From: Levilactobacillus parabrevis ATCC 53295
Lineage (GTDB): Bacteria; Bacillota; Bacilli; Lactobacillales; Lactobacillaceae
Direction: 5' to 3'
Assembly: GCF_001434055.1 (NCBI RefSeq)
Contig: NZ_AZCZ01000017.1
Coordinates: 1-57,489 of the forward strand
DNA length: 57,489 bases
The notes beneath the pieces are model-generated. The model was given only the letters and a program-made list of their open reading frames with translations. It was not told where the DNA came from and did no database searches. Positions 1 through 57,489 of this stretch are shown here, piece by piece (positions within the stretch are counted from its first letter, which is position 1; every line of letters begins with the position of its first letter). The position numbers were made by a program, and so were the translations under genes.

Positions 1-204
1 ACAACAGATATTTTAGAACCTTTTTTGCTTGATAAACTTTTGTATCAAATGTTTGTTAGATGCATTAATGAGTTACGTAATTGGCTTGCCATTTAATCGA
101 TTGGTAAGTTATTGGATTCGTCAGTCAGTAGCTGGTGTTTTAAACTAAAATTAGTCGTGAGTATAGCAATCGACATGATGCGAAGGACTTGTTTTGAATT
201 TGAG
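1..204. other. AT-rich intergenic segment, no gene seen
   Basis: No coding frame with a ribosome binding site, no RNA gene and no clear terminator is visible. There are short direct repeats of the form GAATTTGA near 195-215 that run into the left arm of the structured element that follows. Confidence 0.5.
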
Positions 205-477
205 AGAATTTGAAAGGATTTGTTGCATTAATGCTGAATCCAAGCCGGAGGAAGTCAGGGATGGCGCCGGCCGTGACGGCGGTGTTAGGCCGGGTGATTG
301 ATTTCCCCCGGTCTTACAGCGTGGGACGCGTTTGGAAACTCGCCTGAACTTGGCGAGGTTTCAAACCGAGCCGGAAGCCAGTACTTTGGCTGCAGGCGGT
401 CCCCACAGCAGGCAGAACCCCTGACAGCCGCAGGCGACCAGTCTCGACAATCCCATCAGCAATGTGGCAAACAAACT
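205..477 (+). repeat. Structured element A1 (multi-helix intergenic family)
   Basis: This is one of seven related elements. A long imperfect outer arm (GTTGCATTAATGCTGA at 222-237 against 456-471) leads to P1 (GTCAGGG 254-260 with CCCTGAC 419-425). P2 is 281-294 with 305-320. The joining strands GTGGGAC (321-327) and GTCCCCAC (399-406) can pair. P3 is 330-344 with 352-366, and P4 lies at about 371-397. The block GGTCCCCACAGCAGGC is shared with most other copies. The short reading frames over it are by-products of GC-rich stems. Its function is unknown. It lies upstream of the first operon and does not overlap the gene. Confidence 0.85.
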
Positions 478-614
478 CAAAAATTTTAAAAATTTCATTG
501 TTTTCCGGCGAAATTGGGCGAAACTGCTTTATTCTGCGGCGTTTTTTGGTAACATGAACGTATAACCAAATGTTTTCAGCACAGGCTGGGGAACATGAGA
601 ATGAGGGATAATCC

Positions 615-1493
615 ATGGAAAATCAAGAACAGCAAGCCAATGCAGCCGATGCCCTGACGCAGGTAATCGCAGGTAAACTCGATTACTTAAGTACGATGCA
701 GGCAGCGGTTCAGCATGGCGATGACCGAAAAATCTACGAACTTCTTGATCAAGTTCGCTACTACCAAGAAGTAAAGAAGACCCGTGCTAACCGGTCCGTG
801 AACCATTTAGCCGAATTGGTCGACAACATTCATCCCCAAATTAGCCATTATTTGAGTGACAATTTAATCGATTATTTAGGCCACATTTACCCGTTCTTTT
901 ACTACGAAGAATTTACGACGGGGATGTTCCACATTTACTTTGGTAACTGGTGGGACCGGCGATTATTTGGTGACCTAGACGTCATCAATGTTCGTTTTGA
1001 GTTTGACAAGACCGAATACCAAAAGCTCCGCGATTCCTTCGGGCTGGAGGGCCAAGGCCAACGTTTGAACACGTCAAAGATTGAAGCTGTTTCCGCTGAA
1101 AGCGAAAAGCTACAGGAATTAGTCGATGCTCAGGCAACGCGGGACAACGAGAAGACTAAGCTGCGTGACCAGTTGAAGGAAAACAGTGGCAAGAGCAGCA
1201 TGCCATGGGAATCTGGCAAGGTTAAAGGCGAACGCCAAGAAATTATCGATCAATTGACGAAGCTGGCGGACGAGGACGAAAAGGCTCTGAACGCCCACAA
1301 ACAGATCAAGGAAAACGACGATAAGATTCTGGTCTTGTCCAAGGAAGATACGATTTTGAATTACGAAAAGCAAAGCATTCGCGATGCATTTGATGATTTT
1401 GAACATTTCGAGGCTCACAATGCTAGCTTGTATGCCGATTACTTGAACAGCCTATTGGGTAAGAGCGAGGGTGAGGTGACAGTCGATGATTAA
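615..1493 (+). CDS. Unknown protein with a central coiled-coil-like region (292 aa)
   Basis: I do not recognise this protein. It starts at an ATG preceded by GAGGG with suitable spacing. The N-terminal ~140 residues look globular and aromatic-rich (for example YPFFYYEEF and GNWWDRR). Residues ~150-260 are highly charged and heptad-like, suggesting a coiled coil, and the C-terminus is acidic. There is no signal peptide or membrane segment, so it is probably cytoplasmic. It is the first gene of a tight operon with another unknown protein (overlap of 8 bp) and a dUTPase-fold protein. That context hints at nucleotide or nucleic-acid housekeeping but does not prove it. The coiled coil could attract an SbcC-like label, but I see no Walker motifs, so I would not use that name. 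Confidence 0.8.
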   Translation: MENQEQQANAADALTQVIAGKLDYLSTMQAAVQHGDDRKIYELLDQVRYYQEVKKTRANRSVNHLAELVDNIHPQISHYLSDNLIDYLGHIYPFFYYEEFTTGMFHIYFGNWWDRRLFGDLDVINVRFEFDKTEYQKLRDSFGLEGQGQRLNTSKIEAVSAESEKLQELVDAQATRDNEKTKLRDQLKENSGKSSMPWESGKVKGERQEIIDQLTKLADEDEKALNAHKQIKENDDKILVLSKEDTILNYEKQSIRDAFDDFEHFEAHNASLYADYLNSLLGKSEGEVTVDD

Positions 1494-2427
1494 CGAAAAC
1501 GATCCATCCACGTTAACCACGAGCGGCCGCCTACTGAACTATAACGAAGCCATCAAGGACGGCCTGCAAACCGGGTTGACCTTTACGAAACTCATGGACC
1601 AGTTGATTCGGACGACCGATGCTGATGAACTGGTTAGTGCGGCCACGCAACTCGCCGACTTTCAATTGGACTCCGACTACGTTACATTTCCACACCAATA
1701 TAGTAATGCCGATTACTACCTGTTATTCATGTCACGGATGTTGGAATTGCACGATCAGGGTAGCCAAGTGATCTTGCAGTCACGTGATCACCGTGAAGAG
1801 TTGACGCAACAGTTGACGACGTTAGGCGATCGGGGAACCTTTAGTTTCCGCGTAGAATCCTCCGAAAATGGTGGGGTCTTCTACCGTGAACGGGCAACCG
1901 GTCAATCCTTGTTCTACCTGAACTTGGAACGCAAGATGTTCCGCTTCAACAGTCATGCGTTGACCCAACTCTTCATCATTGACCTGCACGAGACGGTTCC
2001 GGCCGAAACGGTTAAGACCTCCGTTCAGGTATTATTGGACTTTGCGCGTTACTTGAAGGAAGACTACGGTTATTCCGTGGACTTTAACATCTTGGACGCT
2101 GCTAACCGCCAGAACTATTCAGTTCGGGCCGCAGATTTGCCAGCAGGTATCGTCGACCGCTTGTTTGTGACGGCCGCTAAGAACGACTACATGCTGACGA
2201 ACGGTGTGAATGGTAACGGGGCCGAAATCGCGTTGGATAACAACGTGGTCGTGGATATCTTCAATAATCAATTGGAAGGTCAGCCCGAATGGGTCTTGAC
2301 CGTCCATGATGATGATCAGAAGATTTCCTGGTTCGATGTGCTACTGAAATACCCGTTCATGCGGGATTGGTACTTAGAAAATCTGACGGATCTGGAAATT
2401 AAGTCAGACCCACTCGTCTTTGAATAG
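1486..2427 (+). CDS. Unknown conserved-looking cytoplasmic protein (313 aa)
   Basis: I do not recognise this protein. Its ATG lies inside the end of the preceding gene, so the two are probably translationally coupled. It is a soluble, acidic mixed alpha/beta protein without signal peptide, transmembrane helices or any catalytic motif I can name. Aromatic and aspartate-rich stretches occur near the C-terminus (for example FMRDWYLENL). The dUTPase-like gene follows after 12 bp, so all three are likely one transcript. Coding statistics and operon position make it a real gene. Its function remains open. Confidence 0.8.
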   Translation: MINENDPSTLTTSGRLLNYNEAIKDGLQTGLTFTKLMDQLIRTTDADELVSAATQLADFQLDSDYVTFPHQYSNADYYLLFMSRMLELHDQGSQVILQSRDHREELTQQLTTLGDRGTFSFRVESSENGGVFYRERATGQSLFYLNLERKMFRFNSHALTQLFIIDLHETVPAETVKTSVQVLLDFARYLKEDYGYSVDFNILDAANRQNYSVRAADLPAGIVDRLFVTAAKNDYMLTNGVNGNGAEIALDNNVVVDIFNNQLEGQPEWVLTVHDDDQKISWFDVLLKYPFMRDWYLENLTDLEIKSDPLVFE

Positions 2428-2439
2428 GGGGTTCACGCG

Positions 2440-2982
2440 GTGTTAGAACTAGCAAAACTGGTACAGCAGTCCATCTCCTTAGATGAACAGATTACCCGGG
2501 ATAGAGACATTGAACTTCCCCGGAAGGTTCAAATCGAGAACGCCTACGTCGCACTGGATGTCGAATTGGCTGAAACGGCCAACACGTCCGAGTGGTTCAA
2601 GGTGTGGAAGACGCATCGTGGTAAGGCTGATGAAGGCCAAACGCCACGCCAGACCTTACTGACGGAGTATACCGATGCCATGGACTTTTTCTTCCTGGTC
2701 GCGGCCAAGAAAACCTGGACGCATCTGATTATGATCACCGAGGAGGACCTGAAGGGGCTGGAGAAGAGTCGGCCAGCTAAGGACCTTGATCAACAATACT
2801 TAATTCTAAAGCGCATGTTATTTAACAGCCACTTTGACCACCGACAAGAAGATTTCCGCCACGCTTGGCGGCTATTCTTGAAGTGGGGCTTTGTGGATTT
2901 CGGATTTAGCCAAGATGAGATTCAAACGGCTTATGAAGAAAAACGCAAAGTTAACCTGGATCGTCAGGCAAATGATTATTAG
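2440..2982 (+). CDS. dut: Dimeric all-alpha dUTP diphosphatase (MazG-superfamily fold)
   Basis: It probably hydrolyses dUTP to dUMP and pyrophosphate, limiting uracil in DNA and supplying dUMP for thymidylate synthesis. The family's paired acidic motifs are visible: VELAETAN at about residues 41-48 and, some 30 residues later, LLTEYTDAMDF. These correspond to the ExxE and ExxD metal-binding helices of all-alpha NTP pyrophosphatases. FKVWKT between them matches the family's FKyW-type segment. The length (180 aa) is normal. I chose the GTG at 2440, 12 bp after the previous stop, and a terminator follows. The fold assignment is firm; dUTP rather than another NTP as substrate is inferred from the family. 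Confidence 0.75.
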   Translation: MLELAKLVQQSISLDEQITRDRDIELPRKVQIENAYVALDVELAETANTSEWFKVWKTHRGKADEGQTPRQTLLTEYTDAMDFFFLVAAKKTWTHLIMITEEDLKGLEKSRPAKDLDQQYLILKRMLFNSHFDHRQEDFRHAWRLFLKWGFVDFGFSQDEIQTAYEEKRKVNLDRQANDY

Positions 2983-2996
2983 AATAGCAACAGTTC

Positions 2997-3027
2997 AAAA
3001 GGATCGCCCAATCGCCGGTCCTTTTTG
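2997..3027 (+). terminator. Intrinsic terminator after the dut operon
   Basis: A stem of the form AAAGGA..GCC closes with GGTCCTTT and runs into a T-tract, 14 bp after the dut stop codon. Confidence 0.8.
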
Positions 3028-3195
3028 CGTCTTCAGGAGAAGTTAAGCTTTTCACAGACTGGTTGATAGTATACGAGGGTGTCCTCGGTAGGAATGTGGG
3101 CTGTTATGGGCACCGTGTGTCAAATATGGTAACAGTCGCGATTATTAGGAGAAGACTGCTGGCATTTTTGAGTGGGGACTGTTAAAATGCAAGAG

Positions 3196-3300
3196 CTATG
3201 TGTTAAGAACTATTGATTAACATCACTATTACCTAATAGTTCTATATGTAATCGTAACTGTCCTAAAACTTTTAAATTATCGAAGACTGACAGTTACGGC
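3196..3300 (+). promoter_or_regulatory. Cluster of inverted repeats upstream of the TetR-type gene
   Basis: Three perfect inverted repeats occur in ~100 bp. They are TGTTAA (3201-3206) with TTAACA (3217-3222), GAACTATT (3207-3214) with AATAGTTC (3235-3242), and GTAACTGTC (3254-3262) with GACAGTTAC (3289-3297). They lie just upstream of the regulator, so they may be operators for autoregulation or folded leader hairpins. No other gene occupies the stretch from 3028 to 3343. Confidence 0.5.
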
Positions 3301-3343
3301 TGAATATTTATAAATTTCATGAACCAAAAGGGAGGGGACTCTT

Positions 3344-3973
3344 ATCAGTCACGTCGATCCACGGGTCGTTCGGACCAATGAACGGCTACGTCAAGCCCTA
3401 AGTGTTTTACTTGAAGATCATCAGTTAAGGGAAGTCTCCGTGCAAACACTGACGAAGACCGCTCAGATTACCCGCGGTACCTTTTATCTCCACTACAAAG
3501 ACAAGGCCGACTTCCTCCTGCAAACGGAGCGACAGGTCGTGGACGAGTGGTTCTTTCACGCTGAAACGATTACGGCGGTTACTGACACCAATACGGCTGC
3601 AGGCGTTTTACAGGTGACCGGATTTGATCTGAATGCTGCACTGGAGTATGCGGACAAGCACCATCAGATTCTGGCCACATTGTTTGATACCCAGTTCCCA
3701 CATTTCCGGGAATATTTACTGGCTACGCTGATTCAGAAGCTGTACCAGTTTGGTTTGAACTTTGAGGGGAAACAACAAAACTTTCACATGACGGAAAACG
3801 AAATTCCGGCCAGCTATCTGGCGTCTGCTTTCATGGGGATGATCATGCAGTGGCTGGCCGATGACCGGCGCTTCAGTTATAGCCATCTGGGCCGTAGCTT
3901 TGCGGCACTGTTGCCCAGCCCCGAAGCAACGCGGCTACGTGAGTGGTTCATCACGTGTAACCTGGAGAAGTAA
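3344..3973 (+). CDS. TetR/AcrR-type transcriptional regulator, apparent ATC start
   Basis: The N-terminal helix-turn-helix is typical of TetR: an arginine-rich first helix, then TLTKTAQITRGTFYLHYKDK, where the recognition helix ends in TFYLHY. The effector-binding half (~130 residues) is of the kind found in Lactobacillaceae regulators. The frame opens after TGA at 3320-3322 and has no ATG, GTG or TTG before GTG at 3440, which would remove the first ~32 residues of the DNA-binding domain. The ATC at 3344 lies 7 nt after a GGAGG (3332-3336) and restores a full-length protein of 209 residues. The target genes are unknown; the upstream inverted repeats suggest autoregulation. Confidence 0.7.
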   Translation: MSHVDPRVVRTNERLRQALSVLLEDHQLREVSVQTLTKTAQITRGTFYLHYKDKADFLLQTERQVVDEWFFHAETITAVTDTNTAAGVLQVTGFDLNAALEYADKHHQILATLFDTQFPHFREYLLATLIQKLYQFGLNFEGKQQNFHMTENEIPASYLASAFMGMIMQWLADDRRFSYSHLGRSFAALLPSPEATRLREWFITCNLEK

Positions 3974-4052
3974 GCGTCAGGTGTTTCGGCCTATAGCGAT
4001 AACGTTCTAATTTAAAACAGGTCGTTGTTTTCACCCGAATTGAAAATAAAGC

Positions 4053-4081
4053 TTGACGTGAGAAATCCTATCAAGTATAAT
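4053..4081 (+). promoter_or_regulatory. Strong sigma-70-type promoter of the rplU operon
   Basis: TTGACG and TATAAT are separated by exactly 17 bp. The L21 leader begins just downstream. Confidence 0.85.
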
Positions 4082-4086
4082 TTTCA

Positions 4087-4195
4087 TGTTGTATTTGTGG
4101 ACTTCCACAGCTGCAACCGCTCGGGACAAGTCATTAAGTTTTCCGCTTGCGGAGCACTTGTTTTCGGCGAGTCTAAGTCTAAAATTATAAGGAGG
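4087..4195 (+). ncRNA. Ribosomal protein L21 leader (autoregulatory mRNA leader)
   Basis: Between the promoter and rplU is a ~110-nt untranslated, hairpin-rich segment with CCACAGCTGCAACCGCTCGG and a GC-rich hairpin around TCCGCTTGCGGA. Position and appearance match the L21 leader found ahead of rplU-ysxB-rpmA in Firmicutes, which is thought to bind a ribosomal protein and set operon expression. Assignment is by eye and synteny. Confidence 0.7.
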
Positions 4196-4204
4196 TGCAC
4201 ACAC

Positions 4205-4513
4205 ATGTACGCAATTATCGTAACTGGCGGCAAGCAGTACAAGGTCGAAGCAGGCCAAGCTGTTTACGTCGAAAAGTTGAACGTTGAAGCTGGTGAAAAG
4301 GTTACTTTTGACCAAGTTGTCTTTGTCGGTGGCGAAACGCCTAAGATCGGGACGCCAACTGTTGCAGGTGCAACTGTTACTGGAACTGTTGAAAAGCAGG
4401 GTCTGGAAAAGAAAGTTGTTACTTACAAGTACAAGGCCAAGAAGGGCCAACATACGAAGAAGGGTCACCGTCAACCATATACCAAGGTTGTCGTTGATGC
4501 TATCAACGCTTAA
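4205..4513 (+). CDS. rplU: Large ribosomal subunit protein bL21
   Basis: It is a 23S rRNA-binding protein of the 50S subunit. The sequence begins [14 protein letters not shown], the classic L21 start, and ends in a basic tail with [14 protein letters not shown]. Length (102 aa) is normal. I chose ATG 4205 behind AAGGAGG; the frame stays open upstream, but that part belongs to the leader. It is the first gene of the rplU-prp-rpmA operon. Confidence 0.97.
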
Positions 4514-4541
4514 GCCTAAAGATTAAAGAGAGGCGATCTCG

Positions 4542-4880
4542 ATGATTCACGCGACGTTCCATCACGGAGCTAACCGAATCGATTCATTCCAAATCACTGG
4601 CCATGCTGACTCAGGTGAGTATGGTCAAGACATTGTTTGTGCCGCAGTATCGGTGCTTGCGATCACGACCGTCAACAGCTTGCAACGAATCGCTAAGATT
4701 CCGGTGCAAGTCGACAACCGCGATCAGGAAGGTGGCTTTCTGGAAGTCCACCTCCCACCAAAGCTGGAAGCAACGGCTGAACTTAAGGGACAAACGCTCC
4801 TCCAGAGTTTTGCGGATGGGTTAAGAGATGTCGCCACAAATTACGCGGATTTTGTTAAATTCGCAGAAACCAAAGATTAA
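4542..4880 (+). CDS. prp: Ribosomal-processing cysteine protease Prp
   Basis: It removes the N-terminal extension of bL27, which is essential in Firmicutes that make an extended L27. The predicted catalytic pair is visible: the His of TGHADSG (~residue 21) and the Cys of DIVCAAVS (~residue 34). Length (112 aa) fits the YsxB/Prp family. It sits between rplU and its substrate gene rpmA, the conserved arrangement. The rpmA product in this window carries the matching cleavage motif. Confidence 0.95.
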   Translation: MIHATFHHGANRIDSFQITGHADSGEYGQDIVCAAVSVLAITTVNSLQRIAKIPVQVDNRDQEGGFLEVHLPPKLEATAELKGQTLLQSFADGLRDVATNYADFVKFAETKD

Positions 4881-4898
4881 TTTGCGGAGGTGAAACTT

Positions 4899-5198
4899 AT
4901 GCTGATGAACATGAACTTACAATTCTTCTCTCACCATAAAGGTGGTGGGTCTACTGCTAACGGTCGTGACTCTGCTGGTCGTCGTCTTGGGACGAAGGCT
5001 GCTGATGGCTCAACTGTTACCGGTGGTTCTATCCTCTACCGTCAACGTGGTACGCACATCTACCCTGGTGTGAACGTAGGCCGCGGTGGGGATGATACTT
5101 TGTTTGCTAAGGTTGCTGGCGTTGTTAAATTCGAACGTCTTGGCCGTGACAAGCGTCAAGTATCCGTATACCCAGTTACTGAAGAAGTAGCTAAATAA
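4899..5198 (+). CDS. rpmA: Large ribosomal subunit protein bL27 (with cleavable extension)
   Basis: It is the 50S protein whose N-terminus reaches the peptidyl transferase centre. The precursor begins [18 protein letters not shown]. Prp is expected to cut after NLQFF to expose the functional SHHKGGG start. I chose ATG 4899, 9 nt after GGAGG; the GTG at 4890 is too close to the ribosome binding site, and the later ATG of MNLQFF is an alternative. A terminator follows. Confidence 0.96.
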
Positions 5199-5220
5199 CA
5201 CGAGGTTTTCCTCGTACGAC

Positions 5221-5269
5221 TGAAGAGCTTGAGGCGAGACCAATTCGCTTTAAGCTCTTCTTTCTCTCT
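5221..5269 (+). terminator. Intrinsic terminator of the rplU operon
   Basis: GAAGAGCTTGAGGCGA pairs with TCGCTTTAAGCTCTTC and is followed by a T/C-rich tail. Confidence 0.85.
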
Positions 5270-5288
5270 CTAAAATGAAAGGCGTTCC

Positions 5289-5430
5289 GTCAGGCTCGTG
5301 TGAGCTGGTGGTGATGAACGTTTCTCGAACTGGCTGTCAGTGGCCGCTCATCGCAACTGAAGAAACTGGTCGACTTTGGGCCAGCTACATATCTTTTTTG
5401 GTTACGATGGGCGGCGCACGGGCCGGTGAT
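5289..5430. repeat. Long imperfect fold-back between rpmA and pepP
   Basis: This stretch has no convincing gene. It contains nested complementary segments: GGCTCGTG near 5293 with CACGGGCC near 5420, AGCTGG with CCAGCT (about 5306-5385), and GATGA with TCATC inside. It resembles the other intergenic fold-backs in length and position but lacks their conserved loop motifs. Confidence 0.4.
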
Positions 5431-5480
5431 TTCTCTAGCAGGGGTTGCCGTTTTCCTATAAAATGGTACGCTTACCAGGG

Positions 5481-5509
5481 AAGTCGTCAGGCAAGACGAC
5501 GGCTTTTAT
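5481..5509 (+). terminator. Terminator-like hairpin upstream of pepP
   Basis: AAGTCGTC and GACGAC flank a 6-nt loop and are followed by GGCTTTTAT. It ends ~100 bp before pepP, so it is either the end of a short upstream transcript or an attenuator. A TATAAAAT-type -10 lies nearby at about 5458. Confidence 0.5.
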
Positions 5510-5613
5510 CGCTGATAGTTGGGACAATGGGGTCTTGTGGGCGTTGCCCAGCTACACGGTGAAAGTCTTACCAGAATCAAATTCATCTCTAAAATAGCAA
5601 AGGGGTTGAGTTG

Positions 5614-6678
5614 ATGTCGACTAGAATCGAACGGTTACAAGCACAGTTTGACCGGCTCAGTATCGATAGTTTCTTGGTGTCCAGTGCAAGCAACCAGCAG
5701 TATCTAGCTGGTGCGAGCGTTGAGGGTGGCGATGGCTATCTTTTGGTAACGGCTAAGGATGCCGTATTCATTACCGATGCTCGGTATCTGACGGAATTGA
5801 AGGCAACCATTCCAGACATGCCACTAGCAATCACGCGGGACTATCTGCAGGCCGCTAACGACCATTTACAGGCCGTAGGGGCCACCGTACTCGGAATTGA
5901 GGATAGTTTATCCTTGAACGAGTATCAGTGGTTAGACGAGCATCTGTGGACGGACATCGTGCCGTTGGCTGGCGTCGTGGATAATTTACGGCAGATCAAG
6001 GAACCGGCTGAGATTGCGGCGATTCGCAAGGCCACTGCCTTGACCAGTCAAGGGGTGACGGCGTTGTTTGATCAGCTCCACGTGGGCATGAGCGAACGGC
6101 AAGCCGCACAATGGCTGGAACGGTGGATGGGTGACCACGGGTCGACCGGTACGAGCTTCGATACCATCGTGGCGAGTGGCAAACGGTCGGCCTGGCCGCA
6201 CGGGTCTGCCAGCGACAAACTGTTGGCGGATCATGACATGGTCACTATCGACTGTGGCTTCTACGTGGACGGGTATACGTCTGATGTCACCCGGACGGTG
6301 GCGTTGGGTGACCCCGGTGAGCTGCTCAAGTCAGCTTATCAGGCCGTTCAAACGACCCAGGAAAAGATCATGGCAGCTGTCAAACCCGGTGTGACCGGTG
6401 GCGAGCTCGATAAAATCGGACGCGACTACCTGACCACACAGGGTTACGGCGAGGCCTTCATTCACGGGACCGGCCATGGTATTGGACTGGATATTCATGA
6501 GGGGCCGAACATTGGTCGTGGCTGGCCCGACGTGATGGCAGCTAATGAAGTCATTACGGTCGAACCTGGTGTGTACTTTGCGGATCAGGGTGGTCTGCGG
6601 ATCGAAGACGATTTATTGGTGACGCCAGAGGGTCACGAGACGCTGACGACGGCACCACGGAATTTAATTATTCTGTAA
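5614..6678 (+). CDS. pepP: M24-family Xaa-Pro aminopeptidase
   Basis: It is a cytoplasmic metallopeptidase that removes N-terminal residues linked to proline. The N-terminal creatinase-like domain (~1-125) is followed by the pita-bread catalytic domain. Metal-ligand motifs are visible: TIDCGFYVDGYTSDVTRT (two Asp), HGTGHGIGLDIHE (His and Glu) and the terminal GLRIEDDLLVT (Glu). Length (354 aa) is normal. ATG 5614 sits 8 nt after GGGG; the adjacent TTG is less likely. The efp gene follows, a common pairing in Firmicutes, but efp has its own promoter. Confidence 0.93.
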   Translation: MSTRIERLQAQFDRLSIDSFLVSSASNQQYLAGASVEGGDGYLLVTAKDAVFITDARYLTELKATIPDMPLAITRDYLQAANDHLQAVGATVLGIEDSLSLNEYQWLDEHLWTDIVPLAGVVDNLRQIKEPAEIAAIRKATALTSQGVTALFDQLHVGMSERQAAQWLERWMGDHGSTGTSFDTIVASGKRSAWPHGSASDKLLADHDMVTIDCGFYVDGYTSDVTRTVALGDPGELLKSAYQAVQTTQEKIMAAVKPGVTGGELDKIGRDYLTTQGYGEAFIHGTGHGIGLDIHEGPNIGRGWPDVMAANEVITVEPGVYFADQGGLRIEDDLLVTPEGHETLTTAPRNLIIL

Positions 6679-6692
6679 GTCACACGCTCATC

Positions 6693-6722
6693 TTGCTTTT
6701 TATGGGTAAAAATTGATATTAT
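6693..6722 (+). promoter_or_regulatory. Promoter for efp
   Basis: TTGCTT and TATTAT are separated by 18 bp and lie ~35 bp before the efp ribosome binding site. Confidence 0.65.
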
Positions 6723-6755
6723 AAAGAGGACATATTTTAGGAGGCTGACAACATT

Positions 6756-7316
6756 ATGGCAATTTCTACTGCTGATTTTAAAAATGGTTTAACTATCGAA
6801 GTCGATCACGCAATCTGGCGGATCGTTGAATTCCAACACGTAAAGCCAGGTAAGGGTGGCGCTTTCGTTCGTTCAAAGCTAAAGAACTTACGGACGGGTG
6901 CTGTGCAAGAAAAGACTTTCCGTGCCGGTGCTAAGATGGAACGCGCTGACATCCAAACGCGTTCAATGCAATACCTTTACGAAGACGCTGACAACCGGGT
7001 CTTCATGGATACGGACAACTTCGAACAAATCGAAGTGTCTGACGACCAAATCAAGGCACAATTGCCTTACTTGCAAGAAAACATGAACGTTGACTTGGTA
7101 CAATTTGGTAACGAAGTTCTCGGTATCGAAGTACCAAACACCGTTGTTTTGGAAGTTACGGCTACTGAACCTGGTATCAAGGGGAACACCGCTTCTGGTG
7201 GTTCCAAGCCTGCTACCATGAACACTGGCTTAGTCGTTCAAGTGCCATTCTTCGTTAACGAAGGCGACAAGCTCTCCATCAACACGACTGATGGTACCTA
7301 CATTTCTCGTGCCTAA
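6756..7316 (+). CDS. efp: Elongation factor P
   Basis: It rescues ribosomes stalled on polyproline stretches. All three beta-barrel domains are present in 186 residues. The domain I loop reads [12 protein letters not shown], with the tip basic residue at the usual modification position (~32). The C-terminal signature [17 protein letters not shown] matches the family's GD.i.i.T..g.Y..R pattern. ATG 6756 follows AGGAGG. It heads an efp-yqhY-nusB cluster. Confidence 0.97.
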
Positions 7317-7353
7317 GTTTTCATACGTTTAAACAGTAAGGGAGGGTCAACGA

Positions 7354-7794
7354 ATGGCAGAAGATACTAATATCATTTTAGAATCAAAGGAACCCGCACT
7401 GGGTAAGATCGAAGTGGCGCCACAAGTCCTCGAAATCATCGTCGGCATTGCGGCTAGCCAAACTGAAGGCGTTGCGCGGATGCGTGGTTCACTGGCAAAC
7501 AGCGTCACGGAGCTTTTGGGTCGCAAAGAACAACACGGTAAGGGCGTTAAGCTCGTGTTTGATGGCGACGAACTAGCAGTTGATGTGTACGTTTACTTGA
7601 ATTACGGGGTAGCGGTTCCCAAGGTTGCCTTGGCCATTCAAGATAGCGTGAAGCAACAATTGTTGTTCATGACGGACCTCGATTTACGTGAAGTAAACGT
7701 TCACGTGGAAGGCGTCATTCCCGAAAAGACGGCGCAACAGGTTGATCCAGATAACCTGTTCAACCAGAGCGATGAAGGAGACAGTGACCAATAG
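7354..7794 (+). CDS. Asp23/Gls24-family protein (YqhY-like)
   Basis: It is a small acidic cytoplasmic protein of the Asp23 (DUF322) family. The core (residues ~18-120) shows the family pattern: EVAPQVLEIIVGIAASQTEGV, a variable loop, then VDVYVYLNYGVAVPKVA and LREVNVHVEGV. The extended acidic tail is typical of YqhY. In Firmicutes this paralog is linked to acetyl-CoA carboxylase genes and nusB. Here it lies between efp and nusB and overlaps nusB by 1 bp. A second family member, YloU, is at 32582. The precise biochemical role is not established. Confidence 0.88.
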   Translation: MAEDTNIILESKEPALGKIEVAPQVLEIIVGIAASQTEGVARMRGSLANSVTELLGRKEQHGKGVKLVFDGDELAVDVYVYLNYGVAVPKVALAIQDSVKQQLLFMTDLDLREVNVHVEGVIPEKTAQQVDPDNLFNQSDEGDSDQ

Positions 7795-8225
7795 TGACAC
7801 TTACACGACATCAAATTCGGGAACGCGCATTTCAAATGCTCTTTGCATTGAACGCCAATCCCGAAGCTGATCAAGACGCGTTGTACCAACGTGTTCTGAC
7901 CGATGACCCGAACCAAACCGTTCCCGTGCCCGCCTACCTGACCACGTTAGTGCAAGGTGTTTTGGCAAACCAACCCGAGTTGGATGCCCAAATCGACCAG
8001 TACTTGAGTACCGGTTGGCAATTAAAGCGGATCGCAAAGACCGACCTGGTCATTATGCGTATCGCTTTCTTTGAAATCGCGCACGTGGAAGAAGTGCCGA
8101 ACCGAGTTGCCGTTAACGAAGCCTTGGAATTAGCCAAGAACTTCAGTGACGACCGTTCACGGCGCTTCATCAACGGGGTCCTCGCCCATACTCTGGACGG
8201 CGATTCCGCTGATTCACAAGCTTAA
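7794..8225 (+). CDS. nusB: Transcription antitermination factor NusB
   Basis: It binds boxA RNA together with S10 to promote processive rRNA transcription. The all-helical family pattern is clear: the N-terminal RHQIRERAFQMLFALN, and the C-terminal VPNRVAVNEALELAKNF and RRFINGVLAHTL. Length (143 aa) is normal. It starts at a GTG that shares one base with the preceding TAG stop, so it is likely translationally coupled. A terminator follows immediately. Confidence 0.95.
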   Translation: MTLTRHQIRERAFQMLFALNANPEADQDALYQRVLTDDPNQTVPVPAYLTTLVQGVLANQPELDAQIDQYLSTGWQLKRIAKTDLVIMRIAFFEIAHVEEVPNRVAVNEALELAKNFSDDRSRRFINGVLAHTLDGDSADSQA

Positions 8226-8233
8226 GCTAAGAG

Positions 8234-8266
8234 ACCGACTGTCCTTTTGGGACGGCCGGTTTTTTG
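8234..8266 (+). terminator. Intrinsic terminator after nusB
   Basis: ACCGACTGTCC and GGGACGGCCGGT flank a TTTT loop and run into TTTTTTG. Confidence 0.9.
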
Positions 8267-8540
8267 TTTGCAGACGTACGAGCTATGACTGTGGAGAAAA
8301 GTGACCGCCTTCGGCTGCCAGGGGTTCCGCCTGCTGTGGGGACCGGTGCGAGCCTGTGGAGCGGTCTCGCACCTCGACTTTAAGCCATGCCAGGTTCGGG
8401 CATGGCTTAAAGCTCGTCCCGCGCTGTAACCCCGGGAAGAACCGAGCGCCCGGCGTAACACCGCCGTCACGGCCGGCTGCACCCCTGGCCGCCTGCGGCT
8501 ATGACTTGTCGCTGTTGTCAGTGGTGGTGGATCTGCGAAC
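8267..8540 (-). repeat. Structured element A2 (multi-helix intergenic family)
   Basis: This copy is inverted. The outer arm starts GTTTGCAGA (8267-8275) and closes at TCTGCGAAC (8532-8540). Read on the minus strand, P1 is CCAGGGGT with ACCCCTGG. P3 is a perfect CTTTAAGCCATGCC with GGCATGGCTTAAAG. P4 is GGTGCGAG with CTCGCACC around the loop ACCGCTCCACAGG. The GGTCCCCACAGCAGGC block is present. The arm begins in the U-tract of the nusB terminator. From 8541 to 8902 I see no gene, only a possible -10 (TATGCT at 8855) for folD. Confidence 0.88.
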
Positions 8541-8902
8541 CAAAAACGGCGGTGGCAGTGTGTCGGGCGTTAGCTTAGCTATTGCTGAAATACTGATGGT
8601 GTGGTCCATGGTCGGTCGGTGGTGACGAGTGGAACTGATGCCATTGAAAAGGGCGAGATGGCTGGTGAGATTGATGACTCGGCGGACATCGGAAATAGAG
8701 AGAATTAATTCTTGTGATAAACGCAATAATTTTGGACGGTAGCCCCAATTTTCCAATGAATGTGGTCGACTGATAGGATCAAAGTAACCATAAAATACGC
8801 CAAAAATATAGATTTTGTTGTGAGAACGGATACCATCCCCGTTTTCAGATAAGGTATGCTAAAATGGAAAGTAACTTTGAATTTTAGGGGAGGACAAGTC
8901 GC

Positions 8903-9769
8903 ATGGCAATCATTATCGACGGGAAACAGATCGCAAAGGACCTCAACGCGCAGACCCAGCAGCGGGTCACCGCACTGAAAGAGCAGGGGGCCGTTCCCGG
9001 TCTCGCCGTTATTATCGTGGGCGATGACCCGGCCAGCGCCATTTACGTGCGGAATAAGCACCGTAAGGCCGTTAAGTTGGGCATTAAGTCCGTGGTACGG
9101 GAACTTCCCGCAACTATCAGTCAGGCCGAACTCCTCGCTATTGTGAACGAATATAACCACGATGACAGTATCCACGGCATCTTGGTCCAGTCGCCACTCC
9201 CCATGGGGTTGGACGAGCAGGCAGTCGTGGCTGCCATCGATCCTAAGAAGGATGTGGATGGGTTCCATCCGCTGAACGTGGGGCGGCTCTTTGCTAACTT
9301 ACCGGGGCATTATCCGGTCTCATGTACGCCGCGTGGTATCATGACGATGTTGGCTAGCCTGAATGAGCATCTTCGTGGCAAACGGGCCGTGGTTGTTGGT
9401 CGTAGCATGATCGTGGGGCGGCCAATGGCGGCAATGTTACTGAATGCCGACATGACGGTAACTGTGGCGCATGTGCATACAAAACATTTGGAAGAGATCA
9501 CCCGGACTGCCGACGTTCTAGTCGTGGCGACCGGTGTGACCCACTTGATTAAAGGCAATGATATTAAACGCGGGGCCATTGTCATTGATGTGGGGATGGA
9601 CCGCGATGAAAATGGTAAGCTGACCGGCGACGTTGATTTTGATGCCGCCGTAGACCGGGCTGGCGCAATTACGCCGGTTCCGGGTGGCGTGGGTCCGATG
9701 ACGATTGCCACGTTGATGCAGCAGACGGTAGACTTATGTGAGTGGAGTGAGCAACTTGGCAGCAACTGA
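8903..9769 (+). CDS. folD: Bifunctional methylene-THF dehydrogenase/methenyl-THF cyclohydrolase
   Basis: It interconverts 5,10-methylene-THF, methenyl-THF and 10-formyl-THF with NADP in one-carbon metabolism. Hallmarks are visible: [14 protein letters not shown] with the catalytic Lys, [29 protein letters not shown], the nucleotide-binding [14 protein letters not shown], and [15 protein letters not shown]. Length (288 aa) is normal. ATG 8903 follows GGGGAGG. Its end overlaps the start of xseA, the usual Firmicute order. Confidence 0.97.
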
Positions 9770-11099
9770 TTACTTAACAGTCACGGCGCTAACCCAGTAT
9801 TTAAAACGCAAATTTGAGGTGGACCCCTACCTGGGTAAGGTCTACCTGACGGGGGAAATTTCAAACTTTCGCCTGCGACCACACGCTCACCAGTATTTTA
9901 GTTTGAAGGATGACCACGCTAAAATCAGTGCCATCATGTTTCGCTCGGCGTTTGAGAAGCTGAAGTTTACGCCGGAAACCGGGATGAAGGTCCTGGTCAC
10001 CGGACGGATCTCCCTGTACGAACCCACTGGTCAGTACCAGATCTACGTAGAACGGATGGAGCCCGATGGTATTGGTCAACTCTATCAGGCCTACGAACAA
10101 TTGAAGAAAAAGTTAGCCGATGAAGGGCTATTCTCAGCACCTAAGCGGCCGTTACCGCGTTTTCCCAAACGCATCGCGGTCATCACGAGTCCTAGTGGGG
10201 CGGTCATTCGCGACATCATTACCACCACGCGGCGGCGTTACCCCATCGCGCAGATTGTGCTGTACCCCGCAGTGGTTCAGGGGGATGGCGCGGCACCGGA
10301 CTTGGTACGGCAACTCGAACGGGTGAATGCGACTGGAACCTATGACACCTTGATTATTGGTCGTGGTGGGGGTTCCATCGAAGATCTCTGGCCATTCAAC
10401 GAAGAAACGGTGGCGCGGGCCATTGCGGCAAGCCAGATCCCGGTGATCTCATCCGTTGGTCACGAAACGGATACGACGATTGCCGACCTGGTCGCGGACG
10501 TGCGGGCGGCTACGCCAACCGCCGCGGCTGAATTGGCTGTACCCGTCTTGACCGATGAAGTGGTCAAGCTGCAACAGCAACGGACACGGCTGTATAATGC
10601 CATGACCAATCGAATTAATTTCCAACAGGAACGCCTCAACAAACTGATGGCCGCTTACGTTTTCCGGCAGCCGCAACGCCTGTATGAGACTTATGTTCAG
10701 CGGTTGGATCATGCACAACAGAGCCTGGCACGTAATATGCGGACGCAATTGCAACAGACGCAGCAGCGCTACCAGTTGGCCCAGCAGAGCCTGCAGAGCC
10801 ATAATCCACTGGCTAGAGTGCAACGCGACCGGACGACGGTGGCGCAACTGGCCGAACGGCTCAATAGCGAGGCCAAACGGTATCTGGCCGATCGCCAAGA
10901 ACATGTGGGCAAGCTGATCAACGGCTTGGACTATCTGAGCCCACTGAAGATTATGGGGCGTGGCTACAGCTACGTGACGCAAGATGATCACGTGGTGCGG
11001 CAGACGGCTGATTTGAAGACCGGACCCGCTACGATTCACTTGAGCGATGGCACCGCAACTGCGGATATTACTGACATTCAACCAACATCGGAGGATTAA
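9756..11099 (+). CDS. xseA: Exodeoxyribonuclease VII large subunit
   Basis: With XseB it forms exonuclease VII, which degrades single-stranded DNA in both directions. An N-terminal OB-fold ([15 protein letters not shown], then [13 protein letters not shown]) is followed by the catalytic region with [16 protein letters not shown] and [16 protein letters not shown], then SVGHETDTT, and a long coiled coil from ~270 to 390. I favour TTG 9756, ~8 nt after GGAG, because it gives the family's normal N-terminus; GTG 9747 and GTG 9738 are alternatives. It overlaps folD by 14 bp. Confidence 0.95.
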
Positions 11100-11100
11100 C

Positions 11101-11349
11101 ATGAGTGAAGAACAAAAACCAACCTTTGAAGAAAATTTAACGACTTTAGAAAATATCGTTGCTCAGCTGGAACAGGGAGACATTCCCTTGGAACAGGCAC
11201 TCTCGCAATTTCAGAAGGGTGTAGCGTTAAGTAAGGACCTGCAGAGTACCCTGCAAGGGGCCGAGAAGACCTTAGCTACGATGATGGATGATAACGATCA
11301 AGAACAAGCTTTCGAGACGCCACAAGGGGGCACAGGTGATGCCGATTGA
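11101..11349 (+). CDS. xseB: Exodeoxyribonuclease VII small subunit
   Basis: It is a small helical partner of XseA. The signature [23 protein letters not shown], with the following FQKGVALS, is the family core. The C-terminal ~20 residues are acidic and variable. ATG 11101 follows GGAGG directly after the xseA stop. It overlaps ispA by 11 bp. Confidence 0.95.
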
Positions 11350-12244
11350 TACGCGGCTAAAACAATTTGAAACGACCTGGGTGCCACGGCTAAATGCACC
11401 GTTACAAGCGGCCATCGATCAGGATAGTGGTGACCCGCGGTTGGCTGAAGCTATGGCTTATTCCGTCATGGCTGGTGGCAAACGATTGCGGCCATTGCTG
11501 ACGGTCGCTACATTACAAGCTCTGAATGTTCCGTTTGATGAGGAGCGTGATTGGCGGCCAGTCATGGCTCTCGAGTTGTTACACACCTACTCCTTGATCC
11601 ATGACGACTTACCGGCGATGGACAATGATGATCTCCGTCGCGGGGAACCGACTAACCACGTCAAATTTGGCGCAGGGATGGCGACTCTGGCCGGGGATGG
11701 CCTGTTGACGTTGGCTTTTCAATGGCTGACCGCGACGGATCTGCCGGCGACAACGCAGGCTCAGTTGGTGCAAGCACTGGCCGTTGCGGCCGGTCCTGGC
11801 GGCATGGTTGCGGGTCAGGCCAAGGACGTGCAGTCCGAACATGTGGATTTGCCACTGGCTAAGCTACGCGTGCTCCACCGGGAAAAGACCGGGGCCCTAC
11901 TTCACTATGCGGTGCAGGCCGGATTGATTATCGGCCAAGCCCCACAAGCGCAGTGGACACCGTACCTGCAATTTGCCGATGCCTTTGGACTGGCGTTCCA
12001 GATCTACGATGACATTCTCGACGTGGTTGGAACAGCAGCCGAGTTGGGCAAGGCCACGCAAAAAGACGCTGGCGAAGCCAAGAATACCTATCCGGGTAAG
12101 CTGGGCTTAGCGGAAGCGAACCAGGCGTTGATCGACACGATTCAGACTGGTCGGCAGGCGTTAGCCGCCTTGCCCGCCGGTGAGGGGTGTGACCTCTTGG
12201 CGTCATTTTTCAGTTACTTTGATACGAAACGGGTGAAGGCATGA
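11339..12244 (+). CDS. ispA: Farnesyl/geranyl diphosphate synthase-type polyprenyl synthase
   Basis: It condenses IPP with DMAPP and geranyl-PP to make farnesyl-PP for undecaprenyl and other isoprenoids. Both aspartate-rich motifs are visible: the first in [17 protein letters not shown] and the second in [16 protein letters not shown] is the conserved diphosphate-binding segment. Length is ~301 aa. I chose ATG 11339 behind AGGGGG inside the end of xseB; the frame is open further upstream but without conserved sequence. It overlaps tlyA by 4 bp. Confidence 0.94.
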
Positions 12245-13056
12245 AGAAGAAACGCGTTGCGGATTTATTAGTTGAACAGGGCCTGTTTACGTCGTTAGAC
12301 GAGGCTAAGCGCGCCGTTATGGCGGGTGAGATCCTGGGAACCAACGAGGAACGACTGGACAAGCCGGGTTCGATGATTTCGGCGGATACAGAGCTCCATT
12401 TGAAGGGCCATCCGTTACCCTACGTTTCGCGGGGCGGTTTTAAGCTGGCCAAGGCACTCGATGTCTTCAAAATCGACGTGACCGACCGCGTCGTTTTAGA
12501 CATTGGGTCATCGACCGGGGGGTTTACCGACGTGATGCTGCAAAATGGTGCTAAGCTCAGCTACGCCTTGGATGTCGGTAGTAACCAGCTCGTCTGGAAG
12601 TTGCGCCAAGACCCACGGGTCATCGTCATGGAGCATACCAACTTTCGCTACAGTAAGTTAGCCGACTTTACCAGCGGTCAGCCGACGTTTAGCTCGATCG
12701 ACGTGTCCTTTATCTCGTTAAAGATGATCTTGCCACCGTTGAAAAACATTATTGCCGTTGGCGGCGACGTGGTGGCTTTGATCAAGCCACAGTTTGAGGC
12801 GGACAGAGCGGATGTCGGCAGTCACGGAATCGTCCGTGACCGTGCCGTCCATACCGCCGTGGTTCAGCGGATTATTGACTTTGCGGTAGCGACTGGCTAC
12901 AGTGTCCTTGGCCTGGACTTTTCCCCAATCAAGGGGGGCGAAGGCAACATTGAGTTCCTGGTGCATTTACGTTCGGTTGATAAAAATGCAGTCTGTGCAA
13001 GTTCAGTTTCCGTTGAACAGACGATTGATGCTGCCTATGAGGGCCTAAATCACTAG
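12241..13056 (+). CDS. TlyA-family rRNA 2'-O-methyltransferase
   Basis: An S4 RNA-binding domain at residues ~1-65 (KRVADLLVEQGLFTSLDEAKR) precedes an FtsJ-like Rossmann methyltransferase with VLDIGSSTGGFTDVMLQ, the SAM site, and DVSFISL. The family methylates cytidine 2'-OH in rRNA in mycobacteria; the Firmicute members (YqxC) are less characterised. ATGA overlap with ispA and position before argR and recN match the standard cluster. The hemolysin label used for some homologs is not justified here. Confidence 0.9.
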   Translation: MKKKRVADLLVEQGLFTSLDEAKRAVMAGEILGTNEERLDKPGSMISADTELHLKGHPLPYVSRGGFKLAKALDVFKIDVTDRVVLDIGSSTGGFTDVMLQNGAKLSYALDVGSNQLVWKLRQDPRVIVMEHTNFRYSKLADFTSGQPTFSSIDVSFISLKMILPPLKNIIAVGGDVVALIKPQFEADRADVGSHGIVRDRAVHTAVVQRIIDFAVATGYSVLGLDFSPIKGGEGNIEFLVHLRSVDKNAVCASSVSVEQTIDAAYEGLNH

Positions 13057-13152
13057 TTTATGAGAAAACTATGAGAATTTGCTTTCCAAATACTTAGGTC
13101 TGGTATATGATAAGATTATGCATTTTTTATCAGAGAAAAAGGGGGGCCAGGT

Positions 13153-13608
13153 ATGAAGAAGCAAGAACGCCAGCAATTACTCAAACGCTTATTAACCTCA
13201 CGAGAAATCGAACGGCAGGAGGATTTCGTCCATCTCCTGGAAGCCGATGGCATTCATGTCACGCAAGCGACGATTTCACGGGATATTAAGGAGATGCAAC
13301 TGGTTAAGCTGCCTGCCGAATCGGGTGGGTATCGTTACAGCCTTCCGGTCCAAAAGAAAATTGATACGCAGAAGAAGTTGCAACGGACTTTGCAAAACGC
13401 CTACGTCTCCTTCGCCGTGCAGGGTGAGTTTACTATCCTGAAGGTGTTGCCAGGTAACGGTCCGGTGATTGCTTCACTGCTGGATCAGATGCGCTATGAG
13501 TTCGTGTTTGGCACGGTCGGTGACGATAGTTCCGTGCTGACCGTTTGTGTTTCCCATAAGGGCGCACTACAATTAGAAGAGACGATTGACCGCATGATTG
13601 CGGACTAA
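13153..13608 (+). CDS. argR: Arginine repressor ArgR/AhrC
   Basis: It is a hexameric arginine-responsive DNA-binding regulator that also assists recombination at some sites. The N-terminal winged helix (KKQERQQLLKRLLTSREI, then VTQATISRDIKEMQLVKLP) is followed by a C-terminal arginine-binding domain with VLPGNGPVIASLLDQ and GTVGDDSSVLTVC. Length (151 aa) is normal. ATG 13153 follows GGGGGG. It sits before recN as in most Firmicutes. The upstream gap holds a possible -35 TTGCTT near 13079. Confidence 0.95.
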   Translation: MKKQERQQLLKRLLTSREIERQEDFVHLLEADGIHVTQATISRDIKEMQLVKLPAESGGYRYSLPVQKKIDTQKKLQRTLQNAYVSFAVQGEFTILKVLPGNGPVIASLLDQMRYEFVFGTVGDDSSVLTVCVSHKGALQLEETIDRMIAD

Positions 13609-13611
13609 GAA

Positions 13612-13668
13612 ACCGACCACGACTGACCGACCAGCACAGTGCTGACGAAGCAGCTGTGGTCGTTTTAG
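13612..13668 (+). terminator. Intrinsic terminator after argR
   Basis: CGACCACGACTG near 13614 pairs with CAGCTGTGGTCG ending at 13662. An inner CAGCA/TGCTG hairpin is present, and TTTT follows. Confidence 0.75.
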
Positions 13669-13842
13669 TCTAAGTGAGTAGTTGACTAATTCCTGAACTT
13701 TTGCTGGCTGGGTCGTGTTCTGGCTGAGAAAGTTATAAAATAGAGTCTGTAGACTGAAAATATACAGTCATTTAATATTCAAAAATCACGTATAAAATTA
13801 ACGAGAACGAATATATTTGCTTTAAATTTGGGAGGCCAGAAC

Positions 13843-15558
13843 GTGTTACAGGAGCTGTCGATTAAAAATTTTGCCATTATTGATCAACTGGATGTGGCCT
13901 TTAAAAATGGCATGACGGTCTTGACCGGGGAAACAGGTGCCGGGAAGTCGATTATTATTGATGCCGTAGGTTTACTGGCTGGCGGTCGAGGCTCGGCCAA
14001 TTTTGTGCGGACGGGTACCGATAAGGCCATTATTCAGGGGAGCTTTGTTTTTCCAACCGGCGGGACGACCTACCGGGTGTTGGATGAACTGGGTATCGAT
14101 CATGATGACGGTAGCGTCATTCTCCAACGGGAGATTCACGCCAATGGGCGCAACACCTGTCGCGTAAATGGCATGTTAGTCAATACCAATACTCTGAAGA
14201 GAATTGGTGAAACGGCGGTCGATATCCACGGTCAGAATGAGCACCAGGAGTTAATGCAACCAGAGAAGCACTTGGGGATGCTCGATGAGTTCGCCGGAAA
14301 CAAGGTAGCCGAGTTACGTGAGGATTACACGCAGAAGTACGCAGCGTACACGCAACTCAAGGCGACACTGGAGAGTCGGCGGGCCAACGAGAAGGAATGG
14401 GCCCAACACCTCGACATGTTAAAATTTCAGGTCAACGAGATTGAAACGGCTCAGCTGCAGGCTGGCGAAGAAAATGAGCTGGTGGCGGAGCGTGACCGGT
14501 TAGATAATTTCCAAAAGATCAATGACGCCCTCCAACAGACGCAGGTTATTTTAACCGGTGAAGAGACCAGTGCCGGCGCGAATGATCAAATTGGAAGTGC
14601 CATGCAGTCGATGCAGGCCATTGCTGACTTTGATCCGGCATTTAAGCAGATTGCATCGAGTCTGGAGACGGCCTACTACGCGTTGAGCGATGCCGTGGGG
14701 GATGTTTCCTCGCAGCTGGACTTGTTGGAATGGGACGAGGGCCGTTTGGATGAAATCGAACGGCGTCTGGACGTCATCAATCAGTTGAAGCGCAAGTACG
14801 GCGACTCCGAAGAACAAGTCCTCAGTTACTACGACAAGATTGCTGCCGAGCTCAAGCAGATGCAGTCAACCGATGAGACGGCGGATGATCTGGAAGACCG
14901 GGTTGCTAGTCAAGAGTCTGTGCTGTTGAAGTTGGCGGAGAAGCTGAGCAAGGCTCGGCAGGAGGCAGCTAAGCGCTTAGAAAAAGCCATTCACGGCGAA
15001 TTGGCCGATTTGTATATGGATAAGACCGTCTTTGCCGTGCATTTCACCCGTTCTAAGACGCAGTCACTGATGAGTACGGGGTTAGATCACGTGGAATTCT
15101 ACCTGCGGACCAACCCGGGTGAAGCCATGCGACCATTAGCCAAGATTGCGTCCGGTGGGGAACTGTCCCGGATCATGCTGGCATTGAAGACCATCTTCTC
15201 TGAGTCGCAGGGCATTACGTCAATTATTTTTGATGAGGTCGATACCGGTGTCAGCGGTCGGGTGGCTCAGGCCATTGCCGAAAAAATCAGTGGGATTGCG
15301 CAGGCGTCACAGGTGCTCTGTATCACACACTTACCACAAGTCGCTGCGATGGCGGATCACCACTACTTCATTGCCAAGCAGGTCGTCGCAGACCGCACCG
15401 AAACTTCCCTAACACGTTTAGACGAATCTAGCCGAGTGGATGAATTGGCTCGGATGTCGGCAGGAACTCAAGTCACGAAGCTTGCGTTGGAACACGCACA
15501 TGAATTGTTAAAATTAGCCGATGAGGTCAAGGATTCCCATCACAAAACTAAAAACTAA
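13843..15558 (+). CDS. recN: DNA repair protein RecN
   Basis: It is an SMC-like ATPase that acts early in double-strand break repair. Walker A is GETGAGKS at about residues 29-36. The central region (~150-370) is coiled coil. The C-terminal half carries the ABC signature ASGGELSRIMLALK and Walker B SIIFDEVDTGVSG. I chose GTG 13843, 7 nt after GGAGG; the TTG at 13828 overlaps the ribosome binding site. The length of 571 aa is normal. I found no good LexA box upstream. Confidence 0.96.
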   Translation: MLQELSIKNFAIIDQLDVAFKNGMTVLTGETGAGKSIIIDAVGLLAGGRGSANFVRTGTDKAIIQGSFVFPTGGTTYRVLDELGIDHDDGSVILQREIHANGRNTCRVNGMLVNTNTLKRIGETAVDIHGQNEHQELMQPEKHLGMLDEFAGNKVAELREDYTQKYAAYTQLKATLESRRANEKEWAQHLDMLKFQVNEIETAQLQAGEENELVAERDRLDNFQKINDALQQTQVILTGEETSAGANDQIGSAMQSMQAIADFDPAFKQIASSLETAYYALSDAVGDVSSQLDLLEWDEGRLDEIERRLDVINQLKRKYGDSEEQVLSYYDKIAAELKQMQSTDETADDLEDRVASQESVLLKLAEKLSKARQEAAKRLEKAIHGELADLYMDKTVFAVHFTRSKTQSLMSTGLDHVEFYLRTNPGEAMRPLAKIASGGELSRIMLALKTIFSESQGITSIIFDEVDTGVSGRVAQAIAEKISGIAQASQVLCITHLPQVAAMADHHYFIAKQVVADRTETSLTRLDESSRVDELARMSAGTQVTKLALEHAHELLKLADEVKDSHHKTKN

Positions 15559-15569
15559 TAAGTGTATAA

Positions 15570-15610
15570 TAAAAGTCGTTATCAGGTGATTGATAACGGC
15601 TTTTATTATT
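15570..15610 (+). terminator. Intrinsic terminator after recN
   Basis: AAAGTCGTTATCA and TGATAACGGCTTTT flank a 6-nt loop and are followed by a T-rich tail. Confidence 0.9.
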
Positions 15611-15713
15611 GTGTACAACTTAGTTTAATGCTATTACAAATTACCCCTTAAATTAAATTAATGATTGATATATAATTGATTTAGCAAACAAAAACGGTGT
15701 AGAGGTGTGCGTC

Positions 15714-17483
15714 ATGTGGAAAAGAATTGGATTATTGGGAGTTAGTTTATTAGTTGGACTGGTTATTTTAGTGAGTGGTGGGCAGATAAGAGCACAAGCG
15801 GATGATGTTACGACCCTTATGAATGGGCTAGATGGACCTAGTGCTGTTGAAATAAATAAGACAGGTGATGGCGGAATATGGCAAACGATTCCGACTGATT
15901 CCACTCTTGAGTCGGGTGAAAATTACTATCTGCATTATAACTGGACTATAAATAATGGTGTGACAATCAATGAGGGTGACACGGCGACAGTGACATTGCC
16001 TGCCGGCTGTAGCCCAAGTATCGCTTCCGGTTCTTCAGTGACCATTACGGATTTCTCAACAAACGAAGAGGTTGCTTCGCTTGTTGTTGATAAGAAGGGA
16101 GAAGGTGGAGCTGATTCAACGGCCCATATTGAGTTTACAAAGGATCTCAAGGATAACTACAATCGTCACGGAACATTGTCATTTTATGCGGGTGGAACCG
16201 CTGAGAACACGGCATCTGGGAATGCGGTCATTACAAAGAATGGTTGGGTTCAGGAATCCCGGGGTAGTGCTGGAATTCCGACACAGACGACCTGGGATAT
16301 TGACTTCAATTCATTACACCAAAATTTGGGTGAAGTTACGTTAACTGATACCTTGGGAGATTTTCAAACGTATGATCCGGACAAAGATAAAATCACAGTT
16401 TTGCAAGTAAAAGATCCAGATGGTACTAATGAATCAGATTCAGAAGCTGTAAAGTACACGCCTAAAGTATCTGTGGATTCGAGTGGCAAGATCATTACAT
16501 TTGAATTTCCCAATATAGATTCTAAAGAAATTACAATTTGGTATACGTCGACGGTGTCTAATAGTTTATCCGGTTCAGGTGGTTCCTTGGGCAATGGTGT
16601 TTCCATGATAAGTGCCAATCCGACAACTGGTGATAAAGGAACTGAAAATGGTACCGGAGCGGCGGATAATCCGGCCAAAATGATTAAAAACTTTTTTTGG
16701 GGTGGTTATGGTGAGTATCAAGGAGGTTATCGCCGTACAATTGTTTTAACTAAGACTGGCGTTAATGGGGTGCGCCTCAAAGGAGCAACTTATACGTTAA
16801 CGAATTCAAAATCGAGTTCAAATAAAAAAGAGTATCAAGGAACCACTGATGAAAATGGTCAAATATTCTGGGAAAATATGGCTCCTGGAAGTTATACCTA
16901 TGTAGAGAATTCGGCTCCGGATGGTTATGCAGTGGATTCGACCCCGTATAAGGCAACAATTACTGCAAATGATGGTCCAGATGACTTAAGTGTCAGTGCA
17001 AGTGACAAGCTAAAAGAGTCCAGCAGTAGTTCTAGTGATAGCTCTAGCGATAGTTCCAGCAGTAGTTCTAGTGACAGCTCTAGCGATAGTTCCAACAATA
17101 GTTCTAGTGACAGTTCTAGCAATATTTCTAGTGATAGCTCTAGCAATTCCAGAGAATCTGATTCTTCCGATAGTTCAGATGGCTCCAGCAATTCTAGTAG
17201 CTCCAACACCAGTTCCACGAGTACTTCATCCACTAAAGCCAAGCGCACCACGGTAGCTAACGTAGTGTCCAGCAACTCTAGTTCTACCACGCCACGTAAC
17301 GGTGGAACCGCAGCCGGCACAACGGCTAACACGGCTTCTAAGGCTACTAAGCCTCGTACCAATGCCAATGGTTATTTACCGCGAACTAACGGGCAACGTA
17401 GCTTGTTAGCCATGCTGATTGGCTTCTTAATCTTAGGCTTGAGTCTCGCCGCTTCACAGTGGCGGAGGACTCACGTTAAGTGA
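15714..17483 (+). CDS. Sortase-anchored serine-rich adhesin with Cna-like domains
   Basis: It is a secreted, wall-anchored surface protein, probably binding a host, plant or cell-surface ligand. The order is a signal peptide (~1-30, ending QAQA), an adhesion-type beta-sandwich region (~35-310), a CnaB-like domain (~340-430, with TDENGQIFWENMAPGSY), a long Ser/Asp-rich stalk of SSSD-type repeats, and the sortase motif LPRTN near residue 560. A hydrophobic helix and a basic tail (RRTHVK) follow. Base composition is visibly more AT-rich than the neighbours, which suggests later acquisition. It stands alone between terminators and no sortase gene is nearby. I chose ATG 15714; GTG 15705 is nearer the ribosome binding site. 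Confidence 0.88.
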   Translation: MWKRIGLLGVSLLVGLVILVSGGQIRAQADDVTTLMNGLDGPSAVEINKTGDGGIWQTIPTDSTLESGENYYLHYNWTINNGVTINEGDTATVTLPAGCSPSIASGSSVTITDFSTNEEVASLVVDKKGEGGADSTAHIEFTKDLKDNYNRHGTLSFYAGGTAENTASGNAVITKNGWVQESRGSAGIPTQTTWDIDFNSLHQNLGEVTLTDTLGDFQTYDPDKDKITVLQVKDPDGTNESDSEAVKYTPKVSVDSSGKIITFEFPNIDSKEITIWYTSTVSNSLSGSGGSLGNGVSMISANPTTGDKGTENGTGAADNPAKMIKNFFWGGYGEYQGGYRRTIVLTKTGVNGVRLKGATYTLTNSKSSSNKKEYQGTTDENGQIFWENMAPGSYTYVENSAPDGYAVDSTPYKATITANDGPDDLSVSASDKLKESSSSSSDSSSDSSSSSSSDSSSDSSNNSSSDSSSNISSDSSSNSRESDSSDSSDGSSNSSSSNTSSTSTSSTKAKRTTVANVVSSNSSSTTPRNGGTAAGTTANTASKATKPRTNANGYLPRTNGQRSLLAMLIGFLILGLSLAASQWRRTHVK

Positions 17484-17498
17484 TAAGTAATTTTACAG

Positions 17499-17539
17499 AA
17501 CTGATCTCATTCAGATAACCTGTGTGAGGTCAGTTTTTC
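17499..17539 (+). terminator. Intrinsic terminator of the adhesin gene
   Basis: AACTGATCTCA pairs with TGAGGTCAGTT and is followed by TTTTT. Confidence 0.88.
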
Positions 17540-17562
17540 TATACTAGTGGTTCACTTCAAAG

Positions 17563-17623
17563 TAAGAAAAAAAGTCCCCCTGAAGAGCTTGTTGTAAACA
17601 TGAGCTGTTCCAGGGGGACTTTG
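17563..17623 (-). terminator. Terminator of the minus-strand SOS-type gene
   Basis: On the minus strand, AAAGTCCCCCTGG and CAGGGGGACTTT form a strong stem followed by TTTTTTCTT. It could also act in the + direction. Confidence 0.85.
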
Positions 17624-17635
17624 TGATTATAAAGT

Positions 17636-17965
17636 TTAACGAGCGCGTTGGACTGAGCGTAAGAGACCGGGGGTAACGATGGTCGTTAAGGCCCGACTTT
17701 GCTTGAGGATAAGGTGACCAGCGGCGTCTTCTTTCAGATGGCCGATGACCGTGGCAGGGGCCACATCCGTAGCGGCTTTAAATTGGAGTCGGACTAAGTA
17801 GTGTCGGTCGAGTGCTTGCTGAATAAAGTAGTTTAATTGAAAGGCGGGCATCTGCGGATAAACGACTTGGCCATTAATCACTGGCAAGTCACTGAAGAGT
17901 TCTTTGTACGCGGTTGCTACCCGATCAGACAGGGCAGTCGTGCCATTAGTAATTAAGTTTTGCAT
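17636..17965 (-). CDS. Small, probably LexA-controlled protein; YolD-like fold possible
   Basis: It is a 109-residue soluble protein that I cannot assign firmly. ATG at 17965 lies 8 nt after GAGG, which is better than the upstream GTG at 17974. The C-terminal half alternates short beta-like strands (HYLVRLQF, ATVIGHL, HLILK, LTTIVTPGLLRSV), faintly like YolD proteins that accompany Y-family polymerase genes. Its promoter carries two LexA-type boxes, so DNA-damage induction is likely. It is the only minus-strand gene in its neighbourhood and has its own terminator. YolD homology is a guess; SOS control is well supported by sequence. Confidence 0.75.
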   Translation of the reverse strand: MQNLITNGTTALSDRVATAYKELFSDLPVINGQVVYPQMPAFQLNYFIQQALDRHYLVRLQFKAATDVAPATVIGHLKEDAAGHLILKQSRALTTIVTPGLLRSVQRAR

Positions 17966-17976
17966 GCTGATCACCT

Positions 17977-17990
17977 CGAACGTTTGTTTG
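17977..17990 (-). promoter_or_regulatory. LexA (SOS) box, downstream copy
   Basis: CGAACGTTTGTTTG abuts the ribosome binding site of the minus-strand gene. It fits CGAACnnnnGTTYG, with one deviation from the stricter CGAACRNRYGTTYG form. Confidence 0.75.
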
Positions 17991-17997
17991 TATTTTC

Positions 17998-18026
17998 ATT
18001 ATACGAACGCGTGTTTGATATTGCAA
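17998..18026 (-). promoter_or_regulatory. Promoter with LexA box in the spacer
   Basis: On the minus strand, TTGCAA (18026-18021) and TATAAT (18003-17998) are separated by 17 bp. The spacer contains CGAACGCGTGTTTG (18004-18017 on the + strand), a full match to the Gram-positive LexA/DinR consensus CGAACRNRYGTTYG. Confidence 0.88.
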
Positions 18027-18380
18027 GCCTTTTTTCTCGCGATTTGCGATTATCTTAATCTTTCAGGTAGTTAACGAGCCGCTAAACCAGTGATATCAGT
18101 GACTTGTGAGCCTGACATGACTTTTTCTGTTCTGAATATTAGTGATAACGGGTTAGACTTTAGTGTGGAAATGGTTGCTGACACCCCGAACAGCTGCTTT
18201 AAGCGCTGAACCGGAACTTTTTCAACGTTTTCGGTGCTAAGGGGAGTATTTCTTCCTAAATAGTGGTAATATAGTAACCTATAGATTATAGCTGAAGTCA
18301 AAGATGATTGACTTTAAACGACACGGTGGCCAGTGGTGACGGTGTCATAATTAAATTTTTATTGAAGGGATTTTTAAACG
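18027..18380. other. Intergenic region before gmk, no gene supported
   Basis: I see no convincing gene, terminator or structured element. A TTGACT near 18309 may belong to a gmk promoter, but no -10 at good spacing was found. Confidence 0.4.
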
Positions 18381-18995
18381 ATGGCTAAACGTGGAATGCT
18401 CATTGTGCTTTCAGGTCCATCCGGTGTTGGTAAGGGAACGGTGCGTAAGGCATTGTTTGAGACCGGCGCGACCGACTTTTCTTACTCCATTTCGATGACA
18501 ACGCGGAAACCGCGTGAGGGCGAAGTCAACGGTGTCGACTATTACTTTGTCTCCAAAGAGGAATTTGAGGAGAATATTCGGACCGGACAGATGCTGGAAT
18601 ACGCCAAGTATGTTGACAACTACTATGGCACCCCGTTAAAATATGTTAATGAGACCTTGGATCAAGGCAAGGATGTTTTCTTGGAGATCGAAGTCAACGG
18701 TGCCATGCAGGTTCGGGCAAATTGCCCTGATGCCGTCTTTGTTTTCTTGACGCCGCCTGACTTGATGGAATTGAAGCACCGGTTGATTGGTCGGGGAACT
18801 GACGCCATGGACGTCATTAACAAACGAATCAAAAAGGCCGTTGGTGAAATTCAAATGATGCGCAACTACGACTACGCCGTGGTAAACGACGAAGTCAACA
18901 AGGCAGTTGATCGGATTCAAATGATTATTCGCAGTGAACGGTTACGGGTAACCCGGGTCATGCCGGATTACGAACAAATGATTGGAGACGAATAA
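18381..18995 (+). CDS. gmk: Guanylate kinase
   Basis: It phosphorylates GMP to GDP with ATP. The P-loop is [12 protein letters not shown] at about residues 9-20. The GMP-binding segment is [24 protein letters not shown], and the lid contains RLIGRGTD. Length (204 aa) is normal. It starts a gmk-rpoZ-coaBC-priA-fmt-rsmB run that is conserved in Firmicutes; rpoZ follows after 3 bp. Confidence 0.97.
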
Positions 18996-18998
18996 ATA

Positions 18999-19214
18999 AT
19001 GCTACTTTATCCCTCAGTTGATGATTTATTGGCACAAGTGGATTCACGGTATTCTTTGATTATGTTGGCTAGCAAGCGGGCACACGAACTCGATGCCGGC
19101 GCTAAGCCACTGTTGACCGACTACAAGTCGCCTAAGACGATTGGCCGGGCCCTCGAAGAAATTGCGGCCGGTGCTTTAATGATCGATCCGGACGAAAAGG
19201 ATTTGAACGCCTAA
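18999..19214 (+). CDS. rpoZ: RNA polymerase omega subunit
   Basis: It is a small RNA polymerase subunit that helps fold and assemble beta prime. The family core is visible: [18 protein letters not shown], then [15 protein letters not shown]. Length (71 aa) is typical of Firmicutes. It is 3 bp after gmk, likely one transcript, and ends at a terminator. Confidence 0.95.
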
Positions 19215-19231
19215 CACGGGCATTTCAGAAA

Positions 19232-19267
19232 AGACCAGGTTGCCGTTGGGTAATCTGGCTTTTTTTA
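19232..19267 (+). terminator. Intrinsic terminator after rpoZ
   Basis: CCAGGTTGCC and GGGTAATCTGG pair, with two G-U pairs, and lead into TTTTTTT. Confidence 0.75.
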
Positions 19268-19299
19268 AACCATTGGTAAAATGCGAACGGAGGGAAAGT

Positions 19300-20511
19300 A
19301 TGTTTGAAGGGAAACATGTGACGTTAACCATCAGTGGGAGTGTCGCAGCTTATAAGGCCGCGACACTTGCCCGCGCGCTTCAACGTGCCGGGGCAACCGT
19401 ACGAATCGTTTTGACCCAGGCCGCCGCAAAGTTTGTGACGCCTGCGACCTTTGCGGCCCTGACCAAACAGCCAGTACTGACCGATGCCACCTGGTGGCGC
19501 GACGACGGTCAAATTGCGCACGTCGAGTTAGCCGATTGGACCGACCTCGCCATTGCGGCGCCGGCATCCGCGAACCTAATGGCCCAGTTTGCTAACGGCC
19601 TAGCCGATGACGTAGCAAGTGCGACCTGGCTTGCGACCAGTGCACCCAAGATTGTGGTGCCAGCCATGAACAACCACATGTGGCAGGCCGCCGCGACCCA
19701 ACGCAACCGGCAACAACTCATTGATGATGGCGTGACCGTGTTAAAGCCGGCCACCGGCGCCTTGGCCGAAGGGTATTCTGGGACGGGACGCTTCTTGAAG
19801 CCCGCCGAAATTGTCCGTCAGATCAGTCAGTTGGCCCTCTTCACACCGCAAACGTTGCAGGGAAAGTCGGTCATCGTTACGGCCGGCGGGACGCGTGAAC
19901 GCCTCGATCCCGTGCGTTTCTTAACCAACGACTCTTCCGGTAAGATGGGGTACGCGGTGGCGGCGGCCGCCCAACAAGCGGGGGCCAACGTGACACTGAT
20001 TACCGCCCCAACGCGGTTGACGCCACCGGCTGGTGTGACTGTCGTGCCCATCCAAAGCACGACGGACTTGGCGAACGCGGTCTTAACGCGTTTTCCTGAG
20101 GCAGATGCGCTCGTGATGGCCGCGGCCGTTGCGGATTTCCAGCCGCTGACGACTGCCGATCAGAAGATCAAGAAAACTAAAGATAATGATGAATTAATTT
20201 TAAAATTAAAAAAAACACCGGACATCCTGGCCGAAGTCGCCAAAATCAAGCGTGCGGATCAGGTGACGGTGGGCTTTGCTGCGGAAACACAGAATTTACT
20301 TGCTAACGCCCAGCACAAGCTCGAAAGTAAGTCGTTAGACCTTCTGGCTGCCAACGACGTTTCCCGGGCGGACATCGGCTTTAACAGCGACGATAACCAG
20401 GTCACGTTCATTCAAGCGGACGGGGTCAGTGATCAGACACCCAAGACCAGTAAGACCCGGATCGCGGCGGCACTGGTCGCCAAACTTGCAACAATTTTAG
20501 CAACGAAATGA
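19300..20511 (+). CDS. coaBC: Phosphopantothenoylcysteine decarboxylase/phosphopantothenate-cysteine ligase
   Basis: It is a bifunctional coenzyme A biosynthesis enzyme. The N-terminal flavin decarboxylase half (CoaC, ~1-185) includes LTISGSVAAYKA, the catalytic-His HVELADW, and PAMNNHMW. The C-terminal ligase half (CoaB) carries VIVTAGGTRERLDPVRFLTN and DNDELILKLKKTPDIL. I chose ATG 19300 behind GGAGGG; the frame is open upstream but overlaps the rpoZ terminator. Length ~403 aa is normal. Confidence 0.96.
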   Translation: MFEGKHVTLTISGSVAAYKAATLARALQRAGATVRIVLTQAAAKFVTPATFAALTKQPVLTDATWWRDDGQIAHVELADWTDLAIAAPASANLMAQFANGLADDVASATWLATSAPKIVVPAMNNHMWQAAATQRNRQQLIDDGVTVLKPATGALAEGYSGTGRFLKPAEIVRQISQLALFTPQTLQGKSVIVTAGGTRERLDPVRFLTNDSSGKMGYAVAAAAQQAGANVTLITAPTRLTPPAGVTVVPIQSTTDLANAVLTRFPEADALVMAAAVADFQPLTTADQKIKKTKDNDELILKLKKTPDILAEVAKIKRADQVTVGFAAETQNLLANAQHKLESKSLDLLAANDVSRADIGFNSDDNQVTFIQADGVSDQTPKTSKTRIAAALVAKLATILATK

Positions 20512-20521
20512 GGTGACAACC

Positions 20522-22939
20522 ATGGCCCAGATTGGCCAAATTTTAGTGGATGTTCCAACCATGCAGACGAACGACCCGTATTCCTACGCGATTCCGACCG
20601 AGCTGGAACATCAGGTACAGGTGGGGATGCGTGTGATCGTGCCGTTTGGCCGTGGTCACCGCCTAGTCTCCGGCGTAGTCGTTGGGTTGAGCGATGTCAC
20701 CAGCTTTGATGGCAAGCTAAAGCCGATTGAAACGGTCCTCGACCTTGCCCCCGTTTTAAACACGGAATTACGTCAGTTGGCAGATTGGCTGGCAACCGAG
20801 ACTTATGCCTTTCGGATTACCTGTATTCAAACGATGCTGCCTAATCTATTGAAGACCCAGCCTAAACGGCAGGTGCAACCAACGACCACGCTGACTCCGG
20901 GTGAGATGGCTACGTATTTCCCAGAAGGCGCCCCGCGCGACTTCGATGCCACGAAACTCGATGATGCTACGGTTGCTGGTCTGCTGAAGCTGCAACGGGC
21001 GGGTAAAGTCGAGGTCGTCTACGAGGTCAAGGATAAGGCGGCCGCCAAGACGACCACTGGGATCACACCAGCGCTGACGTCGGCTAAACTCCAAGAAATT
21101 GCCGGTGAGGTGGCTAAACGGGCACCCAAGCAAGCTGAACTATTAGCCTATTTGGCACAGATGTCAGCGGATAAGGTCGTTGCGCAAGCTACTGTCGCGA
21201 AACAAGCCGGGGTCACCCCCGCTGTCATCGCCACGGCCGCGGATAAGGGGTGGCTGACTAAGAGCACGCTCGAAGTCTATCGCGATCCCTTTCATCAGCC
21301 AGTCACACCGACCCAACCTTTAAAATTGAATTCGGAACAACAGGTGGCGGTGGACCGTATCACGCAGGCCATCGATAGCCAAAAGTCCGAGAACTTTCTA
21401 GTCGAAGGCGTCACTGGGAGTGGGAAGACGGAGGTCTACCTGCAAAGCATCGCGCAAGCCCTGCAACAGGGACGCACGGCGCTAATGCTGGTGCCCGAAA
21501 TCGCCCTTACCCCGCAGATGGTCAACCGAGTCAAGGCCCGGTTCGGCCAGCGAGTGGCGGTCCTACACAGTGGTTTGTCTAAGGGTGAACAGTATGACGA
21601 ATGGCGGCGCATCGACCGTGGCGAGGCCACAGTAGTCGTTGGTGCCCGTTCCGCCGTCTTTGCCCCGGTTGAGAATCTGGGCATCATCATCATGGATGAG
21701 GAACATGAAAGTAGTTATAAACAGGATGAAAATCCGCGGTATCACGCCAGAGACGTGGCGCTTTGGCGCGGACAGTATCACCATTGTCCAGTTGTCTTGG
21801 GCAGTGCGACGCCGTCGTTAGAGACGCGGGCCCGGGCGGCTAAGGGGCTGTATACCCGATTGGTCCTTTCAAAGCGGGCCAAGGCGCAACCAATGCCCAC
21901 CGTTCACATTGTCGATATGCGTGAGCAGTTGAAACAGCAGGGCGATAGCGACTTTTCCGAGCCCCTGATGACGGCTATTCAGGAACGACTCGACCGTCAC
22001 GAGCAGATTGTCTTGATGCTCAACCGGAGGGGGTACTCGTCGTTTGTGATGTGTCGGGACTGTGGCTTTGTCTTGAAGTGTCCGAACTGTGACATTTCAC
22101 TGACACTCCACATGGATACTCACAGTATGAAATGTCACTACTGCGGGCATGAAGAGGCCATTCCACACGTGTGTCCCAACTGCCATAGCAAGAAGATTCG
22201 CTACTATGGGACGGGAACACAAAAGGTACAGCAAGCGTTGGAAAAGTTACTGCCTACTGCGAAAATTTTGCGGATGGACGTGGATTCCACACGGCGTAAG
22301 GGTGCTCATGAACGGATTCTTCGGCAATTCGGCGAGCACAAGGCTGATATTTTACTGGGGACGCAGATGATTGCCAAGGGACTGGATTTTCCTAACGTCA
22401 CGCTGGTCGGAGTGTTGAACGCCGATACTGCGCTGGGGTTACCGGATTTTCGGGCCAGTGAGCGTACGTTCCAGCTGTTGACGCAGGTCAGTGGCCGGGC
22501 CGGTCGGGCAACCAAACCCGGCGAGGTCTACATTCAGACGTTTAACCCGGACCACTACGCGATTCAGTTAGCGCAGAGCCAAGACTACGAACGCTTTTTC
22601 GTGACGGAAATGCACATGCGTCATCAGGGGAGTTATCCGCCGTATTACTTTGCGGTGCAGCTGACGGCCAGTCACGAAGAGGAAGCGGTGGCGGCAAAAG
22701 CCATGTATCAGATTGTGGATGCGCTGAAGCAGGGCCTCAGTAAGAATGCCATTATTCTCGGCCCCACACCCAAGGCGATTGCGCGGGTCAAGCGGAAGTA
22801 TTATTATCAAGTTGTGATTAAATACAAGCAGGAACCACAGCTGCGGCCGGTGCTGGAGCAGATCCGGCAGGCGGCACAGGTGCCGGCGCGTCACGGTCTC
22901 TCCGTCACCATCGATTCCGAACCCATGAATTTCATGTAG
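20522..22939 (+). CDS. priA: Primosomal replication restart helicase PriA
   Basis: It recognises stalled forks and reloads the replicative helicase. The N-terminal 3'-DNA-binding domain is followed by a winged helix and a DEAH-type helicase core. Visible are Walker A GVTGSGKTEVY, IIMDEEHESSYKQ, a zinc-binding module with four CxxC-type pairs (CRDCGF, CPNCD, CHYCGH, CPNCHS), and the helicase motif SGRAGRA. I chose ATG 20522, preceded by GAGGTG. The TAG stop lies in the left arm of fold-back C. Confidence 0.96.
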   Translation: MAQIGQILVDVPTMQTNDPYSYAIPTELEHQVQVGMRVIVPFGRGHRLVSGVVVGLSDVTSFDGKLKPIETVLDLAPVLNTELRQLADWLATETYAFRITCIQTMLPNLLKTQPKRQVQPTTTLTPGEMATYFPEGAPRDFDATKLDDATVAGLLKLQRAGKVEVVYEVKDKAAAKTTTGITPALTSAKLQEIAGEVAKRAPKQAELLAYLAQMSADKVVAQATVAKQAGVTPAVIATAADKGWLTKSTLEVYRDPFHQPVTPTQPLKLNSEQQVAVDRITQAIDSQKSENFLVEGVTGSGKTEVYLQSIAQALQQGRTALMLVPEIALTPQMVNRVKARFGQRVAVLHSGLSKGEQYDEWRRIDRGEATVVVGARSAVFAPVENLGIIIMDEEHESSYKQDENPRYHARDVALWRGQYHHCPVVLGSATPSLETRARAAKGLYTRLVLSKRAKAQPMPTVHIVDMREQLKQQGDSDFSEPLMTAIQERLDRHEQIVLMLNRRGYSSFVMCRDCGFVLKCPNCDISLTLHMDTHSMKCHYCGHEEAIPHVCPNCHSKKIRYYGTGTQKVQQALEKLLPTAKILRMDVDSTRRKGAHERILRQFGEHKADILLGTQMIAKGLDFPNVTLVGVLNADTALGLPDFRASERTFQLLTQVSGRAGRATKPGEVYIQTFNPDHYAIQLAQSQDYERFFVTEMHMRHQGSYPPYYFAVQLTASHEEEAVAAKAMYQIVDALKQGLSKNAIILGPTPKAIARVKRKYYYQVVIKYKQEPQLRPVLEQIRQAAQVPARHGLSVTIDSEPMNFM

Positions 22940-23182
22940 TTGGTTGCCGGCTTTCTGGTAGACGATGACCGACGCCTTACCGGTGGGCTCGTAGATACTG
23001 GAACGTGGTGGGCACAACTTTAAGCCCCACAAAAAGCGTGGGTCTTAAAGCTTGGCCTTTGTCTAAGTGGCAAGAACCGTGCCACTTAGACAAACGACAC
23101 CACTGAGCATCTACGAGCCCACCTCACGGCTTAGGTAGGTCGTTGTCGATCACAAAGCGGACTGGCAACAGTTACATGAAAT
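22929..23182. repeat. Fold-back element C: 250-bp near-palindrome with two internal hairpins
   Basis: The outer arms pair from ATTTCATGTA (22929-22938) to TACATGAAAT (23173-23182), spanning the priA stop codon. They culminate in a perfect 14-bp stem, GTGGGCTCGTAGAT (22983-22996) with ATCTACGAGCCCAC (23109-23122). An inner stem GTGGTG (23005-23010) with CACCAC (23098-23103) encloses two hairpins: CTTTAAGCCCCAC with GTGGGTCTTAAAG (23018-23050) and a perfect 15-bp TTTGTCTAAGTGGCA hairpin (23058-23094). The architecture (GTGG closing stem, CTTTAAG hairpin, second hairpin) parallels the core of elements A1-A7, but the loops differ. Confidence 0.85.
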
Positions 23183-23543
23183 AGGTGCTCGGTCGCTTCT
23201 CCCGTTTAATAATAATCACTTTATGGTAGAAACTATTCTGGGATTTGTTGGAAATCTCTCCAGAGAACCCTTACACAATAAGTTTTCTATCTAATTTGCC
23301 AAAGGTGATAGGGAATGGGCGCCCAATCTGATATGATTGAGGTGGACTGACAAGTGGGGATGCTTTGGTTGTGTTTGATGGCAAAGAAATGAGACAATCG
23401 GCTAATCGTATTGCTAATAATCTTGTGCGAGTAGTTTCAGCCTATTTTCATTGCCTGATAAGACGTGATCGATAGCCATGTGACTTGTCGAAAGCAGTTT
23501 AAAATAATTCAAAAGAAATAAAACCAAGAAAGTATGGTGTACG
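23183..23543. other. Intergenic region before fmt, no gene supported
   Basis: I see no gene with a ribosome binding site and no strong hairpin. A fmt promoter is probably present, but I could not choose a clear -35/-10 pair. Confidence 0.4.
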
Positions 23544-24488
23544 ATGACTTCAGTAATTTTTATGGGAACGCCAAAATTTTCGGCGCCCATTCTGAGCAGT
23601 TTAATTGAAAAGGGCTACGATGTCTTAGCCGTAGTGACCCAACCGGACCGGCGTGTGGGCCGGAAGCACGTGCTGACTGCTTCTCCCGTGAAGCAGGTTG
23701 CCGTAGCACACGATATCGAAGTGCTCCAACCCCAAAAGATCTCCGGTAGTGACGAAATGGCACGGGCCATTGAATTAGCCCCCGACCTGATCGTGACGGC
23801 GGCTTTTGGGCAATTCTTGCCAACGAAGCTGCTTAAGGCGGCGAAGGTGGCGGCCGTGAACGTTCACGCTTCCCTGTTACCGAAGTATCGTGGTGGGGCG
23901 CCGGTTCATTACGCTATCATGAATGGCGACAAGGAGACCGGCGTGTCCATTATGTTTATGGAAAAGAAGATGGATGCCGGGGCTGTTCTGGCGCAACAGG
24001 CCATCCCGATTACTGACCAAGACGATGTGGGTTCCATGTTTGATAAGTTAAGCGACCTGGGTCGGGACCTCTTGTTAGAGACGTTGCCGAAGCTGCTGGC
24101 CGGTGAAATTACGCCGGTCCCTCAGGATGAAGACAAGGTCAGCTTCTCCCCGACTATCAAGTCCGATGAGGAACGAATCGACCTAAACCTGAGTGCCCAC
24201 ATGATCGACTGCAAGGTTCGTGCTTTGCGGCCAGCACCAATCGCTCACATTTTCTTGAACGGTGTGCGGACCAAGTTGTGGGACGTGACCGTTTTGGACG
24301 AGACGACCGAAATGGCGCCCGGTTCACTGGTCAGCCACGACAAGCACCACTTGGCGATTGCGACTGGCGACCATGGCGTTTTAGCGTTAAATGAGATTCA
24401 ACCCGCCGGTAAGCCGAAGTTAAGTATCACCGACTTTCTGAACGGAACTAGCGATGCACTGACAATTGGCGAACAGGTGGCTGAATAA
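23544..24488 (+). CDS. fmt: Methionyl-tRNA formyltransferase
   Basis: It formylates Met-tRNAfMet using 10-formyl-THF, which links it to folD in the same window. The N-terminal formyltransferase domain shows FMGTPKFSAPIL and the catalytic region VNVHASLLPKYRGGAPVHYAI (Asn, His and later Asp). The C-terminal OB-like domain begins near residue 205. Length (314 aa) is normal. Its stop overlaps the rsmB start by one base. Confidence 0.97.
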   Translation: MTSVIFMGTPKFSAPILSSLIEKGYDVLAVVTQPDRRVGRKHVLTASPVKQVAVAHDIEVLQPQKISGSDEMARAIELAPDLIVTAAFGQFLPTKLLKAAKVAAVNVHASLLPKYRGGAPVHYAIMNGDKETGVSIMFMEKKMDAGAVLAQQAIPITDQDDVGSMFDKLSDLGRDLLLETLPKLLAGEITPVPQDEDKVSFSPTIKSDEERIDLNLSAHMIDCKVRALRPAPIAHIFLNGVRTKLWDVTVLDETTEMAPGSLVSHDKHHLAIATGDHGVLALNEIQPAGKPKLSITDFLNGTSDALTIGEQVAE

Positions 24489-25831
24489 TGACGAAAAATA
24501 CAACTCCCCGCGCTCTGGCTGTAGAAGCACTGACACGTGTGGCCAACGGGGCTTACTCAAACTTACAATTGGAAACAACTTTAGAGAGTCACAACTTGAG
24601 CGACGTGGACCGTCGTTTCGTGACCAACTTGGTCTACGGGACCATCCAACATCAATTAACATTGGAATACTATCTGGAAGGCTTTGTGAAGCCTAACCAG
24701 AAGGTCTTACCTTGGGTCAAGATGACGCTGTTAGTCGCCTTGTATCAAGGACTCTACTTGGACCGTGTGCCGAAGCGGGCCATCTTTAACGAAGCCATTC
24801 AATTGGCCAAGGACCGGGGCCACGAAGGAATCCGGCGTTTTGTGACCGGCGTCTTACACGCTATGGATCGTCAGGGCCTACCTGACGTCAGCGAGATCAA
24901 GGATCCCGTGAAGCGGTTAAGCCTGACATACTCCGTGCCAGAATGGCTAGTCACGGCGATTCAAAAGCAGGTCGGTGATGAGAAGGCCGTCAGCATTTTA
25001 GAGACCATCAATCAACCAGCCGCACAATCCGTTCGGGTTAACACGGCAGTGGCTACGGTTGAAGAGGTCGAACAGTCCTTAAAGGATCAAGGCTACACGG
25101 TAACGCCTAGTGTTGTTGCTGGCAACGCCTTTCGTTTGACCGATAAGGCAGCAAACCAAAGCAATGTATTTGAAACGGGTGAGTTGACGATTCAAGATGA
25201 GAGTGCGATGTTACCCGTTGAAGCGTTACAAGTCCGTCCTGGCGATCAAGTGCTGGACGCCTGTGCCGCTCCCGGTGGGAAGACCACCCAAATCGCTGCT
25301 TTACTCGATGCCCATTCCGGTGGGAAGGTTACGGCGCTGGATCTGCACCCTAAGAAGGTCACGTTGATCGAAAAGAACGCGGACCGGATGCACGTGAGCG
25401 ACCGGGTTGATGCCGTGGCGCTCGACGCCCGGAACATCAACGACCGGTTCCCTAAGAAAGAATTCGACCGGATCTTGGTCGATGCCCCTTGTTCCGGACT
25501 GGGTCTGATTCGGCGGAAACCAGAAATTCGTTATGAGAAGACACCACAGGACATTCAACAACTACAAAAGGTGCAATTGGGCATTTTGGATGCCGTTAGT
25601 GAAAAACTCAAGCCTAACGGGATTCTGGTCTACAGTACCTGCACGATTTTGGATACGGAAAATGCGGACGTCGCAGCCAAGTTCTTGGAAGCTCATCCTG
25701 ACTTCGAATCCGTTCGTGTGGAGACGCAATTAAAGGTCAAAGATGACCGGAGCACGGACACGTTAGCCATCTACCCGGATGATTTTGATTCGGATGGTTT
25801 CTTCGTGAGTGCATTTCGTAAGAAAAAGTAG
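24488..25831 (+). CDS. rsmB: 16S rRNA (cytosine-967-C5)-methyltransferase RsmB
   Basis: It methylates C967 (E. coli numbering) of 16S rRNA. The N-terminal NusB-like RNA-binding domain (~1-140) is followed by a Rossmann methyltransferase with the SAM loop DACAAPGGKTTQIA. DAPCSGLG and VYSTCT carry the two conserved catalytic cysteines. Length (447 aa) is normal. It overlaps fmt and is followed 12 bp later by the stp-prkC pair, the usual order in Firmicutes. Confidence 0.96.
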   Translation: MTKNTTPRALAVEALTRVANGAYSNLQLETTLESHNLSDVDRRFVTNLVYGTIQHQLTLEYYLEGFVKPNQKVLPWVKMTLLVALYQGLYLDRVPKRAIFNEAIQLAKDRGHEGIRRFVTGVLHAMDRQGLPDVSEIKDPVKRLSLTYSVPEWLVTAIQKQVGDEKAVSILETINQPAAQSVRVNTAVATVEEVEQSLKDQGYTVTPSVVAGNAFRLTDKAANQSNVFETGELTIQDESAMLPVEALQVRPGDQVLDACAAPGGKTTQIAALLDAHSGGKVTALDLHPKKVTLIEKNADRMHVSDRVDAVALDARNINDRFPKKEFDRILVDAPCSGLGLIRRKPEIRYEKTPQDIQQLQKVQLGILDAVSEKLKPNGILVYSTCTILDTENADVAAKFLEAHPDFESVRVETQLKVKDDRSTDTLAIYPDDFDSDGFFVSAFRKKK

Positions 25832-25843
25832 GGGTGACGGGCA

Positions 25844-26587
25844 ATGAAAGTGGCATACCGAACGTCAATCGGCAAGCAACGCAATGATAATGAAGATTAC
25901 GTGGATGTTTACACGAACCTGGCGGGGCAACATCTCGCCATTATCGCTGATGGCATTGGTGGTCATCAGGGGGGCGACGTGGCGAGTGCCATGGCCGTTT
26001 CCCACCTGGGTCACGAGTTCGAACAGACTGACCTGACCACGCCGGCCGCGGCGCGTACCTGGATCACCGGGGAGATCACCGCGGAAAATCAGTCGATCAT
26101 TGACAAATCTAATCAGTTTGCCGACTTGAACGGCATGGGCACGACCCTCGTTGCCGCGCTCTACTTTACGGAAGAAGTCGTCATTGCCAGTATCGGCGAC
26201 TCACGGGCTTACCTGCTTCGTGATCGTCAATTTCGCCAGCTGACCGAGGACCATTCCTTGGTCAACGAACTGGTCAAACGGGGCGAGATCACCAAGCAAG
26301 CCGCTCAGCATCATCCCCAAAAGAACGTCATCATTCGTTCGCTGGGAATTTCGACCGATGCGCGCTTTGACCTCAAGACGTACCCGCTCGTCACCGGCGA
26401 TCAGTTGTTGCTGTGTACGGACGGTCTGACCAACATGGTCTCTGATAAGGAGATTCAGGAAGTCCTGCTGAGCAAACGGACCACTGCGGAGAAGTGTGAC
26501 CGCTTGATTGAGATGGCCAACGCTGCCGGTGGTTTGGACAACATCACTGTTCTGATTATCGCGAACCTCGACAGGGAGGTGAGCTGA
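25844..26587 (+). CDS. stp: PP2C-type serine/threonine phosphatase (Stp/PrpC)
   Basis: It is a Mn/Mg-dependent phosphatase that reverses PrkC phosphorylation. PPM motifs are visible: RNDNEDY, IADGIGGHQGGDVAS, GSRAY-type IGDSRAYLL with LTEDHSLV, LLLCTDGLTNMV, and DNITVLI near the end. Length (247 aa) is normal. It overlaps prkC by 1 bp, the standard cognate pair. Confidence 0.95.
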   Translation: MKVAYRTSIGKQRNDNEDYVDVYTNLAGQHLAIIADGIGGHQGGDVASAMAVSHLGHEFEQTDLTTPAAARTWITGEITAENQSIIDKSNQFADLNGMGTTLVAALYFTEEVVIASIGDSRAYLLRDRQFRQLTEDHSLVNELVKRGEITKQAAQHHPQKNVIIRSLGISTDARFDLKTYPLVTGDQLLLCTDGLTNMVSDKEIQEVLLSKRTTAEKCDRLIEMANAAGGLDNITVLIIANLDREVS

Positions 26588-28629
26588 TGCGCACGGGTTA
26601 CACGTTAAACGGCCGTTACCGCATCATTCGCTCCCTGGGCGAAGGTGGAATGGCCAACGTTTACTTGGCACATGACTTGATTTTGGACCGTGACGTCTCC
26701 GTAAAACTATTACGGCTGGACTTGCGCGATGACCCCGGTACCGTTCGGCGGTTCCAGCGTGAAGCCCTCGCCGCCACGGAGTTAGTCAATGATAATATTG
26801 TTCAGGTTTACGATGTCGGGGAAGAAAACGGCATGCAGTACCTGGTTATGGAGTACGTGGAAGGGACCGACCTTAAGGCCTACATCAAGAAGCACTTCCC
26901 GATTGCGTATCAGGAAGTCATTCAGATCATGGAACAGATTCTCAGTGCCGTGAAAACGGCGCATGAGCACAACATTATTCACCGTGATCTCAAGCCGCAA
27001 AATATCCTGATCGATGAGAATCGGGTCGCTAAGATTACCGACTTCGGGATCGCCGTGGCTCTGTCCGAACACAGCCTCACGCAGACGAATACGGTTCTGG
27101 GCTCGGTCCACTACCTGTCGCCTGAACAGGCGCGTGGGGGGATGGCAACCAAGCAATCCGACATCTATTCGTTAGGGATCATCCTCTACGAGTTACTGAC
27201 GGGGACGGTGCCCTTCGAGGGTGAAACCGCCGTGTCGATTGCGCTGAAGCACTTCCAATCGGAGATTCCATCGGTCAGAGACATTGACCCACGGATTCCA
27301 CAAGCGTTGGAAAATGTGGTCTTGAAGGCAACGTCGAAACGGCCGGCCGATCGTTACACTGATGTGGCGAGTATGGCGGATGATCTGGCGACGTCGTTGT
27401 CACCTAAACGAGCCGGCGAGTTACGGTTCACACCGGCGGAAAATGACGACGGCGAGACGAAGGTGTTGCCAGCCAGTGCGCTGAGTGCTGCGGCAGTGCC
27501 TCACGCCATCGCCAAACCAGTGGGTGAAGAATCAGCTGAAGCGGCCACCAAGGATGCGACGGCGGCCGATGATCAGTCGGCGGGGAAGAAAAAACGCAAG
27601 AAGTATCGGCATCCTCGGCGACGTAAATTTTTGATTGCGGGCGGCATTGTCTTCCTGGTCATTCTGGGAATCTTCATTGGGGTAGCGTTGTTCCGGCCAC
27701 AGATGACCAACGTGCCTAACGTGATTGGTGACCAGGAGACGGCTGCGCGTAGTGCGTTAGTTTCCGCTAAGCTCAAGGTGGGGACCGTGCACAAGACGTC
27801 GAGTGATAAGGTGAAGATTCACCGGGTTGCTCGGACGGAACCACGCTCGGGAACCCAGTTGAAACAAAATACGGTGGTTGATCTGTGGATCAGTACTGGT
27901 CCGAAGCGCTATAAGCTGGATGATTATCAGGGCGATTCGTACGCTAGCACGGCCGCTAAGTTGGAAGCGTTGGGTTTCACGGTGCACCGAGAATCGGTCC
28001 ACTCGACCAGCGTTCCTGCCGGTAAGATCATGCAGCAGAGTGTCTTAGCCGGTAAGAGCGTAGTGCCAAGCAAGACCGACATCACCTTCACGGTCTCCAC
28101 GGGATCGGAAACGGTCACGTTGGCCGATCTGACTAATAAGACTAAGCGACAAGCTCAGAGCTACGCCACGAATCATAACCTGAACCTTGCCTTCCAGTAT
28201 GCTTACTCGAGCGACGTGGCTAAGGGCCGGGTCATTCGGCAATCGCCGGGTGAGGGGGCCGTTGTCCAAGAAGGTGACGAAATCACCCTGACTGTGTCGC
28301 GTGGTACGCAGAGCGAGAGCAGTTCTAGTGTCGATGAGTTCAGCGTGAACGTTAAGATCCCATTCGACAGTGGCTCGACCGATGACGAGAGCGAAGGCGA
28401 CGATGAGTCCTCAAGTAGCACGTCATCCAGCAGTAGTGACAGCAACCTGGTTCAGATTTACTTGAAGGATCAGGACCATTCATTAAGCTCGATTTACAAA
28501 CAAATGACGATCACGGCGGATACAACCGTCACGTTGCCATTTGCGGTAGCATCGGGCAAATCTGGGGCCTACAAGGTCGTCAGAGATGGTCACGTGGTCG
28601 CTTCAGATAATCACGTCACGAAAAATTAA
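26587..28629 (+). CDS. prkC: PASTA-domain Ser/Thr protein kinase (PrkC/StkP type)
   Basis: It is a membrane receptor kinase that senses peptidoglycan fragments or lipid II and controls wall growth and division. The kinase domain (~1-270) shows the glycine loop GEGGMANVY, Lys40, catalytic Asp134 in HRDLKPQN, and DFG. A basic juxtamembrane stretch precedes a single membrane helix at ~348-368. Three PASTA repeats (~372-440, 441-507, 508-577) follow. A Ser/Asp/Glu-rich linker and ~60-residue C-terminal extracellular segment end the protein. A terminator follows. Confidence 0.95.
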   Translation: MRTGYTLNGRYRIIRSLGEGGMANVYLAHDLILDRDVSVKLLRLDLRDDPGTVRRFQREALAATELVNDNIVQVYDVGEENGMQYLVMEYVEGTDLKAYIKKHFPIAYQEVIQIMEQILSAVKTAHEHNIIHRDLKPQNILIDENRVAKITDFGIAVALSEHSLTQTNTVLGSVHYLSPEQARGGMATKQSDIYSLGIILYELLTGTVPFEGETAVSIALKHFQSEIPSVRDIDPRIPQALENVVLKATSKRPADRYTDVASMADDLATSLSPKRAGELRFTPAENDDGETKVLPASALSAAAVPHAIAKPVGEESAEAATKDATAADDQSAGKKKRKKYRHPRRRKFLIAGGIVFLVILGIFIGVALFRPQMTNVPNVIGDQETAARSALVSAKLKVGTVHKTSSDKVKIHRVARTEPRSGTQLKQNTVVDLWISTGPKRYKLDDYQGDSYASTAAKLEALGFTVHRESVHSTSVPAGKIMQQSVLAGKSVVPSKTDITFTVSTGSETVTLADLTNKTKRQAQSYATNHNLNLAFQYAYSSDVAKGRVIRQSPGEGAVVQEGDEITLTVSRGTQSESSSSVDEFSVNVKIPFDSGSTDDESEGDDESSSSTSSSSSDSNLVQIYLKDQDHSLSSIYKQMTITADTTVTLPFAVASGKSGAYKVVRDGHVVASDNHVTKN

Positions 28630-28648
28630 GGAAAAAACCTGCATTTAT

Positions 28649-28687
28649 AGCTCAGTTCTTTTATAATAATAAAGGACTGAGTTTTTT
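28649..28687 (+). terminator. Intrinsic terminator after prkC
   Basis: CTCAGTTCTTTTAT and ATAAAGGACTGAG flank AATA and lead into TTTTTT. Confidence 0.9.
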
Positions 28688-28819
28688 GTTACCAAATTTT
28701 CAAAGAAAGCGGGCAAAGGAAACCTTGCAACCAGTTGCCCGCTGGATGTGTATTTGTTTAAGTGGTTTCGCAGGTTTAAAACGACTGGCCGGTTTACCTG
28801 GCATTTTTGCACGTTAAAT

Positions 28820-29064
28820 CAGTGTCAGCCGTGAGGGCGGTGAGCAAGTGTAACCGCAGGAGGTCAGGGATGTAGCCGGCCGTGACAGCGGTGTTGTCTG
28901 GCGTTCTTTGCCAGACTACAGCGCGGGACGAGCTTTAAGACGGGTGAACTTCGCGGCTTAAAGTCGAGGCAAAAGACCGTTCTTAGGCTTTTGCCGGTCC
29001 CCACAGCAGGCGGAATTCCTGACAGCCGAAGGTGACTACTTTCACCGCCCGGTAAGGCGAACTG
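28820..29064 (+). repeat. Structured element A3, with B-type outer arm
   Basis: The core is of the A type: P1 near GTCAGGGAT, P2 GTCTGGC with GCCAGAC, a P3 that begins CTTTAAG, P4 GGCAAAAG with CTTTTGCC around ACCGTTCTTAGG, and the GGTCCCCACAGCAGGC block. The outer arm differs from the other A copies: GCCGTGAGGGCGGTGA on the left and TCACCGCCCGGTAAGGCGAA on the right. These arm sequences recur nearly unchanged in element B at 54091-54281. It lies between the prkC terminator and rsgA. Confidence 0.87.
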
Positions 29065-29118
29065 TTTGAAAGCGCCAAATGCAAGGAAACATTGGAAAAA
29101 AGAATAAGGAGGTGCTGC

Positions 29119-30015
29119 ATGTCAGAGGGACAAATTCGTCAATCACTGAGCGGCTTTTACGACGTCTTCAGTGATGGCGAGCTGTACCGGACCCGTGCAC
29201 GCGGGAATTTCCGGAAACGGCGAATTACGCCGCTTGTTGGGGATCGGGTACAGTTTGAAAGCTCATCACCCAAGGAAGGGTACATTTTGGAGATTCTTCC
29301 CCGGGATAACGCGTTGACTCGGCCACCAGTGGCTAACATCGATCAGGGTGTCGTCGTGACGGCGGTAGCGTCGCCCGAATTTTCCACGAACCTACTGGAC
29401 CGGCAGTTGATTGCACTAGAGATCAGCAATATCACGCCAGTCATTTACTTCACCAAGACTGACTTGATTCCCGATGAACGTTATCAGGAATTCGAGACGT
29501 TGGCGGCGGGGTACCGGCAGATCGGTTACGATGTCTGCTTGACCCGTGAACCCTTTGCGGAGAGTGGCTTGGACGAGTTGCGGGGCTTGTTGGCCGACAA
29601 AGTCACGGTCATTATGGGCCAGACCGGTGCCGGTAAGTCAACGTTACTGAACCATATTTCACCGGACCTGACGTTAGCGACCGGTGAGATCTCAACGGCC
29701 TTGAATCGGGGGAAACACACGACTCGGAAGGTCAGTTTGATGCCCGTTGCGGGTGGTCTAGTGGCGGATACGCCAGGATTTTCATCGTACGACACATTGA
29801 CCATTGGTTATCGCGAGTTGGGGCAATACTTCCCCGAGTTCGCGTTGGCTTCACGCGAGTGCCGGTTCCGCGGGTGTGTTCATCTGAACGAGCCCGGTTG
29901 TGCGGTCAAAGACGGCGTTGAAGCCGGTCAATTCATGCAGAGTCGTTATGACACATATCTGCAATTACTCACGTTGTTAAAGAATCAAAAACCTGTTTAC
30001 AATAAAAAGAAATGA
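29119..30015 (+). CDS. rsgA: Ribosome small-subunit-dependent GTPase A
   Basis: It is a circularly permuted GTPase that checks late 30S assembly. An N-terminal OB-fold (~1-65) precedes the permuted GTPase motifs: FTKTDL (G4), then GQTGAGKSTLLN (G1) and DTPGF (G3). The C-terminal zinc knuckle is ECRFRGCVHLNEPGCAV. Length ~298 aa. I chose ATG 29119 behind AAGGAGGT, which matches the short N-terminus of the family; the ATG at 29092 is upstream of the ribosome binding site. rpe and thiN follow as in B. subtilis. Confidence 0.96.
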   Translation: MSEGQIRQSLSGFYDVFSDGELYRTRARGNFRKRRITPLVGDRVQFESSSPKEGYILEILPRDNALTRPPVANIDQGVVVTAVASPEFSTNLLDRQLIALEISNITPVIYFTKTDLIPDERYQEFETLAAGYRQIGYDVCLTREPFAESGLDELRGLLADKVTVIMGQTGAGKSTLLNHISPDLTLATGEISTALNRGKHTTRKVSLMPVAGGLVADTPGFSSYDTLTIGYRELGQYFPEFALASRECRFRGCVHLNEPGCAVKDGVEAGQFMQSRYDTYLQLLTLLKNQKPVYNKKK

Positions 30016-30027
30016 GGAAGAGAATTT

Positions 30028-30681
30028 ATGATTAAAGTAGCGCCATCAATTTTAAGTGCAGATTACGTCAATTTACAACCAGATATCGAAATGGTCGACA
30101 AGGCCGGTGCCGAGGTCTTACACATCGACATCATGGACGGTAACTTTGTCCCAGCATTGTCATACGGTCCCGGTTGGGTCAAGGCTATTCGTCCAATCAC
30201 GAAGATGGTCTTAGATGTGCACATGATGGTTCAAAACCCAGAACGTTACGTTGACGACTTTGCCAAGGCCGGTGCCGATATCATCGGGGTTCACGTCGAA
30301 GCAACGCCACACATTCACCGGGCCTTACAAATGATTCAAAACGCCGGTGTGACCCCAGAAGTTGTCATCAACCCTGGGACTCCCGTTTCCGCTATCGAAC
30401 CCGTCTTAGACATGGTTGGCCAAGTCCTTGTGATGACGGTTAACCCTGGCTTTGGTGGTCAGAAGTTCTTACACAGCACGGTTGAAAAAATCGCACAACT
30501 CGATGCCATCAAGAAGGCTAAGGGTTACGACTTTGATATCGAAGTTGATGGTGGGGTCAATGACAAGACGGTCGTTGACTGTGCCAATGCTGGGGCAACG
30601 GTTGCCGTAGCTGGGTCTTATGTTTTCAACGCCGATGACCCGGTTGCTCGCATCAATGCCTTGAAAGCAGCGACGAAATAG
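30028..30681 (+). CDS. rpe: Ribulose-phosphate 3-epimerase
   Basis: It interconverts ribulose-5-P and xylulose-5-P in the pentose phosphate pathway, which also feeds phosphoketolase in lactobacilli. TIM-barrel signatures are visible: APSILSADYVNL, HIDIMDGNFVP, LDVHMMVQNPE, MTVNPGFGGQKF and EVDGGVN. Length (217 aa) is normal. Its TAG overlaps the GTG start of thiN by one base. Confidence 0.97.
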   Translation: MIKVAPSILSADYVNLQPDIEMVDKAGAEVLHIDIMDGNFVPALSYGPGWVKAIRPITKMVLDVHMMVQNPERYVDDFAKAGADIIGVHVEATPHIHRALQMIQNAGVTPEVVINPGTPVSAIEPVLDMVGQVLVMTVNPGFGGQKFLHSTVEKIAQLDAIKKAKGYDFDIEVDGGVNDKTVVDCANAGATVAVAGSYVFNADDPVARINALKAATK

Positions 30682-31358
30682 TGCCACGGGGCGGAACGTT
30701 CAATCTCCTCGTGGGTGGGCCCAAGGCTGAATGGCCGGACGACTTGCGTGCACGGAAAATTGACGGCTCCTGGATTGGCGTTGATCGGGGGACGTTACGG
30801 TTAATCGATCAGAATATTCAGCCAGTGGCGGCGATTGGCGATTTTGACTCCTTACAAGCACCAGAGCTCCAACGCGTTCGGCGCAACGTAAAGGATATTC
30901 GTCAGTCACAGCCGGAAAAGGACTATACGGACACCCAGCTTGCCGTTTCGGTCGCGTTAAACGACTACGGTGCCGATAAAATTGACATCTACGGTGCGAC
31001 GGGTGGTCGGTTAGACCATTTCTTGGCAAACCTCTTTATCGTGCTCCAGCCGGAGTATAAGCGGTATGCCGGCCGAATTCGGTTGATTGACAAGCAGAAT
31101 ACGATTTCGTTTTATTTGCCGGGGCATTATACGGTGGAGAAGGAAGCCGATAAGAACTATTTGGCCTTCATTCCACTGACGCCCATTGACCATTTGAGTC
31201 TGACTAATGAAAAATACCAACTCCACAACGAGCCAATTCCGTACCCAATTTCTTTCGCCAGTAACGAGTTCGTGGGCGGATCGGGCGAGTTCCAATTCGA
31301 CACGGGCCTATTATGTGTCATCCAAAGCTGCGACACTTATGAGGCGCGACACGAATAA
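30681..31358 (+). CDS. thiN: Thiamine diphosphokinase
   Basis: It makes thiamine diphosphate from thiamine and ATP. Motifs are visible: GVDRGTLRLI, AIGDFDSL, QPEKDYTDTQLAV and GATGGRLDHFLANL, all typical of the ATP and thiamine sites. Length (225 aa) is normal. It starts at GTG 30681 inside the rpe stop, without a strong ribosome binding site, so coupling is likely. Its TAA (31356-31358) falls in the left arm of element A4. Confidence 0.94.
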   Translation: MPRGGTFNLLVGGPKAEWPDDLRARKIDGSWIGVDRGTLRLIDQNIQPVAAIGDFDSLQAPELQRVRRNVKDIRQSQPEKDYTDTQLAVSVALNDYGADKIDIYGATGGRLDHFLANLFIVLQPEYKRYAGRIRLIDKQNTISFYLPGHYTVEKEADKNYLAFIPLTPIDHLSLTNEKYQLHNEPIPYPISFASNEFVGGSGEFQFDTGLLCVIQSCDTYEARHE

Positions 31359-31599
31359 CTTGGCGGTGTACTATTTGAGTTTACCGCCTGCGTGCCAGGG
31401 TTGCGCCTGCTGTGGGGACCGGCAAGAGCCTGAGAAGCGGTCTCTTGCCTCGACTTTAAGCCGTGAAATTCACACGGCTTAAAGTTCGTCCCATGCTGTA
31501 AGACCGGGAAGAACCAAGCGCCCGGCCTAACACCATCGACACAGCTGGCTCCATCCTGGCCTCCTCCGGCTCACCATTACTAGAGCTGTGCAGTTATTC
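31353..31599 (-). repeat. Structured element A4 (multi-helix intergenic family)
   Basis: This copy is inverted. The outer arm pairs GAATAACT (31353-31360) with AGTTATTC (31592-31599) and includes the thiN stop codon. On the minus strand, P1 is GCCAGG with CCTGGC. P3 is a perfect CTTTAAGCCGTG with CACGGCTTAAAG, and P4 is GGCAAGAG with CTCTTGCC around ACCGCTTCTCAGG. The GGTCCCCACAGCAGGC block is intact. Confidence 0.87.
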
Positions 31600-31675
31600 G
31601 CCGGATTTCATGGGCTGTCGCTAAGTGTGGTAGATTTTGTGCCATTTTGATGACCAAACTTTGTAGTTTATGATA

Positions 31676-31717
31676 ATCGTCGCCTTACTAGAAAATTTCT
31701 AGTGGGTGACGATTTTT
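31676..31717 (+). terminator. Terminator-like hairpin downstream of thiN and A4
   Basis: ATCGTC and GACGAT enclose a second perfect stem, CTAGAAA/TTTCTAG, and a TTTTTT tract follows. It may terminate the rsgA-rpe-thiN transcript beyond element A4. Confidence 0.75.
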
Positions 31718-31861
31718 TGTTTTGAACCGTTAAACATCTTCCTACACTTACTACTAATGCAAAAATCGTAGAATCTGTCTCATTTTTTTGATTGAATTGA
31801 TTAAATTTTTTGCGTTTAGGACTGACTTTTGCGTGGTAGTAGGGGGTAAGGGACAAAAAAA

Positions 31862-32138
31862 TCGCCTCAAATTTCGAAGCGAATCACCAGTTTTAGTGAT
31901 TGCCGGAAACTTGACGCGATTTGGCGTATTAATAAAAATTTGGAAGAGACTATTTGGAAAAGGCTAAGTGTAGGGGCACACCGATGAAATCTGGTGCCCA
32001 TAACTTTCATATTCTTGAAATGAGAACGAGCCGTTGCGTGACAGTTTTCACAACAAACGGGCTCTTGAAAGAGGTGGTATCGAATGTACGAAAAAAGCGA
32101 GGGGCACAGGTAAAGCCTGCACTCCTCGCTTTTTTCGT
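31862..32138 (+). ncRNA. Candidate structured transcript or leader of unknown role
   Basis: The region holds several hairpins and no large gene. They are CGCC..CG with CG..GGCG enclosing AATCAC/GTGATT (31862-31927), GGGGCAC with GTGCCC (about 31974-32000), and GAGCCGTTG with AACGGGCTC (about 32028-32064). A weak promoter, TTGACG (31911) plus TAAAAA (31933), could start it. Downstream, GAGGTGG precedes a 9-codon frame (MYEKSEGHR) that runs into the terminator shared with rpmB. The UGGUAUCG stretch faintly recalls a T-box, but no gene follows on this strand. Confidence 0.35.
32088..32138 (-). terminator. Bidirectional terminator, serves rpmB
   Basis: AAAAAAGCGAGG (32091-32102) and CCTCGCTTTTTT (32124-32135) form a symmetric stem with T-tracts both ways. 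It lies 20 bp after the rpmB stop on the minus strand. Confidence 0.9.
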
Positions 32139-32156
32139 TTAACCGTGTCTGTTTAA

Positions 32157-32342
32157 CTAGACGCGGGTTACCTTACCTGATTTCAAGGTCCGAGCAGAAA
32201 TCCAGACCTTCTTTGGCTTACCGTCCACTAAGATGCGAACCTTTTGTAAGTTCGGCTTCCAAGCGCGACGACTTGAATTCAAAGCGTGAGAACGCTTGTT
32301 ACCGAAGCGCGTCCGCTTGCCGTTGATAAAATCCTTTGCCAT
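32157..32342 (-). CDS. rpmB: Large ribosomal subunit protein bL28
   Basis: It is a 50S subunit protein. The sequence shows [18 protein letters not shown], then [13 protein letters not shown] and [10 protein letters not shown], typical of L28. Length (61 aa) is normal. There is no CxxC pair, so this is the zinc-free form. It is transcribed away from yloU, as in B. subtilis. Confidence 0.97.
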
Positions 32343-32581
32343 GGCGTAAACCCTCCTTTGTTAATTCATTCATTACTTTTATAAAAAAGCAGTGCTTTTT
32401 ACTCACCTGACTAATTTACCATACTCTTTTGCGGAACGCAATGTTTTCTTTCAAGGAAATCTACTTGACACCTATTTCCCCTCACAACGTGCTTTTCAGT
32501 CATCCTATTTCTATTTTGGGCGCGGTTGTGGTAAGATTAATTTCTGTTAAGATTGTATATCCAGATAAGGAGGCTATTTCC

Positions 32582-32944
32582 ATGGCCGTAAAGATTAAGA
32601 CTCAATACGGAACAATTGATATTACCAATGAAGTGATTGCGACCGTTGTTGGGGGTGCCGCGACTGATAATTATGGTGTCGTGGGCATGGCAAGCAAAAA
32701 TCAGATTCGAGACAATGTAAATGATATCTTACGGCGGGAGAACTACGCCCGCGGTGTGGTCGTTCGCCAAGAAGAAAATGGCGTGGCCATTGATGTTTAC
32801 GTGATCGTTAGCTACGGAACTAAGATTTCCGAAGTTTCACGTAACGTCCAATCTAAAGTCAAATATAACCTGGAAACGATGCTGGGGGTTACTGCAAACT
32901 CAGTAAACGTCATTGTTCAAGGGGTGCGGGTGTTGGCTGATTAG
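32582..32944 (+). CDS. Asp23/Gls24-family protein (YloU-like)
   Basis: It is a small Asp23-family protein with the core YGTIDITNEVIATVVGGAA, then GVAIDVYVIVSYGTKISEV and VNVIVQGVRVL. ATG 32582 follows AAGGAGG. It precedes fakA in the conserved rpmB/yloU/fakA/recG arrangement. The function is not settled; links to envelope stress and fatty-acid metabolism are known for relatives. This is the second paralog in the window. Confidence 0.9.
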   Translation: MAVKIKTQYGTIDITNEVIATVVGGAATDNYGVVGMASKNQIRDNVNDILRRENYARGVVVRQEENGVAIDVYVIVSYGTKISEVSRNVQSKVKYNLETMLGVTANSVNVIVQGVRVLAD

Positions 32945-32976
32945 CCAGACGTACTGAAATCAAGGAGGATACTTAG

Positions 32977-34668
32977 TTGAAAGTAACAGAAATTACTAAT
33001 CTTGAGTTTGGTAAGATGGTCCAAGCCGCATCGCAAAAGCTAAACCAGAATGCCGATTTTATTAATTCATTGAATGTTTTCCCCGTTCCTGATGGGGATA
33101 CTGGAACCAACATGAGTCTGTCACTGCAGAGTGGGGCCAAGTACGAACGTGAAGCCGATACCGATGCTGTGGGGGCTTTATCAACGGCTCTAGCCAAGGG
33201 TTTACTGATGGGTGCGCGGGGAAACTCCGGCGTTATCCTATCCCAGATCTTCCGGGGCTTTTCTCGGAAATTGGCGGATAAGCAAACCTTGACGGCCCAA
33301 GACTTAGCTGATGGGTTCGCAGCTGGCGCAGAGACGGCGTACAAGGCCGTTATGAAGCCAACTGAAGGAACTATCCTGACGGTTGTCCGTGAGGGTGCTC
33401 AGGCCGGCTTAAACACCGCTAAGAAGTCCGATGACATTTTAGCAGTGATGGATGCCGTCTACGAAGCTGCTAAGGCAGCCTTGGCAACGACGCCAGACTT
33501 ACTGCCTGTTTTGAAGCAGGTCGGTGTGGTTGATTCCGGTGGCCAAGGGTTGACGTTTGTGCTCGAAGCCTTTAACGACTCATTAAATGGTCGTGTGGCT
33601 GAAGAGGGCGACTACAAGCCTGACGATGCTGAAATGGACGAAATGATCGATGCTGCTCACCACCAAAGTGTGCAGGGTAAGCTCGATCCCGAAAGCATCA
33701 AGTACGGTTACTGTACTGAAATCATGGTCCGAATCGGCCGTGGGAAGCAAATCGAACACGACTTTGATTACGATACCTTCTACAAGTACCTCGCTGATTT
33801 AGGAGATTCTTTGCTGGTTGTGAACGATGACGAAATCGTCAAAGTCCACGTTCACACGGAGCATCCTGGCAAGGTCATTGCTTGGGGCCAAGAATTTGGT
33901 GACCTCGCAAAGGTTAAGGTTGACAACATGCGGATGCAACAGGAAACCATCATGGAACATGATGAAGAATCTGCTGGAGCAGCTGCACCAGTGGCTGAAG
34001 CCGAAGCACCTGCCGATACTGCCATTATTGCCATCGCTGCCGGTGACGGTCTCGCTACGCTCTTCAAGAGCCTGGGTGTGACTCACGTGGTCAACGGTGG
34101 TCAGACCATGAATCCAAGTACGCAGGATATCGTGGACGCCATCAACAACAGTAAGGCCAAACGGGCCATTGTGTTGCCAAACAACAAGAACATCTTCCTG
34201 GCTGCTGAACAAGCCGCTCAGGTTGCCGATGTTCCAACGGTTATCGTCCACTCAAAGACGGTTTCTCAAGGGATGACGGCTATGTTGGGGTACAACCCAG
34301 ATGCCGAGTTGGATGACAACCAAGCTGCGATGGAAGAAAACTTAGCCGCCGTTAAGAGTGGTCAAGTGACCCACGCCATTCGGGATACCGAGTTGGATGG
34401 ATTTGACATCAAAGAAGGTAACTTCATGGGAATCGTCGATGGCACCATCAAGGTGACCGATGCCGACTTGTTAAAGACGGCGGTCGCTACGGTGAAGGCC
34501 ATGCTCGACGATGACAGTGAAATTGTCACGATTATTTATGGGACTGACACGACCGAAGACGTTGCAAACCAATTGCAAGCGGCCGTTGAAGACTTAGATG
34601 ATGAATTAGAAACGGAAGTTCATGATGGGGGCCAACCGGTCTATCCATTCTTGATTTCTGTCGAATAG
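32977..34668 (+). CDS. fakA: Fatty acid kinase catalytic subunit FakA (YloV)
   Basis: It phosphorylates fatty acids presented by FakB proteins and feeds acyl-phosphate to PlsX/PlsY. The N-terminal Dak2-like ATP-binding domain shows FPVPDGDTGTNMSLS and GARGNSGVILSQI. A central domain and a C-terminal DegV-like segment (IVTIIYG near 510) complete a 563-residue protein of normal size. It starts at TTG 32977 with AAGGAGG upstream. PlsX, the next enzyme in the route, is 2.8 kb downstream. Confidence 0.93.
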   Translation: MKVTEITNLEFGKMVQAASQKLNQNADFINSLNVFPVPDGDTGTNMSLSLQSGAKYEREADTDAVGALSTALAKGLLMGARGNSGVILSQIFRGFSRKLADKQTLTAQDLADGFAAGAETAYKAVMKPTEGTILTVVREGAQAGLNTAKKSDDILAVMDAVYEAAKAALATTPDLLPVLKQVGVVDSGGQGLTFVLEAFNDSLNGRVAEEGDYKPDDAEMDEMIDAAHHQSVQGKLDPESIKYGYCTEIMVRIGRGKQIEHDFDYDTFYKYLADLGDSLLVVNDDEIVKVHVHTEHPGKVIAWGQEFGDLAKVKVDNMRMQQETIMEHDEESAGAAAPVAEAEAPADTAIIAIAAGDGLATLFKSLGVTHVVNGGQTMNPSTQDIVDAINNSKAKRAIVLPNNKNIFLAAEQAAQVADVPTVIVHSKTVSQGMTAMLGYNPDAELDDNQAAMEENLAAVKSGQVTHAIRDTELDGFDIKEGNFMGIVDGTIKVTDADLLKTAVATVKAMLDDDSEIVTIIYGTDTTEDVANQLQAAVEDLDDELETEVHDGGQPVYPFLISVE

Positions 34669-34679
34669 TATTACCACCA

Positions 34680-34713
34680 AAGGGGTCCAGGACGATTGTC
34701 CCGGTCCTCTTTC
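34680..34713 (+). terminator. Intrinsic terminator after fakA
   Basis: AGGGGTCCAGGAC and GTCCCGGTCCTCT flank GATT. The T-tract is short. Confidence 0.7.
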
Positions 34714-34726
34714 GCGTTACGGGTCT

Positions 34727-34970
34727 ACAACGCTTAGATGCGTGATCCGTTGTCGCCTGCGACTGCCAAGGGTTCCGCCTGCTGTGGGGACCGGGAAAAG
34801 CCTGAAAAACGGTCTTTTCCCTCGACTTTAAGTCACGAAGAACACGTGTCTTAAAGTTCGTCCCATGGTGTAAAGGCCGGGAAAATCACCCAGCCTAACA
34901 CCATGGACACGGCTGGCTACACCCTTGGCCTCCTCCGGCTCAGACGGATCGTTCACGTCCAAGCATTGTT
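34727..34970 (-). repeat. Structured element A5 (multi-helix intergenic family)
   Basis: This copy is inverted. The outer arm begins ACAACGCTTAGA (34727 on) and closes at CCAAGCATTGTT (34959-34970). On the minus strand, P1 is GCCAAGGGT with ACCCTTGGC, P2 includes CATGGTGT with ACACCATG, P3 begins CTTTAAG, and P4 is GGGAAAAG with CTTTTCCC around ACCGTTTTTCAGG. The next element, A6, is 195 bp away in the opposite orientation. Confidence 0.87.
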
Positions 34971-35165
34971 GATCCAAGCGGAAGCGAGAGATGATCGTGC
35001 TGAACTATTTAGTAGAGTCGTCTGGATATGGTTAAAAGTATTCAGGTAATCTAGGTGATTGTACCTTTGATGACTGACGTGTAAGGCGTAAAATTAGAGT
35101 ACTAGATTGGGAATTATCAACAAGAGACTCATCTTGTTGTGGTAGCATCACAGAGTATGGTTTAT
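34971..35165. other. Spacer between elements A5 and A6
   Basis: I see no gene. An 8-bp perfect hairpin, CAACAAGA/TCTTGTTG, lies near 35128-35149. Confidence 0.5.
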
Positions 35166-35416
35166 TTGAATTTGTGATTAACTGCTTGTTTAGCTGGAGG
35201 CTGTCAGGGATGGCGTCAGCCGTGACAACGGTGTTAGGCCGGGTGTTCGGTTTCCCCCGGCCTTACAGCGTGGGACGTGTTTGGAAACTCGTCTGAATTT
35301 TGACGAGGTTTCAAACCGAGCCGGAAGCCCGTTCTTTGGCTGCAGGCGGTCCCCACAGCGGCAGAATCCCTGACAGCCGCAAGCGGAACGAAACGCGCAT
35401 TAACCACAAGATTAAA
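35166..35416 (+). repeat. Structured element A6 (multi-helix intergenic family)
   Basis: The long outer arm includes TTTGAATTTGTGATTAA (35166-35182) against TTAACCACAAGATTAAA (35400-35416), then GGCTGTCAGGG with CCCTGACAGCC. It is closest to A1: both share the GTTTGGAAACTCG-type P3 and a P4 with an internal loop around a CCGTTCTTTGG-type loop. The conserved block is shortened by two bases. It ends ~30 bp before recG. Confidence 0.88.
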
Positions 35417-35447
35417 TCAAAACAATAAGGATGGGAGGGGTGTCACG

Positions 35448-37487
35448 ATGGTGAGTTTGAATGATTCGGTCAGTGAATTGGCCGGTGTTGGGCCAAAGCG
35501 GGCGCAAGCGCTGAATTCCTTGGACATTGAGAACGTTAACGACCTGTTGACCTACTTCCCATTTCGTTACGAGGACTTGCAGGCCAAAGATCCTACTGAA
35601 CTGACTGACCAAGCCAAAGTAACCTTAAAGGGTACCGTGGCCGCCGCTCCCGTGATTTCACGGTTCGGTCGGCGGAAGACACGGCTGAACTTTCGGCTAC
35701 TCCTCGACGAACACACGATTATTCCGGTCACGTTCTTTAACCAACCGTGGCTCAAGGATAAGTTGGAGGTCGGTAACGAGCTGGCCGTATATGGTCGTTT
35801 CGATGCCAAGCGGCAGAGCCTATCTGGTATGAAAATTATTGCCAGTACCGATGACGGAGGCGGCATGGGGTCAATTTACCCCGCCAATAAGGAAGTGCGT
35901 CAAGCCACCATTCAAAAGTTGGTCGAAAGCGCCTATGCCGCTTACGAGCCGGTTATTGTGGATCTGATTCCGGAGCCGTTGCGCGAGCAGTATCGCTTGT
36001 TGCATCGTCGACAAATGATTCACGACATGCACTTTCCGGCGGGGGATGCCGCAGCTCAAGCGGCTCGGCGAACAGCCAAGTTTGAGGAGTTTTATCTCTT
36101 TGAAACACGCCTGCAAATCGTGAAGCAACAGGATCACACACTTCACGGTCAGGCGCTGACCTATGATTTACCCAAGCTCAAGGACTTCATCGCCTCGCTG
36201 CCGTATGAACTGACGGACGCTCAGAAACGAGTGGTCAATGAGATCTGCTACGACCTGAAGCGACCGGTCCACATGAACCGGCTCCTGCAAGGGGATGTGG
36301 GGAGTGGTAAGACCGTGGTGGCCGCCGTGGCCATGTACGCGGCCATCACCGCGGGGACGCAAGCCGCCCTCATGGCGCCAACGGAAATCTTGGCTGAACA
36401 ACACGCGAATAATTTAGCGAAATTGTTCGCCGATTTTCCGGTCAACGTGGCCTTACTGACGGGAGCCACCAAGCCCGCCGCCCGCAAGACCTTGTTGCCG
36501 CAGATTGCCAACGGCGCCGTCAATCTGATTGTGGGGACGCACGCGCTGATTCAACCGGAAGTGGCTTACCACGACCTCGGCCTCGCCGTGGTCGATGAGC
36601 AACACCGTTTTGGTGTCAATCAACGGCAAGCATTGCGTGAGAAGGGGCAACAACCCGATGTTCTGGCTATGACGGCGACCCCGATTCCCCGGACACTGGC
36701 GATTACCGCTTATGGGGAAATGGATGTCTCGGTCATCAATGAGTTGCCAGCTGGACGCCAACCCATCAAGACCTCGTGGATTCGTAGCAATCAGGTCGAC
36801 AGCACGCTCCGTCAGGTCAAGGCCGAGCTGAGTAGCGGTTCACAGGCTTACGTGGTAACACCGTTGATTGAAGAGTCGGAAGCCGTCGACATGAAGAATG
36901 CCGAGGCCATTTATGAACGTTTCAAGGAACAGTTCGAACCGACTTATAAGGTTGGCTTGCTTCACGGTCGGATGAAAAATGATGAAAAAAATGCCGTGAT
37001 GGATGCCTTCAAGGCCAACGAGTTCCAGGTCCTGGTCGCCACGACCGTGATCGAAGTTGGGGTCGATGTGCCTAACGCCACGGTGATGCTGATCTATGAT
37101 GCCGATCACTTTGGCTTGGCGCAACTTCATCAGCTGCGTGGTCGTGTCGGTCGGGGGAAGAAGGCTTCCGCTTGTATCCTGATTGCGGACCCGAAGAATG
37201 AGCTGGCCGTCGAGCGGATGACGACCATGACCAGCACCAACGATGGCTTTGTTTTATCGCAAAAGGATTTGGAATTACGGGGTCCAGGTGATATTCTGGG
37301 TAAAAAGCAGTCTGGGGTGCCCGACTTCAAAGTTGGTGATCCTGTAGCCGACTTGAACATTTTGAGTGCGGCGCAACAGGCGGCTAAGGAAACGGTGGCT
37401 TCCCCCGATTGGGCGGATAAGGACGCCAACTTGGCGCTTGCCGCGTTTCTGAGCACGACAGCCCACCAGAACACCACCATGGATTAA
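35448..37487 (+). CDS. recG: ATP-dependent DNA helicase RecG
   Basis: It reverses and remodels stalled forks and branched DNA. The N-terminal wedge (OB-fold, ~60-150) precedes the helicase core: GDVGSGKTVVA (Walker A), VVDEQHRFGV (DEQH, motif II), MTATPIPRT (motif III), and QLRGRVGRG (motif VI). The C-terminal TRG region contains ELRGPGDILGKKQSG. Length (679 aa) is normal. ATG 35448 follows GGGAGGGG. Confidence 0.97.
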   Translation: MVSLNDSVSELAGVGPKRAQALNSLDIENVNDLLTYFPFRYEDLQAKDPTELTDQAKVTLKGTVAAAPVISRFGRRKTRLNFRLLLDEHTIIPVTFFNQPWLKDKLEVGNELAVYGRFDAKRQSLSGMKIIASTDDGGGMGSIYPANKEVRQATIQKLVESAYAAYEPVIVDLIPEPLREQYRLLHRRQMIHDMHFPAGDAAAQAARRTAKFEEFYLFETRLQIVKQQDHTLHGQALTYDLPKLKDFIASLPYELTDAQKRVVNEICYDLKRPVHMNRLLQGDVGSGKTVVAAVAMYAAITAGTQAALMAPTEILAEQHANNLAKLFADFPVNVALLTGATKPAARKTLLPQIANGAVNLIVGTHALIQPEVAYHDLGLAVVDEQHRFGVNQRQALREKGQQPDVLAMTATPIPRTLAITAYGEMDVSVINELPAGRQPIKTSWIRSNQVDSTLRQVKAELSSGSQAYVVTPLIEESEAVDMKNAEAIYERFKEQFEPTYKVGLLHGRMKNDEKNAVMDAFKANEFQVLVATTVIEVGVDVPNATVMLIYDADHFGLAQLHQLRGRVGRGKKASACILIADPKNELAVERMTTMTSTNDGFVLSQKDLELRGPGDILGKKQSGVPDFKVGDPVADLNILSAAQQAAKETVASPDWADKDANLALAAFLSTTAHQNTTMD

Positions 37488-37500
37488 AAGGAGACGAATT

Positions 37501-38535
37501 ATGAAAATTGCCGTTGACGCAATGGGTGGCGATTACGCCCCCGCTGAAATTATCAAAGGTGTCGAATTAGCACGAGACGCTTACAGTGACGTTGAATTTT
37601 TAGTATACGGACAAGAAGAACAAGTGAAGCCGTTGATTCAAGACGATAGCCGCCTTACGCTGGTGCCGGCCACTGAGGTCATCACCATGGAGGACGAGCC
37701 AGTCCGGGCCATTCGTCGGAAGAAGCAGTCGAGTATCGTCCTGGCAGCGAACGCCGTCAAGGATGGCGAGGCGGATGCCTTTTTCTCCGCTGGTAATTCC
37801 GGGGCTGTGTTGGCTGCTGGCTTGCTAATCGTTGGCCGAATCAAGGGCATCGATCGGCCAGGGTTGACCACAACGTTACCCGTCCTGCGCAAGCCGGATC
37901 AGTCCAGCTTTGTGATGCTGGACGTGGGCGCAAATGCTGATACCAAGCCATTTAACGTCGTGCAATACGCTGTAATGGGCCAGTACTACGCACAATCGAT
38001 CATGCACGTGAAGCAACCCTGCATTGGTCTGTTGAACAACGGGACCGAAGCCGACAAGGGCGACATGGCTCACCAGGCCATCTACCAAGCTCTGGCCAGT
38101 ATCGACAGCATTAACTTTATCGGAAACGTTGAATCACGGGAACTCTTAAACGGGGCCGCTGATGTGGTCGTGACCGATGGGTTTACGGGGAATGCCACGT
38201 TGAAAGCTATTGAAGGGACGGCGCTCTCCATGCTGAAGCTCATCAAGGGTGAAATCATGAGTGGTGGCCTGGGTGGTAAGATTGGGGCCAGCATGCTGAA
38301 GCCAGTCTTCAAGAATGTCCAGAGTGCTATGGATTACTCTCAATACGGTGGGGCCGTTCTGTTGGGCCTGAAGGCGCCAGTTGTGAAGACCCACGGCTCC
38401 AGCAAGGCACCGACCGTCAAGAACACGATTGGTCAGATTCGCGAATTGATCGAAACCAAGAGTGCTGATCAGTTGGTCAGCTACTTTGCCAATCACACCG
38501 ACGAGATGGCGGCTTTGAAGGAATCCTTGAAGTAA
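37501..38535 (+). CDS. plsX: Phosphate acyltransferase PlsX
   Basis: It converts acyl-ACP and phosphate to acyl-phosphate for phospholipid synthesis. Family signatures are visible: KIAVDAMGGDYAP at the start, FFSAGNSGAVLAAG, MLDVGANAD, LLNNGTEADKGD and VVVTDGFTGN. Length (344 aa) is normal. Its start is 13 bp after recG, and acpP follows, linking it to acyl carrier use. Confidence 0.97.
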   Translation: MKIAVDAMGGDYAPAEIIKGVELARDAYSDVEFLVYGQEEQVKPLIQDDSRLTLVPATEVITMEDEPVRAIRRKKQSSIVLAANAVKDGEADAFFSAGNSGAVLAAGLLIVGRIKGIDRPGLTTTLPVLRKPDQSSFVMLDVGANADTKPFNVVQYAVMGQYYAQSIMHVKQPCIGLLNNGTEADKGDMAHQAIYQALASIDSINFIGNVESRELLNGAADVVVTDGFTGNATLKAIEGTALSMLKLIKGEIMSGGLGGKIGASMLKPVFKNVQSAMDYSQYGGAVLLGLKAPVVKTHGSSKAPTVKNTIGQIRELIETKSADQLVSYFANHTDEMAALKESLK

Positions 38536-38662
38536 GCGTCAAAGTCGTGGTGCCACGGGTCATTTCATACTAAAAATGGATTCGTGACCGATATTAATTT
38601 GCTAGACAAGGTCAGCCAAAACGGTTAGACTACTTATTGAATACTGTGAGCGAGGGATAGAT

Positions 38663-38914
38663 ATGACGAGAGCAGAAATTTTTGACAAGATTGCCGATAT
38701 TATTGCCGATCGGTTCGAAACCGACCGGGACCAAATCAACGAACAGTTGAATTTTAAGAAGGACCTAGACGCCGACTCCATTGATTTCGTGGAATTCGTC
38801 TTGGAACTGGAAGATACGTTTAACGCGGAAATTTCCGACGAAGACGCCGAGAAATTGATGACCGTTGGCGAAGTGGTCGACTACATCGTGGCCCACCAAA
38901 CCGAAGATAAATAA
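38663..38914 (+). CDS. acpP: Acyl carrier protein
   Basis: It carries growing acyl chains on a phosphopantetheine arm. The attachment site is the Ser of DADSIDFVEFV at about residue 37, where Ile replaces the more common Leu of DSLD. The protein is highly acidic and 83 residues long, with a slightly extended C-terminus. ATG 38663 follows GAGGG. A terminator follows closely. Confidence 0.95.
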   Translation: MTRAEIFDKIADIIADRFETDRDQINEQLNFKKDLDADSIDFVEFVLELEDTFNAEISDEDAEKLMTVGEVVDYIVAHQTEDK

Positions 38915-38924
38915 CGATTGAGCG

Positions 38925-38959
38925 AGTCCGGGCCGCATTTCTTTGTCCCGGGCTTTTTC
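38925..38959 (+). terminator. Intrinsic terminator after acpP
   Basis: AGTCCGGG (38925-38932) and CCCGGGCT flank a loop and lead into TTTTT. Confidence 0.8.
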
Positions 38960-38973
38960 AATCAATTTAGAGA

Positions 38974-39081
38974 GTGCAGAACAAGGCGCTTAGGTCCCGA
39001 GCATTAACGTCATTAGGCACAAAATCCCGGGCCTAGGTTTTTGCCTAATGGGGTAGCGCAGGGACCTGCCTTGTGGCGCAC
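38974..39081. repeat. Fold-back D between acpP and rnc
   Basis: The ~108-bp structure has three nested perfect stems: ACAAGGC (38981-38987) with GCCTTGT (39068-39074), AGGTCCC (38992-38998) with GGGACCT (39061-39067), and ATTAGGCA (39012-39019) with TGCCTAAT (39042-39049). The outer GTGC/GCAC adds four pairs. It is a single rod without the loops of family A. The rest of the gap to 39257 shows nothing clear. Confidence 0.75.
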
Positions 39082-39257
39082 GTTTCGGCAATATGAAATT
39101 AGGAAGGCTCCGAACCAGTCTTGTCAGTCAGAGAGCACAAATGCTTGAGGTAGACGAAGGGCGATGGGGTGCCCTATTATGTAGGGTCGGTACAGTATCA
39201 GAACCAAACACAGGCCCCAAGTACTTAACAGAACAACAGAAATGAGGGAATTAGCGC

Positions 39258-39953
39258 GTGATTGCTGGATTAAATCAAGAACTAAAAGATAACTTCGATA
39301 TCCATTTTAAAGATCAATCCTTGCTAGATGAGGCGTTTACGCAGGCTTCTTACGTCAACGAACACCCCAATCAGGGACTCAAGTTTTATGAACGCATTGA
39401 ATTTTTAGGGGATGCGGTCATGCAGTTGGTTGTATCCAACTACATCTTCCGACGGTACCCCAACATGCCGCAGGGACGGTTGACCCGGTTACGGGCAGCC
39501 ATGGTGAATGAACAGAGCTTTGCTAGTTTTGCGCGTGAGTGTCACTTCGACCAGTACATTCGGTTGGGTCGGGGTGAAGAGAAGGCGCAAGCCCGGCAAC
39601 GTGACTCCCTGTTATGTGATATTTTCGAATCGTTTATCGGGGCGTTGTACATGGATCAAGGCCTGGACAAGGTCGTGGGCTTCGTCACGACGGTTGTCTT
39701 CCCTAAGTTGGATGAGGGGCGTTTCGACGAGTTCTTTGATCACAAGACGGAATTACAGGAACTGGTTCAGAAGAACGGCTCCGTAACCATTGATTACCGC
39801 TTGCTAGACGAAGAGGGCCCCGACAATGATCGGGCCTTTGAAGTCGCCGTTTACGTGGACGATAAAAAATTGGGTGAGGGCCACGGCCACTCGAAGAAGC
39901 ACGCCGAACAAAATGCGGCGCGCCACGCCCTGGAGAATTTGAAAACAGAGTAA
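39258..39953 (+). CDS. rnc: Ribonuclease III
   Basis: It cleaves double-stranded RNA in rRNA and mRNA maturation. The nuclease domain signature is ERIEFLGDAVMQLVVS; a second catalytic cluster is SLLCDIFESFIGALYMD. The C-terminal double-stranded RNA-binding domain ends HSKKHAEQNAARHALENL. Length (231 aa) is normal. It starts at GTG 39258. The smc gene follows after 12 bp. Confidence 0.97.
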   Translation: MIAGLNQELKDNFDIHFKDQSLLDEAFTQASYVNEHPNQGLKFYERIEFLGDAVMQLVVSNYIFRRYPNMPQGRLTRLRAAMVNEQSFASFARECHFDQYIRLGRGEEKAQARQRDSLLCDIFESFIGALYMDQGLDKVVGFVTTVVFPKLDEGRFDEFFDHKTELQELVQKNGSVTIDYRLLDEEGPDNDRAFEVAVYVDDKKLGEGHGHSKKHAEQNAARHALENLKTE

Positions 39954-39965
39954 GGATGACTAACG

Positions 39966-42900
39966 ATGCGGCTAAAGACATTAGAAATTAGCGGGTTCAA
40001 GTCCTTCGCGGACAAGACCCGAATTGACTTTTTGCCGGGGATGACCGGCATCGTCGGCCCTAATGGTAGTGGGAAGAGTAATATTTCTGAAGCCGTGCGA
40101 TGGGTTTTGGGGGAACAATCAGCGAAGAGTTTACGGGGGAGTAAGATGCCTGACGTGATCTTTGCTGGGTCCGCCGACCGGCACCCACTGAATCGTGCGG
40201 CGGTGGCAATCACATTGGATAACAGTGACCACTACTTGAAGAGCGACTACACGGAACTAACAATCAGCCGCATCCTGTACCGGTCCGGCGAGAGTGACTA
40301 TCAGATCAACGGGCAGAACTGTCGGTTGCGTGATATTACGGAGCTATTGATGGACTCGGGAATGGGACAAGACTCGTTTTCAATCATTTCACAGGGACGG
40401 GTCGAGGCAATTTTCAACAGTAAACCCGAGGATCGACGGAACATCATCGAGGAAGTTGCCGGTGTTTACAAGTACCGTAAGGATAAGGAAAAGGCCCAAC
40501 GTGAGCTGGAAGAGACCATGGCGTACCTGCATCGGGTTGAAGACATCGTGGCCGAGCTTGAGGGTCGCTTGGAACCTTTGGAAGAACAGAGTAGCTTAGC
40601 TGAGGACTATCTGGACCAGCAGAAGAAGTATGCGCTGTTGGAAAAGACGCAACTGGTTCGGCAGCTTCATGCGGAATTAGACCAAAAGGGTTCTGCGGAC
40701 GCGGCAGTCAAGGAAAAGCAGCAATTAGTTGCCGACCATCAGACCGCCGAACGCGACCAGACGGCGACGGTTCAGACGCTCAAACAACGTCAAACGGCGT
40801 TGCTAGCCAAGAAAGATGACCTGCAGGCGAAGCTGGTTGCGGCCACCCAGAAGGTTGAACAATGTCAGGGACAGGTGAATCTGTCCGGTGAACAACAACG
40901 CCACCAAGACGAGCAACGTCAGGCAACCACGGATCAACGCCAACAGTTGCGGCGTGAAATAGCGTCGAACCAGGAACAGTTGGCAACGACCGAACGGACC
41001 TTAGAGGATTTAACGGCAGCCATGACGACGGCTGAGGCAGAGATTCGTGAGCTGACCAAAGCCACGTCCCCCAAGACGTTGCGTGATCTGCGCGCTAAGT
41101 TGGAACACCTGCGAACAACCTATTTCGATCAGAAACAGAGCGTTGCCAACTGGCGGAATCAGCGGCAATATATTCAGCAGAATCAGGAACGGTTACTCCA
41201 GCAAGGCGAACGAGTCGCCCGCCAGTTAGTCGATTTACAGGCAACGGAAAAGGCGGCCCAGGCCAAGGTTGATGCGGCCACCGAAACGGCGACAACGCAC
41301 AAGTCCAAGCTAAATGCGGCGGAGCAGGCGCTCGACACCGAGGCTGGTCAGTATCAGCAAAAACAACAGACTTATCAGCAGTTGCAACACAATTGGCAGG
41401 CCGCGTTGGAAGTCTACCAACGGGCGCAGACCAAGGTGGCGAGCCAACAGGCGGCTTCGGCTGAGTACGGCGGCTTCTACCAAGGTGTGCGGGCTATTCT
41501 CAAGCAGCGCCAACAGTTTACTGGCCTCTTAGGAGCCGTTTCAGAGTTGTTGGATGTCCCAGAACGCTATACGGCAGCCGTTGAATATGCACTGGGCGGT
41601 CAGCTCCAGCAGGTGGTCGTGGATAACGAGACGACGGCAAAGACCGCAGTCGGTTATCTGCGTCAGCAACGTGCTGGCCGGGCGACCTTCCTACCATTGA
41701 CGGCCATTCATGGGCGTCAGGTCGACCGGACGACGCGGCAGAATTTGCAGTCGCTGACCGGTTTTCTAGGGATTGGGAGCGAACTGGTCAAGATTGACGA
41801 CCGGGCCACCAATATTTTAGAGTACCTGTTGGGGACCACGATCTTTGCGGCCGACCTCGACACGGCGGTGGCGATTAGTCAGCAGATTCATCACCGTTAT
41901 CGGGTGGTCAGTCTGGCCGGTGACGTGGTCAGTGCCAGCGGGGCCATTACCGGGGGACAAGCGCGGCAGACTCACAGCAGCGTGCTCCGGCAACAACAGG
42001 ATCTCCAGCAGTTACAGGATTCAATTGCTAAGATGAAACCACAGTTACAAGAACAAGAAGCCAAGATTAAGGCGACCAGAGCCACCATGCTGGCGAGTGA
42101 ACAGCGGAGTCAGACACTGCAGGCGACCATTAATCGGCTACAACCGCAGTGTCGGCAACTGGATGATGACTTAGCCAGTGCCCAAACCGCGCTGTCCCAA
42201 GCCAGTCGGCAGGTCAAAGCAGCTCAGTTGGATATCGACCAGGCGAAGAATGCTGGGGATGACCAACAGGATGCTCACTTGGCGGAGCAGATTTTGACCG
42301 GTGAGAAGCAGATTACGGCGACCGAGGCGCAGGTCCAGACCGTCCAGAAACAGATTGAGACGGTGACGGCCGAACAGACGACTAAGCAAGCGCAACTCTC
42401 TGAGAAGCAGGCTTGGCAGGCCGGGGCCAAGGAACGCCAACAGCAACAACGGATAACCTGTGCGGATCTGAAACACCACATTGAGGCGGCTGAGCAACAA
42501 GTCACCACGTTGACCACCGATTTGAAACAGTTGGATCAACAGGAGGCGTTGACGCCGGCCGAAGCTGAGACACAGTTGAAACAGGCACAGGCCGATCGGG
42601 AAACCATCGACCACGAGCTGGCTGCCAGCAATGAAACATTGACCACGGTCAACGACCAATTGGCAGCGGCTGAGGACGCAAATCAGCGGACTAGTGGGCT
42701 GCTGCAACTGGCCAACGACGACCTGCAACAGGCGCAGGTCAAGCAGACCCGGTTAGCCGCGTTGATCGACCAGCAACAGAATCAACTTTCAGAAAAGTAC
42801 CAGCTTAGTCTAGCCGGGGCTGAGAAGGAAGTTAGCGACCTGCCCGATACCGAGTTGGCCGTGCAGTTGAAGCTCTTGAAGCGGGGGCTGGATGAGATTG

Positions 42901-43520
42901 GAACGGTCAACGTGAACGCCATCGCCGAGTACAAAGAGGTTCGTGAGCGTTACGACTTTTTGACCCAGCAACGCGATGACTTACTCACGGCCCGTGATCA
43001 GTTGACTACGAGCATGGATGAGCTTGATGGCCAGGTCAAACGGCGATTCAAACAGAGCTTTGATCAGATTGCCGAGAAGTTTGCGGCGACGTTTAAGCAG
43101 ATGTTTGGTGGCGGTAAAGCCGAGCTGGTCTTGACCGACCCCCACGACCTGTTGACCACGGGAATCGATATCATGGCCCAGCCACCGGGTAAGAAGTTCC
43201 AGAACATGGGACTCCTTTCCGGGGGTGAACGCGCCCTGACGGCAATTACGCTATTATTTGCGATTTTACAGGTACAACCCGTACCATTCTGTATTTTGGA
43301 TGAAGTGGAAGCGGCGCTGGATCCGGCCAACGTGACCCGGTTCGCTCGCTACATTCATCAGTTCCAGGATCAGACTCAGTTCATCGTGATTACCCACCGG
43401 CAAGAGACGATGGTTCAAGCCGATATCTTATACGGGGTGACGATGCAGGAGTCCGGCGTTTCCAAGATGGTCGCCGTAGATCTGGATAAACAAACCACGA
43501 CGGAAGGGAAGCAATCCTAA
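39966..43520 (+). CDS. smc: Chromosome partition protein SMC
   Basis: It is the condensin ATPase that organises origin regions. Walker A is GPNGSGKSN at ~residues 32-40. Long coiled coils (~170-500 and ~665-1000) flank the hinge (~505-660). The C-terminal head has LLSGGERALTAI and the Walker B segment FCILDEVEAALDPANV. Length (1184 aa) is normal. It shares one base with ftsY (TAATG), the common rnc-smc-ftsY order. Confidence 0.97.
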   Translation: MRLKTLEISGFKSFADKTRIDFLPGMTGIVGPNGSGKSNISEAVRWVLGEQSAKSLRGSKMPDVIFAGSADRHPLNRAAVAITLDNSDHYLKSDYTELTISRILYRSGESDYQINGQNCRLRDITELLMDSGMGQDSFSIISQGRVEAIFNSKPEDRRNIIEEVAGVYKYRKDKEKAQRELEETMAYLHRVEDIVAELEGRLEPLEEQSSLAEDYLDQQKKYALLEKTQLVRQLHAELDQKGSADAAVKEKQQLVADHQTAERDQTATVQTLKQRQTALLAKKDDLQAKLVAATQKVEQCQGQVNLSGEQQRHQDEQRQATTDQRQQLRREIASNQEQLATTERTLEDLTAAMTTAEAEIRELTKATSPKTLRDLRAKLEHLRTTYFDQKQSVANWRNQRQYIQQNQERLLQQGERVARQLVDLQATEKAAQAKVDAATETATTHKSKLNAAEQALDTEAGQYQQKQQTYQQLQHNWQAALEVYQRAQTKVASQQAASAEYGGFYQGVRAILKQRQQFTGLLGAVSELLDVPERYTAAVEYALGGQLQQVVVDNETTAKTAVGYLRQQRAGRATFLPLTAIHGRQVDRTTRQNLQSLTGFLGIGSELVKIDDRATNILEYLLGTTIFAADLDTAVAISQQIHHRYRVVSLAGDVVSASGAITGGQARQTHSSVLRQQQDLQQLQDSIAKMKPQLQEQEAKIKATRATMLASEQRSQTLQATINRLQPQCRQLDDDLASAQTALSQASRQVKAAQLDIDQAKNAGDDQQDAHLAEQILTGEKQITATEAQVQTVQKQIETVTAEQTTKQAQLSEKQAWQAGAKERQQQQRITCADLKHHIEAAEQQVTTLTTDLKQLDQQEALTPAEAETQLKQAQADRETIDHELAASNETLTTVNDQLAAAEDANQRTSGLLQLANDDLQQAQVKQTRLAALIDQQQNQLSEKYQLSLAGAEKEVSDLPDTELAVQLKLLKRGLDEIGTVNVNAIAEYKEVRERYDFLTQQRDDLLTARDQLTTSMDELDGQVKRRFKQSFDQIAEKFAATFKQMFGGGKAELVLTDPHDLLTTGIDIMAQPPGKKFQNMGLLSGGERALTAITLLFAILQVQPVPFCILDEVEAALDPANVTRFARYIHQFQDQTQFIVITHRQETMVQADILYGVTMQESGVSKMVAVDLDKQTTTEGKQS

Positions 43521-45034
43521 TGGGATTATTTGATATTTTTCGGCGCCGGGCCAAAAAGGAACCGGAAAGCCAAGCGCCAGAATCAACGGCACCAACCAGC
43601 AGTGCTGAAACACCAGCCAGCGCTGTGGCCGCACCAACCAGTGAGGCAGTAACTGCCGAATCGAGCAGCGCTGTTGACAGTAGTGCCGCTAGTTCAGCAA
43701 GTGCTGAAACGAAAACACCAGCGTCATCAACGGCAACGTCAGATGAGGCGCCCGCTGCTAGTAGTGCAGCTTCAGAGCCAGAATCAGCCGCTGAGAAAGC
43801 TACGACTACTGAGACTGAAAGCACCAGCGAAGCAACACCGACCCCTGACAGCGCGGCTAGTGAAGCTGCGGTGACGCCAGCCGAACCAACACCGGAGTCA
43901 GCAGTGGCATCCGTTTCCGAAGCGACACCAGCAGAAGAGACGGCCGAACCGGATTCCGTAGCGAGTGCCGCTACTGAACCGGCAGCCACTGAGGCGACAA
44001 CGTCTGAAGCCCCAGCAACGGCTGAACCGGCCACGACTGAGAACCCAGTACCCGCTGAATCCGTCGACCAACCAGTTAGCGATGAACAGCTCTACGACAA
44101 AGGGTTAGAGAAGACCCGGCACACGTTTGGCGAACGACTGAACGCTTTGCTGGCGAACTTCCGCCACGTCGATGAGAGCTTCTTCGATGACTTGGAGGAG
44201 ACACTGATTGGTGCCGATGTTGGGTTTGACATGGCCGTGAAGCTCAGCGATGAGTTGCGCGACGAGGTTAAGCTCCAGAACGCCAAGAAGTCTGCCGATG
44301 TGCAGAACGTGGTGGTCGAGAAGCTGGTCGAGATTTACGATGCGGCCGGTAACGATGAAAGTACCGCGTTGAACATGGCCAAGGAGGGCCCAACCGTGAT
44401 CCTCTTTGTCGGGGTCAACGGGGTTGGGAAGACCACGACCATTGGGAAGATGGCCAACCGCTATCACCAGGCCGGCAAGAAAGTGCTACTGGCTGCGGCC
44501 GATACCTTTAGAGCCGGGGCCACGGAGCAACTCGATGTCTGGGCCAAACGGGCGGATGTTGATATCGTGACGGGGAAGCCACAATCTGACCCGGCCGCTG
44601 TCGTTTTCGATGCCGTACGTAAGGCTAAGGAAGAGGATTACGATATTCTCTTCGTGGATACGGCTGGGCGTTTGCAGAACAAGGTCAACTTGATGAATGA
44701 GTTGGCCAAGATGAAGCGAATCATCACCCGTGAAATTCCAACGGCTCCTCACGAAGTTTTGCTGGTGCTGGATGCAACGACTGGGCAGAACGCGTTGACG
44801 CAGGCCAAGTTGTTCAAGGAATCCACCGACGTGACGGGAATCGTTCTGACCAAGTTGGATGGGACCGCCCGTGGGGGAATCGTGTTGGCCATTCGCAACG
44901 AGCTCCACGTACCTGTGAAGTTTATTGGACTGGGTGAACAGATCTCAGACTTGCGGCCTTTTGACCCGAACGAGTTCGTTTACGGTCTGTTCAAGGGCCT
45001 GATCGATGTGAAGGCTTTGGAAAAATCGCGTTAA
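43520..45034 (+). CDS. ftsY: Signal recognition particle receptor FtsY
   Basis: It is the SRP receptor GTPase that delivers ribosome complexes to the membrane. A low-complexity Ala/Ser/Thr/Glu/Pro-rich acidic segment fills residues ~12-185. The NG domain follows, with GVNGVGKTTTIGK, DTAGRLQN and TKLDGTARGG, and ends in the usual FVYGLFKGLI. The basic start (FDIFRRRAKKE) may aid membrane contact. The total of 504 aa is long because of the acidic region, which is longer than in B. subtilis FtsY. Confidence 0.96.
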   Translation: MGLFDIFRRRAKKEPESQAPESTAPTSSAETPASAVAAPTSEAVTAESSSAVDSSAASSASAETKTPASSTATSDEAPAASSAASEPESAAEKATTTETESTSEATPTPDSAASEAAVTPAEPTPESAVASVSEATPAEETAEPDSVASAATEPAATEATTSEAPATAEPATTENPVPAESVDQPVSDEQLYDKGLEKTRHTFGERLNALLANFRHVDESFFDDLEETLIGADVGFDMAVKLSDELRDEVKLQNAKKSADVQNVVVEKLVEIYDAAGNDESTALNMAKEGPTVILFVGVNGVGKTTTIGKMANRYHQAGKKVLLAAADTFRAGATEQLDVWAKRADVDIVTGKPQSDPAAVVFDAVRKAKEEDYDILFVDTAGRLQNKVNLMNELAKMKRIITREIPTAPHEVLLVLDATTGQNALTQAKLFKESTDVTGIVLTKLDGTARGGIVLAIRNELHVPVKFIGLGEQISDLRPFDPNEFVYGLFKGLIDVKALEKSR

Positions 45035-45049
45035 ATTTAAATTTTAAAC

Positions 45050-45101
45050 GAAAGCTGGGTGACCTCTACCGTTGTAACGGCTGGGGTTGGCTAGCTTTTT
45101 A
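45050..45101 (+). terminator. Intrinsic terminator after ftsY
   Basis: AAAGCT and AGCTTTTT enclose ACC/GGT and a perfect CCGTT/AACGG hairpin. Confidence 0.75.
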
Positions 45102-45185
45102 CGTTAGGATTCTTTTTACGAGAGACGTCAAACGTCAAAGAACTTGAAAATTTTTATTTTCAGCACGTAAAGAACGCGAAAAAAA

Positions 45186-45214
45186 TTGACGAAACCGCTA
45201 AAAATCGGTACTCT
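45186..45214 (+). promoter_or_regulatory. Promoter for ylxM-ffh
   Basis: TTGACG (45186-45191) and TACTCT (45209-45214) are separated by 17 bp. A ~130-nt leader follows with a hairpin TCCCGGC..CCG/CGG..GTCGGGGA near 45270-45302; its role is unknown. Confidence 0.6.
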
Positions 45215-45349
45215 AGTAGAGTGTGTAAGTGCGTGGATGGGTCCCGTCATATTTTCCAAATGTGTGAAGCGTTCCCGGCAGACCGGCAACGGCAGTCGGG
45301 GATGGTGATGATCCAGTAAGCGCGGTGTAACTATCTGGGAGGACCAATC

Positions 45350-45691
45350 ATGGAAATTGAAAAAAATTATCGAATTAATTCCTTATTTGCGTTCTACCAG
45401 CCGTTGTTGACCGCAAAGCAGAATAATTATATGCAGCTGTACTACGGCGATGACTACTCCCTGGGTGAAATTGCCGAGGAATTCAACGTGAGCCGGCAGG
45501 CGGTCTATGACAATTTGCGGCGGACGGAAAAGATCCTCGAAGATTACGAGGGCAAGCTTCATCTTTATCAAGAATTTACGGCTCGTAACCAACAGGCCGA
45601 TGAGATTCAGGCATACGTGGCGGATAATTACCCCAAGGACGCCAAGCTCAACCGGTTAGTTGCGGGACTTGAAAATCTAGAAGAACAATGA
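45350..45691 (+). CDS. ylxM: YlxM-family SRP-associated DNA-binding-like protein
   Basis: It is a small sigma-70 region 4-like helix-turn-helix protein that stimulates SRP GTPases in streptococci. Typical segments are visible: [44 protein letters not shown]. Length (113 aa) is normal. ATG 45350 follows GGGAGG, and ffh starts 19 bp after its stop. Confidence 0.95.
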
Positions 45692-45710
45692 AAGTTAGGT
45701 GGCAATACGA

Positions 45711-47174
45711 ATGGCGTTTGAAGGATTAACTGAACGACTGCAAAACGCAATGCGCAAACTTCGCGGGAAGGGGAAAGTCTCCGAAAGTGATTTGCGCGAA
45801 ACCATGCGTGAGATTCGGCTAGCATTACTGGAAGCCGACGTTAACTTTACCGTGGTCAAGGACTTCGTGAAGCAGGTCCGTGACCGGGCAATGGGTGCCG
45901 ATGTGCTGGAAGGGTTGAACCCCGCCCAACAGATCGTCAAAATCGTTGATGAAGAATTAACGAAGACCATGGGGGAAGAAGCCGTTCCCCTGAACAAGTC
46001 CGACAAGATTCCAACGATCATCATGATGGTTGGGCTTCAAGGGGCCGGGAAAACGACGACTGCCGGGAAATTAGCCCGGAAGTTGAAGGAAGAAGAAAAT
46101 GCCCGTCCTTTGATGATTGCCGGGGATATTTACCGGCCAGCTGCCATTGAGCAGTTGGTTCAGGTCGCCCAAGGCATCGACGTTCCCGTCTTCCAACTGG
46201 GAACTGACGTGGACCCCGTGGAAATCGTGCGGCAAGGGTTAGCCCAAGCTGAAGCGGACCACAACGACTACATCATTATCGATACCGCCGGTCGTTTACA
46301 GATCGACGAACAGTTGATGGACGAATTGGCCAAGATCAAAGCCTTAGCCCATCCTGATGAAATCTTACTGACGGTTGATGCCATGACTGGGCAAAATGCC
46401 GTGGCCACCGCCGAAGGGTTCAACGACAAGCTGGACGTCACCGGGGTTGTACTGACTAAGTTAGATGGCGATACTCGTGGTGGGGCCGCACTGTCCATTC
46501 GGGCCGTGACTGGTAAGCCAATCAAGTTCATTGGTCAAGGTGAAAAGATGTCTGATCTGGACGTCTTCCATCCCGACCGAATGGCGTCACGTATCCTGGG
46601 TATGGGGGACATGCTTTCCCTGATTGAAAAGACCCAGAAGGAATACGATGAAAAGCAAGCCCAAGAACTGACCGAAAAGATTCAGGAAAATTCGTTTGAT
46701 TTCAACGACTTCCTGGACCAGATCGCGCAGATTCAAAAGATGGGACCCATGGATGAAATCATGAAGATGATTCCAGGGATGGCCAACAATCCTGCCTTGA
46801 AGAACGCTCAGATGGACCCTAAGGATATGGAACATTTGAAGGCCGTCGTGTATTCCATGACGCCACAAGAACGGACCAATCCTGACCTCTTGAATCCTTC
46901 CCGTCGCCGGCGGATTGCCGCTGGTTCCGGTCGTCCCATCCATGAAGTGAACCGGATGATCAAGCAGTTCAACCAGATGAAGAAAATGATGAACCAGGTT
47001 TCCAAGGGGAACATGTCTGGGATGGAACAAATGATGGGCGGCTCTGGTATGGGTGGCATGGGCGGTGGCGCCGGTATGGGCCGCATGCAGAAGATGGCCA
47101 TGAACCGGATGTCCCGTCAGATGAAGAAAAACAAGAAGAAGCGTCTTAAGAGTAAGAAAAAGCGGCGGAAGTAG
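45711..47174 (+). CDS. ffh: Signal recognition particle protein Ffh
   Basis: It binds signal sequences and 4.5S RNA. The NG domain shows GLQGAGKTTTAGKLA, DTAGRLQID and TKLDGDTRGG. The methionine-rich M domain from ~residue 300 ends in a Met/Gly-rich and then strongly basic tail. ATG 45711 gives the standard MAFEGLTERLQ start; the GTG at 45699 is in the ribosome binding site. The 4.5S RNA gene itself is not in the window. Confidence 0.97.
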   Translation: MAFEGLTERLQNAMRKLRGKGKVSESDLRETMREIRLALLEADVNFTVVKDFVKQVRDRAMGADVLEGLNPAQQIVKIVDEELTKTMGEEAVPLNKSDKIPTIIMMVGLQGAGKTTTAGKLARKLKEEENARPLMIAGDIYRPAAIEQLVQVAQGIDVPVFQLGTDVDPVEIVRQGLAQAEADHNDYIIIDTAGRLQIDEQLMDELAKIKALAHPDEILLTVDAMTGQNAVATAEGFNDKLDVTGVVLTKLDGDTRGGAALSIRAVTGKPIKFIGQGEKMSDLDVFHPDRMASRILGMGDMLSLIEKTQKEYDEKQAQELTEKIQENSFDFNDFLDQIAQIQKMGPMDEIMKMIPGMANNPALKNAQMDPKDMEHLKAVVYSMTPQERTNPDLLNPSRRRRIAAGSGRPIHEVNRMIKQFNQMKKMMNQVSKGNMSGMEQMMGGSGMGGMGGGAGMGRMQKMAMNRMSRQMKKNKKKRLKSKKKRRK

Positions 47175-47258
47175 CTCTCCTGGGCTGACCAGTCGCGAGC
47201 GACAACCGATAACGTTTTTCATAAATACCGATATTTTCACGACGAACTTGCAAAAAGC

Positions 47259-47287
47259 TAGACGCCGAGAAATTTATTCGGTATACT
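47259..47287 (+). promoter_or_regulatory. Promoter of the manganese-riboswitch transcript
   Basis: TAGACG (47259-47264) and TATACT (47282-47287) are separated by 17 bp, just before the aptamer. Confidence 0.6.
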
Positions 47288-47295
47288 GTCCCTAA

Positions 47296-47393
47296 AGCAA
47301 TTCATAAGGGAGTAACTAGCAGGAAACTCTGCGGCAATATCGTCAGCAAGAAGCCAATCCGGTATTGTCTTAAATAGTGAGACTTATGTGTGT
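47296..47393 (+). promoter_or_regulatory. yybP-ykoY manganese riboswitch aptamer
   Basis: P1 is a perfect CATAAG (47303-47308) with CTTATG (47383-47388). The class-defining segments are visible: GGGAGTA after P1, TCGTCAG and GCCAATCCGG in the docking loops, and GTGAGACTTATG at the 3' end. The class binds Mn2+ at a two-arm interface, and the characterised L. lactis yoaB switch controls a P-type ATPase, as here. Confidence 0.88.
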
Positions 47394-47432
47394 TCACGAA
47401 TTTTTGTGTGCATGCGTAGGCCTCATTTTTTT
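47378..47432 (+). terminator. Expression-platform terminator of the Mn riboswitch
   Basis: TGAGACTTATGTGTG (47378-47392) can pair with CATGCGTAGGCCTCA (47411-47425), with several G-U pairs, followed by TTTTTTT. The left strand includes the 3' strand of aptamer P1, so Mn2+-stabilised P1 and the terminator exclude each other. That is an ON switch. Confidence 0.75.
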
Positions 47433-47513
47433 AACCTCATTTAATGATGACCGTTAATCATTATCGTGGGTTAAGCAAGTGAGGTCGGCGCACACCATAG
47501 GAGGAAATGGAAA

Positions 47514-50162
47514 ATGGCAAAAATCCCAATTTACCAGCAACCCGTGTCCACTATTTACCAGTCACTGCGGACTGATGCGCAGGGTTTAAGCGCAACGACT
47601 GCACAGGAGCGGCTGGCGCAGAACGGCAAAAACGCGTTGAATCAACAGAAAACAACGTCTCTCTTGCAGAAGTTTATCGCACAGTTCAAGGATTTCATGA
47701 TCATCGTCTTGCTGGTCGCGGCATTGATTGCTGGGCTGACGGGTGAAGTCGTTGATGCCGTGATCATCCTGATTGTGGTCGTGTTAAACGCCATTTTCGG
47801 GGTATTTCAGGAGGCTAAGGCCGAGGAAGCCATCAATGCCTTAAAGGAAATGTCGGCCCCCAACGCCACCGTGCGCCGGGGCAACGTGGTCACGACCGTC
47901 AAGAGTGATGAACTGGTGGTTGGGGACATCGTATTACTAGAAGCTGGTGACATCATCCCCGCGGATCTGCGGTTGGTCGCGGTGGGCTCACTCAAGGTTG
48001 AGGAGTCCGCGTTGACCGGGGAATCCGTACCGGTTGAAAAGCGTGACGGCGTCTTGACGGGTGATGACTTGCCCATTGGAGACCGGGCCAACATGGCGTT
48101 CATGAACAGTAATGTCACGTATGGTCGGGCCACCGGGGTCGTCATCGCGACTGGGATGCAAACGGAAGTCGGCCGGATCGCTGGTATGATTGAAGCCGCC
48201 GATGAGACGACCACGCCACTACAGGCCAACCTGACGCAACTCGGAAAGTCCCTGACGATTCTAATTCTGGTGATTGCGGCCATCGTCTTTGCCATGGGAA
48301 TGTGGCGGCAGGCTGAAACCCTGATCGACATGTTACTGACGGCGATTTCCTTAGCCGTTGCGGCGATTCCAGAGGGGCTACCCGCTATCGTTACGATTAC
48401 CTTGGCCTTGGGAACCCAACGAATGGCCAAGCGTCACGCCATTGTGCGGAAATTACCGGCCGTGGAAACGTTGGGAAGTACCGACATCATCGCCTCCGAT
48501 AAGACGGGGACGCTGACGCAAAACAAGATGACCGTTGAAAAGGTTTACCAGGATCTAAAGCTGGTCGACGCCCACAGCCTGGATTTTGAGCGAGATAACC
48601 TGTTGGCCCAGACCATGATTCTCAGTAACGACACTAAGATTACGGCTGAGGGCCTGGCTGGTGACCCCACGGAGACGGCATTGGTTCAATACCAGATGGA
48701 TCGGAACTACCCGGTTGATCAAGTCCTAACTGACCGGCCGCGAGTGGCAGAAATCCCCTTCGATTCTGAGCGGAAATTAATGTCGACCATTCATCCTTTA
48801 GCCGATAATCAATTCTTGATTGCCGTCAAAGGTGCGCCGGATGAGCTGCTGAAACGCATCACTCAGATTGCTAAGAACGGCCAGGTGACCACGTTAACGG
48901 CCGCCGACCGCGAGACTATCTTGACGACGAACCACGAGATGGCGACGCAAGCATTACGGGTCTTGGCGTTTGCCTACCGCATTGTCGATGCTATTCCTAA
49001 TGATATGACCAGCGCCAACGTGGAAAATGATCTGGTCTTTGCCGGAATGGTGGGGATGATTGACCCTGAGCGACCAGAAGTCGAACAAGCTGTGGCCGAT
49101 GCTAAGTCGGCCGGGATTCGCCCACTGATGATCACGGGGGACCACCGAGATACGGCGGCCGCCATTGCCACGCGTTTGGGGATTATCGAAGAGGGTGAAA
49201 CTGCCGCGGTGATTACCGGGGCGGAATTGGACGAAATGGACGACGCAACCTTTGCCAAGAAGGTCAAGGATTACGCTGTTTATGCGCGGGTTGCACCGGA
49301 GCATAAGGTGCGTATCGTAAATGCTTGGCAGAAACATGGCAAGGTCGTTGCGATGACCGGTGACGGGGTCAACGATGCCCCCGCACTGAAGGCCGCCGAC
49401 ATTGGGATTGGCATGGGGATCACGGGAACAGAAGTGTCTAAGGGGGCCAGTGATATGGTGCTGGCCGACGATAACTTCTCGACAATCGTGGTTGCCGTTG
49501 AGGAAGGACGGAAAGTCTTTGCTAACATTCAAAAGGCCATTCAGTATCTGCTATCCGCCAACCTGGGGGAAGTCCTGACGCTGTTCATGATGACCATGTT
49601 GGGTTGGCAAATTCTGGCACCGGTCCACATCCTCTGGATCAACTTGGTGACCGACACCCTGCCAGCGATTGCGCTGGGGGTTGAGCCGATGGAACGTAAC
49701 ATTATGAAGCAACCGCCGCGGGGTCGAAAGTCTAACTTCTTCTCCGGCGGGGTGCTGGGCGGTATCCTCTATCAGGGGCTATTGGAAGGCGCCATCACAC
49801 TGTTTGTTTACTGGATGGCAATCACTTATCCGGTTCATGCAGCCGCCAACTTGGCCCATGCCGACGCTTTGACCATGGCATTTGCCACGTTAGGTTTGAT
49901 TCAACTCTTCCATGCCTTTAACTCCAAGTCGATTCATGGGTCGATCTTCACGGTTGGCTTGTTCCGGAACAAGTTCTTTAACTGGGCAATCGTCATTGCC
50001 TTTGCACTGTTAGCCATGACGATTCTGATTCCGGGCTTAAACGGCATGTTCCACGTGGCGCACCTGGATCTGTTCCAATGGGCCATCGTCTTGGGTGCTT
50101 CATTCATGATGATCGTCATTGTGGAAATCGTTAAATTCTTTCAACGCCGCGTGGTAAAATAA
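47514..50162 (+). CDS. P2A-type cation-transporting ATPase, probable Mn2+/Ca2+ exporter
   Basis: It is a ten-helix P-type ATPase (882 aa) at the membrane. The phosphorylated Asp329 is in SDKTGTLTQ; TGES and the hinge TGDGVNDAPALKAADIG are intact. SERCA site-II ligands are present: AIPEGLP in M4, NLGE in M5 and NLVTDTLP in M6. The Mn riboswitch upstream and family precedent (YoaB) argue for manganese export under Mn excess; calcium is also possible. ATG 47514 follows GGAGG. Transport direction is inferred from the family. Confidence 0.92.
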   Translation: MAKIPIYQQPVSTIYQSLRTDAQGLSATTAQERLAQNGKNALNQQKTTSLLQKFIAQFKDFMIIVLLVAALIAGLTGEVVDAVIILIVVVLNAIFGVFQEAKAEEAINALKEMSAPNATVRRGNVVTTVKSDELVVGDIVLLEAGDIIPADLRLVAVGSLKVEESALTGESVPVEKRDGVLTGDDLPIGDRANMAFMNSNVTYGRATGVVIATGMQTEVGRIAGMIEAADETTTPLQANLTQLGKSLTILILVIAAIVFAMGMWRQAETLIDMLLTAISLAVAAIPEGLPAIVTITLALGTQRMAKRHAIVRKLPAVETLGSTDIIASDKTGTLTQNKMTVEKVYQDLKLVDAHSLDFERDNLLAQTMILSNDTKITAEGLAGDPTETALVQYQMDRNYPVDQVLTDRPRVAEIPFDSERKLMSTIHPLADNQFLIAVKGAPDELLKRITQIAKNGQVTTLTAADRETILTTNHEMATQALRVLAFAYRIVDAIPNDMTSANVENDLVFAGMVGMIDPERPEVEQAVADAKSAGIRPLMITGDHRDTAAAIATRLGIIEEGETAAVITGAELDEMDDATFAKKVKDYAVYARVAPEHKVRIVNAWQKHGKVVAMTGDGVNDAPALKAADIGIGMGITGTEVSKGASDMVLADDNFSTIVVAVEEGRKVFANIQKAIQYLLSANLGEVLTLFMMTMLGWQILAPVHILWINLVTDTLPAIALGVEPMERNIMKQPPRGRKSNFFSGGVLGGILYQGLLEGAITLFVYWMAITYPVHAAANLAHADALTMAFATLGLIQLFHAFNSKSIHGSIFTVGLFRNKFFNWAIVIAFALLAMTILIPGLNGMFHVAHLDLFQWAIVLGASFMMIVIVEIVKFFQRRVVK

Positions 50163-50209
50163 TGGTAATCGTTATTTTACAGAATGTGACCTGAAGGGGT
50201 GTGAAGGTA

Positions 50210-51394
50210 GTGGCCTTAACGTATCAAGCGTGTTTGCAAGCAACCAACGTCGTCATAGCGAGTGGGAGTGTGCCCACCATCGTGGGTGAAGCGGGGATTG
50301 GGAAATCTGCGTTAGTCGCGGACCTGGCCTGTCAGCGCCATGCCAAGTTATTTACGACGGTCGTCAGTTTAGTGGAAAAGGGGGATCTGGTGATTCCCGT
50401 GCCACCACTGACGAGTGATTCCTTTGTCCAGACCGAAAAGTATGGGTCGCTGGCCGATGTGCAATTCGGCTATTCGCACACCCTGGTCGCCATGATTCGT
50501 TACGCCGAGGCCCATCCAGATCAGGAGATCATCTGGTTTTTGGATGAATTTAACCGGGGAACGCAGGCGGTTCAGAGTGAGCTGATGAACCTTGTGCTCC
50601 AACGGCAAATCAATACGTTGACGCTACCGAAACAGGTCCACCTGATCCTTGCGGAGAATCCTGATGCGACCATGGCCGGTTTCGAGCAGAGTCGCTACGG
50701 CGTGACCCCCGGGGATGCAGCGATTGCGGACCGGACGACGCGGCTCGTCTTAACGGCGGACGCCACGACTTGGTTGGCCTGGGCGACACAGACGAGCGCT
50801 GGGCAGCCACGAATTCACCCGCTGGTCACAGCTTATCTAGCGGAAAATCCCGCCGATCTGCACGTGGTCGCGACGACCAATGCTATGGCGGATGATGACC
50901 TGCAACCGACACCCCGTGCCTGGGAGCGGGTCTCCCAAGCCTTACACGAACTAGAACAGCAACGACTCCTGAGTCAAACGGCGGTCGTGGCGGCCATCAT
51001 GCAAGGAAACTTGGGGATGACGGTCGGCACGGCTTTTGCCGGTTACGTGCAAGAGCAGCGGCCGGGATTGACCGTTGATCAAGCGTATACGACAGCTGAT
51101 GCGGTGGCCGTCTTCAAGGCGCTAGCACCCGCGCAGCAGCAACAAATTTTGCGACTATGTTTGGCCGCCAATGCTGCGGAATGGCCCTTGACGACGGGGA
51201 GTACGGCCCAACGGTTCAGCGAATTGTTAGCCGCCTGTCCTGCCGATGGTCAGTTTGCGATTGCTCAACAGCTGGCGGAGGAACCAGATCTGTTGGAACA
51301 GTTAGCGGCTGTGACGGCGACAACGCCCGGTGTGGCGAAGTTGTACCAGCAGTTAACGACGATTGGCAAGCGTGGTAGTCAGATCGAGGTGTAG
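50210..51394 (+). CDS. MoxR-type AAA+ ATPase
   Basis: It is a probable chaperone ATPase that acts with a VWA partner. Walker A is GEAGIGKSALV (~residues 24-34), Walker B is IIWFLDEFNRG, and the sensor-1-type segment is LILAENPD. Such pairs help assemble or activate metal enzymes and other complexes in other bacteria; the client here is unknown. I prefer GTG 50210 with AAGGGG upstream; GTG 50201 is too close. The VWA gene follows after 3 bp. Confidence 0.88.
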   Translation: MALTYQACLQATNVVIASGSVPTIVGEAGIGKSALVADLACQRHAKLFTTVVSLVEKGDLVIPVPPLTSDSFVQTEKYGSLADVQFGYSHTLVAMIRYAEAHPDQEIIWFLDEFNRGTQAVQSELMNLVLQRQINTLTLPKQVHLILAENPDATMAGFEQSRYGVTPGDAAIADRTTRLVLTADATTWLAWATQTSAGQPRIHPLVTAYLAENPADLHVVATTNAMADDDLQPTPRAWERVSQALHELEQQRLLSQTAVVAAIMQGNLGMTVGTAFAGYVQEQRPGLTVDQAYTTADAVAVFKALAPAQQQQILRLCLAANAAEWPLTTGSTAQRFSELLAACPADGQFAIAQQLAEEPDLLEQLAAVTATTPGVAKLYQQLTTIGKRGSQIEV

Positions 51395-51397
51395 GCG

Positions 51398-52750
51398 ATG
51401 ACCAGTTTAACGCAGGATTTGAAGCGGTTGGCTACGGTGCCGCTGGCTGATCAGCGGTCACAAACTCAGAAACTTTACCGTAATGCGGTTATGGCACTAT
51501 TACAGACGGACCCCTTCTACGGCCACGTGCTCAGTCAGCTGACGCTAGAGGTTGGTCAGGGGCGTACGCCATTAGAGCTGCGGCCAACGACCACTGATTG
51601 GCGACTACGATTAAATCCTGATGCCATAGCTAAACAGAGTTGGACCGGAGCGCAGTGGGTAACGATGCTCCGACACACGGTACTACACTTGCTGTGGCAA
51701 CACCCGCAACGGTACGCCGCTGCGCTACAGACACCGGCGCAGGCCGGACTGGTACGGTGGGCGACGGACGCTGCGGTCAATGACTATCTGACCGATTTAC
51801 CGGCGCAAGCAATTACCAGTCAAAAGCTCCAGCAGCTGATTGGGCAACCGGTCTTGCGGCAACAGGATTCGGCCGTTTATTTTCAACAATTGCGTCAATG
51901 GCGGGCCAAGCAACACGCCTCGACACAGCCTAAACCGGCTGGTGGACCGGCGCATCCGGGAACCGAAGTGGCCCACCTGACCGCCACCGAAGGGACTGAG
52001 CCGACCGATTTGGACGGCCACACGACCTGGGGCCAGGCAGACGCTACCGCCGCAGCTAATCGCGAACAGTGGCGTCAACAGCTCTTCCAACACACGGCGG
52101 ACACCTTGACGGCCAAGCAACGAGGAACGCTCCCTGGGGCCGTTCAGGCGGCTCTGACGCCTACGATGGCCGAGCATCCGCTAGATTGGCGAGCTTTGCT
52201 CAAACGGGGACTGGGACAGGTGCCAGCGGGGCGTCAGCCGGCGTTTGGACGATTCAATCGTCGGCAACCGGCGCGAATGGAGCTCCCCGGACAAATCGTG
52301 ACGACTTGGCAGAAGATTTCGGTCTTTGTTGACGAGTCTGGGTCGATGGGGGACCGCGAGATTAGCTACCTGTTGGGGCAGATGGCCGCGTTATTAGCCG
52401 TTTATCCCGCCCAGGTGACCGTTTATCCCTTTGATACGGTTGTGGACCCCAGTAAGAGCTTTGACTTACAGCGACGTCCTCAGTGTCTCATACGGACAGG
52501 TGGAGGTGGCACGCGGTTCCAAGCGGTCCTCGATGTCTTGCCCCGGCTTCTGCAGGGGGCGAGCGGTCAGCTGGTCATTATTTTGACGGATGGCTATGGT
52601 GAACGCCACTTGAAGCCAACGTTACCGGTACCCGTGATCTGGTTGCTGACGAGTCCCGTCGCGGCATTCTCAGTCGAGTCGGCTCCCGGTACCGTGGTCA
52701 GTCTAATGGCTGATCCGCAATGGCAAGCGATAAGGAGGGAAAAGTCGTGA
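51398..52750 (+). CDS. VWA-domain protein with degenerate metallopeptidase-like N-terminus
   Basis: The N-terminal ~150 residues resemble the DUF2201-type metallopeptidase-like domain. At the HExxH position the sequence is H93-T-V-L-H97, so the catalytic Glu is Thr, and LLWQHPQR follows. A Gln/Pro-rich linker leads to a C-terminal von Willebrand A domain with an intact MIDAS (DESGS from Asp312, GGGGTRF, LTDGYGE). It is the usual partner of the MoxR gene just upstream. The likely role is a metal-dependent adaptor rather than a protease. It overlaps the next gene by 3-4 bp. Confidence 0.88.
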   Translation: MTSLTQDLKRLATVPLADQRSQTQKLYRNAVMALLQTDPFYGHVLSQLTLEVGQGRTPLELRPTTTDWRLRLNPDAIAKQSWTGAQWVTMLRHTVLHLLWQHPQRYAAALQTPAQAGLVRWATDAAVNDYLTDLPAQAITSQKLQQLIGQPVLRQQDSAVYFQQLRQWRAKQHASTQPKPAGGPAHPGTEVAHLTATEGTEPTDLDGHTTWGQADATAAANREQWRQQLFQHTADTLTAKQRGTLPGAVQAALTPTMAEHPLDWRALLKRGLGQVPAGRQPAFGRFNRRQPARMELPGQIVTTWQKISVFVDESGSMGDREISYLLGQMAALLAVYPAQVTVYPFDTVVDPSKSFDLQRRPQCLIRTGGGGTRFQAVLDVLPRLLQGASGQLVIILTDGYGERHLKPTLPVPVIWLLTSPVAAFSVESAPGTVVSLMADPQWQAIRREKS

Positions 52751-53043
52751 CCCAACAATTAACGGCGGCCGAGTTACGGTCGTTGATCAAACAAACGGCC
52801 CCGTATCGCAATGCTCACGCCATATTGGCTGACGAGTGGGGTGCACGGGCCCAAGAGAATCCGTTGTTCCAAGAGCCGATTACCGTAGCCGACCTCCAGT
52901 TTGCCAAGGATCTGCAGGCAGCAGGAGTGAGTCCGGTAAAATTAGAGTTCGACGATTACGGGGCCGTTCAGCGGTGGATTGCCGCAAATCAACAGTATTT
53001 AACCCCGAATGATCGGGCCTGGTTACAGCGTCCTTTCGATTAA
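52747..53043 (+). CDS. Small unknown protein after the MoxR/VWA pair (98 aa)
   Basis: I do not recognise this protein. GTG 52747 overlaps the VWA stop and follows AAGGAGGG. It is a soluble, mostly helical protein with a basic N-terminal half and acidic C-terminal half, ending in NDRAWLQRPFD. Tight coupling suggests it is a third component of the MoxR/VWA module. Confidence 0.75.
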   Translation: MTQQLTAAELRSLIKQTAPYRNAHAILADEWGARAQENPLFQEPITVADLQFAKDLQAAGVSPVKLEFDDYGAVQRWIAANQQYLTPNDRAWLQRPFD

Positions 53044-53067
53044 TTTCGAGGTGTAAAGAAAAAACCC

Positions 53068-53096
53068 TTTACATCATATCCATAAACTGGTATATT
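53068..53096 (+). promoter_or_regulatory. Promoter for rpsP
   Basis: TTTACA and TATATT are separated by 17 bp, ~25 bp before the ribosome binding site AGGAGG. Confidence 0.8.
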
Positions 53097-53130
53097 ATTA
53101 CACGTTGAAAGAAATACAGGAGGTGTCTAC

Positions 53131-53406
53131 ATGTCAGTTAAGATTCGTTTAAAGCGGATGGGTTCTAAGAAGCGCCCATTCTACCGGATTGTGGTTGCCG
53201 ACTCACGGAGTCCTCGTGATGGTCGTTTCATCGAACAAGTTGGAACGTACAATCCAGTTACCCAACCTGCTTCAATTACGTTGAAGGAAGAATCTATCAT
53301 GAACTGGTTGAACAACGGTGCTCAACCTTCAGATACGGTTAAGACTTTACTCTCCAACGCTGGTATCATGAAGCAATACCACGAAGCTAAATACACTAAA
53401 AAGTAG
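53131..53406 (+). CDS. rpsP: Small ribosomal subunit protein bS16
   Basis: It is a 30S assembly protein. The start [24 protein letters not shown] (split here: [16 protein letters not shown] then [13 protein letters not shown]) is diagnostic. Length (91 aa) is normal. It is followed by khpA, then rimM-trmD-rplS after a ~670-bp insertion of structured elements. Confidence 0.97.
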
Positions 53407-53415
53407 TGATTAGCC

Positions 53416-53676
53416 ATGACCGATTTTAAGGCATTAATTCTAGCAATTGTTAGCCCACTCGTGGAACATCCCGAAGCTTTGGTGGTAACACCTCAGGAGA
53501 CGGACCGGTTCTACGAATATCGGTTAACCGTTCATCCGGACGATATCGGTCGGGTGATCGGTAAACAAGGCCGCGTGGCGCAGGCGATTCGTACGATCGT
53601 CTATAGCGTTCGCGTTCAAGGCAATAAACGGGTACGACTCATCATTGATGACCGCCCGGCAAAGACTCTCGAGTGA
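53416..53676 (+). CDS. khpA: KH-domain RNA-binding protein KhpA
   Basis: It is a small RNA-binding protein that pairs with KhpB and affects division and elongation in streptococci and lactobacilli. The KH motif HPDDIGRVIGKQGRVAQAIR is clear, with the GxxG loop GKQG. Length (86 aa) is normal. Its stop lies in the stem of a terminator. Confidence 0.95.
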   Translation: MTDFKALILAIVSPLVEHPEALVVTPQETDRFYEYRLTVHPDDIGRVIGKQGRVAQAIRTIVYSVRVQGNKRVRLIIDDRPAKTLE

Positions 53677-53703
53677 GGCGGCAACGTTTCCTCGAGTTTT
53701 TTT
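53668..53703 (+). terminator. Intrinsic terminator overlapping the khpA stop
   Basis: CTCGAG (53668-53673) and CTCGAG (53691-53696) pair, with TTTTTTT after. Confidence 0.75.
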
Positions 53704-53708
53704 GTACC

Positions 53709-53954
53709 CCAAACTAAGCGCACATTAAACGGCTAACTGTCCGCCTGCGGTTGCCAGAGATTCTGCCTGCTGTGGGACCGCCGAAAGCCATAGAGCGGTC
53801 TTTCGGCTCGATTTGAAGCCGTGAAGAGTCACACGTCTCCAAATGCGTCCCGTGGTGCTAGCCGAAAAATATCAGCTAGCACCACCGTCACGGCTGGCGC
53901 CATCTCTGGCCTCCTCCGGCTAAGATAGTCGCGTTAATGTGACGACTGGTTTGG
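53709..53954 (-). repeat. Structured element A7 (multi-helix intergenic family)
   Basis: This copy is inverted. The outer arms pair CCAAAC (53709-53714) with GTTTGG (53949-53954), then CACATTAA with TTAATGTG. On the minus strand, P1 is GCCAGAGAT with ATCTCTGGC, P2 is a perfect GTGGTGCTAGC with GCTAGCACCAC, and P4 is GCCGAAAG with CTTTCGGC around ACCGCTCTATGG. P2 and P4 show complete sequence replacement with pairing retained. Confidence 0.88.
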
Positions 53955-54090
53955 ACGTAAACTGGTGGGAAACGGTGCTAGTAGTGGTAAAATACCACTG
54001 CGGTAATCCGTAGTTTTGTCGTGATCGGTTATGGGGGTCATTCAATTTAAATGATTTCTGAGTTGAGTAGACAGGTAAATTTGGTTAAAG

Positions 54091-54281
54091 CAATGTCAGC
54101 CGTGAGGGCGGTGAAAATAAACTCAGCCGTGGGAATTCTCTAAGCGACTTGTCGCTTAGAGAATTGGTGACTTTGAAACTCGGTTCTCAGAGGTTCAAAG
54201 CAAGTTCCGAGACCGCTCTGTGGCTCGGGACGTCCGCCCACCGCGTTCCGGTTTATTTTCACCGCCCGGTAAGGCGAATTA
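54091..54281 (+). repeat. Structured element B (variant core, arm shared with A3)
   Basis: The outer arm GGGCGGTGAAAATAAAC (54105-54121) pairs perfectly with GTTTATTTTCACCGCCC (54251-54267). Flanking GCCGTGA and GGTAAGGCGAA match A3. Inside, GTGGG/CCCAC encloses a perfect 15-bp hairpin (54134-54165), a CTTTGAA/TTCAAAG hairpin (54171-54200), and GTTCCGAG/CTCGGGAC (54204-54231) with the loop ACCGCTCTGTGG, the same loop as P4 of family A. The remaining gap to rimM is AT-rich and featureless. Confidence 0.87.
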
Positions 54282-54346
54282 GTATAACTAGATAACTGAG
54301 TTAAAAATATAAAATAATCATTTTAAAAAATAGGGAGGCCAATTAG

Positions 54347-54865
54347 ATGGCATATTACACAGTCGGGACCATCGTGAACACGCATGGTATCAAGGGTGAG
54401 GTCCGCGTTATGGCAATCACCGATTTTCCAGAGAGTCGTTTTGCGGTGGGCTCAACGCTTTACGCCTTTCAGAAGGGCCAGTCCAAGCCTGTTAAGTTGA
54501 CGATTGCTTCCGAACGGCCCCACAAGAACTTTTACTTATTAAGCTTTGAGGGTAAGCCGTCAATCAATGATGTTGAAATCTATAAGCAAAGCACGTTGAA
54601 GGTGACGGATGACCAATTACAACACGATAAGTTACAACCTGGCGAGTACTACTACCACCAAATCGTGGGCTTAGATGTTGTGACGGTCGATGGCGAAGAG
54701 TTGGGGACCATCAAGGAAATTCTGTCGCCCGGCGCCAATGATGTTTGGGTCGTTGACCGTCCTGGCAAGGACGATCTGTTACTGCCGAAGATTGACCAGG
54801 TGGTTAAAAATGTTGACTTGGATCAACACCAAGTCACGGTTGAATTAATGGAGGGACTCGAGTAA
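54347..54865 (+). CDS. rimM: 16S rRNA processing/ribosome maturation factor RimM
   Basis: It is a 30S assembly factor that binds S19. The N-terminal beta-barrel begins [19 protein letters not shown]; the C-terminal PRC-barrel includes [19 protein letters not shown] and ends [20 protein letters not shown]. Length (172 aa) is normal. ATG 54347 follows GGGAGG. It overlaps trmD by one base. Confidence 0.96.
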
Positions 54866-55644
54866 TGCGAATCGATGTGTTAAGTCTATTTCCGGATATG
54901 TTTTCCGGGCCAATGCACGACTCCATCGTGGGGAAGGCGATTGAAAATGGCCATCTAACCATGCCAGTCACCAATTTCCGAGATTACTCGACTAACAAGC
55001 ACGGCAATGTCGATGACTACCCCTTTGGTGGGGGTGCTGGGATGCTGCTTCAACCGCAACCGATCTTTGATGCCGTTAAGGCTACGGAAGAACAGGCGGC
55101 GGCTGAGGGCTTGCCTAAGGGCCGGGTAATTTTGATGGACCCAGCTGGCGTCACGTTCAATCAACACGTCGCCGAAGAATTTGCCCATGAGGAACACTTA
55201 ACCTTCCTGTGTGGCCATTACGAGGGCTATGACGAGCGTATTCGCTCACTCGTGACGGATGAGGTCTCCCTGGGGGACTTCGTGCTGACAGGGGGAGAAT
55301 TGGCCTCTATGGTGATGATCGATGCCACGGTGCGGCTATTACCCGGTGTGCTTGGCAACGAGGAGTCTGCACCTGGAGATTCCTTTTCTTCAGGATTGCT
55401 GGAATATCCGCAATACACGCGGCCAGCTGATTTTCGCGGCATGAAGGTGCCTGACGTTTTGATTAGTGGAAATCACGGTAAGATTGACGAATGGCGGCAA
55501 AAAGAGGCGTTACGACGGACTTACACGCGGCGTCCTGACCTCATCGATCACAGCAAGTTGACCAAGGAACAGAAGCATCTGTTGGCCGACGTGCGGATTG
55601 AAGAGGAAGAACGGCAGGCTGCTGAGCAGGAGTCAAGAAAATAA
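54865..55644 (+). CDS. trmD: tRNA (guanine-37-N1)-methyltransferase TrmD
   Basis: It makes m1G37 in tRNA and prevents frameshifting. SPOUT-fold signatures are visible: [46 protein letters not shown] and [11 protein letters not shown]. The length of 259 aa includes a usual basic/acidic C-terminal tail. rplS has its own promoter directly after it. Confidence 0.97.
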
Positions 55645-55646
55645 CC

Positions 55647-55675
55647 TTTACAGGTATTTCGAGATATGATACACT
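55647..55675 (+). promoter_or_regulatory. Promoter for rplS
   Basis: TTTACA (55647-55652) and TACACT (55670-55675) are separated by 17 bp and begin just past the trmD stop. Confidence 0.7.
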
Positions 55676-55689
55676 TACTTTTGGCTGTT

Positions 55690-55748
55690 TAGCCACAGAA
55701 ACAACATTCCGCTGTCGAAACTGAGAATGAATGTTGGCGAAAGGATAG
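55690..55748 (+). ncRNA. Ribosomal protein L19 leader
   Basis: ACATTC (55704-55709) pairs with GAATGT (55728-55733) around CGCTGTCGAAACTGA, followed by TGGCGAAAGGA. This resembles the L19 leader ahead of rplS in Firmicutes, a probable autoregulatory site. The call rests on visual similarity and position. Confidence 0.6.
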
Positions 55749-55755
55749 AATTGAT

Positions 55756-56112
55756 ATGCGCCAAAACAATTTAATTGCAAAGATCAACCAAGAACAATTA
55801 CGGGACGATGTTCCAGACTTCCGTGCCGGAGATACTGTGCGTATTCACGCCCGTATCGTTGAAGGTACCCGCGAACGTATCCAATTGTTCGAAGGTGTCG
55901 TAATCAAGCGTAAGGGTGCTGGCATCCAAGCAACTTACACTGTACGTAAGATCAGTAACGGTGTCGGTGTGGAACGGATCTTCCCATTACACTCCCCACG
56001 TGTTGCTAAGATTGACGTTATTCGTCAAGGTCGTGTACGTCGTGCTAAGCTGTACTACCTCCGTGAACTTAACGGTAAGGCAGCGCGGATTCCAGAACGC
56101 CGTCGCAACTAG
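55756..56112 (+). CDS. rplS: Large ribosomal subunit protein bL19
   Basis: It is a 50S protein at the subunit interface. Typical segments are visible: [49 protein letters not shown] and [15 protein letters not shown]. Length (118 aa) is normal. Confidence 0.97.
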
Positions 56113-56124
56113 TAACAACTCAAA

Positions 56125-56157
56125 ATACCAATCACTTCGGTGGTTGGTATTTTTTTG
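56125..56157 (+). terminator. Intrinsic terminator after rplS
   Basis: ATACCAATCAC and GTGGTTGGTAT flank TTCG and lead into TTTTTTT. Confidence 0.92.
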
Positions 56158-56217
56158 TGCTGAAAAAGGAGCAAACGTGTTTGGTGTTGCTCAACCAGGT
56201 TTTGTGGTATATTAAGG

Positions 56218-56330
56218 CTATAGCAAAAGCCGATGCTTGCACACCGGCCTTGCAAGCCGCTTTAAGAGCGGAGACAGTAACGACGACGGGTCGCCCTTAA
56301 CTGGTCAAAGTTGAAGGGGCGGCTTTTTTA
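56218..56330 (+). ncRNA. Candidate small RNA with its own promoter and terminator
   Basis: An extended -10 (TGGTATATT near 56207-56215) precedes a ~110-nt stretch with three hairpins. They are GCTTGC/GCAAGC (about 56235-56258), CCGCT/AGCGG around TTAAG (about 56258-56272), and a terminator GTCGCCC (56290-56296) with GGGGCGGC (56316-56323) followed by TTTTTT. No coding frame fits and the next gene is a divergent IS, so a stand-alone RNA is more likely than a leader. I do not recognise it as SRP RNA, 6S RNA or a known riboswitch. Confidence 0.55.
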
Positions 56331-56563
56331 TTTGCGATCGTTATGGCGATCGATAAGAATCATTAATGTTGCGAATGCCAACATTAACGACAGCGCTTGA
56401 AAAACACTCACGGGTCGTGAAACCTTTCTTCGGAATTTTCCATAGACCTCACCTCAAAAGGAAAAGACAGCCCCCGCACATAAAAACTCCTTGCCTGACT
56501 AGTGTATCAGGAATGAATGCATTCTTTAGGCAAGACGGCTTACAAATATAATTATCACTCAGT

Positions 56564-56603
56564 AGCGTACGCGTTAGACTAGTTCTAGCGGGTACGCTTT
56601 TTA
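56564..56603. terminator. Terminator hairpin near the IS left end
   Basis: AGCGTACGCGTTAGA and TTCTAGCGGGTACGCT flank a short loop and lead into TTTTT. The stretch from 56331 to 56563 shows no supported gene. Confidence 0.65.
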
Positions 56604-56652
56604 ATACAAATTAGGCAGAATTCCCTTGCTTTCAAGCAAGGGATGAATGCCA

Positions 56653-57072
56653 CTATCTCCTTCGCTGACTGGCGATATAATTTTCTACAGTTTCCTTGCT
56701 CATATCACCAAGAGTACTCATGAAGTAGCTAGGAGACCAGAGATGCCCACTCCAGAACTTCTGAGCCTTTATCTCTGGATGTAATTCAAAGAATAAGCGC
56801 GCTGAACCACCTTTGAAGGCTTTGACAACATTGGTTGGTGCATACTTAGGCTTAAAGCTTAGTAATAAATGGATATGGTCCGGCATTACTTCCATTTGCT
56901 CAATGGTTACTTCATTCAGCCGGGCTATTTTCGTTAGAATGTCGGTCATTTCAGCGACTAACTTGGGCGTTGTAAATGCTTCATGCCGGTATTTAGTGAC
57001 CCAGATCAAGTGAAAATGAAAGTTGTAAACATAACCTCGTTCGTGAATTATTCCGCCAAAATCATTGCTCAT
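56653..57072 (-). CDS. tnpA: IS200/IS605-family Y1 transposase TnpA
   Basis: It catalyses single-stranded peel-and-paste transposition. The HUH motif is HIH in MPDHIHLLLS (~residue 63-70) and the catalytic Tyr is in TVENYIASQ near the C-terminus. The start region YNFHFHLIWVTKYRHEAF is diagnostic. The length of 139 aa is normal, so it looks intact. Start ATG 57072 has TATGGAGGT-type sequence upstream on the minus strand. Confidence 0.95.
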   Translation of the reverse strand: MSNDFGGIIHERGYVYNFHFHLIWVTKYRHEAFTTPKLVAEMTDILTKIARLNEVTIEQMEVMPDHIHLLLSFKPKYAPTNVVKAFKGGSARLFFELHPEIKAQKFWSGHLWSPSYFMSTLGDMSKETVENYIASQRRR

Positions 57073-57167
57073 ATGATACCTCCATAAATATTATTATAAG
57101 CCTTTTTGCTTTGGATTAAGTATACTCATATGCTATGCTACTATCAAGCAAGAGGAGGTGGTAATTT

Positions 57168-57489
57168 ATGGCGAAGACAATGGCGCAATTACCTTATCAT
57201 TATGGGGTTAAAGTTAGAGTCTTTCCTTCAACCAAACAAAGGCGGCTGATTAGGCGTAACAGTGACGCTAGTCGATTTATTTATAATCAGATGAATGGCA
57301 TGAACAATGACCTGCTCTGGTTAAAGCAAGTGAAGATTCCAATTACACTTGTCTTAGATCGAATCGCTGATTTGACCGAACGTCTAAAGAAGCCATCAAC
57401 TGCTATCTCCAATATTCACGGGTGGTTAAATCATCCAGACTTTGATAGTTTGATGAAAGCCAACGCTATCAAGAATTACAAGACTGCTT
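57168..57489 (+). CDS. tnpB: RNA-guided nuclease TnpB (5' part only)
   Basis: The first 107 codons are present and the rest is cut off by the window edge. The start LPYHYGVKVRVFPSTKQRRLIRRN with SRFIYNQMN (given here in parts: YGVKVRVFPSTKQ, then SRFIYNQMN) matches the N-terminal domain of TnpB, ancestor of Cas12. ATG 57168 follows GAGGAGGTGG. Catalytic RuvC residues are outside the window, so activity cannot be judged. Confidence 0.85.
   Translation, partial: MAKTMAQLPYHYGVKVRVFPSTKQRRLIRRNSDASRFIYNQMNGMNNDLLWLKQVKIPITLVLDRIADLTERLKKPSTAISNIHGWLNHPDFDSLMKANAIKNYKTA

Follow-up and report, generated by a model that had tools for sequence, protein, structure and literature searches.

A multi-copy family of structured intergenic elements in Lactobacillaceae that probably works as folded RNA

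The window, the whole stretch of DNA that was analysed, is contig NZ_AZCZ01000017.1 (assembly GCF_001434055.1) of Levilactobacillus parabrevis ATCC 53295, positions 1-57,489. An earlier note on this DNA described seven intergenic elements of about 250 bp plus a variant, and a covariance model of the element core, designated R1, matches at all eight positions, with E-values from 1.3e-44 to 4.7e-58 for the core matches of the seven main-family copies. A ninth, shorter relative was absent from that note. Core coordinates and bit scores below are those of the R1 matches.

243..438, + strand: element 1, core, main family (R1 217 bits, E 4.7e-58)
8304..8500, - strand: element 2, core, main family (R1 188 bits)
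22971..23131, - strand: element 9, short relative without P4 (R1 51 bits, E 1e-12)
28813..28843, + strand: element 3, 5' outer arm, variant type (94% identity to 54084-54114; repeat family D12, 31 nt)
28852..29036, + strand: element 3, core, main family, within variant-type outer arms (R1 180 bits)
29037..29064, + strand: element 3, 3' outer arm, variant type (CACCGCCCGGTAAGGCGAA common to element 8 by alignment)
31383..31571, - strand: element 4, core, main family (R1 168 bits)
34752..34940, - strand: element 5, core, main family (R1 182 bits)
35192..35387, + strand: element 6, core, main family (R1 211 bits)
53740..53921, - strand: element 7, core, main family (R1 175 bits)
54098..54278, + strand: element 8, variant subfamily B (R1 57 bits, E 3.2e-14)

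The 3' end of element 4 lies about 25 nt from the stop of a thiamin pyrophosphokinase gene (ends 31358), and that of element 9 about 32 nt from the stop of the ORF at 20513-22939. Element 5 is downstream of a FakA-like/Dak2 gene (ends 34668) and element 6 directly upstream of a RecG-like helicase gene (start 35448); elements 7 and 8 form a divergent pair, the former downstream of a KH-domain gene (ends 53676) and the latter upstream of rimM (54347). The outer arms of element 1 extend at most about 60 nt on each side (arm duplex -15.2 kcal/mol), and in element 2 arm complementarity spans 30-88 nt from the core on the 5' side and 30-92 nt on the 3' side. Core and arms of element 5 together have a predicted fold of -140.5 kcal/mol (z -7.54), and element 9 (fold z -9.95) has two further extended matches elsewhere in the genome. 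The variant, element 8, lies where it had been placed, but it is actually a member of a second multi-copy subfamily, B, with other copies of up to 93% identity in the same genome. Similarly, the element reported at 28820-29064 does have a main-family core, while its outer arms, with a duplex of -31.6 kcal/mol, are like those of the variant.

From the outside inward, the anatomy is a long outer stem, GA-rich internal loops, stem P1, and two stacked three-way junctions with P2, P3 and P4. The branched core is about 196 nt long, the whole element roughly 300 nt, and the joining and loop letters GGTCCCCACAGC, CGAG and AGACC..GGCT are conserved. The single closing stem GTGGGAC proposed earlier resolves into GGGAC/GTCCC plus a separate GTG/CAC, which makes the head two stacked three-way junctions; the alternative versions of P1 and P4 named with it are present in the alignments. 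Covariation, the test that had been named for this fold, is very strong by both shuffled and slid controls. In a sequence-only alignment of 36 copies from this genome, 95.9% of cells are paired and two-sided change affects 44 of 62 pairs, an amount reached by none of 500 shuffles. Among 52 copies, including some from other genera, the number is 57 of 62 pairs (638 cells); again no shuffle of 500 reaches this, and slid controls give 26-33 pairs. These compensatory changes across helices identify a covarying structured nucleic acid, and the covariation is overwhelming. That the shape is kept while the letters change suggests that the fold itself does something. The seven main copies also match R1 on their reverse strand, with 25-47 bits, which shows that the fold is almost self-complementary.

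Searching Lactobacillaceae with the covariance model, as had been proposed, shows the family to be larger than first reported. At least 135 matches occur in this Levilactobacillus genome, and a second genome (G010) has 109 copies in the 1.15 Mb sampled. Within the genus, 32 of 35 genomes have matches, strong ones in 25, as do 64 of 301 genomes of Lactobacillaceae, spread over 10 of 40 genera; a core sequence profile found nothing in 80 named loci around yloV relatives. In a sample of 81 copies from this genome the highest pairwise identity is 91.8%, and in one of 100 copies from the second it is 92.8%, with no pair at 95% or above in either sample; no recent burst is therefore seen, and that explanation was rejected. 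Carriage by phage or plasmid was likewise rejected: one query copy had no match in phage and plasmid collections, and none of three pattern matches in viral contigs matched the covariance model. The family is high-copy, non-coding and short, as MITEs by definition are.

The earlier view that no named family fits is borne out, there being no Rfam 15 match to the elements in the stretches searched. A gathering-score scan of the window returned only an L21 leader, elsewhere than the elements, and E-value scans covering 6.8 kb with elements 3-6 plus ten loci from several genera returned only IRES_Tobamo (E 3.9) and a PyrR site outside the element. IS110 bridge RNAs, IscB/TnpB omega RNAs and retron ncRNAs are structured RNAs of comparable length associated with mobile elements; unlike these, the present family has no linked protein gene that we could see. 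REP/RAYT palindromes have a dedicated Y1 transposase, whereas Y1 does not track this family: the element-rich genomes G002, G003, G020 and G029 are without a Y1 match, and Y1 matches occur in G012, where the element has none. The branched core of about 196 nt plus arms also differs from REP palindromes, given as 20-40 bp in the section consulted of PMC3733652.

The consulted parts of PMC3446304 present bcr1-bcr18 as intergenic repeats of the Bacillus cereus group, bcr1-3 being described as MITE-like, and bcr10 and bcr18 as having conserved secondary structure and being transcribed in 5' UTRs. The present elements resemble these repeats in being multi-copy, intergenic and found in a Gram-positive group, and differ, in a comparison by description only, in their hosts, double three-way junction and long sequence-free arms. 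With Efa-1, RUP, BOX and ERIC, whose folds are, in the excerpt used of PMC2267715, often stem-loops, some double hairpins and some more complex, they share intergenic location, high copy number and a predicted common fold. The same excerpt places Lac-1 of L. johnsonii, which has 34 copies of 231 nt, inside coding regions, unlike the present elements, which are set apart from it by description rather than by sequence. A 50-genome RNA survey recognises mobile/repeat sequence candidates by a high copy number in each genome and by inconsistent orientation relative to genes, according to the main text of PMC11109978; our elements fit this description, with strong covariation, while the MRSC-65-2 described there is a single long stem, unlike the present branched fold. 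The term 'Lactobacill' is absent from that main text, and the consulted parts of the open-licence literature (for example PMC2267715, PMC3446304, PMC8632094 and PMC11109978) gave no description of the element family.

No copy among 133 lies inside an ORF of at least 250 aa. Both orientations relative to genes occur, as first noted, but the arrangement is not random: for 123 copies that could be placed, the 3' end is the one nearer a gene boundary in 114, whatever the gene direction (medians 62 and 377 nt). Forty-seven of the 123 face a gene start, with the core at a median distance of 66 nt, and the other 76 a stop, at a median of 37 nt; 76 are antisense to the gene faced, and 46 to both neighbours. 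Neighbouring copies less than 450 nt apart are divergent in 31 of 32 cases in the sampled parts of two genomes, and in 20 of 23 close pairs, by our count, in a second set of loci. The placement of 3' ends near genes and the divergence of neighbours are two new rules. A hidden partner element in the 5' spacer was considered and rejected, since spacers show no more structure than control intergenic regions (mean z -1.39, n=58, vs -2.46, n=60). Nor did the list of spacings, which records distances rather than the annotation of genes between, show the pattern of an autonomous relative with a gene between inverted copies.

What had been called a long outer arm proved to be a self-complementary tendency of each copy rather than one conserved arm. 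Beyond a short and weak inner consensus, GGTTAAAAnTTAGCT / CAAnTTTTAACC, the arms differ between copies yet tend to pair within each copy. In a test with 35 of the 36 copies, mean pairing of a copy's own flanks exceeds all 20,000 permutations. Not every copy has strongly pairing arms: at 30 nt, 14 of 35 copies have their own partner in first place and 23 have it within the first five, and a complementarity score attained by 38 of 126 copies is attained by 9 of 378 decoys. The outer stem extends up to about 60 nt on each side. One subfamily-B site hinted that arms might originate as fresh inverted copies of flanking DNA, an origin we do not claim because complementarity ends at about 60 nt. The idea that arms are pre-existing target palindromes was rejected as a general rule on the evidence of two sites. 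The KH-rimM intergenic region, site of element 7, is only 75-125 nt in 23 of 33 measured genomes of the genus, and by eye the relatives with short regions are without the arm sequences of element 7; at the yloV-recG site, relatives with elements or long regions differ in sequence after the terminator.

Comparison of orthologous sites in two species supports the proposal that a folded single strand is under selection. Core folds average -94.3 after the real substitutions vs -81.0 after random placement (p 6e-7; 25 of 39 candidate pairs), and arm pairing averages -23.4 vs -16.1 (p 5e-5; 19 of 39 pairs; in the reverse direction 17 pairs, p 1e-3). Gene conversion between copies could import ready-made stems and so may inflate the core test, but should not explain the arms. 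On the modelled strand, G-U cells in the core outnumber A-C cells in three counts (88:34, 148:25 and 374:91), those on alignments A4, of best-match loci, and A5 being somewhat favoured by model fit; an excess on one strand favours RNA. It persists at 117:35 in copies antisense to both neighbours, which makes the independent RNA suggested earlier plausible, whereas promoter-like sites in the 5' flanks are not enriched (41 towards the element vs 53 on the other strand), and a promoter of its own was rejected.

That strand bias bears directly on the possibility that the elements act as fold-back DNA, single-stranded or cruciform, serving as a mobility signal, a protein roost or a site of replication or recombination, with arm pairing preserved not by selection on an RNA but by templated strand-switch repair of the imperfect palindromes. 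A cruciform should show G-U and A-C alike, unlike the excess seen in the core, and the conserved loop and junction letters also argue against it. The arms speak the other way: their one-sided changes comprise 28 G-T vs 32 A-C, with no G-U preference, which is what a hairpin of DNA, not of RNA, should show, and they stay paired although different between copies. Furthermore, both strands can fold, and position is independent of gene direction. Two further counts weigh against the RNA reading that we prefer: one-sided arm changes break a pair in 73 cases and keep one in 45, and two-sided changes are near expectation (15 seen vs 11.2 expected). We regard the DNA explanation as rather unlikely. 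A MITE-like non-autonomous transposon mobilised by a transposase in trans, its fold mere terminal inverted repeats with a hairpin interior, would account for the high copy number, the short intergenic sites in sister species, the resemblance of the inner-arm consensus to a terminal inverted repeat, and the main-family core inside variant-type arms. The earlier suggestion of mobility has indirect support only, from that composite element and from intergenic length differences between species, but no mobilising enzyme could be tied to it: Y1_Tnp occurs in 23 of 35 genomes, IS110 in 8 and RT in 10, and none of these three families tracks element presence, IS110 and RT having no match in this genome. 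No target-site duplication was established, clean empty sites being few between the two closest genomes, no recent burst was seen among the sampled copies, and a fold kept at fixed sites is not expected of inert copies. We consider such a transposon quite unlikely. Recruitment by neighbouring genes as a cis-acting UTR element (an mRNA stabiliser, RNase III site or attenuator) would suit the short distances to starts and stops, and in the account consulted (PMC3446304) the bcr repeats of Bacillus cereus, which also have a high copy number, often belong to UTRs. The frequent antisense placement argues against it, the strand-specific G-U excess being equally present where a copy is antisense to both neighbours, as do the ten neighbour proteins scanned, which are mostly varied housekeeping proteins (one is without a Pfam match); this alternative seems improbable.

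We conclude that this is a new family of multi-copy intergenic structured elements that probably works as folded RNA. Our fuller reading, to which we give a little short of an even chance, is of a large non-coding family of Lactobacillaceae, probably once mobile, that acts as folded nucleic acid, RNA of the modelled strand being the most likely form. Copies would have been placed beside gene ends in the past, many now being inherited at fixed sites, and cores may have been partly exchanged between copies while arms stayed with the site. Pairing is kept at each copy's own site, perhaps through selection on the folded molecule or templated arm repair. Each copy may yield a rod-like RNA of about 300 nt running from the long open 5' side to the gene boundary, which would serve as a leader in copies that face a start and as a separate or antisense RNA in those that face a stop, with a protein possibly reading the junctions and loops. 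A bolder proposal, which we hold to be rather unlikely, is a lactobacillar system without known counterpart, in which more than 100 separately expressed putative RNAs of about 300 nt share one fold, have private outer stems, are aimed at gene boundaries and are kept copy by copy.

A complex, strongly covarying fold is present in more than 100 copies in at least two genomes, and has matches across ten genera of bacteria common in food and the gut, with a long stem nearly free in sequence whose pairing is nevertheless kept at fixed sites, and with a strict position rule relative to genes. Whether bacterial repeats of high copy number are working RNAs or inert relics can be tested directly on this family. 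Some copies are reduced to remnants in one of the two species compared, which indicates that single copies are dispensable.

Each of the seven elements claimed in the earlier note is present in the window, scoring 168-217 bits against R1, a covariance model of the element core trained on 36 copies from the own genome (2.61 Mb, with the window as its contig 43). The claimed variant is found as well, at 57 bits, and R1 adds an extra, shorter element at 51 bits. In the seven main copies the reverse complement also matches R1, with scores of 25-47 bits, so the element fold is nearly self-complementary. The variant, the additional element and two other features of the window are as follows.

54098-54278, plus strand: element 8, the variant (subfamily B)
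22971-23131, minus strand: element 9, a short type without P4
4105-4184, plus strand: ribosomal protein L21 leader, the sole Rfam gathering match in the window
56665-57030, minus strand: IS200-type transposase of the Y1 family, for which the own genome has six matches including this one

Elements 8 and 9 share a basal motif, AGCCGTGAGG...CCGGTAAGGCG, and the element 9 type has two further extended matches elsewhere in the own genome. Element 3 has a main-family core enclosed by variant-type arms (the outer stem strands flanking the core).

The element is real and strongly structured. Its core structure of 62 pairs comprises P1, a stem ending GTG/CAC, P2, a GGGAC/GTCCC stem, P3 and P4; the head consists of two stacked three-way junctions, and the base carries GA-rich internal loops. 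In the alignment of the 36 own copies, made on sequence alone and itself the source of the 62-pair structure, 95.9% of cells are paired and 44 of the 62 pairs show change on both sides, in 183 cells vs 45 in shuffles; none of 500 shuffles reaches the observed covariation. An alignment of 52 matches, taken from best-match loci in Levilactobacillus as well as other genera and fitted to the model, has 96.3% of cells paired and both-sided change at 57 of 62 pairs (638 cells, vs 163 in shuffles and 52-99 in slid controls). The compensatory stem changes that had been claimed are thus borne out, above shuffles in both alignments.

Pairing tends to extend into the arms, whose common sequence is an inner consensus only, about GGTTAAAAnTTAGCT and CAAnTTTTAACC. 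Over 30 nt, with one of the 36 copies dropped for a missing flank, own flanks pair at a mean of -13.7 kcal/mol vs -8.1 with the downstream flanks of other copies, a mean reached by none of 20000 permutations; the own downstream partner is the best of all in 14 of 35 copies and among the five best in 23. Within the first 40 nt, 38 of 126 copies have an arm complementarity score of at least 24, vs 9 of 378 decoys, and this complementarity has disappeared at 40-80 nt (2 of 126 vs 3 of 378).

As far as searched, the family is confined to Lactobacillaceae. In the own genome, BLAST with a single-copy query gave at least 44 matches (40 of 124 candidates scored), and R1 at least 135 at E <= 0.01 (150 of 754 scored). 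Across the genus, 32 of 35 genomes have an R1 match at E <= 0.001, many with at least 72, and none is found in G004, G012 and G024; the best E is below 1e-30 in 25 genomes and about 1e-15 to 1e-19 in G001, G008, G018, G019, G023, G033 and G034. With eight candidates scored per genome and a cutoff of E <= 1e-4, matches occur in 64 of 301 family genomes, spread over 10 of 40 genera. Ten genomes match in an order-level draw of 295, the share of which outside the family is not stated, and all ten are the own genome, the same genus or the same family. Phage and plasmid collections gave no match to one query copy, nor did 80 named loci around yloV relatives to the core profile; the stretches searched against Rfam 15 returned no family matching the element, and the papers found contain no account of it. 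A protein of the window is 88-91% identical (best segment) to Levilactobacillus enshiensis, L. suantsaiihabitans and Ca. L. faecigallinarum, which makes the host probably a Levilactobacillus.

Placement relative to genes is strongly oriented. No copy among 133 lies within an ORF of at least 250 aa. Among the 123 that could be assigned to a gap between predicted ORFs, 114 have a gene closer to their 3' than to their 5' end (medians 62 vs 377 nt); 76 face a stop and 47 a start. Small genes are missed here, since placement used ORFs of at least 90 aa, after removal of any that shared more than 60 nt with an element. Neighbouring copies less than 450 nt apart are divergent in 31 of 32 pairs from sampled parts of G000 (the own genome) and G010, the remaining one being tandem, and in 20 of 23 pairs from a set of 45 loci (tandem at L145, L157 and L308). 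The median intergenic region in G000 is 520 nt with one element vs 124 nt without.

A folded RNA is the most likely reading of the element; an element working at the DNA level is a serious rival. G-U cells outnumber A-C cells by 88 to 34 in the own copies (one pair supplying 25 of the G-U), by 148 to 25 in the 52 matches, and by 374 to 91 in 133 aligned copies fitted to the model. Within the last set the ratio is 143:27 where copies face a gene start, 204:57 where they face a stop and 117:35 where they are antisense to both neighbours. One-sided core changes from Watson-Crick pairs at orthologous sites give 61:34, and 55:27 in the other direction. This excess favours an RNA of the modelled strand, of which the neighbouring gene would not necessarily be the source. 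As to mobility, the mobilising enzymes tested do not track the element (Y1 in 23, IS110 in 8 and reverse transcriptase in 10 of 35 genomes, the latter two without a match in the own genome), and all-against-all identity reaches at most 91.8% among 81 sampled copies in G000 and 92.8% among 100 in G010. The KH-rimM spacing, measured in 33 of 35 genomes, is 75-125 nt in 23, 195 nt in one and 375-1678 nt in nine; with elements 7 and 8 it is 670 nt in G000 and 667 nt in G010. In G005 (L263) this region is 1678 nt, vs at most 125 nt in the 23. Between G000 and G010, several sites that looked empty proved to be internal deletions in which element ends remain.

G010, the closest genome (95% over yloV), provided 39 candidate ortholog pairs, of which 32 have both flanks and a few are possibly not true orthologs. 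Core energy (25 of the 39) is -94.3 after the real substitutions vs -81.0 after random placement (p 6e-7), and -92.9 vs -78.2 in reverse; two-sided core changes end in a pair 35 times and without one 12 times (39 and 5 in reverse), with about 10 expected in all. For arms, 19 filtered pairs give -23.41 at source, -23.43 with observed substitutions and -16.12 with randomly placed ones (Wilcoxon p 5e-5); the reverse direction (17 pairs) gives -24.36, -23.09 and -18.01 (p 1e-3). Counting against a reading of pure selection, one-sided arm changes show no G-U preference (28 G-U vs 32 A-C) and break 73 pairs while keeping 45, and two-sided changes number 15 vs 11.2 expected. Paralog-level cores lie between conserved arms or beside a conserved gene flank at several sites, one being C35:45851 in G000 (core 0.70, arms 0.8 and 0.9), a pattern pointing to the exchange of cores between copies.

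Near another element copy, a sub-threshold PyrR binding site (L111 974-1077, plus strand) scores 44.7 bits vs a gathering threshold of 54. Tandem 12-nt repeats at 17019-17167 of the window lie within ORF 15705-17483, where they probably encode a predicted Ser-rich stretch. Other repeat families, about 120-240 nt long and partly tandem, lie between genes in G010 and G000, with copies up to about 98% identical; those in G010 include C45:66321-67019 (in L214) and C54:94800-95449 (in L179), among others.
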